NCBI GenBank assembly: GCA_025617375.2 | Contig: JAMYGW020000008.1 | Coordinates: 186,001 to 250,000, forward strand | Length of the DNA: 64,000 bases | Direction of reading: 5' to 3' | From: Acarospora socialis | Lineage: Eukaryota > Ascomycota > Lecanoromycetes > Acarosporales > Acarosporaceae | The notes under the pieces: generated by a model | What the model was told of the DNA's origin: nothing | Database searches by the model: none | The model's input: only the letters and a program-made list of their open reading frames with translations | Shown here: positions 1 to 64,000 of the stretch, piece by piece | How the letters are laid out: each line of letters starts with the position of its first letter | Numbering within the stretch: position 1 is the first letter of the stretch | Translations under genes and position numbers: made by a program

Positions 1-5
1 GAATT

Positions 6-2117
6 ATGGCATCGACAGCGGCCGCCCACGTCTCGCAGGGTTCTCTGAGGTACGCCGGCTCCAGTCATTGTGACTTCGGAGAAGGGCGCTGACTGTGTTG
101 CGGTAGCGCCATCTTCAATTCCAGCGATGACTCAAACGTTATAACGGTCCAGCCTGTCCTACAGTGTGTGCAAGTCAAGCCTTTGGCCGGGCAGCAAGGT
201 ACACCGGAACGTTTCCGAGTGGTCTTTAGTGACATCTCCAACTTTGTGCAGAGCATGCTTGCTACTCGTGAGTGTTGTGCCTTCGTTATTCCGCCGTCGC
301 AGCGGCTAATGAATGATACTTAGAGGCCAACCATGTCGTTCATGAGGGTAAGCTGAAACGAGGATGCTTCGTCCGTCTGAAGAATTTCCAGGCGAGTCAG
401 GTCAAGGGCAAGAGGTGCGTCTTCACACACTATGTACAGCCTGCGCTTTCTGATTCCCAACAGAATCATCATAGTGCTCGATCTTGATGTTCTCGAAGAG
501 CTAGGAGAGTGCGAGAAGATCGGTGAACCCAAGGCTCTAGAGTTGAAGACGGAGGATGAAAGCAAGCCCCAGTCGACGACAATTTCGAGCAATGGCTTCT
601 ACGGTGCGAAGTCAGAACAGCCTCAGCAACAACCGCAACCGCAGCAACGCTCGCTTCCCTCTCGCACGGGCGGACCGAGCTCTTCCGCTCATGCAAACAT
701 TTACCCTATCGAAGCACTGTCACCTTATGCTCACAAGTGGACCATCAAAGCACGGTGCACGAACAAATCAGATATCAAAAGGTGGCACAATAAGAGTGGT
801 GAAGGCAAACTTTTCAGTGTCAACCTGCTCGATGATAGTGGAGAGATTAGAGCGACTGGCTTTCAGGACCAGTGCGACCTCCTGTACGACGTATTTGAGG
901 AAGGCAGTGTCTACTATATCTCAGCTCCTTGCCGGGTACAGCTGGCCAAGAAACAGTTCACCAATCTGAACAACGATTACGAGCTTACCTTTGAGAGAGA
1001 TACTCTCGTAGAAAAGGTGCGCCCAATGCCGTTGCCTTCTTTTGTTGCTCGGTGGCTAATGTGCATCTATGAAGGCGGAGGAGCAGGATGGCGTACCACA
1101 AGTACGGTTCAACTTCACTAAGATCGCAGACCTCCAAACTGTAGAGAAGGACACGACAATCGACACAATTGGTGTCCTTAAAGAAGTTGGTGCAACCTCG
1201 CAAATCACCTCTAAAACTACGAGCAAGCCCTACGACAAACGTGAGCTTACCCTTGTCGATGATACCAATTATTCCGTACGTCTCACGATTTGGGGAAATA
1301 CTGCTACATCTTTCGACGTGGCGCCAGAATCAGTCATTGCGTTCAAAGGTGTCAAAGTCTCAGACTTCGGTGGGAGAAGTTTGAGCCTACTAAGTTCTGG
1401 GTCGATGACAGTAGATCCAGATATCGATCAAGCACACCGACTAAAGGGGTGGTATGATGCTCAGGGTCGGTCAGATACCTTTACCTCGCACGCTTCTCTT
1501 GGCTCTTCGGTGGGAATGGCAGGAGGCAGAAATGAGGCGTACAAGACAATCATTCAGGTCAAGGACGAGAACCTAGGACTGTCCGAGAACACCGATTATT
1601 TCACCACCAAAGCTACGATCATCTACGTCAGGCAAGACAACATCTCATATCCCGCATGTCTATCGGATGATTGCAACAAGAAGGTCGTGCAAGTCGATTC
1701 GGGCCAGTGGCGCTGCGAGCGGTGCGACAAGACACACCCGAAGCCGGAGTATCGATACATTATGTCGGTGAACGTCAGCGACCACACCGGCCAGATGTGG
1801 TTGTCTTGCTTCGATGATGTTGGGCGACTGATCATGGGCATGAGCGCGGACCAACTGATGGAACTGAAAGAGGATGACGAGGCAGCAGCTGGAGCAGTAT
1901 TCCAAGAAGCTAATTGCAAGTCATGGATCTTCAAGTGCCGAGCCAAGATGGACAACTTTCAAGATCAACAAAGGTACTTACTCTTCGCTCCCGTAGTCAT
2001 CAAAATTATTCACAGGCAGACAGGGTTCGATATCAGGTCTCCAGTGCGAGCGCCATCAACTTTCCCATGGAGTGTGCGAAACTCGCAGACATGCTCAAAC
2101 TGTACAACATCGATTAG
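6..2117 (+). CDS. RFA1: Replication protein A large subunit (RPA70/Rfa1), six exons
   Basis: Large subunit of the heterotrimeric single-strand DNA-binding complex RPA, acting in nuclear replication, repair and recombination. I read exons 6-49, 107-267, 324-414, 464-1016, 1075-1973 and 2024-2117 (introns 49-58 bp, all GT-AG), giving about 613 aa, the usual family length. An N-terminal RPA70N OB fold (VLQCVQVKPL, ERFRVVFSD, then GCFVRL and IIIVLDLDVLEELG) is followed by a Gln/Pro-rich linker and DBD-A starting near IYPIEALSPYAHKW. DBD-B follows, then DBD-C with a zinc ribbon C478-X4-C483-X13-C497-X2-C500, the spacing known for Rfa1. The C-terminus ends INFPMECAKLADMLKLYNID. The start ATG lies only 5 bases into the window, so an upstream start cannot be excluded, but MASTAAAHVSQGSL suits the family. 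Exon joins rest on reading-frame continuity and family sequence. Confidence 0.93.
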
Positions 2118-3058
2118 ACGTACAGCCTGCACTGGTTGCTTTCCAATCGTTGATGGTGCTCTGGTGCTATTTGCTTGTCAGCTAATTGTTGTAGCAGCCC
2201 CTGAGGCTCTTCTTGCCAGTGCTCTTCGGATGGTTAAGCACTACGTCATATCTAGAGTTGAATATCCAGTCGGAGAGGATAAACAAACCTGCAATATTCT
2301 CTCTTGGCTGACAACTGTAACGGCGTATAGGTTGCAGTCGCTCTGGGCAATTGATCAGCATTGTCTTTTCGCTAGGAAGTTATCTAGTAGCAAGCAAGGT
2401 AGACAAGCAAGATGCGAATGAAGCGATCGTTGAGACTGCTAGGCACAGTGGACATACTTGCGCCAAATAAAGGCTAGAAGTCTTCTGCCGTGTTCTTATA
2501 TTCACAGACATAAGCAGATGACTCCGAGAGCATCGATCGTGGGTAGTTCCCCAATCGTTCGAGAATCAGGTAGGTGCCAAACCGTTGCACTCAAGTCTTG
2601 AAGCGTCTTTCTCTACCCACCTACATACTTGTAGTAGGGGGTACCTGGACACGAGCCATGCAAACAGGTGTGACCTACCTTACGGTCTGAGTGGCCAGTC
2701 GCAGGTCTGACCCATGCCAAAATACTTTTGGCTAATCATCTTTGATACTTGCTCTGAATTTATATAAACGTTTTCTCAGTCTTGCCCGTAAAGCTTCATG
2801 ATGTATAGCTCTACGCATAAGGTACCTGGTAGTACCTGACGAAATACAAAGAGTACGAGTACAAAGTTACGGATCCCTCGGATGCTTACGGATGAAACTC
2901 TCGGACCCCACCACGACCTGCCCTGCCCTAGGTACCTACCTACCTTGATCGACTCTAACCCACGAATGACGGGACCGCGAATTCATTATTCGTTGCACGA
3001 AGTGCTTCCGGTTTTCAGCCTACGCAAGACATAGGGCAGTGCAGACGGTCTACTAAAC
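2118..3058. other. Intergenic region with TACCT/GGTACC motif cluster and a TATA-like site
   Basis: No gene is supported here. Open frame continuing past the RFA1 stop in another frame lacks any recognisable protein. Short motifs built from TACCT/GGTACC recur at about 2638, 2671, 2820 and 2930 (the last reads GGTACCTACCTACC), and a TATATAAA sequence lies at 2761, about 300 bp upstream of the oxidoreductase start. The stretch therefore contains the 3' region of RFA1 and probably the promoter of the next gene; which motifs matter cannot be told from sequence alone. Confidence 0.5.
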
Positions 3059-4294
3059 ATGGGCGACAAGATGCGGGCCATAGGTGAGACAGTGCACACG
3101 TGATCGAGTTCACTCTTTTCTGTTCCTCTTGTTCCAGCGATCGATCTGCACGTATGGAACTTGGGACTGATTACTTCCGTTGATTGTAGATATCAAGAAC
3201 GGAAAAGGTGACGCCGACTCCTTATTTGTGACCGAGATACCAAAGCCGAAGCCTAAGAAAACCGAGGCCCTCGTCAAGGTCAAAGCATTCGGTCTCAATC
3301 GCATGGATTTGTTGCAAAGGGAGGGCAACTACCCTCTACCTCCGCAGGCATCCAGAATTCTCGGCGTGGAATTTTCAGGAACTGTCGAAGGTTTCGGCGA
3401 GACACCCGAGAGTGGCTTCAGGGTTGGCGACGAGGTCTTCGGCCTGGCTTACGGCGGTACATATTCAAGTACTTTCTGCGTGCCGGGCCTGTTTAGCTGA
3501 ATCGACTGCCAGGAGCATACGCCGAATACATCGCTGTTTCGACCCATATGTTGATTCATAAGCCAGAAGAGCTTTCTTGGGAGCAGGCTGCGGGAATCCC
3601 TGAGGTAGACGCCCCTCCGACCAGCCAGTCTCGGCTCTCGTCGGGATTGACTGACCTCAACTTACAGACTTGGATTACGGCGACTCAAGCGATGTATCTC
3701 GTCGGTGAATTTGCGCCGGGAAAGTCGATACTCTGGCACGCTGGCGCTTCGTCGGTCTCGATCGCCGGCATTCAGCTATCCAAGGCAGACGAAGCCAGTG
3801 CCATATACGTGACGGCGGGATCGCAAGAGAAGATTGACTTCTGCGTGAACGAGCTGGGCGCGACGGCCGGTTTCAATTACCATACCCAGGATTGGTCGAA
3901 GGAGGTGGAGAAGGCCACCGGAGGAAAAGGGGTTGACGTGATCATCGACTTCATCGGGCAGAACTACTTCCAAGGAAATCTCGACGCCGCGGCACGGGAC
4001 GGACGCATCGTGAATCTGGGGGTAATGAGCGGGACGAAACTTCCAGCAGGCGTCGACATTGGGGCATTCGTGCGAAAGAGGCTGAGATTTGAGGGGAGCA
4101 GCCTCCGAAGCAGGGATGAGGACTATCAAGGCAAGCTGAGAGATACGCTAGTAGACCATGCGCTACCGAAATTCAAGGATGGCAGCTTCAAGGTTTTCGT
4201 AGAGAAAATTTTCCCTTTCGAGAAAATAGTTGATGCGCACAAGCTGATGGAGAGCAACACGACAAAAGGGAAGATCATTTGTACCATATTCTAA
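3059..4294 (+). CDS. NADPH:quinone oxidoreductase (zeta-crystallin/PIG3-like, MDR superfamily), four exons
   Basis: Zinc-independent medium-chain dehydrogenase/reductase expected to reduce quinones with NADPH, probably cytosolic. Exons 3059-3083, 3190-3456, 3513-3604 and 3668-4294 give about 336 aa, the normal length. The first exon encodes only MGDKMRAI. The N-terminal GroES-like fold carries GLNRMDLLQREGNYPLPP and ILGVEFSGTV. The Rossmann fold carries ILWHAGASSVSIAGIQLSKA, aligned with the HAGASGVGTAAIQL motif of PIG3 proteins, and then the GVDVIIDFIGQNYFQ and DGRIVNLG segments. The C-terminus has LRFEGSSLRSRDEDYQ and FEKIVDAHKLMESN, followed by GKIICTIF. The 63-bp third intron (3605-3667) has no stop in frame and could be mistaken for coding, but it has GT-AG ends and interrupts PETWITATQAMY. 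Substrate is unknown, and crotonyl-CoA reductase-like activity is not excluded. Confidence 0.9.
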
Positions 4295-4599
4295 GAAGGC
4301 CTTGGCAGCGTAGGGCTCTAATGAGATCCCTCCACGACCGAAAGAGTGCCAAACCATACCGTAACTCAAGAGCGTATCGTTACAAGTACTCGTAGAAGAG
4401 ATTAGAACTTGCCAAATAATAATAGCCTACAGGAACAGATTTACACCTTACAGAGCGGCAAAAGAATCCACTTAGTGGTGGTACGGAATGCTGGACTTGA
4501 CCTTGAAGGAGCCTGACTAAAACAACCATGAACAATAAGATAAATGAAAAAAGAACATCTCCCAAGTGAAGATGCAGGTGCTTATATAACAAAAACGTA
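4295..4599. other. 3' region of the oxidoreductase gene, no gene seen
   Basis: About 300 bp between the oxidoreductase stop and the MITE. Short open frames on the minus strand have no recognisable product. Probably 3'UTR and spacer; nothing else is supported. Confidence 0.4.
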
Positions 4600-5046
4600 C
4601 GAAGTCGGCCGACATAAGTCTGCGCATTTAGGCGAACCCACCAATCTAGGCAACAAGCAACTTTCTCAACGAATTACTTAGGAACACCCATACAAGTCTG
4701 TAGCATAAGATTTTAGATTTAGATAGTCATTATATTCATAAAGGCAGTCCCATTTTTCTGTGACCCAATGGCTTTAGTAGGACGTGAAATATTCATTTTG
4801 GGCAATGTATTCAGCCATTCACTTCTGCATGGAAGTAATGCACTTTAACCCATCATCATAGGGGGCCCCTCAAATCCTAGCCCTTTTAGGTGTAGACCAT
4901 TCATAGTCAGGGTCTTCATGAGGGTTTTGAAGAGTCATTGTGACTATTGTTTTAGGATTTTATTGCTATTGTTCTAGATATTTACATTGTGTGGGTGCGG
5001 AGCAAGATATTCGCTTAAATGCGCAGACTTATGTCGGCCGACTTCG
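4600..5046. mobile_element. 447-bp MITE with 37-bp terminal inverted repeats and TA target duplication
   Basis: The left end 4600-4636 and right end 5010-5046 are inverted copies of 37 bp with one mismatch; they begin CGAAGTCGGCCGACATAAGT and run through CTGCGCATTTA. Each end is flanked by TA (4598-4599 and 5047-5048), the target-site duplication of Tc1/mariner and pogo/Fot1 elements. The interior of about 370 bp has no open frame for a transposase, so it is a non-autonomous miniature element that would need a transposase in trans. It sits in the DBP3 promoter side, ending about 195 bp before that gene's ATG. The ends remain GC-rich and nearly identical, so the insertion looks fairly young. 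Superfamily assignment rests only on the TA duplication and repeat form. Confidence 0.85.
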
Positions 5047-5169
5047 TACCGCTGGAGAGGTAAAGGTAAGGCAACCAATTCTGGGGTTCCACTAAATTAA
5101 GCCCTCGCCACACCTGCCATTGGCAACATGGTACTCTCTCGGTTAACTTTCCATGTCTTTAACCACTAC

Positions 5170-5241
5170 TAATGACATCAAAAATTTCCCCTTGACCATC
5201 GCTACGCTATAAAACATAACGAGCAGCTTGGTCCATGCATT
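5170..5241 (+). promoter_or_regulatory. Putative DBP3 promoter elements (RRPE-like, PAC-like, TATA-like)
   Basis: Just upstream of DBP3 are AAAAATTT (about 5180-5187), which resembles the core of the ribosomal RNA processing element; CATCGCT (about 5198-5204), which resembles part of the PAC box; and CTATAAAACA (from about 5206). RRPE and PAC are known upstream of yeast ribosome-biogenesis genes, to which DBP3 belongs. These are short matches that could occur by chance. Confidence 0.3.
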
Positions 5242-7209
5242 ATGGGCAAACGTGCATTGGAAGAGACGCATGTCGTAAGGAGAGTACAGGATGAGGAAGA
5301 TCGCGAACGTCCCTCGCCGCAAAAACGTCGGAAGGTCAGCGAGCCAGATAATGGGATTATGTGTGACGGTGTTGAAAGCCCAGAGGAGCTGCGCAAGAAG
5401 GAGCGCAAAGAGAGAAAGCGCCTGAAGAAGCTTGGTAAAATAGAATTCCTCCGAGCAGATAAGTCAGTGGCGGGAGCAGACGGTGAGAATAAGGATTCCG
5501 TTACCGAAGGGACCAATGGTGCCGTCACAGCTGCCAGGAAAGGCAGAAAGGCAGAAATGGAGGCGGAAGGGCAGTCCAGTCACAAAGCCAAAGAAGTTTC
5601 GTCAATCTCAATTTCTCTCACCGGAGCTAGTAGGGCCAGATCAGACAAGATTAGTACCACTGAATCCTTCAACCAATCGTCCGTGGCTGCGGGACCCTAC
5701 GAGACTATTCTCAAATCTGGTTATGTCGAAGATCCGTCACTGGCAGCATTGCCGCAAACCAGCGTCGAATCATTCCTCTCTTCTAACTTCATAACAATCG
5801 ACGATCCCATAAAGACTTCCCCAACCTTACGCCCAATTACGGAATTTGCCTACCTACCAATCTCAGATCCTTCCCAACGTACACCCTTTAAATATTTCTC
5901 GTCTCCGACACCAATTCAAGCCGCTGCATGGCCCTTCTTACTTTCAGGACGAGACGTGGTCGGCGTCGCCGAGACTGGATCGGGGAAAACATTGGCCTTC
6001 GGTGTTCCTTGTATACGGCACATAATCTCCTTACCGAAGAGAGAAAGGTCGAAAGGGCCGAAAGCGGTCATAATATCGCCGACGAGAGAACTCGCGCTGC
6101 AAATTCATGAACAGCTCCTACGGCTTGCAAGGCCGGCAGGCTTGGAAGCCGTCTGCGTCTACGGCGGGGTGCAAAAGGAAGAGCAACGCAGGGCTCTAAA
6201 GTCAGCCAGCATAGTGATTGCGACTCCCGGGCGCCTAAACGACTTTATCAATGAAGGCGAAGTTGATTTGGGAAGCATAGGCTATCTCGTCCTGGACGAG
6301 GCTGATAGAATGCTGGACAAAGGATTCGAGGAAGATATTAGGCGGATAATCAGAACCACTCCTCCTCATGGCGTGAGGCAAACCCTGATGTTTACTGCGA
6401 CATGGCCTCAATCAGTCCGTGAACTGGCGGCGACATTCATGGACTCGCCGGTCAGGATTTCCATAGGGGACAACCCTAACGGTGAGTTGCGCGCAAACAA
6501 CCGCATCGCACAACAGGTGGAGGTGGTAGATCCGCGTGGAAAGGAAGCTCGGCTGCTCCAGCTGATCAAGGAACATCAAAGTGGCAAACGTAAGGATGAT
6601 CGTATCCTGGTGTTTTGTTTGTACAAGAAGGAGGCAACGCGAGTGGAGAATTACTTGAGAATGAAAGGCTTTCGTGTCGCGGGCATTCATGGAGATCTCA
6701 GTCAGCAGCAGAGGACCACGAGCTTGGAGGCCTTCAAGTCGGCCAGAGTTCCTCTGCTCGTCGCAACCGACGTCGCTGCCAGAGGCCTTGACATCCCCGC
6801 GGTGAAATTAGTGGTCAATGTAACCTTCCCTCTGACGGTTGAAGATTACGTCCACCGTATCGGAAGGTAAGCATCCTCCCCTGTTCCTATCTTTACTCAC
6901 GATATATCACCCACGCGTGCGTCTTAGAACCGGTCGTGCCGGACAAGATGGAACAGCCATAACTTTGTTTACAGAACACGATAAAGCACAGTCAGGGGCG
7001 TGAGTTTTTGCGTCCATACTCTAGGTGTTTGATGATAATTAACGAGCTGTAGATTGATAAACGTACTGAAGGCGGCCAACCAGCCCGTCCCGGAGGAGTT
7101 GCTCAAGTTCGGTACCACTGTGAAGAAGAAGGGGCATGATGCGTATGGGGCTTTCTACAAGGACACAAGCAGTACCAAGGCTGCCACGAAGATCAAGTTT
7201 GATGACTGA
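5242..7209 (+). CDS. DBP3: ATP-dependent DEAD-box RNA helicase Dbp3, three exons
   Basis: Nucleolar RNA helicase needed for pre-rRNA processing in 60S ribosome assembly. Exons 5242-6866, 6928-6999 and 7053-7209 give about 617 aa. A charged, Lys-rich N-terminal tail of about 200 residues (KKRKRR-type nuclear/nucleolar signals) precedes the helicase core: Q-motif region [15 protein letters not shown], motif I AETGSGKT (243-250), [13 protein letters not shown], motif II DEAD (352-355) and motif III as TATW (385-388, a known variant of SAT in this family). [20 protein letters not shown] and HRIGRTGR (from 538, spanning the first splice junction) follow. The C-terminal [17 protein letters not shown] and TKIKFDD are typical of Dbp3 and separate it from Dbp2. 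Splice sites GTAAGC...TTAG and GTGAGT...GTAG keep the frame. The gene converges with RFT1. Confidence 0.94.
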
Positions 7210-7235
7210 GTCTATTCTAGCCAACAATACTTGAG

Positions 7236-9084
7236 CTACATCCTTTTCCGTATACTCTTTCTTCCCGATTGGAACATATGATAGCAAGCCACTAGATAAT
7301 GCCGCTCGCAGAGCATGCTGCGTAGGTTTTCAGTTCAAATTCGAAACAGTGTCTCAGGTGGGACTTACACCAATATTAGACAGAGTACAGCTAGTACTCC
7401 ACTCTTCAGAAGATCTTCGAATCCGCCAGTGAATGTTCCACGTACTTTAGCAAGCAACACGGCAGCTGCTAAGCCTACCCCATGCGTACCAAAAGACGGT
7501 AGGGTATCAGAGATTTCCAGAGCCCCACCGTTGCCACGGAGATAGTGCTCAATGAAGGACCAGCTCCAAGCAATGCGGAGAAGCATATTCACGACGTTGG
7601 CCCAAACAAGACCGACGGCACCCCATCCCAACACTCGTAAGAATATGTAACCCGCGCTTGCGAAGCCGACAGAAAAACCAAACATCCAGACGGATTGTCG
7701 CTGCAGTTCCGTGCTACTGGCGACGGAAGAGATAAATGCCTCCGTGATACCATTGAGAGCGAGCAAGGGGATCAGGTAACAGTACGTAGCAAGAACGTCC
7801 CCGGCACCCGTCGATGACCATCGTGAGCCAGCTACCACCCTCAACAGGAGGGGCGCAATGGTGGGTCCCAAGGCGACAGCAAGAACGGACAGCAAAGCGT
7901 ACAACTGGAGGATAGTACGTAAATAAACGCGAGCGGATCGCATTCCTTGGACGCTCGGCTTTCCACCCGCTTCTGGGGAGAGTAGGCTGCCAAACGCGTT
8001 CCGGCTGCTCTCCTCGATTGGCTGGAAGAGCATTCTCGCCACGAGACCGCCGTAGTTGGACGCCAGGGCGTACGCGCCCTGGTCCTCAAGGCTTGCTAGA
8101 GTAGCGATCAGGAGAGAGTCGCCTTGCGTGAGGACATGTTTGACGGCCGACTGGACGTAAAGGTTGACACTCAGAGCTATCATTGGTCGGAAGAAGTACG
8201 ACATTAGGAACTGGGAGGGCTGCCTTTCAATACATCAACCGTGGATCAACAAATTGTCTTGAAAGCACATACCTTGTAATCAGGGCCTGAAGAGTCAACT
8301 TGAAACCGCATTGAGCCGCAATCGGCCGGATCTTGGCCAGATAGATCCAGGTTAGAACGCCGGCATAGCTCATTTGGCCAAGAGCGAATGGCAGCACCCC
8401 GATATGGATGCCTACTCTACTAGCCCACATTGCTGTTGTGCAGGTCGACACACATCTCGCAACGGTTGCATATGTCTCGGCGGCGCCTCGGATTTTGAAG
8501 AGTTGTTTCCGCTGTGCAGTCACGAAACATGGCTCTGCCAATAGTTCCAGAATCGTAGCACAGCCGTACAATGCCAGAGACAGGTCCCAATTAGGCGTAC
8601 TACGGACAAGGTCACCAGCGTTACGCCTGTACAGTAAAGCAAATACAAATGCCAACGGCCCGCCTAAAACAATGGCGATGTATGAAAGATTTACCGCAAC
8701 CTGGGCTTGTCCCGCCGGTGTGGCCGCTGAAATGGAGGTAACATGGCTTGTTGATGGCTTATCCCATTTATCCTGTGCAGGTGTACTCTCTGCCTGCTGA
8801 GACTGCCTCTGAAGCGCTACCCGCAAGCTTTCGCGGGCAAAGTACAAGACTGATATGGAATAAAGCTCAAGCTGGGTGGAGATGCCCAGAAGCTCAGGGG
8901 ACAAGTAGCGTAATAGAATTTGATTGACCAGAAATGTCAGCGCTCGGGAACCAACTTGGAAACCTATGAGAAGAGTGGCTCCCTGAGCTGAATTAGCCAA
9001 CAGTGAGTTCGACAGATTGTCTTCATGGCCCTGTGAGCTAGGCATTGAAGCAATTATAACAGGTGCTGAGGTGCTGCAGACCAT
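7236..9084 (-). CDS. RFT1: Rft1, ER membrane protein of N-glycan precursor assembly, three exons
   Basis: Polytopic ER membrane protein required for Man5GlcNAc2-PP-dolichol to become available in the lumen for N-glycosylation; whether it is the flippase itself is debated. Exons in order of transcription are 9084-8273, 8223-7369 and 7317-7236; introns are 49 and 51 bp. About 582 aa from this ATG; a second in-frame ATG at 9045 (MPSSQGHED) would give 569 aa and is equally plausible. Recognisable blocks are SAQGATLLIGFQVGSRALTF, the VKHVLTQGDSLLIATLASLE segment, QGAYALASNYGGLVARMLFQ with PIEESSRNAF, and many hydrophobic helices. Exon 3 adds MLCERHYLVACYHMF and a basic tail; it depends on the consensus donor GTAAGT at 7368 and ends 26 bp from the DBP3 stop, but is the least certain part. 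Its 5' end borders the repeat-rich region. Confidence 0.9.
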
Positions 9085-9362
9085 GTGAAAGGAATTATAT
9101 CGAATTTTTGGCACTGCAAATCTCAGATGACATACTTAGCAAACACTAGATCCTGACCATAATAAGTCATATCTTTGAAGATCTAACTTTGACCTATTGG
9201 TAGAATGAAATAACAAGGTTCAGTCACACAATAGCATAAATCAGTGAATCAACAAGTTAAAGACTCAGCTTAAAGCTATACTGATTTAGTAATTATCAAC
9301 TCAAAACACTTCAAGTTAGTAACTTTATGTTTTAAATTGAAGTTGCTTTGAGTATTATTATG
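9085..9362. other. RFT1 5' flank, boundary of the AT-rich compartment
   Basis: The short stretch between the RFT1 start and the first LTR must contain the RFT1 promoter. Base composition falls abruptly to AT-rich from about 9120. No gene and no clear motif are seen. Confidence 0.5.
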
Positions 9363-9812
9363 TGTTGAATTACATTGACAAATACATTATAATGATAAAG
9401 TATATGATCAATATATTGTCAATATACAATAATATGTTATTTACTATCTTTAGTAACAGAAGTTTCTAGAATTTTCTAGAAGTTTTTATAAGACTATATG
9501 ACATCATAATAATGTTATTAATTATTAATTATATTATTAAAAATTATAAAATGTTCTAAAATGCTTATTAATCAATTACAATTTATAATTAAACAGAATC
9601 TTCTAAAAACAAGTCTTGTCTATTGTTTAAACACAGTTATGTTCTGTTTTTTGTAGGTAAGTCTGTGAACTTCAACAATAATAAATACTATATTTGTATG
9701 CTTGACAGCAATACTATTGCTTATATAATTATCTTTATATATTTAACTAGTTAGCAGTACTTATAGACACTGTTGTACAGTGTATAAAGTTATAGTATTC
9801 AGTTATTAAACT
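9363..9812 (+). repeat. Ty1/copia LTR, upstream copy (3' end missing)
   Basis: Begins TGTTGAAT and aligns along about 450 bp with the LTR that follows it (shared blocks include GTATATGATCAATATATT, TTAGTAACAGAA, AAACAGAATCTTCTA and GACAGCAATA). It lacks the last 45 bp or so of the downstream copy, which begins where this one stops. Likely a leftover LTR into which a related element inserted, or a tandem duplication. Old: the two copies differ at many sites. Confidence 0.65.
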
Positions 9813-10681
9813 TGTTGAAATATATTGATAAATACATCATACTATTTGAGTATATGATCAATATATTATCAATATACAATAATCTGTCATTTGCTATTTT
9901 TAGTAACAGAAACTTCTACAAGATTCTAGAAGTTTTTATGAAATTTTATGACATCATAATGATGTCATTAATTACTAATCATAATACTAGAAGATTCTAG
10001 AATATTCTAGATTGCTTACTAATCAGTTTGATTTATAATCAAACAGAATCTTCTAGAAATAAGTCTTGTTTATTTAAACACAGCTATGTTCTGCTTTTTG
10101 TATGTAACCTGAATTATAACAACAACTACTACTATTATAATTATATGCTAGACAGCAATATCATTGCTTATATAATCAATTTTATATTGATTAGTCAGCT
10201 ATATATTATAAGTACTGTTGCACAGTACAAAGTTGTTCTTATCAGCTAAAACTTGTACTTATCACTTGTTATATATATACACATATATATATATATTCAA
10301 CAGGTTATGAGCCCGGATTTGCGCTAATCATTATATATAATATAGTGATATAGTGCAAATTGATTATATAATCAATACTAGTTGTTGGGAGTAGCTAGCT
10401 TGAAAATAAGTAAGGCTAGTAAAAGTAACAACTGTATTATCAAATTATATAATCAAAGTAACTGCTATAAATATAGCAGAAATGACTGATAAATACTCTA
10501 TATCAAGCAGTATATCAATTGATAAACTGCAAGATTCATCAAATTATAATCTATGATGCACTAAAGTAAAAATGCTGTTAATAAGAGAGTCTGTTTGGTC
10601 AACTATTAGTGATTCAAACAATACTAGCTTAAATACACAAGAAAAGCTAGATAAAGCACTCTCTACACTATTATTATCACA
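9813..10681 (+). mobile_element. Broken 5' end of a Ty1/copia element: LTR, primer-binding site and start of gag
   Basis: The LTR at 9813-10302 begins TGTTGAAA and ends TTCAACA. It is followed at once by GGTTATGAGCCC (10303-10314), complementary to the anticodon arm of initiator methionine tRNA, the half-tRNA primer used by copia-type elements. From about 10483 the sequence resembles the N-terminus of copia Gag. The element is cut off at about 10681 by LINE A, and no pol, protease or 3' LTR follows here. A broken fossil. Confidence 0.7.
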
Positions 10682-11514
10682 TTACACTAAACCACAAAAA
10701 ATAGAGAAAACACCTTCTATAAAGCATGAAAACAAAGTGGGACTCACATTTAAAGACAAATGTGACTTGTTTCTTGAAGCTATGTTTCCAAAACCACCTC
10801 AAACAAGCCCAGTTGAGCTAGAATGTGATAATAGCTCAACAAAACCATGATTTTCAGTTATTTCTAAGGAAATAAAACAAGCTATTATGACTTCATCAAC
10901 AAAGAAAGCATCTGGGCCAGATGGATTGTCTTTTTTGATAATTCAACATGCATATCAAGCTATATCTGAGTTATTTCACACTGTTTATTCAGTTTTAATA
11001 AATCAAGGCCATCATCCAGTATGCTGACATCAAGAAACTGGTGCAATTCTGAGAAAAGAAGACAAAGCAGACTATTCAATACCCAAAGCATATAGACCAA
11101 TCACTCTACTAAATTGCTTGGGCAAAATATCTGAAAAGATAATGACAACAAGACTTTTCTATTGGGCTGAAACCACAGACTTGCTATATCATGAGCAAAT
11201 GGGTGGTAGAAAGCAAAGATCAGCTGTGGATGCAGCTATGTGTTTAACACATGACATTCAACAAGCAATCAACAACAACAAAGTCTTGACAGCTTTATTC
11301 TTGAATGTTAAGGGTGCATTTAACTATGTGTCTTTAAATCAACTGCTAAAAGTCATGAAAAGACTACATTTACCACAAACTGTACTAAAATAGGTGCAAT
11401 GCTTTCTTACAAATAGAACAATTGCTCTAGCTTTTGATGGTGAAAAAAATCACTCACAAAGTGTCAATTCTGGAATTCCACAAGGATCATCTATATTATC
11501 AATGCTATTTTTGA
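10682..11514 (+). mobile_element. LINE A (Tad1-type), left part: 5'-truncated reverse-transcriptase region
   Basis: Aligns with ORF2 of intact LINE C from C position 18907 onward (linker and reverse transcriptase up to the GIPQGS region) and then stops inside the RT at the target site of the B-C insertion; the remainder continues at 21858. The match begins abruptly next to copia gag, so A is 5'-truncated, as is usual for LINEs. Compared with C it carries GG-to-GA changes, including TGA at 11024 where C has a Trp codon and TAG at 11391-11393, the latter also present in D and E. No frameshift was seen between these stops. Decayed and non-functional. Confidence 0.85.
11501..11514. repeat. Target-site duplication of the B-C insertion, left copy
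   Basis: AATGCTATTTTTGA at 11501-11514 recurs at 21858-21871, where LINE A resumes. The first three bases could belong to the AAAT tail, so 11 bp are certain. It shows that everything between entered LINE A as one event. Confidence 0.85.
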
Positions 11515-12835
11515 GACAGAACCAAAAAACCACAGAACCACAACTAAAGCAGCTATCAAAATTCTGAATAGTGCAAATTCTTTGTCTCATTCACTTCTAT
11601 AAACCCTCAAAACAGCTTATCTTCATCATCAATACTGGTGGTGGGGTACCTCAATTATCATTCAGTGAAAATTTTTCGCGTACCTCCAGCCAAAACTCAA
11701 AACAACATCTCAGACATCAACATCGCCACAATCAACGCATCTTTGAAAATTCTGAATCAACAGTTTTCTTCACCTTGATCTCTTCTAAAATTCATACTAT
11801 TACTGCTTTTTGATATCTTTACTGCTCACAAAGTTGTTGGACTGTTTAGTTGTATCCCTTAGTATCTAGTTTTTGAAGTTCGCAAATTTTCACTTAATTT
11901 TTCTAGCTTGCTTGACAGAGTTTCTGCGCACCAAGCATCACCAGATACCTCAACTAAGCCTCACTCACACCAAAACACCAAAAACACCAAAACAACCAAG
12001 AAAACACCAAAAACACCACTTTTACGCCAACTACACAGCAATTCCAGCCTATACACACCAAGCCACATCAATTCACGCATTATACAACATACCTACATAG
12101 CTCCACCATCAAAACAAGCTATTTTATCAACAAAATCGACTACTTTTCAGCTATTTTCGCCCAAAAACCAGCGTTTCAGGTCAAATTTTTAAGCGTTACA
12201 GGCTGAATTACACCAAATTGCTCAATTCCAGCAACTGCACGCAGTTTCCGCAAAAACTAGCCGCAAAATAGCCATTTCTTGACGGATTTAGCTGGAATTT
12301 GAGCATTTCTTCTGTCAATTGATTAGCGTTTTGCATGCAGAAAGAACCTACCAGTGAAGACATACCCTACACTAGAAGCATCTCACAAAGACCTAGTGAA
12401 GGGTATAAGCAGGTAGCTATTTTCTAGCCCTACCTGCTGGTAAAAGCTCAGACTGGCAAACAACGTCGTCTGAGTAGTTGGGATATAAATACGAGGCTCC
12501 ACGTGGAAATCTTGCCCTAGACGCATCTGCCCCAAGACCTAGTGGTTGAGTGACTTATAGTATAGTCTTGCTTATAGTAGAGCTGGTAAAAGCCTATTGT
12601 AGAGTTTATCTACTCTAGGTGAATTGGGATATTAAGCAACATCTGGATTAGGCAATTGGGTACAGCCTATTCTAGATGAAATAAGGATCCAAAGCTTCTA
12701 TAATCTAGAACCTCAGGAAAATCTAGTTTTTACCTTTAAAAACTAGATAATTACTGCTAGACATAGACCTTCTGGACCTGGATTTGGATAGGATTTTGGA
12801 TTTGGACAGGATGGACCCCAAAAACACCTCATATC

Positions 12836-14425
12836 ATGACTTTTGCACTGGATTCTAGCAACTTCATGCAAGATTTCAACCTAGAAAACCCAAAAACACC
12901 TACAAAACAACAAAAATCACCAAAAACAGCACTTCCACAACTCTTTATGAGTTCACCAGACCTGTTGGGATCACAAATCACCATGAAACCTTCTCAAAAG
13001 ACTATTCTAAAGTCTAAAAAGAGAAGAGCCATTGCCAGTCCAGTGCTAGAAGCTATTTCTTCTGATGAAGAATCAAATCAGCATGAAACTCATCATGCAA
13101 ACTGCACAAACCTACACCCAAAAAGTCAAAATGGTGACAAACTACTTCAACAAGCCAGAAACTACCTCAAGCAAGCTATTCAGCAATTCACAAACCCCAT
13201 AGTTCAACAAGAACTAGAAACTAGCATCAAGACACTGGATCAAGCAAGACAAAATGCAAATCTAGACTCACTCAAACAGTCAGATGAAGCATTTCATCAG
13301 AAACTAGATGTTCAACAACAACTAGACAGCTTCAAAGATGAAGTCAACATCAAACTAGACAAAATTCTTCACACAATGTCTAAAACAAAGTCAGAAACCA
13401 CAGAGAAACCAGCATTTGTCTTTCAGACAAACAAAACAAACCCTATCAACTTTGTACAGACAAACAAAACCAGCTTTGGACAGCCAACATCAACAAAAAC
13501 AGTGAAATCAGCAACATATGCATCAATTGCAAGCAGCAAAGATCAAAATGCTCAAAACTCATGGACAACTGTTCAAAAAAAAGCACCAAAGTCAAAAGTA
13601 GTGGATAAACCCATTACTTTCAGAGAAAGACGTCTAGTTATAAAGTCAAAAACACCCACAACTACTATCAATGCCATAGACATGCGCAACAAAATCAACA
13701 ACACACTTAAAACAGCAAAAATAGACAATTTGCTGGTTTCCACAGTTGCTATTTCACAATCCAAAGCTAGTATAGTGCTCACAACCAGTGAAGGCACAGC
13801 AGAAGACTTGCTAAAACATCAACAAATCTGGAATTCATCATCTGAATTCATAGAAATCAAAAAGGATGAAAAGTGGTACAAAATAGTAGCACATGGAATT
13901 CCCACAGCTATTTTCAACAGCAAAGAAGACATGCAACTAGTCAAAGATGAAGTAGAAATCTTCAACAAAGATATCAAACTAGCTATTTTACCACGCTGGC
14001 TTACTTCAGAAGAAGCCAGACAGGAAAAACAGCATGCATCTATTGTTTTGACAGTCAAATCAGAACAAGAAGCTCAAAAAGCACTCAGAAACAGACTGAT
14101 AATTGCTGGAACATCAGTTAGAACTGCAGTCTACAACACTTGCAAACCAACAGATCAATGCAGAAAGTGTCAAAAGTTTGGACATACTCAAAAAGTATGC
14201 AAAAATCAAGACACATGTCAATTCTGTGCGGGAAACCACAATACTAGAGAACATGGCTGTTTCCTTTGTCCCACACAGTCAAAAGGAACCACTTGTGCAC
14301 ATATAGTCTATAAATGCAGCAATTGTGGTGAGAAACATCAAGCAAATAGTGCAGAATGCAGTGTTTTCAAAGCACTACAGCCTATTTCTTCAACAGCAGA
14401 TCCACTATCTATGAAAATGTCATGA
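12836..14425 (+). CDS. LINE B ORF1 (nucleic-acid-binding Gag-like protein, zinc knuckles)
   Basis: Open for 529 aa and differing from ORF1 of LINE C at one residue seen by eye (Ser in IFNSKED instead of Gly). The N-terminal half is polar, Gln/Asn/Lys-rich and unstructured-looking, with FQTNKTNPINF and FVQTNKTSFGQ repeats. The middle resembles an RNA-binding fold, and the C-terminus has CCHC knuckles beginning CRKCQKFGHTQKVC. In related non-LTR elements ORF1 binds element RNA to form the transposition particle. Its stop overlaps the ORF2 start as ATGA (14422-14425). The protein could still be made, but this copy cannot transpose on its own because ORF2 is truncated. Confidence 0.85.
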   Translation: MTFALDSSNFMQDFNLENPKTPTKQQKSPKTALPQLFMSSPDLLGSQITMKPSQKTILKSKKRRAIASPVLEAISSDEESNQHETHHANCTNLHPKSQNGDKLLQQARNYLKQAIQQFTNPIVQQELETSIKTLDQARQNANLDSLKQSDEAFHQKLDVQQQLDSFKDEVNIKLDKILHTMSKTKSETTEKPAFVFQTNKTNPINFVQTNKTSFGQPTSTKTVKSATYASIASSKDQNAQNSWTTVQKKAPKSKVVDKPITFRERRLVIKSKTPTTTINAIDMRNKINNTLKTAKIDNLLVSTVAISQSKASIVLTTSEGTAEDLLKHQQIWNSSSEFIEIKKDEKWYKIVAHGIPTAIFNSKEDMQLVKDEVEIFNKDIKLAILPRWLTSEEARQEKQHASIVLTVKSEQEAQKALRNRLIIAGTSVRTAVYNTCKPTDQCRKCQKFGHTQKVCKNQDTCQFCAGNHNTREHGCFLCPTQSKGTTCAHIVYKCSNCGEKHQANSAECSVFKALQPISSTADPLSMKMS

Positions 14426-14826
14426 ATAACACAACAAATTCATCACAAATCACCATTCTACAACACAACTGCGCAAGATCTATGAATGTCATGTACTCAT
14501 GTCTGAATTCAGCTACAAAAACTGCAGACATAGTTCTTCTTCAAGAACCATGAGTTGCAAGAGACAACAAAACCACTATTTCACATTCATCTTTTACTAG
14601 TTTGATACCCACATCTAATCTAGATATTAGACCTAGAACTATGGCATTTGTGTCTAAAACTAAACAAGATTTAGTGTGTATACCAAGACCTGACTTGTCA
14701 AAAGACTCAGATTTGCAAATACTCAGTATTTCAGCAAATGGAATTTCTAGTATACTGTTACTTAACATATACAATGAAAAGTCACAGCAAATCAACAATG
14801 ATCAATGGACCATAGACAGATGTTTA
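14422..14826 (+). pseudogene. LINE B ORF2 fragment (start of endonuclease domain)
   Basis: First 135 codons of ORF2, matching MNNTTNSSQITILQHNC of LINE C. It has a TGA at 14551-14553 where C has TGG (the W of QEPW), a GG-to-GA change, and then ends at the junction with the filler. Non-functional. Confidence 0.85.
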
Positions 14827-14842
14827 GTCAAAAGGAAAAGCT
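14827..14842. other. 16-nt filler between LINE B and LINE C
   Basis: GTCAAAAGGAAAAGCT lies between the last base matching ORF2 and the first base of the 5'UTR of C (AGAACCAA). I do not find it at either position of the intact element. Untemplated or patch bases of this kind are known at LINE 5' junctions and template jumps. Confidence 0.65.
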
Positions 14843-16160
14843 AGAACCAAAAAACCACAGAACCACAACTAAAGCAGCTATCAAAATTCTGAATAGTGCA
14901 AATTCTTTGTCTCATTCACTTCTATAAACCCTCAAAACAGCTTATCTTCATCATCAATACTGGTGGTGGGGTACCTCAATTATCATTCAGTGAAAATTTT
15001 TCGCGTACCTCCAGCCAAAACTCAAAACAACATCTCAGACATCAACATCGCCACAATCAACGCATCTTTGAAAATTCTGAATCAACAGTTTTCTTCACCT
15101 TGATCTCTTCTAAAATTCATACTATTACTGCTTTTTGATATCTTTACTGCTCACAAAGTTGTTGGACTGTTTAGTTGTACCCCTTAGTATCTAGTTTTTG
15201 AAGTTCGCAAATTTTCGCTTAATTTTTCTAGCTTGCTTGACAGAGTTTCTGCGCACCAAGCATCACCAGATACCTCAACTAAGCCTCACTCACACCAAAA
15301 CACCAAAAACACCAAAACAACCAAGAAAACACCAAAAACACCACTTTTACGCCAACTACACAGCAATTCCAGCCTATACACACCAAGCCACATCAATTCA
15401 CGCATTATACAACATACCTACATAGCTCCACCATCAAAACAAGCTATTTTATCAACAAAATCGACTACTTTTCAGCTATTTTCGCCCAAAAACCAGCGTT
15501 TCAGGTCAAATTTTTAAGCGTTACAGGCTGAATTACACCAAATTGCTCAATTCCAGCAACTGCACGCAGTTTCCGCAAAAACTAGCCGCAAAATAGCCAT
15601 TTCTTGACGGATTTAGCTGGAATTTGAGCATTTCTTCTGTCAATTGATTAGCGTTTTGCATGCAGAAAGAACCTACCAGTGAAGACATACCCTACACTAG
15701 AAGCATCTCACAAAGACCTAGTGAAGGGTATAAGCAGGTAGCTATTTTCTAGCCCTACCTGCTGATAAAAGCTCAGACTGGCAAACAACGTCGTCTGAGT
15801 AGTTGGGATATAAATACGAGGCTCCACGTGGAAATCTTGCCCTAGACGCATCTGCCCCAAGACCTAGTGGTTGAGTGACTTATAGTATAGTCTTGCTTAT
15901 AGTAGAGCTGGTAAAAGCCTATTGTAGAGTTTATCTACTCTAGGTGAATTGGGATATTAAGCAACATCTGGATTAGGCAATTGGGTACAGCCTATTCTAG
16001 ATGAAATAAGGATCCAAAGCTTCTATAATCTAGAACCTCAGGAAAATCTAGTTTTTACCTTTAAAAACTAGATAATTACTGCTAGACATAGACCTTCTGG
16101 ACCTGGATTTGGATAGGATTTTGGATTTGGACAGGACGGACCCCAAAAACACCTCATATC
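14843..16160 (+). promoter_or_regulatory. LINE C 5'UTR with presumed internal promoter
   Basis: About 1.3 kb upstream of ORF1, conserved in B, D, E and (in part) F. It contains an A/C-rich run of ACCAAAACACC units (15290-15350). A more GC-containing block with repeated ACCTAGTG/CTAGTG motifs follows (15700-15880), then TCTAG-rich sequence up to ORF1. LINEs carry their promoter inside the 5' end because they must be transcribed from base one; the location is inferred, not seen. Small open frames in this block are shared by all copies but show no recognisable product. Confidence 0.45.
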
Positions 16161-17750
16161 ATGACTTTTGCACTGGATTCTAGCAACTTCATGCAAGATT
16201 TCAACCTAGAAAACCCAAAAACACCTACAAAACAACAAAAATCACCAAAAACAGCACTTCCACAACTCTTTATGAGTTCACCAGACCTGTTGGGATCACA
16301 AATCACCATGAAACCTTCTCAAAAGACTATTCTAAAGTCTAAAAAGAGAAGAGCCATTGCCAGTCCAGTGCTAGAAGCTATTTCTTCTGATGAAGAATCA
16401 AATCAGCATGAAACTCATCATGCAAACTGCACAAACCTACACCCAAAAAGTCAAAATGGTGACAAACTACTTCAACAAGCCAGAAACTACCTCAAGCAAG
16501 CTATTCAGCAATTCACAAACCCCATAGTTCAACAAGAACTAGAAACTAGCATCAAGACACTGGATCAAGCAAGACAAAATGCAAATCTAGACTCACTCAA
16601 ACAGTCAGATGAAGCATTTCATCAGAAACTAGATGTTCAACAACAACTAGACAGCTTCAAAGATGAAGTCAACATCAAACTAGACAAAATTCTTCACACA
16701 ATGTCTAAAACAAAGTCAGAAACCACAGAGAAACCAGCATTTGTCTTTCAGACAAACAAAACAAACCCTATCAACTTTGTACAGACAAACAAAACCAGCT
16801 TTGGACAGCCAACATCAACAAAAACAGTGAAATCAGCAACATATGCATCAATTGCAAGCAGCAAAGATCAAAATGCTCAAAACTCATGGACAACTGTTCA
16901 AAAAAAAGCACCAAAGTCAAAAGTAGTGGATAAACCCATTACTTTCAGAGAAAGACGTCTAGTTATAAAGTCAAAAACACCCACAACTACTATCAATGCC
17001 ATAGACATGCGCAACAAAATCAACAACACACTTAAAACAGCAAAAATAGACAATTTGCTGGTTTCCACAGTTGCTATTTCACAATCCAAAGCTAGTATAG
17101 TGCTCACAACCAGTGAAGGCACAGCAGAAGACTTGCTAAAACATCAACAAATCTGGAATTCATCATCTGAATTCATAGAAATCAAAAAGGATGAAAAGTG
17201 GTACAAAATAGTAGCACATGGAATTCCCACAGCTATTTTCAACGGCAAAGAAGACATGCAACTAGTCAAAGATGAAGTAGAAATCTTCAACAAAGATATC
17301 AAACTAGCTATTTTACCACGCTGGCTTACTTCAGAAGAAGCCAGACAGGAAAAACAGCATGCATCTATTGTTTTGACAGTCAAATCAGAACAAGAAGCTC
17401 AAAAAGCACTCAGAAACAGACTGATAATTGCTGGAACATCAGTTAGAACTGCAGTCTACAACACTTGCAAACCAACAGATCAATGCAGAAAGTGTCAAAA
17501 GTTTGGACATACTCAAAAAGTATGCAAAAATCAAGACACATGTCAATTCTGTGCGGGAAACCACAATACTAGAGAACATGGCTGTTTCCTTTGTCCCACA
17601 CAGTCAAAAGGAACCACTTGTGCACATATAGTCTATAAATGCAGCAATTGTGGTGAGAAACATCAAGCAAATAGTGCAGAATGCAGTGTTTTCAAAGCAC
17701 TACAGCCTATTTCTTCAACAGCAGATCCACTATCTATGAAAATGTCATGA
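16161..17750 (+). CDS. LINE C ORF1 protein (Gag-like, CCHC zinc knuckles)
   Basis: 529 aa. Order: Gln/Lys/Asn-rich N-terminus, possible coiled segment around residues 95-180 (LLQQARNYLKQAIQQF, then QQQLDSFKDEVNIKLDKIL), a low-complexity stretch with two NKTxPI/NKTSF repeats, a folded region from about 260 to 430, and C-terminal knuckles. The first knuckle is C442-X2-C-X4-H-X4-C455, then CQFCAGNH and CSNCGEKHQANSAEC. Presumed RNA-binding and chaperone protein of the transposition particle. The start at 16161 is the first Met of the open frame, kept in all copies. The TGA stop overlaps ORF2's ATG by four bases (ATGA), which suggests that ORF2 is translated by stop-and-restart. Confidence 0.9.
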   Translation: MTFALDSSNFMQDFNLENPKTPTKQQKSPKTALPQLFMSSPDLLGSQITMKPSQKTILKSKKRRAIASPVLEAISSDEESNQHETHHANCTNLHPKSQNGDKLLQQARNYLKQAIQQFTNPIVQQELETSIKTLDQARQNANLDSLKQSDEAFHQKLDVQQQLDSFKDEVNIKLDKILHTMSKTKSETTEKPAFVFQTNKTNPINFVQTNKTSFGQPTSTKTVKSATYASIASSKDQNAQNSWTTVQKKAPKSKVVDKPITFRERRLVIKSKTPTTTINAIDMRNKINNTLKTAKIDNLLVSTVAISQSKASIVLTTSEGTAEDLLKHQQIWNSSSEFIEIKKDEKWYKIVAHGIPTAIFNGKEDMQLVKDEVEIFNKDIKLAILPRWLTSEEARQEKQHASIVLTVKSEQEAQKALRNRLIIAGTSVRTAVYNTCKPTDQCRKCQKFGHTQKVCKNQDTCQFCAGNHNTREHGCFLCPTQSKGTTCAHIVYKCSNCGEKHQANSAECSVFKALQPISSTADPLSMKMS

Positions 17751-20700
17751 ATAACACAACAAATTCATCACAAATCACCATTCTACAACACAACTGCGCA
17801 AGATCTATGAATGTCATGTACTCATGTCTGAATTCAGCTACAAAAACTGCAGACATAGTTCTTCTTCAAGAACCATGGGTTGCAAGAGACAACAAAACCA
17901 CTATTTCACATTCATCTTTTACTAGTTTGATACCCACATCTAATCTAGATATTAGACCTAGAACTATGGCATTTGTGTCTAAAACTAAACAAGATTTAGT
18001 GTGTATACCAAGACCTGACTTGTCAAAAGACTCAGATTTGCAAATACTCAGTATTTCAGCAAATGGAATTTCTAGTATACTGTTACTTAACATATACAAT
18101 GAAAAGTCACAGCAAATCAACAATGATCAATGGACCATAGACAGATGTTTAACAGCAATTCAACTACCACAAAGAGCTACTATCTGTGGGGATTTTAATG
18201 CACATCATGCATGGTGGAATTCATCAATAGAAAACTCTATAAGAGCTACTTCTTTGATAAACTGGCTGAAAATTCACAACTGTGAGCTATTAAATACACC
18301 AGACATAAACACCTATACACATCACTCAGGAAATGCCACATCAGTGATTGATTTGACTTTTGCAACATTCTTACTTTGCAATTTCATCAGAAATTGGCAA
18401 GTAAATCAAGACATGGAGTCTGGATCAGACCATGAAGTTATTCAGTTTCAAATAACTGCAAATGAGTCTGAATGGGTTGAAAGTCCACTGAGTGCATCAT
18501 ACAATATAGACAAAGCAGACTGGGTTAAATTTGCAGAAACTCTGCAAATAAACTCAGTACAAACCAGTGTTCAAATTCAAAGCTTAATGCAACATCTATC
18601 AGATCAAAATCTAGAAGAAATGGCTATTTCTCTCAGAAATCTGATAGCAAATGCAGCAGATCAGCATATACCAAAGAGAAAACCTTGTTCAAAAGCCAAA
18701 GTATGGTGGTCTGAATCATTATCAGTACTTAGAACTGAAATGAGTGGTTTTAGAAGATACTGGAAACATCACAAATCACAAGAAAACTGGAATCAATTCA
18801 GAAATGCAAGAAATAGATACTTTCACGCAATTCAGAAAGCCAAACATACCTCATGGACTACTTTTCTGCAAGGTGCAGCTGGAAAAGATGTTTTCACAGC
18901 ATATCATTACACTAAACCACGAAAAATAGAGAAAACACCTCCTATAAAGCATGAAAACAAAGTAGGACTCACATTTAAAGACAAATGTGACTTGTTTCTT
19001 GAAGCTATGTTTCCAAAACCACCTCAAACAAGTTCAGTTGAGCTAGAATGTGATAATAGTCTCACAAAACCATGGTTTTCAGTCATTTCTAAGGAAATAA
19101 AACAAGCTATTATGACTTCATCAACAAAAAAAGCACCTGGGCCAGATGGATTGTCCTTTTTGATAATTCAACATGCATATCAAGCTATATCTGAGTTATT
19201 TCACACTGTTTATTCAGTTTTAATAAATCAAGGTTATCATCCAGTATGCTGGCGTCAAGGAACTGGTGCAATTCTAAGAAAAGAAGGCAAAGCAGACTAT
19301 TCAATACCCAAAGCATATAGGCCAATCACTCTACTAAATTGCTTGGGCAAAATATCTGAAAAGATAATGGCAACAAGACTTTCCTATTGGGCTGAAACCA
19401 CAAACTTGCTATATCATGAGCAAATGGGCAGTAGAAAGCAAAGATCAGCTGTGGATGCAGCTATGTGTTTAACACATGACATTCAACAAGCAATCAACAA
19501 CAACAAAGTCTTGACAGCTTTATTCTTGGATGTTAAGGGTGCATTTAACTATGTGTCTTTAAATCAACTGCTAAAAGTCATGAAAAGACTACATTTACCA
19601 CAAACTGTACTAAAATGGGTGCAATGCTTTCTTACAAATAGAACAATTGCTCTAGCTTTTGATGGTGAAAAAAATCACCCACAAAGTGTCAATTCTGGAA
19701 TTCCACAAGGATCACCTATATCACCAATGCTATTTTTGATCTATATGCGATTTCTATTCACAAAAATCAACAATAAACACACTCAACTAAAGCTACCAAG
19801 CTATATTGATGATGTGGCTATTATTGTGAAAGGAAAAACAGCTGCAGACAACAGCAAAACACTAGAATCAGTCACAAAAACTGCATTTCAATGGGCTGAA
19901 GAAAATGCAGTTATATTTGATGACAGCAAGTCAGAACTCATCCATTTTCAGAAAGGAAATCAAGCTATATCAACAGTAAAACTACCAAATAACACTGTTA
20001 TACATCCTTCTAAAGTTGTACGCTGGCTAGGTGTTTGGTTTGACACTAAAATGTCTTTTAAGACACATGTGCAAAAGAAAATAGCTTCTGCAACTAGAAC
20101 ATTGCATTTACTGCATAGACTGATGAATTCTGAATGGGGTTTATCAACATCAGCTGGAAAACAGCTGTACACAGCCTGCATCACATCTATAAGTGACTAT
20201 GGAAGCCCAGTATGGTGGAAACAACAAAAGAATTTTGAAAAGCTGTTTCAAAAACTTCAAAATTCAGCAACTAGAAAAATTCTAGGTGCATTTAGGTCTT
20301 CACCATCAGCTGCTATGGAGCTAGAATCAGCTATATTACCACTCAGATTTAGACTTGATCAAAAAACAGAGCTATATGCTTTAAGAATAGCTACTTTGTC
20401 AGAAAATCATCCAATTAGACAAAGAACTCCATACACCTACCCACCAGGACTTGGAACTGGATGTGATATTGATGAAAATCATTATCTTGACTGGAATCAA
20501 CATCCAAACTCTCTCATTAAGAAGAAACACCCAACTCAGTTGATTAAAGTGCTATATAGCATTTGCAAATATCTACCAGAAACACTAAATTTGGAGGTTT
20601 CAACTCAAAATGAGTTATGCTGTGCACCTTGGAGTGTTTCACCAAACATAGACATTCAAATCAGCAAATCTGACAAAAAACTAGCTACTTTGGAACATCT

Positions 20701-21664
20701 AAAGAGACTAGAAACACTTTTCTCTAAGGAAACCAAGTTTAAAAATGCTGTTTTGTACACAGATGGGTCAAAACTAGATGAGAATCTAGGTGCAGGTCTT
20801 TGCTACATGTATAAAGATATTATACATCAACAATCTTGGAATCTAGGAACCACCATGGAAGTCTATGATGCTGAATTGTTTGGAATTTCACAGTCTTTGA
20901 AGTTAAGTCTCAAAGAAATCATGAAATATCAAAGAATCAAAGACATATGGATCTTTTCAGACAATCAAGCAGCTATACAAAGAATTCAAACTACAAACCA
21001 AGGATCTGGACAGCAGCTAGCTATTAAATGTCAAGAAACTCTTCAAAAACTCATAGATTATGAAGTTACACCTCATATTCATTGGGTTCCTGGACATGAG
21101 GACATTAAAGGCAATGAAATAGCAGATGAAGCTGCAAAATCAGGTGCAAAGCAGTCAATTTCACCAGATATTGATAGATTTACATCTATTAGCTATATCA
21201 AACACAAAATCAAGGCCAAAGCACTGGAAAACTGGACCACTCACTGGAAAAAGACAACCCAAGGAAGATACTATGCTCAGTTTGATCAAACACCTAGTTT
21301 TCACATCAAAGAAGATCTGAAAAGTGCAGACAGACTTTCATTTGCTACTTTTACACAAATGAAACTAGGTCATGGCTATTTCAAAGCATATCTGCATAGA
21401 TTACCAGACTATAATAGCAAGAAATGCAATGGTGCATGCAACAAAGATCAAACCCCAGAGCATTTGTTGACAGCCTGTCAATATAACAAAAAGGAGCAAA
21501 CTGAGCTGAAAAATCAGCTCAGAAACATCAATTTGCCATATACAGCAAAGGTGCTGTTTACTACCAAGGAAGGAATCAAAGCTACTTTGCTGTTTTTGAA
21601 GAAAATCAAAGTAGCTACTAGAAAATGGTTATTAGAAGAAGTTGAGGATGAAGATGAGATTTAG
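17747..21664 (+). CDS. LINE C ORF2 polyprotein: endonuclease, reverse transcriptase, RNase H
   Basis: 1305 aa starting MNNTTNSSQITILQHNC. APE-type endonuclease at about residues 10-235 (QHNC, QEPW, GDFNAHH with D149, SDHE with D228-H229) should nick the target. Reverse transcriptase follows at about 430-760 (APGPDGLSF, YRPITLLNCLGK, LFLDVKGAFNYV, GIPQGSPISPMLF and the active site Y686-I-D-D689). RNase H at about 1000-1135 has the acidic set D1006 (YTDGSK), E1043, D1072 (SDNQAA) and D1127, with HWVPGHEDIKGNEIADEAAK. A Cys/His motif (C1227, C1231, H1240, C1245) lies near the end, as in other RNase H-bearing LINEs. All domains are complete and without stops. An upstream in-frame Met at 17681 lies inside ORF1, and the ATGA overlap favours 17747. 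Confidence 0.92.
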   Translation: MNNTTNSSQITILQHNCARSMNVMYSCLNSATKTADIVLLQEPWVARDNKTTISHSSFTSLIPTSNLDIRPRTMAFVSKTKQDLVCIPRPDLSKDSDLQILSISANGISSILLLNIYNEKSQQINNDQWTIDRCLTAIQLPQRATICGDFNAHHAWWNSSIENSIRATSLINWLKIHNCELLNTPDINTYTHHSGNATSVIDLTFATFLLCNFIRNWQVNQDMESGSDHEVIQFQITANESEWVESPLSASYNIDKADWVKFAETLQINSVQTSVQIQSLMQHLSDQNLEEMAISLRNLIANAADQHIPKRKPCSKAKVWWSESLSVLRTEMSGFRRYWKHHKSQENWNQFRNARNRYFHAIQKAKHTSWTTFLQGAAGKDVFTAYHYTKPRKIEKTPPIKHENKVGLTFKDKCDLFLEAMFPKPPQTSSVELECDNSLTKPWFSVISKEIKQAIMTSSTKKAPGPDGLSFLIIQHAYQAISELFHTVYSVLINQGYHPVCWRQGTGAILRKEGKADYSIPKAYRPITLLNCLGKISEKIMATRLSYWAETTNLLYHEQMGSRKQRSAVDAAMCLTHDIQQAINNNKVLTALFLDVKGAFNYVSLNQLLKVMKRLHLPQTVLKWVQCFLTNRTIALAFDGEKNHPQSVNSGIPQGSPISPMLFLIYMRFLFTKINNKHTQLKLPSYIDDVAIIVKGKTAADNSKTLESVTKTAFQWAEENAVIFDDSKSELIHFQKGNQAISTVKLPNNTVIHPSKVVRWLGVWFDTKMSFKTHVQKKIASATRTLHLLHRLMNSEWGLSTSAGKQLYTACITSISDYGSPVWWKQQKNFEKLFQKLQNSATRKILGAFRSSPSAAMELESAILPLRFRLDQKTELYALRIATLSENHPIRQRTPYTYPPGLGTGCDIDENHYLDWNQHPNSLIKKKHPTQLIKVLYSICKYLPETLNLEVSTQNELCCAPWSVSPNIDIQISKSDKKLATLEHLKRLETLFSKETKFKNAVLYTDGSKLDENLGAGLCYMYKDIIHQQSWNLGTTMEVYDAELFGISQSLKLSLKEIMKYQRIKDIWIFSDNQAAIQRIQTTNQGSGQQLAIKCQETLQKLIDYEVTPHIHWVPGHEDIKGNEIADEAAKSGAKQSISPDIDRFTSISYIKHKIKAKALENWTTHWKKTTQGRYYAQFDQTPSFHIKEDLKSADRLSFATFTQMKLGHGYFKAYLHRLPDYNSKKCNGACNKDQTPEHLLTACQYNKKEQTELKNQLRNINLPYTAKVLFTTKEGIKATLLFLKKIKVATRKWLLEEVEDEDEI

Positions 21665-21857
21665 AAAAGAAGAAAGATATTGGTTGACAATCAGCATCAG
21701 GTTGACTGAACAGAAGTGATCAAAAAGTATTCAGATTGATTATTCACATGTACAAGATTTTGAGTTTTGTTTTGTGTCTACATCTTTCACTATATGTCTA
21801 TTAACTGCCATAGCTTTTATAGCTGCATGCATAGAATGAAGAATAAATAAATAAATA
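21665..21857 (+). other. LINE C 3'UTR and AAAT tail
   Basis: Contains CATCAGGTTGACTG...CAGAAGTGATCAA (about 21695-21722), TTTTATAGCTGCATGCATAG, and ends GAAGAATAAATAAATAAAT. The block from about 21690 is closely matched by the 3' body of the SINEs at 41137 and 59580. This region is presumably what the reverse transcriptase recognises. Confidence 0.8.
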
Positions 21858-23975
21858 AATGCTATTTTTGATCTATATGCGATTTCTATTCACAAAAATC
21901 AACAATAAACACACTCAACTAAAGCTACCGAGCTATATTGATGATGTGGCTATTATTGTGGAAGGAAAATCAGCTGCAGACAACAGCAAAACACTAGAAT
22001 CAGTCACAAAAACTGCATTTCAGTGAGCTGAAGAAAATGCAGTTATATTTGATGACAGCAAGTCAGAACTCATTCATTTTCAGAAAGGAAATCAAGCTAT
22101 ATCAACAGTAAAACTACCAAATAACACTGTTATACATCCTTCTAAAGTTGTACGCTGGCTAGGTGTTTGGTTTGACACTAAAATGTCTTTTAAGACACAT
22201 GTGCAAAAGAAAATAGCTTCTGCAACTAGAACATTGCATTTACTGCATAGACTGATGAATTCTGAATGGAGTTTATCAACATCAACTGAAAAACAGCTGT
22301 ACACAGTCTGCATCACATCTATAAGTGACTATGAAAGTCCAGTATGGTGAAAACAACAAAAGAATTTTGAAAAGCTGTTTCAAAAACTTCAAAATTCAGC
22401 AACTAGAAAAATTCTAGGTGCATTTAGGTCTTCACCATCAGCTGCTATGGAGCTAGAATCAGCTATATTACCACCTAGATTTAGACTTGATCAAAAAACA
22501 GAGCTATATGCTTTAAGAATAGCTACTTTGTCAGAAAATCATTCAATTAGACAAAGAACTCCATACACCTACCCACCAGGACTTGAAACTGGATGTGATA
22601 TTGATGAAAATCATTATCTTGACTGAAATCAACATCCAAACTCTCTCATTAAGAAGAAACACCCAACTCAGTTGATTAAAGTGCTATATAGCATTTGCAA
22701 ATATCTACCAAAAACACTAAATTTGGAGATTTCAACTCAAAATGAGTTATGCTGTGCACCTTGGAGTGTTTCACCAAACATAGACATTCAAATCAGCAAA
22801 TCTGACAAGAAACTAGCTACTTTGAAACATCTAAAGAAATTAGAAACACTTGTTTCTAAAGAAACTAGAGCAAGAAATGCTATTCTATACACAGATGGGT
22901 CAAAACTAGATGAAAATCTAGGTGCAGGTCTTTGCTACATGTATAAAGACATTATACATCAACAATCTTGAAATCTAGGAACTATCATGGAAGTCTATGA
23001 TGCTGAATTGTTTGGAATCTCACAGTCTTTGAAGTTAAGTCTCAAAGAAATCATGAAACATCAAAGAATCAAAGATGTTTGAATCTTTTCAGACAATCAA
23101 GCAGCTATACAAAGAATTCAAACCACAAATCAAGGATCTGGACAGCATCTAGCTATTAAATGTCAAGAAACTCTTGAAAAACTCATAGAATATGAAGTTA
23201 CATCTCATATTCATTGGGTTCCTGGACATGAGAACATTAAAGACAATGAAATAGCAGATGAAGCTGCAAAATCAGGTGCAAAGCAGTCAATTTCATCAGA
23301 TATTGATAGATTTACATCTATTAGCTATATCAAACACAAAATCAAGGCCAAAGCACTGGAAAACTGAACCACCCACTGGAAAAAGACAACTCAAGAAAGA
23401 TACTATGCTCAGTTTGATCAAACACCTAGTTTTCACATCAAAGAAGATCTGAAAAGTGCAGACAGACTTTCATTTGCTACTTTTACACAAATGAAACTAG
23501 GTCATGACTATTTCAAAGCATATCTGCATAGATTACCAGACTATAACAGCAAGAAATGCAGTGGTGCATGCAACAAAGATCAAACCCCAGAGCATTTGTT
23601 GACAGCCTGTCAATATAACAAAAAGAAGCAAACTAAGCTGAAAAATCAGCTCAGAAACATCAATTTGCCATATACAGCAAAGGTGCTGTTTACTACCAAG
23701 GAAGGAATCAAAGCTACTTTGCTGTTTTTGAAGAAAACCAAAGTAGCTACTAGAAAATGGTTATTAGAAGAAGTTGAGAATGAAGATGAGATTTAGAAAA
23801 GAAGAAAGATATTGATTAACAATCAGCATCAGATTGACTGAACAGAAGTGATCAAAAAGCATTCAGATTGATTATTCACATGTACAAGATTTTGAGTTTT
23901 GTTTGGTGTCTACATCTTTCACTATATGTCTATTAACTGCCATAGCTTTTATAGCTGCATGCATAGAATGAAGAA

Positions 23976-24062
<87 letters not shown>

Positions 24063-24064
24063 AA
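21858..24064 (+). mobile_element. LINE A, right part: reverse transcriptase to 3' tail
   Basis: Resumes LINE A at the right target duplication and covers the RT active-site region, RNase H, C-terminal Cys/His motif, 3'UTR and tail. Stops relative to C are Trp codons turned to TGA, for example about 22024, 22347, 22624, 22969, 23081 and 23365; the reading frame is otherwise kept. Nearly all of these are shared with D and E. The tail is an unusually long (AAAT)n run (23974-24064). Confidence 0.85.
23974..24064. repeat. (AAAT)n microsatellite, 3' tail of LINE A
   Basis: About 22 tandem AAAT units. The other LINE tails here have four to five units, so this one has probably expanded by slippage. 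Read on the minus strand it gives a spurious Ile/Tyr/Leu/Phe-rich open frame. Confidence 0.95.
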
Positions 24065-24231
24065 CTGAACAGCCCGGTAGATAATGTATGTGGGAGGTGT
24101 GGGATTTGAACCCACAATCTTATAATTTAAGTGAGAAATTCAATTGGGATCACTACTTTCATGAATTTTCACTTAAATTAAAAAGGCTACCAGCGTGATA
24201 AACTGTCCACTATATCACACAATCACCCCTC
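24065..24231 (-). mobile_element. SINE S1, 5' (tRNA-derived) part, inverted
   Basis: Read on the minus strand from 24231 it matches the head of SINEs S2-S4: A-box-like GATATAGTGG, the hairpin-forming insert and a B box GGTTCAAATCC (complement of 24102-24112), ending near CTGTTCAG where LINE A's tail begins. It retains GGG and CCC runs, so it is less mutated than its neighbours. The piece is opposite in direction to the SINE 3' end that follows directly. Confidence 0.8.
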
Positions 24232-24310
24232 TATCACAAGTCATCATAGTGCATGTTTGCTGATATAGACTATAAAAGAAAGAATAAATAAATAAATAAA
24301 TAAATAAGTG
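24230..24310 (+). mobile_element. SINE S1, 3' part with AAAT tail
   Basis: CTCTATCACAAGTCATCATAG through GACTATAAAAGAAAGAATAAATAAATAA, identical in design to the last 75 bp of S2 and S3. The middle of about 250 bp is missing. Head and tail overlap by a few bases (CTC) at the junction. Confidence 0.8.
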
Positions 24311-26407
24311 TTGTTGAGTCTGAATATCTTTATAAGCAAAAATCAAAGTTAACTGTCATCAGAAACACTGTTGAGTCAATTATTCATTATGCAAAGAGAA
24401 AAATGCAAGCTCATCAAGAGCATAGAAAAAGAAATAGAGAGTATATCAAGAGCTAAACTGAAGCTCAACTGATGACAGTGACATCATTATGTGTGTGTAT
24501 GTTTCATAATCTGTTTAATGAAGATATATAATGAATTGTAATTGAAGAGAATAAACTCAGTGTTTATTTGTTTGCACTTGCAAGATTTTGAATGCACTTA
24601 ACAATGAATGTCATTTTGATTCACAATCTCATACTGTTTTGATATCAACATAATATTGAATCATATCAATAAACTCATGTTCAACTGCAAATTATCTTAT
24701 AGAGTCTCAGTATTCTTCTTTCACATAAGATTTTAATGCACATGTGCAGTCAGATTGATGTAGACATCTAAGAAAATTTAATAAATCTTCTCTGTAAAAA
24801 TACATTAATTTATTCATAACATAAAAAAAAAACACTCTTCTTGCTGCTCTCAATGTCAATATGATTAAAAACAAAATTTCATACAAAGTAAAAGTTGCTC
24901 AGAAAGAACTTAGACACAAAGTAATGAGTGAGAATTTTTGATTTCAAAAAAAGTTAAAGAATTTAAGTAAAATTCTTGTGCTCAGCAAAATTTCTGACAT
25001 GAATTTATAGAATTTTAATCAGTATACAAGATTGAATGAAAATAAAGTCAAATTATTTTCATGTTTTGTAGAACTTTAGCTTTTCAATTTTGAAGTATTT
25101 GTGTTAATTTGTTTGTGAAACTCACAATATTCAAAAAAAATAAATGAAATTTTATTTCACACTTCTTTGATCAGTTGATGCTGCTCATCATTCAATATAA
25201 AATGTTAAAGTAAAAATAAAACTCTGATCTGATATTGCAACTTATTGTATTCTTCTTTATATTTATCATACAGAAGTGTATCAAAAATGTTATTTTTTAA
25301 TTGAGTTCATCACACATTATTTAAACTGACTTTTGACTGCAGAAGAAACTGATTGTCTTCTGTCTTAAAGAAATCATTGAGTTGATAATACTGTTAAAAT
25401 ATGTTAGCTTTGACAAGAAATAATAAAAACTGTGTCATTTACAATTGAATTATGAAATAAAAAGTCAATTTCATCTATATTATTGAAGTCTCTTTTCATC
25501 TGTAACATTGTCAAACTCTTCTCTTTAAATAAATTATTTCTTTGTAGTATTCTGAGTTCTGATCATAATGTATCATATGATGATTAAGAATCATCAGAGT
25601 TTGAAGAAACTGTTTGCTGTGTGTCATTAGAATTTCTTTGAAACTTAAAACTTGATTTGTCAAATCTACAAGACATAATGTAGACAACTAACAGATACAA
25701 AGAAAAAAAAAAAATAAATGTAAATATTTTTTAATCTCTTTAACAGAAGCTCAGAAGTGAGTGATTGTAGTGAGAAGTTGTGAGAGATGAAAAATGAGAA
25801 ATGAGAAATGTGTTGTGAAAACTCACTGAAATTTGTCATCAACTTTGTAAAGACTTCAATGTCATATTAAACAATCATCATCATGAATTTGATGACTGTC
25901 ACAGTAACTGAAGTGCTTCAATTACAAAGATATTAAGAAGATCAATGCATTCTAGATATCAACTTTACATTGTGTTATTATACATATTCATGCAAGTTTA
26001 ATTCAACACAGCATTCTGAAAAAAACAGTATGTTTTTTCTACACTTTAAGTCTTCTTAGAGTTAAAGTTAATCTTCTGTTCTATCTTCATTAAATAAACA
26101 GCTTCAGCATTATTCAATTTCTTTACAACAATTTGTAATTGTACAAAGAAGTCAGATCAACTTCAAGAGCAGTTTATGACTTCAGAAATCTGAAGATGCT
26201 GTGATGATTGCTTTAAAAGAGATGATTAAATATATTGTGATTAATCTCTGTGTCTGACTCTACAGAGAATAGTAGCTGATTGATGCTTTAAAATGTTATT
26301 GAGATACAATCTTCAAAGAAAGTTTCTCTCTACAAACAGTCTGCAGAACAGAAGATTGCTACAGTGTTTAAGTGATAATTTAATCAAGAGATATGTCTTC
26401 TGTTCAT
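24311..26407. other. Decayed AT-rich DNA, no gene; part repeated in inverse at 44290-44500
   Basis: Very poor in CC, GG and CG, with no open frame of note. Positions about 26210-26400 match about 44290-44500 on the opposite strand (for example CTACAAACAGTCTGCAGAAC and ACTCTACAGAGAATAGTAGC). That places at least this end in an old dispersed repeat, probably linked to the gypsy fossils. The rest I do not recognise. Confidence 0.5.
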
Positions 26408-27660
26408 TTTTTATTTTATTTATTTATTTATTTTTCATTTTATGTATGCAGCTATAAAAGCTATGACAGTTAATAAACATATAGTGAAAGATGTATACAC
26501 AAAACAAAACTCAAATCTTGTACATGTGAATAATCAATCTGATTGCTTTTTGATCACTTCTGTTCAGTCAATTTGATGCTGATTGTCAATTAATAACTCT
26601 TTTTTTTTTTTTTTTTTTTTCCTAAATCTCATCTTCCCCCTCAACTCTTCTAAAAACCACTTTCTAGTAGCTACTTTGATTTTCTTCAAAAACTGTAAAG
26701 TAGTCTTGATTTCTTTCTTGATGATAAACAGCATCTTTGCTGTATATGACAAATTGATGTTTCTGAGCTGATTTTTCAGCTCAGTTTGCTTCTTTTTGAA
26801 ATATTGACAGACTGTCAACAAATGCTCTGAAGTTTGATCTTTGTTGCATGCATCATTGCATTTCTTGCTGTTGTAGTCTGATAATCTATGCAAGTATGCT
26901 TTGAAATAGTCATAATCTAGTTTCATTTGAGTAAATGTAGCAAATAAGAGTCTTGTGACTTGTTTCAGATCTTCTTTGATGTGAAAACTTGATTTTTGAT
27001 CAAACTGTGCATAGTATCTTTCTTGATTGATCTTTATTCAGTGGGTAATTCAGTTTTTCAGTGATTTATTCTTGATTTTTCATCTAATATAGCTAGTAGA
27101 TGTGAATCTTTCAGACTCAGCTGAATTTGACTGTTTTGCATCTAATTTTGCAGCTTTATCTGCAATTTCATTGTCTTTAATGTCTTCATGACCAGAAACT
27201 CAATGAATATAAGATGTAATCTTATTTTTTATGAGTTTCTGAAGAATTTCTTGACATTTAATGACTAGATGCTGTTCAGATTCTTGATTTGTGATTTGAA
27301 TTCTCTGTATAGCTGCTTGATTGTCTGAAAAGATTCAAATATCTTTGATTCTTTGATATTTCATGATTGCTTTAAGACTTAACTTTAAAGACTGTGAAAT
27401 TTAAAACAATTCAGCATTATAAACTTCCATGATAGTTTCTAGATTTCAAGATTGTTGATGTATAATGTCTTTATACATGTAGCAAAGATCTGCATTTAGA
27501 TTTTCATCTAATTTTGACTTATCTGTGTACAAAACAGCATTTCTAGATCTGATTTTCATAGAAAAAGAGTTTCTAGTTTCTTTAGATATTTCAAAGTAGC
27601 TAGTTTCTTGTCAGATTTGCTGATTTGAATGTCTATGTCTGATGAAACATTTCAAGGTGT
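26408..27660 (-). mobile_element. LINE F, 3' part (older, strongly mutated Tad1-type copy)
   Basis: On the minus strand this is the last 1.25 kb of the LINE: from the region before RNase H through the Cys/His motif, 3'UTR and an AAAT tail (TTTATTTATTTATT at about 26412-26432). It is more diverged from C than D or E are, with many in-frame stops in the RNase H region. It ends at AAGGTGT where the tail of LINE D begins. See the 5' part at 34677-35196. Confidence 0.8.
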
Positions 27661-30600
27661 GTTATTTATTTATTTATTCTTCATTCTATGCATGCAGCTA
27701 TAAAAGCTATGGCAGTTAATAGACATATAGTGAAAGATGTAGACACAAAACAAAACTCAAAATCTTGTACATGTGAATAATCAATCTGAATACTTTTTGA
27801 TCACTTCTGTTCAGTCAATCTGATGCTGATTGTTAATCAATATCTTTCTTCTTTTCTAAATCTCATCTTCATCCTCAACTTCTTCTAGCAACCACTTTCT
27901 AGTAGCTACTTTTGTTTTCTTCAAAAACAATAAAGTAGCTTTGATTCCTTTCTTGATGATAAACAGCATCTTTGCTGTATATGACAGATTGATGTTTCTA
28001 AGCTGATTTTTCAGCTCAGTTTGTTATTTCTTGAAGTATTGACAGGCTGTCAACAAATGCTCTGAGATTTGATCTTTGTTGCATGCATCATTGCATTTCT
28101 TGCTGTTATAGTCTGGTAATCTATGCAGATATGCTTTGAAATAGCTATGATCTAGTTTCATTTGTGTAAAAGTAGCAAATGAAAGTCTGTCTGCACTTTT
28201 CAGATCTTCTTTGATGTGAAAACTAGGTGTTTGATCAAACTGAGCATAGTATCTTTCTTGAGTTGTCTTTTTTCAGTGGGTGGTTCAGTTTTTCAGTGCT
28301 TTGGCCTTGATTTTGTGTTTGATATAGCTAATAGATGTAAATCTATCAATATCTGGTGAAATTGACTGCTTTGCACCTGATTTTGCAGCTTTATCTGCTA
28401 TTTCATTGCCTTTAATGTTCTCATGTCCAGGGACCCAATGAATATGAGATGTAACTTCATATTCTATGAGTTTTTCAAGAGTTTCTTGACATTTAATAGC
28501 TAGATGCTGTCCAGATCCTTGATTTGTGGTTTGAATTCTTTGTATAGCTGCTTGATTGTCTGAAAAGATTCAAACATCTTTGATTCTTTGATGTTTCATG
28601 ATTTCTTTGAGACTTAACTTCAAAGACTGTGAGATTCCAAACAATTCAGCATCATAGACTTCCATGATAGTTCCTAGATTTCAAGATTGTTGATGTATAA
28701 TGTCTTTATACATGTAGCAAAGACCTGCACCTAGATTTTCATCTAGTTTTGACCCATCTGTGTATAGAATAGCATTTCTTGCTCTAGTTTCTTTAGAAAC
28801 AAGTGTTTCTAATTTCTTTAGATGTTTCAAAGTAGCTAGTTTCTTGTCAGATTTGCTGATTTGAATGTCTATGTTTGGTGAAACACTCCAAGGTGCACAG
28901 CATAACTCATTTTGAGTTGAAATCTCCAAATTTAGTGTTTTTGGTAGATATTTGCAAATGCTATATAGCACTTTAATCAACTGAGTTGGGTGTTTCTTCT
29001 TAATGAGAGAGTTTGGATGTTGATTTCAGTCAAGATAATGATTTTCATCAATATCACATCCAGTTCCAAGTCCTGGTGGGTAGGTGTATGAAGTTCTTTG
29101 TCTAATTGAATGATTTTCTGACAAAGTAGCTATTCTTAAAGCATATAGCTCTGTTTTTTGATCAAGTCTAAATCTAGGTGGTAATATAGCTGATTCTAGC
29201 TCCATAGCAGCTGATGGTGAAGACCTAAATGCACCTAGAATTTTTCTAGTTGCTGAATTTTGAAGTTTTTGAAACAGCTTTTCAAAATTCTTTTGTTGTT
29301 TTCACCATACTGGACTTTCATAGTCACTTATAGATGTGATGCAGACTGTGTACAGCTGTTTTTCAGTTGATGTTGATAAACTCCATTCAGAATTCATCAG
29401 TCTATGCAGTAAATGCAATGTTCTAGTTGCAGAAGCTATTTTTTTTTGCACATGTGTCTTAAAAGACATTTTAGTGTCAAACCAAACACCTAGTCAGCAT
29501 ACAACTTTAGAAAAATGTATAACAGTGTTATTTGGTAGTTTTACTGTTGATATAGCTTGATTTCCTTTCTGAAAATGAATGAGTTCTGACTTGCTGTCAT
29601 CAAATATAACTGCATTTTCTTCAGCTCACTGAAATGCAGTTTTTGTGACTGATTCTAGTGTTTTGCTGTTGTCTGCAGCTGATTTTCCTTCCACAATAAT
29701 AGCCACATCATCAATATAGCTCGGTAGCTTTAGTTGAGTGTGTTTATTGTTGATTTTTGTGAATAGAAATCGCATATAGATCAAAAATAGCATTGATAAT
29801 ATAGATGATCCTTGTGGAATTCCAGAATTGACACTTTGTGAGTGATTTTTTTCACCATCAAAAGCTAGAGCAATTGTTCTATTTGTAAGAAAGCATTGCA
29901 CCTATTTTAGTACAGTTTGTGGTAAATGTAGTCTTTTCATGACTTTTAGCAGTTGATTTAAAGACACATAGTTAAATGCACCCTTAACATCCAAGAATAA
30001 AGCTGTCAAGACTTTGTTGTTGTTGATTGCTTGTTGAATGTCATGTGTTAAACACATAGCTGCATCCACAGCTGATCTTTGCTTTCTACCACCCATTTGC
30101 TCATGATATAGCAAGTCTGTGGTTTCAGCCCAATAGAAAAGTCTTGTTGTCATTATCTTTTCAGATATTTTGCTCAAGCAATTTAGTAGAGTGATTGGTC
30201 TATATGCTTTGGGTATTGAATAGTCTGCTTTGTCTTCTTTTCTCAGAATTGCACCAGTTCCTTGACGCCAGCATACTGGATGATGGCCTTGATTTATTAA
30301 AACTGAGTAAACAGTGTGAAATAACTCAGATATAGCTTGATATGCATGTTGAATTATCAAAAAGGACAATCCATCTGGCCCAGGTGCTTTCTTTGTTGAT
30401 GAAGTCATAATAGCTTGTTTTATTTTCTTAGAAATGACTGAAAACCATGGTTTTGTGAGACTATTATCACATTCTAGCTCAACTGGGCTTGTTTGAGGTG
30501 GTTTTGGAAACATAGCTTCAAGAAACAAGTCACATTTGTCTTTAAATGTGAGTCTCACTTTGTTTTCATGCTTTATAGGAGGTGTTTTCTCTATTTTTCG

Positions 30601-33600
30601 TGGTTTAGTGTAATGATATGCTGTAAAAACATCTTTTCCAGCTGCACCTTGCAGAAAAGTAGTTCATGAGGTATGTTTGGCTTTCTGAATTGCATGAAAG
30701 TATCTATTTCTTGCATTTCTGAATTGATTTCAGTTTTCTTGTGATTTGTGATGTTTTCAGTATCTTCTAAAACCACTCATTTCAGTTCTAAGTACTGATA
30801 ATGATTCAGACCATCATACTTTGGCTTTTGAACAAGGTTTTCTCTTTGGTATATGCTGATCTGCTGCATTTGCTATCAGATTTCTGAGAGAAATAGCCAT
30901 TTCTTCTAGATTTTGATCTGATAGATGTTGCATTAAGCTTTGAATTTGAACACTGATTTGTACTGAGTTTATTTGCAGAGTTTCTGCAAATTTAACCCAG
31001 TCTGCTTTGTCTATATTGTATGATGCACTCAGTGGACTTTCAACCCATTCAGACTCATTTGCAGTTATTTGAAACTGAATAACTTCATGGTCTGATTCAG
31101 ACTCCATGTCTTGATTTACTTGTCAATTTCTGATGAAATTGCAAAGTAAGGATGTTGCAAAAGTCAAATCAATCACTGATGTGGAATTTCCTGAGTGATG
31201 TGTATAGGTGTTTATGTCTGGTGTATTTAATAGCTCACAGTTGTGAATTTTCAGCCAGTTTATCAAAGAAGTAGCTCTTATAGAGTTTTCTATTGATGAA
31301 TTTCACCATGCATGATGTGCATTAAAATTCCCACAGATAATAGCTCTTTGTGGTAGTTGAATTGCTGTTAAACATCTGTCTATGGTCCATTGATCATTGT
31401 TGATTTGCTGTGACTTTTCATTGTATATGTTAAGTAACAGTATACTAGAAATTCCATTTGCTGAAATACTGAGTATTTGCAAATCTGAGTCTTTTGACAA
31501 GTCAGGTCTTGGTATACACACTAAATCTTGTTTAGTTTTAGACACAAATGCCATAGTTCTAGGTCTAATATCTAGATTAGATGTGGGTATCAAACTAGTA
31601 AAAGATGGATGTGAAATAGTGGTTTTGTTGTCTCTTGCAACTCATGGTTCTTGAAGAAGAACTATGTCTGCAGTTTTTGTAGCTGAATTCAGACATGAGT
31701 ACATGACATTCATAGATCTTGTGCAGTTGTGTTGTAGAATGGTGATTTGTGATGAATTTGTTGTGTTATTCATGACATTTTCATAGATAGTGAATCTGCT
31801 GTTGAAGAGATAGACTGTAGTGCTTTGAAAACACTGCATTCTGCACTATTTACTTGATGTTTCTCATCACAATTGCTGCATTTATAGACTATATGTGCGC
31901 AAGTGGTTTCTTTTGACTGTGTGAAACAAAGAAAACAGCCATGTTCTCTAGTATTGTGGTTTCCCGCACAGAATTGACATGTGTCTTGATTTTTGCATAC
32001 TTTTTGAGTATGTCCAAACTTTTGACACTTTCTGCATTGATCTGTTGATTTGTAAGTGTTGTAAACTGCAGTTCTAACTGATGTTTCAGCAATTATCAGT
32101 CTGTTTCTGAGTGCTTTTTGAGCTTCTTGTTCTGATTTGACTGTCAAAACAATAGATGCATGCTGTTTTTCCTGTCTGACTTCTTCTGAAGTAAGTCAGC
32201 GTGGTAAAATAGCTAGTTTGATATCTTTGTTGAAGATTTCTACTTCATCTTTGACTAGTTGCATGTCTTCTTTGCCGTTGAAAATAGCTGTGGAAATTTC
32301 ATGTGCTACTATTTTGTACCACTTTTCATTCTTTTTGATTTCTATGAATTCAGATGATGCATTTCAGATTTGTTGATGTTTTAGCAAGTCTTCTGCTGTG
32401 TCTTCACTGGTTGTGAGCACTATACTAGCTTTGAATTGTGAAATAGCAACTGTGGAAACCAGCAAATTGTCTATTTTTGCTGTTTTAAGTGCATTGTTGA
32501 TTTTGTTGCGCATGTCTATGGCATTGATAGTAGTTGTGAGTGTTTTTGACTTTATAACTAGACACCTTTCTCTGAAAGTAATGGGTTTATTCACTACTTT
32601 TGACTTTGGTGCTTTTTTTTGAACAGTTGTTCATGAGTTTTGAGCATTTTGATCTTTGCTGCTTGCAATTGATGCATATGTTGCTGATTTCACTGTTTTT
32701 GTTGATGTTGGCTGTCCAAAGCTGGTTTTGTTTGTCTGTACAAAGTTGATAGGGTTTGTTTTGTTTGTCTGAAAGACAAGTGCTGGTTTCTCTGTGGTTT
32801 CTGACTTTGTTTTAGACATTGTGTGAAGAATTTTGTCTAGTTTGATGTTGACTTCATCTTTGAAGCTGTCTAGTTGTTGTTGAACATCTAGTTTCTGATG
32901 AAATGCTTCATCTGACTGTTTGAGTGAGTCTAGATTTGCATTTTGTCTTGCTTGATCCAGTGTCTTGATGCTATTTTCTAGTTCTTGTTGAACTATAGGG
33001 TTTGTGAATTGCTGAATAGCTTGCTTGAGGTAGTTTCTGGCTTGTTGAAGTAGTTTGTCACCATTTTGACTTTTTGAGTGTAGGTTTGTGCAGTTTGCAT
33101 GATGAGTTTCATGCTGATTTGGTTCTTCATCAGAAGAAATAGCTTCTGACACTGGACTGACAATGGCTCTTCTCTTTTTAGACTTTAGAATAGTCTTTTG
33201 AGAAGGTTTCATGGTGATTTGTGATCCCAACAGGTCTGGTGAACTCATAAAGAGTTGTGGAAGTGCTGTTTTTGGTGATTTTTGTTGTTTTGTAGGTGTT
33301 TTTGGGTTTTCTAGGTTGAAATCTTGCATGAAGTTGCTGGAATTCAGTGCAAAAGTCATGATATGAGGTGTTTTTGGGGTCCATCCTGTCCAAATCCAAA
33401 ATCCTATCCAAATCCAGGTCCAGAAGGTCTATGTCTAGCAGTAATTATCTAGTTTTTGAAGGTAAAAACTAGATTTTCCTGAGGTTCTAGATTATAGAAG
33501 CTTTGAATTCTTATTTCATCTAGAATAGGCTGTACCCAATTGCCTAATCCAGATGTTGCTTAATATCCCAATTCACCTAAAGTAGATAAACTCTACAATA

Positions 33601-34676
33601 GGCTTTTACCAGCTCTACTATAAGCAAGACTATACTATAAGTCACTCAACCACTAGGTCTTGGGGCAGATGCATCTAGGGCAAGATTTCCACGTGGAGTC
33701 TCATATTTATATTTCAACTACTCAGACAACATTGTTTGCCAGTCTGAGCTTTTACCAGCAGGTAGGGCTAGAAAATAGCTACCTGCTTATACCCTTCACT
33801 AGGTCTTTGTGAGATGCTTCTAGTGTAGGGTATGTCTTCACTGGTAGGTTCTTTCTGCATGCAAAACGCTAATCAATTGACAGAAGAAATGCTCAACTTC
33901 CAGCTAAATCCGTCAAGAAATGGCTATTTTGCGGCTAGTTTTTGCGGAAACTGCGTGCAGTTGCTGGAATTGAGCGATTTGGTGTAATTCAGCCTGTAAT
34001 GCTTAGAAATTTGACCTGAAACGCTGGTTTTTGGGCGAAAATAGCTGAAAAGTAGTTGATTTTGTTGATAAAATAGCTTGTTTTGATGGTGGAGCTATGT
34101 AGGTATGTTGTATAATGTGTGAATTGATGTGGCTTGGTGTGTATAGGCTGGAATTGCTGTGTAGTTGGCGTAAAAGTGGTGTTTTTGGTGTTTTCTTGGT
34201 TGTTTTGGTGTTTTTGGTGTTTTGGTGTGAGTGAGGCTTAGTTGAGGTATCTGGTGATGCTTGGTGTGCAGAAATTCTGCCAAGCAAGCTAGGAAAATTA
34301 AGCGAAAATTTGCGAACTTCAAAAACTAGATACTAAGAGGTACAACTAAACAGTCCAACAACTTTGTGAGCAATAAAGATATCAAAAAGCAGTAATAGTA
34401 TGAATTTTAGAAGAGATCAAGGTGAAGAAAACTGTTGATTCAGAATTTTCAAAGACACATTGGTTGTGGTGATGTTGATGTCCAAAATGTTGTTTTGGTT
34501 TTTTGGGAGGAGGTATGCGAAAAATTTTGGGAGAATGGTAATTGAGGTCCCTCACCACCAGTATTGATGATGAAGATAAGCTGTTTTGAGAGTTTATGAA
34601 AGTGAATGAGGTGAAGAATTTGCTCTATTCAGAATTTTGATAGCTGATTTGGTTGTGATTCTGTGGTTTTTATACT
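27661..34676 (-). mobile_element. LINE D: full-length but inactivated Tad1-type copy
   Basis: On the minus strand: 5' end at about 34670, 5'UTR to 33360, ORF1 33359-31770, ORF2 31773-27856 (again joined by ATGA) and a tail at 27661-27680. No frameshift is needed to follow either ORF: they are broken only by stops, almost all TGA where C has TGG, plus a TAG at 29900-29902. ORF1 is open for 242 codons before the first stop. The Y-I-D-D motif and most RNase H residues survive. It is flanked by AAGGTGT at 27654-27660 and 34677-34683, a likely short target duplication, with about 6 extra bases at the 5' junction. D and E share most of their mutations. Confidence 0.9.
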
Positions 34677-35196
34677 AAGGTGTAAAAGTAGTGTTTTTTG
34701 GTGTTTTCTTGGTGATTTTGGTGTTTTTGGTGTTTTTGATGTTTTGATGTGAGTAAGACTTAGTTGAGGTATCTGATAATGCTTGATATGCAAAAATTCT
34801 GTCAAGCAAGCTAGAAAAATTAAGTGAAAATTTGCAAACTTCAAAAATTTAGATACTAAGAAGTACAACTAAACAGTTCAACAACTTTGTGAGCAATAAA
34901 GATATCAAAAAGCAGTAATAGTATGAATTTTAGAAGAGATCAATGTGAAGAAAACTGCTGATTAGATTTTTCAAAAATGCATTGATTGTGGTGATGTTGA
35001 TGTTCAAAATGTTGTTTTGGGTTTTTGACTGAAGATATGCAAAAATTTTTCACTGAGTAGTAATTGAGGTCTCTCACCATCAGTATTGATGATGAAGATA
35101 AGCTGTTTTAAGAATTTATAGAAGTGATTGAGACAAAGAATTTGCTCTATTCAGAATTTTGATAGCTGCTTTGATTGTAATTCTGTGGTGTTGCAC
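34677..35196 (-). mobile_element. LINE F, 5' part (5'UTR only)
   Basis: A second, older copy of the first 520 bp or so of the LINE 5'UTR, minus strand, beginning CCACAGAATTACAATC near 35194 and ending at the ACTTTTAC region. Joined across D to 26408-27660 it would make one internally deleted LINE with a junction at a shared CACC; this is inference. Mutated more than D. Confidence 0.7.
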
Positions 35197-35394
35197 TCTT
35201 TTCAATAGTTGTGTAAGATAGAAACTATGAATTGATGAAGACTTCACTCAGCTCAAAATGAATTCAGATGATCTGATTAATCAGGCTGATTGATGTTGCT
35301 GATAGATTGAAATGAGATTTACATTAAAAATGCTGAATGATTTGATAAAGATGTTAAGTTGTTCTTGAAATAATGAATGATCTTGATGAGACTA
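35197..35394. other. AT-rich spacer, nothing recognised
   Basis: About 200 bp between LINE F and the inverted-repeat element. No gene, no repeat match seen. Confidence 0.4.
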
Positions 35395-36400
35395 CTATAT
35401 GAACCTACTACTAGATTGTGCAACAGTCACACAACTGTGTACAATCTAGCTACAACAGTTTGCAATCATGACAAACTGTTGCAGCTAGATTGCAGCTAAA
35501 TTGCAGCTAGATTGCAGCTAAGTTGTAAATTGCAAGTTACAAGTTGTAGTAAGTTACTTAGATTGTAGTTAAGTTTTAGTAAAGTTGTAAGTCACAGACT
35601 GCTAATCATAAGTTGTAAGTTGCAGATTGCAGATTGCATAGTTGCTGAAAAATTATGAAAAACTGCAAGAAAATTCATGAAGTCAAAATTTTGAATTTTT
35701 GAAATCACTAAGTCAAAATCCTGAAATTTCAAAATCACTAAGTTCAAAAAAAACTGAGTGTAGAATAAAATATCAAAAATACAGTATATTACACTTTATT
35801 TATCATTTTTATGAGTGACTAAGCATAAATTATCAATGATGTAATTTATTGTATTATAAATTATCATTAGTGCATATGAAGATTTTTCATTTTCTCAAAT
35901 CTAACTTCTTATTCACACAACACACTGACTATCTATTGATGAAAAACACACTGATTTATATTATTTATATATATATATATGTATGTTTTCATTCACTATT
36001 CACTTATATTAAGCTAATTCTAGAAAAAACAGTCATATTTCATTACACAACAGTCTTTTTAAAGATAAGTCAAAATTCTATCTTTTTTACTTATGATTTT
36101 TTGCTCTAACATTGAAAACCAGATATTTTTATCTTTTATACTTTATATATACTTAGATCTATATATAAATTCAGTACAAATATAAGTATCTTAAATGTAA
36201 TATAGTTGACAATTTAGCTGCAATTTAGCTGCAATCTTTGACAACTGTTGACAACTGTTGACAACTGTTGTGTGTAGTTATCAGTTGTAAGTCATTAAAA
36301 CTGTTGTCAATGATTGTCAACTATTGTGTGACTGTTGTGTGACTGTGACAGCTAGATTGCATCTAGGTTGCAGCTAGGTTGCATGCATAGTAGTATGAGT
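35395..36400. repeat. About 1-kb element with imperfect inverted ends made of TTGCAGCTA-type subrepeats
   Basis: The left side holds repeated GATTGCAGCTA/AATTGCAGCTA units (35480-35525) and CAGTCACACAAC (35424-35435). The right side holds their complements, TAGCTGCAATTTAGCTGCAATC (36215-36236) and GTTGTGTGACTG (36334-36345), plus tandem GACAACTGTT (36239-36270). Outer ends share ACTACTAT / ATAGTAGT. The interior is AT-rich, with a TATATATATA run at about 35967, and codes for nothing recognisable. It resembles a non-autonomous DNA transposon with subterminal repeats, but exact ends and target duplication are not established. Confidence 0.45.
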
Positions 36401-39400
36401 CATACTGTACTCTTGATGAGTGATCAACTTGTAAAATATTTTAAATCAAAAAAATTAATTAATATTCTTACAGATTTGTTAAAAACCTGATATATCAGCA
36501 GACTGATATCTGATAGATGTAGAATATAGAGTGAAGATGTTGTGAATTAAATTGACAACATTGTTTAAAATCAATGAAGTATAAGCATGATTCATCAATT
36601 CAAACTGTTTTAACTAATATGCAGCTAATTTGCAACAGTTTAATAGTCATGACAGATCTTAATTCAATGATGAAGCAGCTGAGCTAGAATTTACTGATGA
36701 GTCTGTTAAAGACTTTATCAAAGTAATGACTTATAAACAGAAGTCATAAAAGTGATGAATTCATATAGAGAGTAAATAGATAGATATAAACAAAAGTAAA
36801 GTAACATCAATGATCAATGCAGAAAGTTGAACACAGTGATGTCATTTAATATCATTATTATAAGATAGATGTCTGATAAACAGTGAAAGCAGAATCTTAA
36901 TGAAAGTTGATGAACAAATACACTAAAGAAACTGATGATGATGATTAAATAGAAATTTAATTGTTGATGATGTCATATGAAGATGACTAATTTTGAGAGC
37001 TTTGAATCAATGATTGAGAACTCAATAATTTTTAAGTTAATGCTATCAAATTATTAAAATCAATCAGTCAAGTTTGTATGTATCTGAATTACTAAAGAAC
37101 TAAAAGCTATCTGAGTGAAAACTCTGCATATAAGATTTCATGAAGTGTCTTTTACATCTAGCAACTAGTTCTTATAAATTCATAACAACAGTAAGATTGT
37201 CAAGTGATTCAATGAGTTATATTCAAAGTCTGAGATTCAAAACAGTGAGACTAATTCATAACAATTACATTTGAGACTGTGAATATCTTTTTGCTGCTTA
37301 CAAAAACATTAAGTTAAAAATGTTGAACAAGTTGACTGCAGATAACTTACATCACAACAAGTTAAAATATAAGTGTAAAAAGAAAAAACATAAAACTTTT
37401 AATGCAGAGACTTAGATCAAGAAAGAGAGCTATTTATTTATTCTTTTAAATTTCAACACTAAAAAAAACATTGAGAAGAAGATTGCTGTCTTATTTAAAG
37501 AAATTATTAATAAGATATTCAGTTCTGATTGAGTTGCAGATTCAGAATTTTCATATACATAATTGATCAATATTAACTCTTCAGCAACTCTTTAATACAC
37601 TTATGATGCTGAAGAATTGAAGTTGAAAAAAAACATCTATATTCTTACTATTGTGAAGTTACTGTCATACAGAATAAATCTGAAAACTTTGTAAGTTTAA
37701 ATTTAACACTCTATATGTTTAAACTTGAAGTCAATTTTCTGTTGAAAAAGTGAATGTGTAAGATAAAACTGCATGAAAATTTCAATCAACATAATCTCTA
37801 CATGCAAAATAAACATAACAAGATTATAATAGAAGTATCTGAGTGAGACAGTATCTATATAATTAAACATATTGTAAAGAATTTAAAATAATTTGTCTTA
37901 ATATCTATTATACATACATTATTCAACTCAGAAATTACTCTTTCAGTTACAGTACAGAATATAAATTTATAAACTTAAATTCATGAGTTTTTTGTGACAA
38001 TTAAAATCTCAAATATCACTGACATATGTTTACAAAATCAAACTCATGTTAATTATAATTGAATCAATGATGCAGATGAAAGAACTAAGATCTACAAACT
38101 GTGACATTAACAATTTGCTCATCTTAATAATACAAAGCTTTGTGATCTTCACAAGATTACAATTTTGAAAAAGTCAATTCTCATTGTTGAAAACAAAAAG
38201 AATGTCTGTGAAATCTGTGTTCTTATTAAGTTTGTTAATCAGTAAAAACACAATATAAACAAGAAAAAGATTAACATTCTTGTTCAGATTTTCATTAATA
38301 TATGTAATTTCTTATTTTTATCATTTATCAAATATCAGTACTTTCTGAAGATTGTAAACAATTATTTTTAAAAGATATAAATAATATTGCTGAAGTAATG
38401 CACTAATATTTTACAGAAAATGCAAAAGTAATGATTAAAGATTGAGCTTTAAATCAATGCAAAAGTACTTACTGTATAAAGTGATAATGTTACAGAGTTA
38501 AGATCAATTTTAAATAACTGATGCAGATTTTTTAACATAATCTTGCAGTAAATCATGTTTTACATGTTCATTCAGAATAATATTGCTGAGAAAGTTATCT
38601 GTATCACTGAGAACTCAGTGCACATCATAATTTAAAAAACAGAACTTTTAATAAAGTTTTAAACAAAGACAGCATAAATAAATATTTATTTTTGCAACTG
38701 AACAGCAACTAATTTCTTGATCAACAATAGAAAAATAATTTTAAAGAAGATCTTCACTGATGTATAGTTGTTCATTGATTACATTTGTGTTTGAGAATGT
38801 AAGTGCTACTTTCATGTTAATCTCAAGTTATTGTTAAAACAGACAGAATAAGTTCATGAATTGAGAATAAGTAAAAGTCTTCATAAACTATATGAAGAAA
38901 ATCACAAAGCAGTATCTGCTTTGAACTTCAGATCTTAAGTGAATCATTAAAAGTTATGCTGTAAAGTTTGTTAAAAATGAGAAGAAAGACAATGTTGATC
39001 TTAAATTACAAAGATAAATACTAAATATTCTGTTTGAACAAAAATTAGTTAAATAATCATAAAGAAATGCAGTTATCACAGATTTTACAACATTTAACTT
39101 TATTTACTGTTTTTAAGCAAACTTACAGATTCAGATTCATGAGTTTAAATGATAAAGAAAATTTTAAGTTAACTGTAAACAATTTTGACACATTCTCATC
39201 AGACATCAATATGATGAATAAATTAATCACAGTCAACTTAAACAGATCACAGATAAATGAACAGAGTGAAATTAAACAGTTTTTATATATCAAAGTCTCT
39301 GTCAGCAAAGTATCAAATATTTTAACTGAGAAAGTTAAAACATTCTTATATGTTGAGATTTTAAACAGAAAATGAAATGACAACAATAAAGACTTTAATG

Positions 39401-40825
39401 AATTCATAATAAAAATATCATTAATCATGCTGATGTTTACAGCATTTATTACAGTTAATAAAGAAAACACTGAGAACATCAAATCTAATATTTTCATATT
39501 TGTCATCTATGTTAAAGCAATGAGAGACTCAGTTTGAAGAAAAATGTAAAAAAATGCTATTTATGCAGAATTAATGATTCTGAATGTCAACAAGACATAA
39601 AAAGAAATTATATCATCAAAAAATGCAAATATAATAATCAGTAAATGAATATTCAAATTTTAAGTGAACATTGATGAATTTCTGAACAAGTTTAAGACAA
39701 AAGTTATAATGAGAGATTTTTCACAAATGTATAACATTGATTATAAAAACAACTTTACATCTACAGTTAAGTTCAACATTCTTTGAGTCTTTCTTGTCAT
39801 CATTGTTCTTAAGAATCTTGAATATCATCAAGTAGATGTCAATAATATTTTTATGAAATTCTTTTTTAAAAGAAATCATCTGCATAACAGCTTCTTCTGA
39901 AGTTCAAATTGCATTTAACTATATACTGTACATATTGTGCAGTCTTTATAATCTGAAGCAATTTGCACAAGACTGATATGAATATTGTATCATTGATTCA
40001 TGAAAATTAATTTTTTATCAAAGCAATGTTGATTTCTATCTTCTTATTCATAGCATTAGAAAGATTATGCTGCTTTTTTATATAAATAATATAATTATAA
40101 TCTTTGCAAATCTGATATATATTTTCTGATTTAAGAAAGTTCTTATGAAGATATTCAAAGTTAAGAACTTAAGAGAGACACAGAAAATTGTTGACATACA
40201 AGTTACATACAATTACAAGAAAAGAACTTTGCATCTAAATCAAACTCATTATGTAAATAAAATATTGAAAGATCTTTACATGTAATCTGATAAACATAAG
40301 ATCAAAATGATTTTACTTAATGAATATAATGTTTTTTGTTTCATTAATTTCAGCTGATCAAAGAAGAGATTAAAGATAGTATCAATATACAATTAAAATT
40401 TTAATGTATACAACAATTCATACTTAACTAAACATCATCTCTGTTTTAAATCAACTAAGTCAGTATTTTAGTGATTCTGCAGAACATTATGAACATGTGC
40501 TTAAGAAACTGCTGTAATATGTGAAATTAGTTATTAATTTTGACATTGTGTACAGACTCAGTGAAAGTCAAGTTATGCTTGAATACTTTAACTTTAACTA
40601 TACATTAAATAAACAAGATCAGAAGTCAATTTTAAGACATGTGTACATGCTTGAAGACAAATTAGTGTCATGAACAAATTGAAAACAAAAGTTTATTATT
40701 ATCTCAATTACAAAAGCTGAGTACATAATCATGTCAATATGTGCAAAAACTGAAGTCTGACTTACATGAATACTGTGAGACATGAATATAAGCAAGTATT
40801 GTAGACAATTTATACTGTGTAAACA
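36401..40825 (+). mobile_element. Ty1/copia fossil (gag-pre-integrase, integrase, reverse transcriptase, RNase H regions)
   Basis: Domains in copia order on the plus strand: pre-integrase/zinc-binding region about 38090-38300, integrase about 38600-39000, reverse transcriptase about 39650-40400 and RNase H about 40560-40800. The gag region probably lies at about 36650-37600. Recognition rests on residual family similarity. Almost free of CC, GG and CG. Thoroughly broken, with many breaks, and old. No clear LTR pair was found; SINE S2 follows the RNase H region directly. Confidence 0.7.
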
Positions 40826-41310
40826 GAGTGATTGTGTAATATAGTGGACAGTTTATCATGCTGGTAGTCTTTTTAATTTAAGTGAAAATTCATGGAAGTA
40901 GTGATTTCAATTGAATTTCTCACTTAAATTATAAGATTGTGGGTTCAAATCTCACACCTCCCACATACATTATTCACTGAGCTGTTCAGTTATATAAGAA
41001 AAACAAGTGATGAAAATTCTACAGGTCATAGTTGTCTATAGAAGACACTATACACACAATCATTTATCTATTATTTAGACATCAAACTTCAAATTTCCTT
41101 AACTATTGACCACTGAGGTCCACAATCAGGTTGACTGCTCAGAAGTGATCAATAAGCAATTAGAATTATCAGAATAAATCTGTAATTCATATATTATACT
41201 TATGAATTGTCAGAATAAATCTGCATATTCAACAAATGCTCTATCACAAGTCATCATAGTGCATGTTTGCTGATATAGACTATAAAAGAAAGAATAAATA
41301 TAAATAAACA
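40826..41310 (+). mobile_element. SINE S2: complete tRNA-derived SINE with LINE-like 3' end
   Basis: About 485 bp. The tRNA-like head has an A-box-like segment (ATATAGTGG) and a B box GGTTCAAATCT (40942-40952). Between the boxes is a long hairpin: AATTTAAGTGA and its complement TCACTTAAATT bracket about 50 bp. T-arm-like GTGGGTTCAAATCTCAC precedes ACCTCCC, which could pair with a GGGTGGT-type 5' end (kept in S3). The body from about 41137 (ATCAGGTTGACTGCTCAGAA) matches the 3'UTR of the LINE. The tail is GAATAAATATAAATAAA. It is transcribed by Pol III if at all, and depends on a LINE reverse transcriptase. Confidence 0.85.
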
Positions 41311-44300
41311 CTGAGTGAGTGTTGACAGATTGTCTGTCAAGAACAAGTCACATAATAACTTAATGACTCAATGAATTGAGCAGTCAACTCAACAGATCAG
41401 CTGATCAAACAGTTAACTCAATGCTTTAAGACATTAAGTTCATAGTATATAGATAGAATCATTTTCTCTATGAAAAAGATTATGTTCAACTTAAGTAACA
41501 ATTTAAGAATTACACTTAACAACTGTGTCTGAGAATCTTTATATCAATAAGTCAAAACTTTTAGCTCTAATACAAGAGAAATCTTCTGTGAGAACATTAC
41601 ATTTTGAACATTTTTACAATATAAAGATGTTTATCTCAACACAGAAGCAATCTCAGTTCAATGTGAGTCAAATATTAAGAAGTCAGATCAATTTAGTGAC
41701 ACATATATCTGTGTAAATGTATGAGACATATAAGATACATATATTTGATGACTTCATCAGAGAAAGAGAAAAGCTTCAAGTGTTTTTAGTTGAGCTCAAA
41801 CTATATATTAAATTTAATGTGAAACAATTTTCAGAAAAACTTAAAAAAACTTTGTTCACAATATTTTATTTAAAGAATGCAGTCTTTAACTGAATTAATC
41901 TGCATTTCAAAGAGTTCATGAACTTGTTTAATAAAGAGAAGAAAAAAAACACTGATATGATCTTTATGAACTTTGCTCAATACAAGAAAGTGTTATGATA
42001 AGTTTTCAGTATTGTGAATGAGAAAAAAACAGTAAAACAACAAATTCATATCATAAAACAGAATGAATCAGCAGCAAAATATTTAACAGAATTTCAGCAC
42101 ATTGCAGCATTAACAGAATGAAACAATGATGTTCTTACATCACAATACTATTGAAGTCTCAAGAAGAGCATTAAAGATGAGATAGCTTGAGATGTTAAAT
42201 TCAACAATTTACAAGAAATGATTGACTTATTTATTAGCATTGACAGTTGTCAATGAAAATAACAAATAAAACACACTGAACATCAAGCACAACTCTGAAA
42301 GAAATAAAAAAGAAAATTCACTCAAGAGCACTGAAAAAGTGATTCAATGAATTTCAATGCAATCAAAAAGCATTATCACAAATCAGAAAAAATCAAATAA
42401 ACAGAGTCTGAATGTCAGACAGAGTGATTTAACAAGTTTTAATTATGATGAGTAGAAACTCATGAATATTATAACTGTGAAAAGTTCAAACATCTTGCAA
42501 AACAGTGCAAGAAGCTGCACAGATATTGTATAAAATATACTTCTGATATATCATTTGCTGATTGTTCTTTTTCTTCAAAGTTGTAGTTTAAGTACACACT
42601 TGTTTCTTAATGAACAACATTTGTCTTAGAGATATGAATTGATGTATCTTTGATGAGAAATAACTTTTAATGATGAATTGATAACACAATTCTAGACTTT
42701 GACATTTGACATTTTATGTCATTTCTTGACAACATTCTTTGAATGACAAGTAAAATGACTTTCAAGATTGAAGCATCACTTTGATAATTCTTTTTGACAC
42801 TAACAATGCAATCAACATGTACTTTATTTTCATCTTAACAGACACATTCACTATTGTTACAACAATATTATACAATGTCAGAAGATAGAAGTGAAGTGTT
42901 ATCTAAATAAATTGCAAATTCTTCAGATGTAACACAAATAGATGCTGCTCAGAATCATGAGTGATAGAATTTTAATAACACATCAACAATGTGTGTCATT
43001 CTGAAATGAATCTTAACTGTAAACTTAAATAATTCAAGCATCATGATAATCAAATCTATTAAATTAAAGAAATATACTCAATTTTTATGTACAGTATTCT
43101 GTATATTTTTCTTCTTCACTGCTGATTTAGTTGACATCTGCAATGCAGACAACTTTATTTTCTTGTAGTGAAGCTTCAACATTAAGAGTTACTCTCTGAT
43201 GTTCTTTTTCAGAGTTTGTAAAGAATGAGAAAGTACTTGTAGCTGTGACATATTCTTAATGAAAAGCAATACTTTCAACAACTGCTCTCATAACTGTCTT
43301 GTGACATTACTTATTTCTGCTCAAAGTTCAAAAGTTAACTTCAGATTTAAGATTGTCACAGTTGTGCAACAATGAGAAATCTCTTCAGACAAGTCTTGCT
43401 TCAGTGTAGTTGATGAGCATCTCAATGATAATGACATAAAGATTGTATTCTCATCATTTTTTAATAACTCTTCAATCTCATCTCTGAAATTCTCTACAGA
43501 AGCTTCAATTTTCTCTATGACTTTCAAATCAGTTCTTGATGACAATGATAACTTGTTTATTGAAGAAGTGTTCACTCAATCATGCAAGATAGTACTATTG
43601 TGATCTATCATGCTGTAGATTCTATTCAACATCAGAATTGCATTTTAATGTTACTGATTAGTACTGCTGATATTTTGAACACACACTTAATAGAAGAAAA
43701 TTATCTCAGACTTCTTTGTTACTGAGAAAATGTCTGTCTTATTCTTGAAATCTTCTTTCATAACAAAGTATTCATTGTTGTAAAAAAAAAACAGATGTTT
43801 GCTGCTCTGCTGATGTTGTAAACATTAAGAGAAAATTTGTTTCACATGTAGTACTGAAGATAGAAATTTGTATTGCTGATATGAATAATTGCTGTAGTAA
43901 TTTCACAAACATAATGAGTGTTTCATCTTCTTGTTGTGAAGTCAGAATTCAGTATTGCTTCAATATAGTGATGATTGTTGTTGAATCTTGATTGAATTTT
44001 GAATCAACAAAATCTAAAGTGATAATGTCATTATTTTATAAATAAAGTGCTAGAATCAGAGAGAAGTATAGAGCTGTAAAACTTTGAGAGTTAAAGAGAA
44101 GTTCTGAGAAAATCTAAAGAAGTGCTGAAGAGAAAGAGAAGAACTGAAGAGATGAAACAGTGCTGAAAAAGTGCAAGTTTGAAAATCAGTATTGTAAAAG
44201 TAACAGAGCAGCATTATCTAAAATCATCAGTATCTGAGTTTGCTGTTCTGAATAATCAGCTTTAAAAGCAACTTCTGAACAAAATGAAACAGAAGCTGAA

Positions 44301-44560
44301 TAGAAGATATATTTCTTGATTAAGTTATCACTTAAACACTGTAGCAGTCTTTTGTTCTGCAGACTGTTTGTAGAAGAAGTTTTTTTTGAAAATTGTATTT
44401 CAATAATATTTTAGAGCATCAGTCAGCTACTATTCTCTGTAGAGTTAGATGCAGAGATTCATCATAATGTATTTAGTCATCTTTTTTAAAGCAATCATCA
44501 CAACTGTTACAACCATACCTGAAGAGACTTAGCAAAAAAAATACTATGTCAAAGAAACAT
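41311..44560 (+). mobile_element. Ty3/gypsy fossil G1 (partial LTR and gag, then unassigned)
   Basis: LTR sequence at about 41311-41602 matches, in reverse, the LTR at 47632-47969 of G3; its 5' part is missing next to SINE S2. Gag similarity runs from about 41740, with a zinc-knuckle-like remnant near 42450-42500. From about 42600 to 44560 I see only AT-rich DNA without CC or GG and no clear domain, except that 44290-44500 matches 26210-26400 in reverse. Broken, many breaks, old. Confidence 0.6.
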
Positions 44561-47500
44561 ACAAAAAAGCACAGCACAACACATCAGTAAAACAGCAAGT
44601 CAAAAGTACAGAGATACAAAGACAAGCAGATGTGCAACCTAGTATATAAAAGAATTAATTTTTCTATGAAATTGATCATGTTCAACTTCTTACTTCTCAA
44701 GTTATTTACAATAAAGTGTTTATTCAACACTGCTGCACAGAGAACTCTTATATTAACAAGTACAAACATTTTAGTTCTCACATACTCAAGAAATTTCAGA
44801 TTCAGAACATAACACTTTGAATATTCTTACAATATAAAAATGATCACTTCTGCAGCACAGAAGACAGCTTTAACAAGTTAAGTTAATCTTCAGAATCTGA
44901 CATCAACAATTGAAACATTTAAGATATCATCATCTGATGTGTTCACTGATGAGAAAGAAGAGCTGTAAAGCTTCTTGATCAAACTTAAGTTATATATGAA
45001 ATTCAATCAGATCAAGTTCAGATTCAAGATGAACAAGAATTTATTCACTGTGATGTACATAAAGAACACAGTCTTCAACTGAATTAATCTCAAGCTGCAC
45101 AAATTTCTCAACATAACATCACACAAACAACTTGCAAATAAGAAATTCATCTTCTCTGACTACAAGAAATTCAAGAAAGAACTGAAGAAAATCTTCAGCA
45201 TAATCAATGAAAAGTAAGCAGCAAAAAGACAACTTCATGTTCTGAGAATGAATGAGTCAGCAATCAAGTATGTAACAAAGTTTCAAAGAATCACAGCTCT
45301 AACAGATTGAGACAACAATGTTTTGACATTCATGTACTACATAAAACTTCATAAGTTTATCAAGAACAAAATAGTTCAAGCAGATCAATCAGACACTCTG
45401 TAAAAGACAATTGATGTTTTTATTAATATAAACAGTTGTCAGTGAAAACAACAGATAAAACAGACAGAATATTAAGCATTCAGAAAAGAAAAGATTCAAG
45501 AAGAAAGCTTCAGAATTTGATCACAATGATTTACAGTATCTGTACTGCATAAAGAATACAACTCTATGAATCTCAACATGATTAAGAAGTGCTGTCAAAA
45601 GTCAAAAAAAACTAAATAAGTGAAGTCTGAATGTTAAAGAGAGTGATTTAATGAGTTTCAGACACTGCAAAAAGAGATGTGAATGTGTTACAACTGTTGA
45701 AAATTCAAACATTTAACAACAAACTGCAAACAATCACAAGTTAAGAAAAGAACAGCAGCAATAGTCAAGAAGAATTTAAGCATAGTGCATGATGTTCTCA
45801 GCTAAACAGTCTGTTACAATAATGCATGCTGAACACACAAGAACAGTAAGAACAGAGTCAAATAATATTTACAGAAATTTAAGAGAGAACAAAATGATTA
45901 TAACACAATGAGTCAATTGATACTCACTCAAGAGATAGCTTTTCTGAGTAAGAAAGAAATTCTTAACAATGAATATACAGAAGTCAACATCAAAGAAATT
46001 GATGATCAAGAAGCTTAAAAGATTAACTACTCTGAGCTGAATACTGAGTCAGAGATGTTCAAAGATAAATTATAAATATTTTCTGACAGTGACATCTGTA
46101 TGAAAAATGACTCAAGTATTGAGAAAGATAAATCTTTTAAAAGACACAAGAGCAGAACTGACAAAGATCTTGACAATTGTTTAAGAGCAGTGAGATTTTA
46201 AAAGTATGAATCAGAAAAGAAGCTTCAAAAACAACAGCACAAAACAGAAAAAGAAGTCAAGACATACTTTGAACTAGAAAAGCTAATGAAGAAAATATGA
46301 CTAGTGACTGAGAAGAGATCTAGCAAGACAGTATTCAAGTAACTTATATAACAAATGAAACTTCACAAGATCAGAATTTACTTGTCAACAGAATATGATC
46401 TAAAAAATGAAAATCAATGAATCTTTAACAAAAAATACATGTCTTCAGAGTTTCTGCAAAGAGTAAGAGCTATTGAGAGTCAGTTACAAGTGAAATATAA
46501 TCAATATAAATTACAACTTCAATCACTACAATATGTTGAGCAGTACAGAATCAACTATATGAACTTATTTTCAGAAGAAGAGCTGAAGATGATTTAAGAA
46601 TCTATGAAGAAAAAAGAAAAGTATAGAAACAACAAAAAACTACAGACTCTCTTGACAAAATTAGAGATTAAGAAGCTAGCAGTGTCTCAATAAAAAGACA
46701 ATGATCATTGATTGTGAATCAAAATAAAGATCAATGAATACTTCATTAACACACTAATAAACTTCAAAGCAAATGACAATGTGATCAGTCAGAAAACAGT
46801 CTTGAGAATGAAGATAAGAATGTGTAAGATGCAAGAGTTAATTATTCTATGAATAGTCAACAGTGCTGTTGAGATTGTTGAAATGAAAGTCTGTGTAAAA
46901 GTCACAATATTGAAAAACTCTCAAGAGATAACATTCAATGTCACAAAATTAATTGAGTACAACACAATACTAAAAATACTCTGATTGCACAAACAAAACT
47001 TAAAAATTGATTGAATCATCAAGAAAATATGTGTGACAGAGAACACATATCAGATTTTAAAACAGTCAGAAATGAGCTTGCTGAAGCACAAGTTATGAAA
47101 TCACAAAATATTACTCATAGAAAAAGAACAATCTAAGTGAATGTCACTATACTTCATGAGTGAAAATCAACTCAAGAAAGTTCAGACTTATCTTGATGAG
47201 AATCTCAAGAGAAAATTCATAAAATCATCAAAATCATCAGTAAGATATTTAATTCTGTTTGTGTTAAAGAAGAATGAAAAAAAACAACTATGTGTTGATT
47301 ACAGACAACTCAACAATATAACAAGACAGAATAGTTATTCTCTATCATTGATAAAAGAGTTACAAGATTAATTAGACAAGACTAAGTGATTCATCAGCTT
47401 AGATCTCAAGAATGCTTATTATTAAGTAAGAATGAAGAAAAACAAAGAATGAAAAATGACATTCTGAACACAATATAAACATTATAAATATATTATTATG

Positions 47501-47631
47501 CTGTTTGAACTCAAGAATGTTCTTACTATCTTTCAAAGATTGATTAATAACACACTACAAGAATATCTCAACAACTTTGTAATCACATATCTGAATAATA
47601 TACTCATATACTTAAAGATTTGAAAACACAT
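44561..47631 (+). mobile_element. Ty3/gypsy fossil G2 (LTR end, gag, protease and reverse-transcriptase regions)
   Basis: Begins with sequence related to the 3' part of the G1 LTR (about 44600-44820). Gag follows (about 44900-45750) with a knuckle-like remnant, then a probable protease region and reverse transcriptase (about 47100-47630), where the element is cut by the LTR of G3. The RT region is still recognisable. Broken, many breaks, old. Confidence 0.65.
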
Positions 47632-47969
47632 TGTAATATTCTCACAGAAGATTTCTCTCATATTAGAACTAAGAGTTTTGACTTATTGATATAAAGATTC
47701 TCAGACACATTTGTCAAGTGTAATTCTTAGATTGTTATTTAAGTTGAATACAATCTTTTTTATAAAGAAAATAATTCTATCTATATACTATGAACTTAAT
47801 GTCTCAAAATATTGAGTCAATCACTTGATCAGCTGATCTGTTAAGTCAACTGTTTGACTTATTGAGTTATTGAGTTATCATGTGATTTGTTCTTGACAGA
47901 CAATCTATCAACACTCACTCAGTATATAAGTCAGTTTATGTTATACTCATTTTAACATGATCATAACAT
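47632..47969 (-). repeat. 3' LTR of Ty3/gypsy fossil G3
   Basis: On the minus strand it begins TGTTATGATC (47969) and ends ATTACA (47632), about 338 bp. It is the reverse of the G1 LTR over nearly 300 bp. A polypurine run (minus AAAAAAGAAAAAATGA, 47970-47988) sits directly upstream of its start, as expected beside a 3' LTR. Confidence 0.65.
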
Positions 47970-49358
47970 CATTTTTTCTTTTTTAGATGTTAATTCTCTA
48001 GAATCTATATAAATGAAAGTATATAAGAAACTTTTCACTTATCATCATGTCTTATCATCTGTCTGATAACTGACTTCACACTGCTAAAAAAATTCTGCTT
48101 CACAATCATTCTGCAGTGATGTTTTATCATTACTGCTTGCAAAATCAGTATTTTTGCATTGTGATGAATTTTTATAAGAAATGTGTTGAATGTACTTATT
48201 GTAATTGTTTTTGCATTAGTGTTTTGTGAAAAACTCTCAATAAAATTTATAAAAAGCTCAAATCAGATATTTTCTCAACAGAATTCAAACAGTCTCAACT
48301 TCTTGCTGAGCAGATCTGTATGACTGCTTAATTCAATCATTTTTGCAAAATATTGTGTCAGACTCAAAGTCATATCAAAAAGAAAATTCTTTGTCTTCTT
48401 CAAAAATTATTCAACAACAATAAAATTGTGAAAAATTCTTCTGCTGAGATTCTGTCTCAGTTATTTGATGTAATGTTTGATAAATTTTGACAATTTAATT
48501 CTTTATTTTCTTCTCAAAACATCAAAGCATTCTCACACAGTTCTTAAGATTTTTTCTGAGTTTTCATGTGATCTCTGAGATATTGTAGTTTTTTTATTTG
48601 ATGAGATAGTGAGTTTTCTCATTAATCATTTTTCTTGTTAAAATGTTCTCAACTTTATATTCTTCATCTGATTCTATGAACATTGCAGTAATTTAAAGTA
48701 ATATGAACTGATTACACTTCTGAAGCATTGATGCATAAAATATTTTGTGTATTTGTATTTTTTTTTATAAATTTAACTCATAACTTAATTCTTTGATCAC
48801 TCTCTTGATCAGAAATAATTCTATGTTCTTGTGATTTAGCTTTTTGCTCTTGTGTTTTGTCTTAATATTGTCTGTTCTTAAATATATTCTTTCTTTTAAC
48901 TGAAATGATGTCAATTTCATTGATTTGTTCACTATTCTCTGTAATGTCACTCTTAAATTTTTATGTAGTTTTCTGAGCTCTGTGACATTCAGTATTGCTT
49001 ATTGACTTTTTGATTTATGATTTTATGTAAATTGTGTCACTTTGAAATGATATCTGTAATTTATATAGAATGATGTTTTCTCAGTAATCTTATTCTTTAC
49101 ATTGTTGTACACAAACTGTGTTGTCAGTAACAGCTGTACTCAGTTATTTTGATTTTTGTTGATGTAGTGTTACAAGTATATCTTGATCATTTGATTCATT
49201 CTTTTACTTTGATCATCTGTCTGTAAATAATATGCTGTTGACATTTTGATTTTTATTTTAAGTTTTGCTGTGAGTGTTTCTCAATACTTGTTCATAAACA
49301 GTTTATCTCTGTTGATGATAAATTCTCTTAATAACTCATAATTGTTAATCAATTTCTG
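47970..49358 (-). mobile_element. Ty3/gypsy fossil G3, 3' internal part (integrase C-terminus)
   Basis: Minus-strand gypsy. The stretch 48765-48950 still resembles the integrase C-terminal segment (a basic IYLRT...IKTK pattern). Interrupted at 49358 by LINE E and continuing at 56387. Broken, old. Confidence 0.65.
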
Positions 49359-52300
49359 AGTGAAAACAGAAGCAGCAAACCACAGAACCACAACCAAACC
49401 AGCTATCAAAATTCTGAATAGAGCAAATTCTTCATCTCATGCACTTTCATAAACCCTCAAAACAGCTTATCTTCATCATCAATACTGGTGGTGAGGGACC
49501 TCAATTACCATTCTTCCAAAATTTTTTGCATACCTCCTCCCAAAAAACCAAAACAACATTTTGGACATCAACATCGCCACAACCAATGTGTCTTTGAAAA
49601 TTCTGAATCAACAGTTTTCTTCACCTTGATCTCTTCTAAAATTCATACTATTACTGCTTTTTGATATCTTTATTGCTCACAAAGTTGTTGGACTGTTTAG
49701 TTGTACCTCTTAGTATCTAGTTTTTGAAGTTCGCAAATTTTTGCTTAATTTTCCTAGCTTGCTTGGCAGAATTTCTGCACACCAAGCATCACCAGATACC
49801 TCAACTAAGCCTCACTCACACCAAAACACCAAAAACACCAAAACAACCAAGAAAACACCAAAAACACCACTTTTACGCCAACTACACAGCAATTCCAGCC
49901 TATACACACCAAGCTACATCAATTCACGCATCATACAACATACCTACATAGCTCCACCATCAAAACAAGCTATTTTATCAACAAAATCGACTACTTTTCA
50001 GCTATTTTCGCCCAAAAACCAGCGTTTCAGGTCGAATTTCTAAGCGTTACAGGCTGAATTACACCAAATCGCTCAATTCCAGCAACTGCACGCAGTTTCC
50101 GCAAAAACTAGCCGCAAAATAGCCATTTCTTGACGGATTTAGCTGGAAGTTGAGCATTTCTTCTGTCAATTGATTAGCGTTTTGCATGCAGAAAGAACCT
50201 ACCAGTGAAGACATACCCTACACTAGAAGCATCTCACAAAGACCTAGTGAAGGGTATAAGCAGGTAGCTATTTTCTAGCCCTACCTGCTGGTAAAAGCTC
50301 AGACTGGCAAACAATGTTGTCTGAGTAGTTGAAATATAAATATGAGACTCCATGTGGAAATCTTGCCCTAGATGCATCTGCCCCAAGACCTAGTGGTTGA
50401 GTGACTTATAGTATAGTCTTGCTTATAGTAGAGCTGGTAAAAGCCTATTGTAGAGTTTATCTACTTTAGGTGAATTGGGATATTAAGCAACATCTGGATT
50501 AGGCAATTGGGTACAGTCTATTCTAGATGAAATAAGGATCCAAAGCTTCTATAATCTAGAACCTCAGGAAAATCTAGTTTTTACCTTCAAAAACTAGATA
50601 ATTACTGCTAGACATAGACCTTCTGGACCTGGATTTGGATAGGATTTTGGATTTGGACAGGATGGACCCCAAAAACACCTCATATCATGACTTTTGCACT
50701 GAATTCCAGCAACTTCATGCAAGATTTCAACCTAGAAAACCCAAAAACACCTACAAAACAACAAAAATCACCAAAAACAGCACTTCCACAACTCTTTATG
50801 AGTTCACCAGACCTGTTGGGATCACAAATCACCATGAAACCTTCTCAAAAGACTATTCTAAAGTCTAAAAAGAGAAGAGCCATTGTCAGTCCAGTATCAG
50901 AAGCTATTTCTTCTGATGAAGAACCAAATCAGCATGAAACTCATCATGCAAACTGCACAAACCTACACTCAAAAAGTCAAAATGGTGACAAACTACTTCA
51001 ACAAGCCAGAAACTACCTCAAGCAAGCTATTCAGCAATTCACAAACCCCATAGTTCAACAAGAACTAGAAAATAGCATCAAGACACTGGATCAAGCAAGA
51101 CAAAATGCAAATCTAGACTCACTCAAACAGTCAGATGAAGCATTTCATCAGAAACTAAATGTTCAACAACAACTAGACAGCTTCAAAGATGAAGTCAACA
51201 TCAAACTAGACAAAATTCTTCACACAATGTCTAAAACAAAGTCAGAAACCACAGAGAAACCAGCACTTGTCTTTCAGACAAACAAAACAAACCCTATCAA
51301 CTTTGTACAGACAAACAAAACCAGCTTTGAACAGCCAACATCAACAAAAACAGTGAAATCAGCAACATATGCATCAATTGCAAGCAGCAAAGATCAAAAT
51401 GCTCAAAACTCATGAACAACTGTTCAAAAAAAAGCACCAAAGTCAAAAGTAGTGGATAAACCCATTACTTTCAGAGAAAGGTGTCTAGTTATAAAGTCAA
51501 AAACACTCACAACTACTATCAATGCCATAGACATGCGCAACAAAATCAACAATGCACTTAAAACAGCAAAAATAGACAATTTGCTGGTTTCCACAGTTGC
51601 TATTTCACAATTCAAAGCTAGTATAGTGCTCACAACCAGTGAAGGCACAGCAGAAGACTTGCTAAAACATCAACAAATCTGAAATGCATCATCTGAATTC
51701 ATAGAAATCAAAAAGAATGAAAAGTGGTACAAAATAGTAGCACATGAAATTTCCACAGCTATTTTCAACAGCAAAGAAGACATGCAACTAGTCAAAGATG
51801 AAGTAGAAACCTTCAACAAAGATATCAAACTAGCTATTTTACCACACTGACTTACTTCAGAAGAAGTCAGACAGGAAAAACAGCATGCATCTATTGTTTT
51901 GACAGTCAAATCAGAACAAGAAGCTCAAAAAGCACTCAGAAACAGACTGATAATTGCTGAAACATCAGTTAGAACTGCAGTTTACAACACTTACAAATCA
52001 ACAGATCAATGCAGAAAGTGTCAAAAGTTTGAACATACTCAAAAAGTATGTAAAAATCAAGACACATGTCAATTCTGTGCAGAAAACCACAATACTAGAG
52101 AACATGACTGTTTTCTTTGTTTCACACAGTCAAAAGAAACCACTTGCGCACATATAGTCTATAAATGCAGCAATTGTGATGAGAAACATCAAGTAAATAG
52201 TGCAGAATGCAGTGTTTTCAAAGCACTACAGTCTATCTCTTCAACAGCAGATTCACTATCTATGAAAATGTCATGAATAACACAACAAATTCATCACAAA

Positions 52301-55300
52301 TCACCATTCTACAACACAACTGCACAAGATCTATGAATGTCATGTACTCATGTCTGAATTCAGCTACAAAAACTGCAGACATAGTTCTTCTTCAAGAACC
52401 ATGGGTTGCAAGAGACAACAAAACCACTATTTCACATCCATCTTTTACTAGTTTGATACCCACATCTAATCTAGATATTAGACCTAGAACTATGGCATTT
52501 GTGTCTAAAACTAAACAAGATTTAGTGTGTATACCAAGACCTGACTTGTCAAAAGACTCAGATTTGCAAATACTCAGTATTTCAGCAAATGGAATTTCTA
52601 GTATACTGTTACTTAACATATACAATGAAAAGTCACAGCAAATCAACAATGATCAATGGACCATAGACAGATGTTTAACAGCAATTCAACTACCACAAAG
52701 AGCTATTATCTGTGGGAATTTTAATGCACATCATGCATGGTGAAATTCATCAATAGAAAACTCTATAAGAGCTACTTCTTTGATAAACTGGCTGAAAATT
52801 CACAACTGTGAGCTATTAAATACACCAGACATAAACACCTATACACATCACTCAGGAAATTCCACATCAGTGATTGATTTGACTTTTGCAACATCCTTAC
52901 TTTGCAATTTCATCAGAAATTGACAAGTAAATCAAGACATGGAGTCTGAATCAGACCATGAAGTTATTCAGTTTCAAATAACTGCAAATGAGTCTGAATG
53001 GGTTGAAAGTCCACTGAGTGCATCATACAATATAGACAAAGCAGACTGGGTTAAATTTGCAGAAACTCTGCAAATAAACTCAGTACAAATCAGTGTTCAA
53101 ATTCAAAGCTTAATGCAACATCTATCAGATCAAAATCTAGAAGAAATGGCTATTTCTCTCAGAAATCTGATAGCAAATGCAGCAGATCAGCATATACCAA
53201 AGAGAAAACCTTGTTCAAAAGCCAAAGTATGATGGTCTGAATCATTATCAGTACTTAGAACTGAAATGAGTGGTTTTAGAAGATACTGAAAACATCACAA
53301 ATCACAAGAAAACTGAAATCAATTCAGAAATGCAAGAAATAGATACTTTCATGCAATTCAGAAAGCCAAACATACCTCATGAACTACTTTTCTGCAAGGT
53401 GCAGCTGAAAAAGATGTTTTTACAGCATATCATTACACTAAACCACGAAAAATAGAGAAAACACCTCCTATAAAGCATGAAAACAAAGTGAGACTCACAT
53501 TTAAAGACAAATGTGACTTGTTTCTTGAAGCTATGTTTCCAAAACCACCTCAAACAAGCCCAGTTGAGCTAGAATGTGATAATAGTCTCACAAAACCATG
53601 GTTTTCAGTCATTTCTAAGAAAATAAAACAAGCTATTATGACTTCATCAACAAAGAAAGCACCTGGGCCAGATGGATTGTCCTTTTTGATAATTCAACAT
53701 GCATATCAAGCTATATCTGAGTTATTTCACACTGTTTACTCAGTTTTAATAAATCAAGGCCATCATCCAGTATGCTGGCGTCAAGGAACTGGTGCAATTC
53801 TGAGAAAAGAAGGCAAAGCAGACTATTCAATACCCAAAGCATATAGACCAATCACTCTACTAAATTGCTTGGGCAAAATATCTGAAAAGATAATGGCAAC
53901 AAGACTTTTCTATTGGGCTGAAACCACAGACTTGCTATATCATGAGCAAATGGGTGGTAGAAAGCAAAGATCAGCTGTGGATGCAGCTATGTGTTTAACA
54001 CATGACATTCAACAAGCAATCAACAACAACAAAGTCTTGACAGCTTTATTCTTGGATGTTAAGGGTGCATTTAACTATGTGTCTTTAAATCAACTGCTAA
54101 AAGTCATGAAAAGACTACATTTACCACAAACTGTACTAAAATAGGTGCAATGCTTTCTTACAAATAGAACAATTGCTCTAGCTTTTGATGGTGAAAAAAA
54201 TCACTCACAAAGTGTCAATTCTGGAATTCCACAAGGATCATCTATATTATCAATGCTATTTTTGATCTATATGCGATTTCTATTCACAAAAATCAACAAT
54301 AAACACACTCAACTAAAGCTACCGAGCTATATTGATGATGTGGCTATTATTGTGGAAGGAAAATCAGCTGCAGACAACAGCAAAACACTAGAATCAGTCA
54401 CAAAAACTGCATTTCAGTGAGCTGAAGAAAATGCAGTTATATTTGATGACAGCAAGTCAGAACTCATTCATTTTCAGAAAGGAAATCAAGCTATATCAAC
54501 AGTAAAACTACCAAATAACACTGTTATACATTTTTCTAAAGTTGTATGCTGACTAGGTGTTTGGTTTGACACTAAAATGTCTTTTAAGACACATGTGCAA
54601 AAAAAAATAGCTTCTGCAACTAGAACATTGCATTTACTGCATAGACTGATGAATTCTGAATGGAGTTTATCAACATCAACTGAAAAACAGCTGTACACAG
54701 TCTGCATCACATCTATAAGTGACTATGAAAGTCCAGTATGGTGAAAACAACAAAAGAATTTTGAAAAGCTGTTTCAAAAACTTCAAAATTCAGCAACTAG
54801 AAAAATTCTAGGTGCATTTAGGTCTTCACCATCAGCTGCTATGGAGCTAGAATCAGCTATATTACCACCTAGATTTAGACTTGATCAAAAAACAGAGCTA
54901 TATGCTTTAAGAATAGCTACTTTGTCAGAAAATCATTCAATTAGACAAAGAACTTCATACACCTACCCACCAGGACTTGAAACTGGATGTGATATTGATG
55001 AAAATCATTATCTTGACTGAAATCAACATCCAAACTCTCTCATTAAGAAGAAACACCCAACTCAGTTGATTAAAGTGCTATATAGCATTTGCAAATATCT
55101 ACCAAAAACACTAAATTTGGAGATTTCAACTCAAAATGAGTTATGCTGTGCACCTTGGAGTGTTTCACCAAACATAGACATTCAAATCAGCAAATCTGAC
55201 AAGAAACTAGCTACTTTGAAACATCTAAAGAAATTAGAAACACTTGTTTCTAAAGAAACTAGAGCAAGAAATGCTATTCTATACACAGATGGGTCAAAAC

Positions 55301-56386
55301 TAGATGAAAATCTAGGTGCAGGTCTTTGCTACATGTATAAAGACATTATACATCAACAATCTTGAAATCTAGGAACTATCATGGAAGTCTATGATGCTGA
55401 ATTGTTTGGAATCTCACAGTCTTTGAAGTTAAGTCTCAAAGAAATCATGAAACATCAAAGAATCAAAGATGTTTGAATCTTTTCAGACAATCAAGCAGCT
55501 ATACAAAGAATTCAAACCACAAATCAAGGATCTGGACAGCATCTAGCTATTAAATGTCAAGAAACTCTTGAAAAACTCATAGAATATGAAGTTACATCTC
55601 ATATTCATTGGGTTCCTGAACATGAGAACATTAAAGACAATGAAATAGCAGATGAAGCTGCAAAATCAGGTGCAAAGCAGTCAATTTCATCAGATATTGA
55701 TAGATTTACATCTATTAGCTATATCAAACACAAAATCAAGGCCAAAGCACTGGAAAACTGAACCACCCACTGAAAAAAGACAACTCAAGAAAGATACTAT
55801 GCTCAGTTTGATCAAACACCTAGTTTTCACATCAAAGAAGATCTGAAAAGTGCAGACAGACTTTCATTTGCTACTTTTACACAAATGAAACTAGGTCATG
55901 GCTATTTCAAAGCATATCTGCATAGATTACCAGACTATAATAGCAAGAAATGCAATGGTGCATGCAACAAAGATCAAACCCCAGAGCATTTGTTGACAGT
56001 CTGTCAATATAACAAAAAGAAGCAAACTAAGCTGAAAAATCAGCTCAGAAACATCAATTTGCCATATACAGCAAAGGTGCTGTTTACTACCAAGGAAGGA
56101 ATCAAAGCTACTTTGCTGTTTTTGAAGAAAACCAAAGTAGCTACTAGAAAATGGTTATTAGAAGAAGTTGAGAATGAAGATGAGATTTAGAAAAGAAGAA
56201 AGATATTGATTAACAATCAGCATCAGATTGACTGAACAGAAGTGATCAAAAAGCATTCAGATTGATTATTCACATGTACAAGATTTTGAGTTTTGTTTTG
56301 TGTCTACATCTTTCACTATATGTCTATTAACTGCCATAGCTTTTATAGCTGCATGCATAGAATGAAGAATAAATAAATAAATAAAT
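49359..56386 (+). mobile_element. LINE E: full-length but inactivated Tad1-type copy with 12-bp target duplications
   Basis: Flanked by AATCAATTTCTG at 49347-49358 and 56387-56398. The canonical 5'UTR starts at about 49377, after 18 extra bases (49359-49376). ORF1 is 50687-52276, ORF2 52273-56190, joined by ATGA; the tail is at 56366-56386. Every break seen keeps the reading frame: stops at former Trp codons, such as 51413, 51680 and 51848 in ORF1, and 52741, 52921, 53230, 54142 (TAG), 54418, 54550, 54742, 55018, 55363 and 55474 in ORF2. ORF2 still shows APGPDGLS, YIDD and parts of RNase H. Near-identical to D including most mutations. It is a clean insertion into gypsy G3. Confidence 0.92.
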
Positions 56387-59300
56387 AATCAATTTCTGCA
56401 GTATGATCTGTGTCAATATTGATGCTGTTGTAATCTTCTTGAATGAAATGAACATTGTGTATTTTGTCAATCTATTCACTATAATCAATATACTGTTGAA
56501 TTTTTTTTCTCATGTTGAATCTTTTGATGATGATAACTTCATTATGAAGTTTATAGTAACAGATTATCACAGTCTTGTCAGTGATTTAATTTTTGTTATT
56601 TCATTATATCACTTATCTCAATTAGATTGATTTCTTTGACATAATTCACACTTAACAATCATATAAGTAATTTAATTTCTAAAATCATCAATATTGCATC
56701 TTTTTTGTATCTGATCTTCAGTACATTTAACTTTAAAATGTTTATAAATTTTTGTTTCATGATATTCTCTAATGAGTTTGTTGTTCATTAAGAAAATATA
56801 TTTTATCTTGTATGTTGCTGCTAAGTCTTTTGTGAGAATTTTGTTGTTATCTTTACTTAAAATTTCAGTATAAACTTACTTCACTTCTTTATGATCAGAT
56901 TATCTACTTAAAGCATTTGCTTCATTATTCTCATTATTTTTTTTGTAATGAATTTGAAATTCAAAGTTGACTAACAACTCTGTTCAGTAAATCTGTTGTT
57001 GATTTAACTGCTTTGTCATTGTAAAATTTTTCAAATTCTTGTGATCAGTGAAGATCTGAATTGACTTTTTCATTTTTGCAAGATAAGATCTTCAGTCTTA
57101 CAGTGCTTTCACTATTGCAAGTAGTTTTCTATCATAAATTTCATATTTTTTCTTGAATCTGAATAACTTTCTAAATCAATAAATCACAGATTTCTGTTGT
57201 CTGTTCTTGATCTGATATAAGTATGTGTCAATTGTAAAATTTCAAGCATTGATTTTCAGTACTTTTTCATATGCTGTTTAAAATATCATTAAATGAGTTA
57301 TTTCACTGAGACTTTCTTTCAGTACATTGAACACTTTCTGCTGTTCTCAATTTCAGTGTTATTTTTCTTTTTTCTGTATCAGTTACATAAGAAGTTCAGC
57401 TATTCTAGAGTAACTGAGTACAAACTTTTAATAATAATTTGTTAATTTTAAAAAAACTTGTACTTTCTTAATCTGTATTAATGTTGATCAGTCTCTGACT
57501 GCTGCAGTCTTTTCTGAATTTTTCTCAATATAATCAGATTGAATAACATATTTAAGAAATCTGACTTTTTAAGTTTCAAATTTGCTCTTTAATTTTTTCA
57601 CATACAAAGTTTTCTTCTTAAGTTTCACTAGTATCTTGTGCACATGTTCTCAGTGCATTTCAAGATCTTCTGAATATATCAGAATGTCATTAAGATATGT
57701 GATTATAAAATTATTGAGATATTCTCTAATTATATCATTAATTAATCTTTAAAAAATAACAGAAACATTCTTGAATCTGAATTACATAACAGTATATTTA
57801 TAATGTTTATATTTTGTTTAGAACATTGTTTTTCATTTTTTTTCAGCTTTTATTCATATATGATAATAAATCTTCTTAAGATTTAAGCTTGTGAATCACT
57901 TAACTTTGTCTAATTAATCTTGCAACTCTTTTATTAATAATAGAAAATAACTGTTCTGATGAGTTATCTCATTGAGTTATTTATAATTAACACACAATCA
58001 TTTCTTGTCATTCTTCTTTGATACAAACAGAATTAGATATTTTGCTGATGACTTTGATGATTTTATGAATTCTTTTTTCAGATTTTTGTCAAGATAAGTT
58101 CTTACTTTTTTGAGTTAATTCTCACTCATAAAATACAGTGATATTCACTTTGACTGTTTTTCATTCTGAAGTGATATCTCATAATTTTATAATTAATACT
58201 CTGATAAACTCATTTCTGATTGTTCAGAAATCTCATATGTGTTTTTTACTGTGTATATTTCTTTAGTAACTCAGTTAATCTGTGAATTACAATTACACAG
58301 TTAAGACATCTCTAGCATCATATCATATTTTATTGACTTTGTAATGTCAAACATTATTTCTTGTGAGTTTTCTTGAATTGTAGTCTCAACACAAACTTCA
58401 TTTTTGATTTACTTGATGATGTTATTTGTTATGTAAAGATTGATTAAATAGTGTGCTCATCTTGTTCTTAACTTTAATCTCAAGATTATACTGCAATGAA
58501 TAACATTGTTATCAATCTCAGAATTCATCAATGTCTGAATTGAGTGATCATCAATGTTCATGATAATTTATATTCTATGATCATTATTTCTTCATTGAGA
58601 CATCACTAGCTTCTTAGTCTCTAGTTTCATCAAGAAAGCTTGCAGTTTTTTGACTTTACTGTCTCTTTTGCTTCTCTTCATAGTACTCTGAATCACTCAG
58701 AATTTTTTTTTATCATTAAGTTAATGTAGTCATCACTTTTTTTAAAAATGCATCATTTCAGATACAGATTCATTCAGAACTGATTGTATTCAGTTGCAAT
58801 TGATTTTCAATGACTTTTACTCTTTGCAAGAAGTTTGAAAGTAAATAGATTTTATTGTTTAATCATTGTTTGTTATCACTCATAATGAGTTTTCTTGATA
58901 AACAGACTTTAATTTTGTGTTCATATGACTTTCACACAAGTGTTCTAGATATTGATGTGTTGTGAAGTACTGTTTTCATATTTTTAAATAATTTGTTCAG
59001 CTCTCTGCACACTTTTCTTTTTATTTTCACTCATTGATTTTTAATCTTCTGAAGTCTCTGATTCAGTTCTTTGACTTAAATTTCTTTTTTAAGTTTTTTT
59101 TTCTGTTGCTTGAGCATCTCTCTATGATTTTCTCAGCTTTAGTTCTTAAGATACTTGTACTGTATCTTGAGTTTCATGTTAACTTTTTAATCATCAATGT
59201 TCTCTGAGTTCACATTCAAATTCAGAGCATATCAGATGTTATTACTGTAATTTTCTTCTATCTGAGTTTCTTGATCATTCATTTCTTTGATGTTGACATT

Positions 59301-59405
59301 AAAATTTCTTTTCTTAATAAAAATAGCTAATTTTTTTTGTCTGTATTGATCAATTCATTGTATTATAACTGTGTCTTTGATCTTTTTTGAACTTCTGTGA
59401 GTATC
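56387..59405 (-). mobile_element. Ty3/gypsy fossil G3, pol region
   Basis: Continuation of G3 on the minus strand: integrase and RNase H regions (about 56400-57600), reverse transcriptase (about 57640-58240), then protease and gag-side sequence. Related to G2, which lies in the opposite direction. Almost free of CC, GG and CG. SINE S3 interrupts it at 59406. Broken, many breaks, old. Confidence 0.65.
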
Positions 59406-59894
59406 TATTTATTTATTTATTTATTCTTTCTTTTATAGTCTATATCAGCAAACATGCACTATGATGACTTGTGATAGAGCATTTGTTGAATATGCAGATT
59501 TATTCTGACAATTCATAAGTATAATATATGAATTACAGATTTATTCTAATAATTCTGATTGCTTATTGATCACTTCTGAGCAGTCAACCTGATTGTGGGC
59601 CTCAGTGACCAATAGTTAAGGAAATTTGAGGTTTGGTGTCTAAATAATAGATAAATGATTGTGTGTATAGTGTCTTCTATAGACAACTATGACCTGTAGA
59701 ATTTTCACCACTTGTTTTTCTTATACAACTGAACAGCTCAGTGAATAATGTATGTGAAAGATGTGGGATTTGAACCCACAACCTTATAATTTAAGTGAGA
59801 AATTCAATTGGGATCACTACTTTCATGAATTTTCACTTAAATTAAAAAGACTACCAGCATGATAAACTGTCCACTATACCACACAACCACCCTC
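59406..59894 (-). mobile_element. SINE S3: complete tRNA-derived SINE with perfect 12-bp target duplications
   Basis: 489 bp between TCTGTGAGTATC at 59394-59405 and 59895-59906. On the minus strand it begins GAGGGTGGTTGTGTGG, has the best A box of the family (TGGTATAGTGG), the hairpin insert, a B box GGTTCAAATCC (complement of 59766-59776), a body matching the LINE 3'UTR, and an (AAAT)n tail. GGGTGGT at the start can pair with ACCTCCC after the T-arm in 6 of 7 positions in the related copies. CC and GG are kept although the host gypsy has none, so it is younger than the mutation of G3. Confidence 0.9.
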
Positions 59895-59906
59895 TCTGTG
59901 AGTATC

Positions 59907-60160
59907 ATTCAGCTTTGTCTTTACTGTTTATATGTGTTCAGCATATATTGTCATAGCAGATTATTCAGCTTAAAGTGTTGTGCATTATACTTGTATTCTT
60001 TGCTGATGCTTTCTTCATAACAGCAACATCTCTTTGTTCTCTCTTTATTTTTCATCTTGTTCATTAATGATTTTGATCTCTATCAGAATATGTATCAATC
60101 TTTATGAATATCTATTTGTCTGTTGCAGAATTAAGTGCTTGAGAACAATTGTAGTGAGCA
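59907..60160 (-). mobile_element. Ty3/gypsy fossil G3, remaining gag-side end
   Basis: Continues G3 beyond SINE S3 and matches G2 around 45760-45850 in the reverse direction. The similarity fades near 60160; no 5' LTR was found. Broken. Confidence 0.5.
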
Positions 60161-63100
60161 AATGTTTTTCTTTTGACACTGAAATTTTATGACAGTCAGT
60201 TCAGCAATATTATTGTGACTCTACAATCAGTGCTGACACAGTTGAATAAAGAAATGAAATTAATGATTAACAAAGAGAAAATCTTGATTTGTATCTTCAC
60301 AACAGCATTCATTGAGAATATACTGCAGCAGCAAGTCAATTCAGATTTTCTGTCACAAAATGCTAGTCAATCTTGTCAATCATGCACTATCATCAAAGAT
60401 GAACAACTAAATCTTGATTTCAATATCTAACACTTTGAGCAATATCATTATTAAGTTCTCAAAAATCAAGCAAAGACAGACTGAATCTCTACTCTGTTAC
60501 AAAGAACAAAATTTTTGAAGAGACTTGAAATGAAAAAAACTTAGTTCTTATTGACTGAATTTACATTCTGTCTGAATATTATTCATATTCATTCTGCAGA
60601 TGCAGCACACTCAGAATATGCTGACATAGCAAAATAGTCAATTGAATTATTGTTCACAGCAATATTGACTTTCAAAGATCAAAAGCACTTCATATTGATG
60701 TTACAGCAGTTTTCATTTTCTTCAACATGAAGTTAACTGCAATTTTCTCATCATCATCTTCAAAGCTATCAAATGCAAAAAGCAAAACATGCATTCATTA
60801 TTGTTTCAGTACTGCTTCAATGTTAACTCAAAGAAAAACACATTCAGTCTGTCTATCTGAGAACAATAGAAAGAATAAAAACTACAGAGATATTGCTCAA
60901 CAGATTGAACTTTGTTGATATAATTATTTACTATTATATGATCATGATGAGAAGCAACAGTGTTTTATTAATACAATTCAGTTCTGAAATAAAACAAAAT
61001 GTTTTATCAGATCTTTTTCAGAAATTTTGACAAGCATTTTAAAAGCTTTACAAGAGTGTGACACTTACAACAAAAAGTCAATGTAATGAAAGTTCAACAA
61101 ACACAAGTCAAGTGTCTGTGATAGAATCAGAAGTGAGTGATAAGAAAAAAATTAATGAGTTAAATAAAGAGTATGAGAAGCTAACAAAAGCATTCATTCT
61201 TAACAGCACTGTGATCAAGAAAGAATCAGTCTTTGAGAAGTTCTTATATTAATCAAACATATATGTCATCATACATTATTCTGATGTCATTGCAGAATAT
61301 AGAACAGCATTTAATTATTTAACTTTCAGTGAAAAAAAATAAACACAGAGACTTTGAGAGAAAAGTTCTCAATATCAATCATCATAAGATGATCAAGACT
61401 CTCTTACTGAAAGAAAGTGTTCAACAGTTTATTCAATTTGTTCTCAGCAAAAAATTTATGCAATTGATGCTGAAGATCACAGAGAGACTTTTTTGTATTT
61501 ATGCTCAGTGTTTAACTCTTTTCAACAACATTCTATCTGTTTCTGAGCACTTAAAATCAGTTTATGAATCACAGATTGATTTACTGAATGATAATTAACA
61601 CAAAAATTTCACAATGCTAGAATGTATCTCAAGAAGATATGTCATGAAGATAATGAAAATGTTATTATGATTTAGTCAGCTTTCAATGAATCATTTTTTT
61701 CTTCAAAAGCTTCAAGCAGCATATCATGATGACTATGACAAAGAATCTGTAATGCAATTTCTCAAGTCAACATTACAATGATGCAAGAAACTGAGCTTTA
61801 TAGATGAGTTCATTCTTGCTTCAGTTTCTTTTCACATTTAATAACTAATTTTTTTCTCAAATCAACAGTGCTTTCAAACACTGTCTAATGTTCAAGCTTG
61901 AAGATTTTGTTTGAGTGCATAACACAGTCATAACAAGACTTGATCACATCTTTCTTCATAAACTCACATCAATCAGAAGAAAATTATTTGTCTTGATCAT
62001 AAAGATCAAGCAGCTCAGCACAGATAAGAATTGAATACTTTATTTGTCATTGTTGAAGCTCAAGAAAGAGCAGAAAATTATAGATTTTTCTGTCATTGCA
62101 TTAAATAAATTGTATATACTACTGATAAAGCTGCAATAACAGAATAGTGAAGCTTTGCATTTAAAAGACAACTCTCTACTTCTTTATTGTCACTGAGATA
62201 TAGAATATATGTAATTAGATATCAAGATTTCTTTGCAGTAATTGCAAAGTTGTGCTTGTAGATTTGCACAAGAATTGCACTTTAAATTTGTTGTAGAGCT
62301 GAATCACCTTATTTATTTAACATAGAGCTTGACTTTCAACAATTCACAAATACTAGCTCAACAACATTGAAATCATCACATTTATTTGTTCATGTTCAGT
62401 GCTAAAGCAAGAAGTTGTTCTTTCAGTGAAAAACAAGCAAGAACAAGAGTTGCTGACACTCAACATTCTAATTAAAACAGAATTCTTGCATTTACTTTAA
62501 GTAAATCTTCATCTATCAACAGCTTCAGCATCTTTGAAGTACTCAACAAGAATAGACAAGAGTTTCAATGTTCAAAACTTTAAGAACTTCTGAAGATGAT
62601 GTAACAGAATAAAGTAAATTTAAAATGTTTAAAAAAAACATCATAACAAGCAGAGCTTCAGAACTTTCTATGTCTGATATTATGATAGTGATTGATTTTT
62701 GTACTTTTCACAAGTTCTAATACACTTCTCTATCTGCTGCAATGCATTTAGATGTCTGTACAATTTAGTTAACTATTAAAGATTAGAATTATAAGTCAAG
62801 AATTTCACTGTGTCAGTTGCACAATTTAAGATGAAGAAAACATCACTGTGTATACAGAATAGAATCTTTTCAATTCTTAATGATGATATTGTGACTTGTC
62901 ATTAAAACTGAACAAGAAGAAAAGATCAGCTTAAAAACACTTTACACTCTTTCTGACTTGAAAAACTAACTGTTTATAGCTATTTTGCTGTGCACAAAGT
63001 CACAAAGAATTTGAAAATCTGTTCTATCAACACTTTTATCAGATATCTCACTGCTATTCAAAACATATCAGATAGTACTTAAACATCTGATTAAGTAAAT

Positions 63101-63935
63101 CAGAGTACTTCATCTACAATATGAATAATGCTGATATTTTTTACAGTTCTTTTTCTGCACTACACTATTTACTTTTAGATTTCTCAATACTGACTTGACA
63201 TCTCTTCAGCTTCACTCTTCAGCATCTTTTTCTCTTTGTAGATTTTTTTCAGTTACTTCTCAGCATTCTTAATTTTACACAGCATACATTGTTACTCTAA
63301 CTCTAACATCACTTTGCTGATGCAATGCTGCTGTGATAGTGAGTTCAAGCAATTTATATAAACAAACAACTTTGTCAAGAAAATGATCTTAGATTTTTGA
63401 AGATTTCAGAATGACATTCTTGAAGATCAAATACATTATAAAAAATTATATAAAAAACTCAGTAACTTCAGAACAATACTTAAGAAGATATTTTCTGATC
63501 TAAATTCAAGAAGATACTAAAATTCAGCTCTAGCTACAAGAGAATTAACACTTCAGAATAATAGATTTTCTTTTTATTACTATCACAACAACATTCTATA
63601 TGACTCAAGATTACAATAATAACATCAATCTTCATTTTGACAGTCTCTACAACTTTAAATTTACTTGTTGCTGCAAATCTCTTGTCACTGCAAGTTCTCA
63701 CAATCATAAATTTCTTGCTGTCACAAATCTTACATGTCACTGTCTGTCACAATAAAGCTCTGTTGTCATAAATCTCTTGTTGTTGCAAGTCTCAGTGAAC
63801 ATCATCACAATAAAGCACAAAAAGAATGACAACATCATAAAATGAGTCAGAATACTCAGAGTTATCACAATATCATTATTGTTCTTGTGAACTCAGTGAG
63901 TGTTTAATTTTCATCATGTGTATACTGTTAAATCA
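60161..63935. other. Decayed AT-rich DNA, family not recognised
   Basis: Several short plus-strand open frames (60173-60430, 60727-60918, 61058-61252, 61329-61598) lie one after another and read like remnants of one longer coding region, with a CQSC cysteine pair near 60380 and Lys-rich segments. I recognise no family, and no RT, integrase or transposase motif. CC, GG and CG are nearly absent, so this is an old repeat rather than a host gene. Around 63680-63830 CACAA/TTGTTG-rich, LTR-like sequence occurs. Confidence 0.35.
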
Positions 63936-64000
63936 GAGTGGTTGTGTGATATAGTGGACAGTTTATCATGCTGGTAGTCTTTTTAATTTAAGTGAAAATT
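63936..64000 (+). mobile_element. SINE S4, 5' end cut by the window edge
   Basis: GAGTGGTTGTGTGATATAGT and on through TTTAATTTAAGTGAAAATT match the first 65 bp of the SINE head. The preceding bases (TATACTGTTAAATCAGAGTG) resemble those before S2 (TATACTGTGTAAACAGAGTG), so the two may share more than the SINE itself. Confidence 0.8.

Follow-up and report, generated by a model that had tools for sequence, protein, structure and literature searches.

Organization of the locus

The window is the whole 64,000-nucleotide stretch of Acarospora socialis DNA that was analysed, and all positions are counted within it. Its first part (1..9217) is a gene-bearing stretch in which dinucleotide counts gave normal CC and CG, Pfam identified Rft1 and the last GG falls at 9217; of its other frames, one with an OB-fold presumably resembles replication factor A and another, we assume, a DEAD-box helicase. 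The following segment (9218..10108) holds a single GG (at 9656) and no CC or CG, and encloses a diverged direct repeat (9363-9542 and 9813-9992). LINE copy A (10680..14826, plus strand) consists of two pieces (10680-11514 and 11518-14826). In LINE copy C (14843..21860, plus strand) both ORF1 (16092-17750) and ORF2 (17675-21664) are open, the latter with endonuclease, reverse transcriptase and RNase H. A LINE fragment (21855..23994, plus strand) that is 99% like copy F and 97% like C, an old LINE fragment D (26403..27659, minus strand) and two copies with broken ORFs, E (27662..34671, minus strand) and F (49366..56388, plus strand; 99% like E), are also present.

Runs of sequence free of CC, GG and CG were found at 24229..26621 (2,393 bases), 36487..40846 (4,360 bases), 41130..44513 (3,384 bases), 44639..49380 (4,742 bases) and within 56335..63940 (56335-59588, 59892-62307 and 62308-63940). 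Pfam searches of six fossil pieces returned no match for four; the other two gave a weak copia-type reverse transcriptase trace (RVT_2, 40130-40282, E 0.0092, under the Pfam cut-off) and a sub-threshold Tf2-1-like SH3 match (48765-48998, minus strand). The RVT_2-bearing piece also matched a geminivirus model equally weakly, probably by chance.

Loss of CC, GG and CG from old repeats

The observed/expected ratios of CC, CG and CA were 0.01, 0.00 and 1.51 at 36400-40800 and 0.01, 0.00 and 1.50 at 44600-47600, compared with 0.92, 0.92 and 1.07 at 1-9100. The initial annotation had described the old fossils as nearly free of CC, GG and CG, and the depletion proved stronger than that: not one of these dinucleotides is present in the runs of 4,742, 4,360 and 3,384 bases (281, 206 and 210 expected, respectively) or at 56335-59588 and 59892-62307 (161 and 159 expected). 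In the same five runs the GC dinucleotide was kept (51-81 seen, 53-94 expected), and CA and CT remain too.

The genome was sampled with 18 spread 10-kb samples, equivalent to 180 one-kb tiles, of which 24 were AT-rich and 156 were not; L029 and L030 lie outside this random sample. Pooled, the AT-rich tiles contained 2 CC, 1 GG and 0 CG against expectations of 455, 461 and 442 (about 1,358 summed), while GC was seen 497 times with 442 expected. The CC and GG ratios of the 156 other tiles were normal (lowest 0.68), with CG at 0.29 or above. CC/GG depletion is thus absent from these tiles, which were chosen irrespective of copy number and are no proven single-copy non-coding set. The three fossils examined for copy number are all repeats, with 63 (window 44600-46100), 42 (L022:6500-7700) and 13 (L011:5000-6200) genome matches, self included in each. 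No AT-rich tile (0 of 24) had a standard composite RIP index above 0; 11 of the 156 others did. Standard RIP indices thus miss the fossils, as had been predicted.

AT-rich DNA is generally poor in CC, GG and CG, and ordinary base-composition bias, selection or an assembly artefact might be invoked for these counts. We regard this as scarcely credible. The GC dinucleotide has the same composition and is undepleted, which rules out a composition artefact, and an artefact is further opposed by the directional, context-bound signal in aligned LINE copies that come from many contigs. Deamination of 5-methylcytosine at CpG only is ruled out as well, since CC and GG are abolished too.

Target context in the LINE copies

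Alignment to C gave the C>T changes by 3' neighbour. Copy E had changed at 87/374 CpC, 16/70 CpG, 22/1176 CpA and 23/937 CpT sites, copy F at 81/375, 18/70, 21/1177 and 20/938, and the old fragment D at 45/58 CpC, 22/198 CpA and 26/171 CpT, C being without CpG in that part. The larger piece of copy A (11518-14826) differed from C in 6 of 3,309 columns, all transitions, five of which are C>T in A (CpC 2/189, CpG 3/60, CpA 0/555, CpT 0/446). The first description of the LINE differences as lying mostly at CC/GG is confirmed. The initial annotation also named CpG, to which a correction applies, its per-site rate being about equal to that of CpC. For this reason the rule is written CpS, where S is C or G: whichever strand is read, the mutated base is a C followed by C or G.

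A parsimony tree was built from 32 of the 40 LINE matches listed (further matches may exist; L060 was left out), root-ambiguous changes being excluded. C>T changes per branch-sites were 145/3682 at CpC, 6/336 at CpG, 35/12612 at CpA and 30/9640 at CpT, that is 39, 18 and, for both CpA and CpT, about 3 per 1000. The CpC rate is about 14-fold that of CpA and 13-fold that of CpT; CpA is accordingly not the main target and the changes are uneven over CpN, both as claimed at the outset. Activity on the LINE copies is recent. Among the matches listed, the 13 closest copies vary in 21 columns, every one of them C/T or G/A (CpC 18, CpA 1, CpT 1 and one CpG/TpG column of ambiguous direction); with the ambiguous column excluded, CpC varied at 18/64 sites and CpA plus CpT at 2/357 (Fisher p 3e-14). 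When L050, the next copy (98.7-99% like C, not among the 13), was added afterwards, 22 of 29 variable columns were CpC.

The 5' neighbour is not irrelevant. In E and F relative to C, TCC had changed at 0.38-0.40 and ACC at 0.08-0.12, and the spread in the tree was 0.041-0.083. At CpG, ACG had changed in 10/25 cases in each copy and TCG in 2/11 and 3/11.

Third positions of the open LINE ORFs gave C/(C+T) values of 0.57, 0.39, 0.13 and 0.02 before A, T, C and G, compared with 0.62, 0.60, 0.45 and 0.46 in five host frames. The corresponding G/(G+A) by 5' base was 1/265 after C, 6/94 after G, 84/387 after A and 68/159 after T. Synonymous CpG has almost vanished from the ORFs of LINE C and most of their synonymous CpC is gone too, so that C is not the intact reference for which it had been taken; this LINE with open frames shows avoidance of the mutator's targets.

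These data bear on the idea that single-stranded repeat DNA, or cDNA, is attacked by a cytidine deaminase. Such an enzyme could account for the variation of the 13 closest copies at C/T or G/A columns only, and raw counts favour GG>GA in several copies (10 against 2 in F, 10 against 1 in L034; 37 GG and 27 CC sites). AID/APOBEC-type deaminases, however, read the 5' side of the target C, and here the 3' neighbour sets the rule; a C5-methyltransferase therefore fits better. The APOBEC3G-type rule, by which a C after C is mutated, is ruled out by the third-position test on both neighbours: C at LINE third positions was retained at 0.31 after C (0.52-0.73 after other bases) against 0.02-0.13 before G or C. 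Strand bias at p<0.05 appeared in only one of the seven branches having at least six changes, by which strand-wise bursts were also rejected. We consider a deaminase very improbable.

Tempo and the limits of the affected sequence

Classical RIP is expected as a burst, before meiosis, upon duplication. The ratio of CpS to other changes across tree branches gave p 0.16 without copy L048 and p 5e-5 with it; because the latter depends on this one odd copy, bursts, in the sense of overdispersed CpS changes, are not claimed. Judged from the aligned copies, mutation apparently accumulates gradually. At least 14 LINE copies, C included, are 99-100% like C (14 of the 40 matches listed), and the defence is for this reason slow or leaky.

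Short repeats escape RIP through its length limit. A 135-bp dispersed repeat was spared in 7/7 copies, each with 16-25 CC/GG/CG (22-30 expected). Another repeat, seen over about 180 bp and maybe part of a longer element, was mutated (CpC 23/65, CpT 39/306, CpA 11/277), and two of its 11 copies lack CC, GG and CG altogether. Since change looks gradual and a short dispersed repeat is spared, 'RIP-like' is the furthest label warranted.

In L022 a 4,123-base CC/GG/CG-free run directly abuts a CG-rich stretch in which CG occurs 16 times. This edge was considered as a border to single-copy DNA, which is ruled out by short dispersed repeats on the unmutated side. It also bears on passive loss, in which heterochromatic repeats would be methylated at CpC and CpG by DIM-2 plus DNMT5 and slow deamination of 5-methylcytosine would follow with no dedicated mutator. 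Gradual accumulation and the presence of a DNMT5-type gene agree with such a process, yet so sharp a boundary would demand an equally sharp methylation edge, and the contrast between CpC and CpA plus CpT in the closest copies would require methylation to be near-absent at CpA and CpT. We judge passive loss rather unlikely.

Two enzymes might instead sum to CpS, with CpG hit by DNMT5 or DIM-2 and CpC by RID or DIM-2. Consistent with this, the open LINE ORFs are purged of CpG more than of CpC, private E/F changes number 10 at CpG and 31 at CpC though the sites were 42-44 CpG against 295-305 CpC, and the spared 135-bp repeat shows C>T at 22/200 CpG and 2/70 CpC. Against it, E and F each carry CpC and CpG changes at similar rates, and both dinucleotides are near zero across 24/24 fossil tiles; a division of labour seems quite unlikely.

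Candidate enzymes and proposed mechanism

Homologue searches, as the initial annotation had proposed, found an exon of RID type that carries SPPCQ and ENT, a protein of DIM-2 type (top PDB hit 9bap, E 4.7e-200), one of DNMT5 type (PDB 7r76, E 2.5e-67; SNF2 part in the adjoining frame) and one Pre-SET locus. An APOBEC_N search gave no match, and its control was silent too, so absence is not implied. Two uracil-DNA glycosylase-type loci are also present in the genome.

The data are best explained, in our view probably correctly, by an active RIP-like, methyltransferase-linked CpS mutator of repeats. On either strand it would convert a C followed by C or G into T; changes would build up on LINE copies until old repeats end with nearly all CpC and CpG gone, CpA and CpT staying. 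The machinery would most likely be a cytosine-5 methyltransferase pathway of RID type, DIM-2 type or both, perhaps joined by DNMT5 at CpG. Its target recognition would have moved from CpA to CpS, the methylated or enzyme-bound cytosine then being deaminated. That a methyltransferase is the agent, which one it is, the chemistry, a trigger by duplication or sex and a length limit sparing short repeats are what we infer from these patterns.

Zymoseptoria tritici has the RID, DIM-2 and DNMT5 gene types as well, with change directed at CA (PMC8016269), and the gene set therefore does not predict CpS. DNMT5 is described as a CpG maintenance class in Cryptococcus, and RID and Masc1 are stated to be without activity data (PMC8016269). 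In the bacterial C5-methyltransferase M.MpeI, deleting one residue of the recognition domain and substituting three others redirected the enzyme from CG to mainly CC (PMC10899764); engineered M.MpeI (CCA/CCC) shares the C5-methyltransferase fold and CC specificity, although it is a laboratory bacterial enzyme that is not known to be linked to mutation in fungi.

Relation to known systems and significance

With RIP of Neurospora and other Pezizomycotina the system shares C:G to T:A change on both strands of repeated DNA, fossils rich in AT, and RID- and DIM-2-type genes. Neurospora-type RIP, which requires RID and/or DIM-2, prefers CpA, whereas here CpA and CpT are spared, CpC and CpG are abolished and accumulation looks gradual. 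CpG-biased RIP-like mutation is reportedly found in Aspergillus nidulans MATE, in Microbotryum (TpCpG) and in Rhizoctonia solani AG8. CpG in repeats is a target shared with these three, but CpC is hit about as strongly here and a 5' T is not required; unlike under the basidiomycete TpCpG rule, CpC is a major target and ACG changed more often than TCG. In Rhizoctonia solani AG8, C/T SNPs are reported as closest-spaced at CpC (every 214 bp genome-wide, CpG 370), genes included, in spacings given without a correction for dinucleotide abundance (Table 2 of PMC4014442). Zymoseptoria tritici shares the dim2, rid and dnmt5 gene types and repeat mutation; its Dim2-dependent C>T change is mitotic, without sex, and CA-specific, unlike CpS here, and CC is given as a minor methylation context (roughly 3 and 8%, compared with 10 and 22% at CA; PMC8016269).

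CpA is the usual RIP target (PMC2621366; PMC12543289), and a survey of 1,239 fungi describes CpA preference as common to RIP-like defences (PMC12543289). The neighbour rule has been treated as nearly fixed, and survey indices are built on it. Nothing in the open literature searched describes repeat mutation restricted to CpC and CpG in a fungus; subscription papers and preprints were outside its scope, so such a report may exist. In this fungus, whose methyltransferases are of the usual types, the repeat mutator follows another rule and is near saturation. We advance more tentatively that a native CpS mutator may work in vegetative and sexual cells, may have cleared about an eighth of the genome of both dinucleotides and may have forced a living LINE to shed synonymous targets, through a re-aimed RID/DIM-2 or an undescribed pathway. 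RIP surveys are suggested anew with all four CpN contexts, and CpA and CpS form a natural specificity pair for finding the enzyme and the residues that set the target.

Composition of the window

The genome examined comprises 31.1 Mb in 38 contigs and, judged by its proteins and ITS, probably belongs to a filamentous ascomycete; the window (G000:C8:186001-250000) begins with genes that are followed by nested repeats. Rft1 was identified among the opening genes using Pfam; a frame with an OB-fold and a second frame in the same part are taken by us to be replication factor A-like and DEAD-box helicase-like, respectively. The repeats are copies of one LINE with AT-rich fossils in between. Both ORFs are open in LINE copy C (14843-21860, forward strand), ORF2 carries endonuclease, RT and RNase H domains, and 24 of the 35 CpG of this copy lie within its first 1.4 kb (14843-16242). 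Copy E (27662-34671, reverse strand) is adjoined by a further copy of the LINE 5' end, of about 87%, at 34679-35192.

Loss of CC, GG and CG from AT-rich fossils

Five runs of 2.4-4.7 kb in the window contain no CC, GG or CG, where base composition predicts 159-281 per run, and the GC dinucleotide is seen 51-81 times in the same runs with 53-94 expected. The wider sample was 180 tiles of 1 kb, cut from eighteen 10-kb loci that had been placed at round-number coordinates of contigs C1, C2, C3, C4 and C8 before their content was seen. The GC content of the tiles was bimodal (24 below 0.32, none at 0.32-0.40 and 156 above 0.40). Together, the 24 AT-rich tiles hold 2 CC, 1 GG and 0 CG against 455, 461 and 442 expected, with 497 GC dinucleotides for 442 expected; the loss of CpC and CpG described in the initial annotation is confirmed and enlarged. 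Median observed/expected (O/E) in the other 156 tiles was 0.93 for CC/GG (minimum 0.68) and 0.90 for CG (minimum 0.29). The longest run free of the three dinucleotides at one sampled locus was 9,802 bases, and those in two GC-normal comparison loci were 40 and 52 bases. Two tiles at L021:5001-7000, a stretch elsewhere in the genome, combine ordinary CC with low CG (O/E 0.29 and 0.34), which may reflect an effect on CpG alone.

By a rough estimate from the tiles (24 of 180), about one-eighth of the genome is fossil; the AT-rich tiles come from 3 of the 18 loci, and 5 of the 38 contigs were sampled. All three fossils checked for copy number are repeats, with 63 (window, 44600-46100), 42 (L022:6500-7700) and 13 (L011:5000-6200) genome matches, each including the fossil itself. 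Young LINEs with a CC O/E of 0.7-0.8 are interspersed with these saturated fossils, and the mutation state therefore tracks element and age, not region.

Standard RIP indices miss the fossils, as had been predicted: mean TpA/ApT and (CpA+TpG)/(ApC+GpT) in the 24 fossil tiles were 0.71 and 1.61, and the composite index exceeded 0 in none of them and in 11 of the 156 other tiles. The lichen Cladonia rangiformis is described as having a similar genome, its two compartments sharply separated, with repeat GC peaking near 16% (PMC12542154). The fossils here, by contrast, stop at 25-30%, a floor that sparing of CpA and CpT would be expected to produce.

Neighbour rule in LINE copies

In alignments to copy C, 23 and 22% of CpC and 23 and 26% of CpG have changed C>T in copies E and F (F: 49366-56388, forward strand), respectively, versus about 2% of CpA and CpT. 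The genome-wide set consisted of 32 copies of a 1,201-base RT stretch, i.e. 29 of the 40 matches listed together with C, E and F of the window. Parsimony gave C>T changes per branch-sites of 145/3,682 at CpC, 6/336 at CpG, 35/12,612 at CpA and 30/9,640 at CpT; the first 23 copies had given 138/2,534, 6/228, 35/8,954 and 29/6,854. The CpG counts are low because the LINE frames contain hardly any CpG. CpA is not the main target and the changes are not spread evenly over CpN, and the CpC and CpG context counts support the proposal that the process resembles RIP but has an unusual neighbour preference. We do not assign it to RIP proper, since the CpA preference was tested and not found.

The 5' neighbour matters less than the 3' one in the LINE tree (ACC 0.041, GCC 0.043, TCC 0.074, CCC 0.083); its effect is larger in E and F against C (TCC 0.38-0.40 vs ACC 0.08-0.12). 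Both strands are mutated; raw counts are skewed to GG>GA in several copies, with a branch-wise strand bias at p<0.05 in one of seven branches. Copies E and F have broken ORF boundaries and 65 CpC C>T sites in common, but their similarity does not extend beyond the LINE; an already mutated copy was apparently duplicated later, by trans-mobilisation or gene conversion.

Exceptions to the CpA rule have been described among RIP-like processes, being CpG-biased in the Aspergillus nidulans MATE element and CpG-directed in Microbotryum (PMC2621366). A 2025 survey of 1,239 genomes reaches the conclusion that CpA preference is common to RIP-like defences (PMC12543289). The nearest hint against full novelty of a CpC rule is in R. 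solani AG8, for which closely spaced C/T SNPs at CpC are reported in genes and repeats alike (PMC4014442).

Target base from codon positions

Third-position C in open LINE frames survives at 3/168 sites before G, 20/154 before C, 196/343 before A and 73/187 before T, the ratios in five host frames being 0.46, 0.45, 0.62 and 0.60. In synonymous boxes of the LINE, G at the third position survives at 1/265 after C, 6/94 after G, 84/387 after A and 68/159 after T (host frames: 0.41, 0.49, 0.52 and 0.64). At ORF2 codon boundaries, GG (the second G opening a codon) occurs 33 times vs 42 expected, and CC (the first C closing a codon at a silent site) 9 times vs 38; the ORF1 boundaries have 8 GG vs 10 expected and 11 CC vs 24. 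Targets are thus retained where the predicted change is protein-altering, as would be expected when C before C or G mutates while selection maintains a functional element. The third-position and codon-boundary counts disfavour the rule that C after C is mutated.

Spared sequences and the edge at L022

Positions 5748-5878, on the GC-normal side of an edge in L022, hold 16 CG, and the 4,123 bases starting at 5879 contain no CC, GG or CG. The left flank is ruled out as single-copy DNA, as a search finds short dispersed repeats there; the evidence for the target rule is independent of this edge. A 135-bp GC-normal dispersed repeat (L022:5745-5879) directly abuts the saturated fossil and kept its targets in all seven copies read (16-25 CC/GG/CG vs 22-30 expected), with C>T relative to the column majority at 22/200 CpG, 2/70 CpC, 7/97 CpA and 3/115 CpT. 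Another dispersed repeat, traced across about 180 bp (L022:5539-5718), is mutated (CpC 23/65, CpT 39/306, CpA 11/277) and lacks CC/GG/CG in 2 of 11 copies; CpT is also elevated here relative to CpA. Repetition alone is therefore insufficient for mutation. RIP has a repeat-length limit, and a similar limit would fit the spared 135-bp repeat. Pieces of rDNA, eukaryotic according to Rfam, retain CC and CG (O/E 1.05 and 0.82). Two rDNA copies at L029 and L030 (contigs C18 and C28) show small length differences, and one SSU match is long: its 1,831 model positions are spread over 3,095 bases (counting N stretches), a length that inserted introns would give.

Age and tempo

The closest set consists of 13 copies, including C, with 0-7 differences from C, and the majority base was taken as ancestral. 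All 21 variable columns are C/T or G/A: 18 are C>T at CpC, one is at CpT, one at CpA and one is CpG/TpG of unclear direction. Without the last, CpC has 18/64 vs 2/357 sites for CpA and CpT (p 3e-14). Adding the next-closest copy, L050, gave 29 columns (22 CpC, 2 CpA, 2 CpT, 1 C>G, 1 T>C, 1 A>G). CpC mutation of the LINE copies is recent.

The ratio of changes at C before C or G (CpS) to others is heterogeneous among 21 branches (p 5e-5), a result due to the single diverged copy L048; with p 0.16 once it is omitted, the data are compatible with steady accumulation up to saturation. The L048 branch (C12:148421-149621) has 1 CpS vs 32 other changes. Neurospora RIP is not of this steady type, and such a tempo would differ from it. 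It would be closer to the Dim2-dependent mitotic mutation described in Zymoseptoria, although the target there is CA (PMC8016269).

Candidate enzymes

The initial annotation had called for a search for RID, DIM-2 and DIM-5 homologues, and loci of the first two types were found. A PF00145 profile search gave four matches at three C5-methyltransferase loci. The DIM-2-type locus (C3:855595) has as its best PDB match 9bap (E 4.7e-200), an entry named DNA (cytosine-5-)-methyltransferase that we take to be DIM-2. The locus at C2:1420221-1421136, with PDB relatives HaeIII, HhaI and DNMT1, has SPPCQ and ENT motifs and is presumably of RID type; its first PF00145 match spans one in-frame TGA, just inside an apparent intron start, GTGAGT. 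The DNMT5-type locus (C8:614409) matches PDB 7r76 (E 2.5e-67), named DNA repair protein Rad8 and presumably Cryptococcus Dnmt5. A SNF2 match lies 2.5 kb beyond, in a long open frame beginning 44 bases after the methyltransferase frame, and the two frames probably belong to a single gene. A DIM-5-like protein could be encoded at the one Pre-SET locus found.

C5-methyltransferases follow a 3'-neighbour rule. A bacterial member has been described as re-targeted from CG to mainly CC (PMC10899764). Rule and shift together favour a methyltransferase route, and on balance we lean towards such a route, with altered recognition, as the candidate mutator in this genome.
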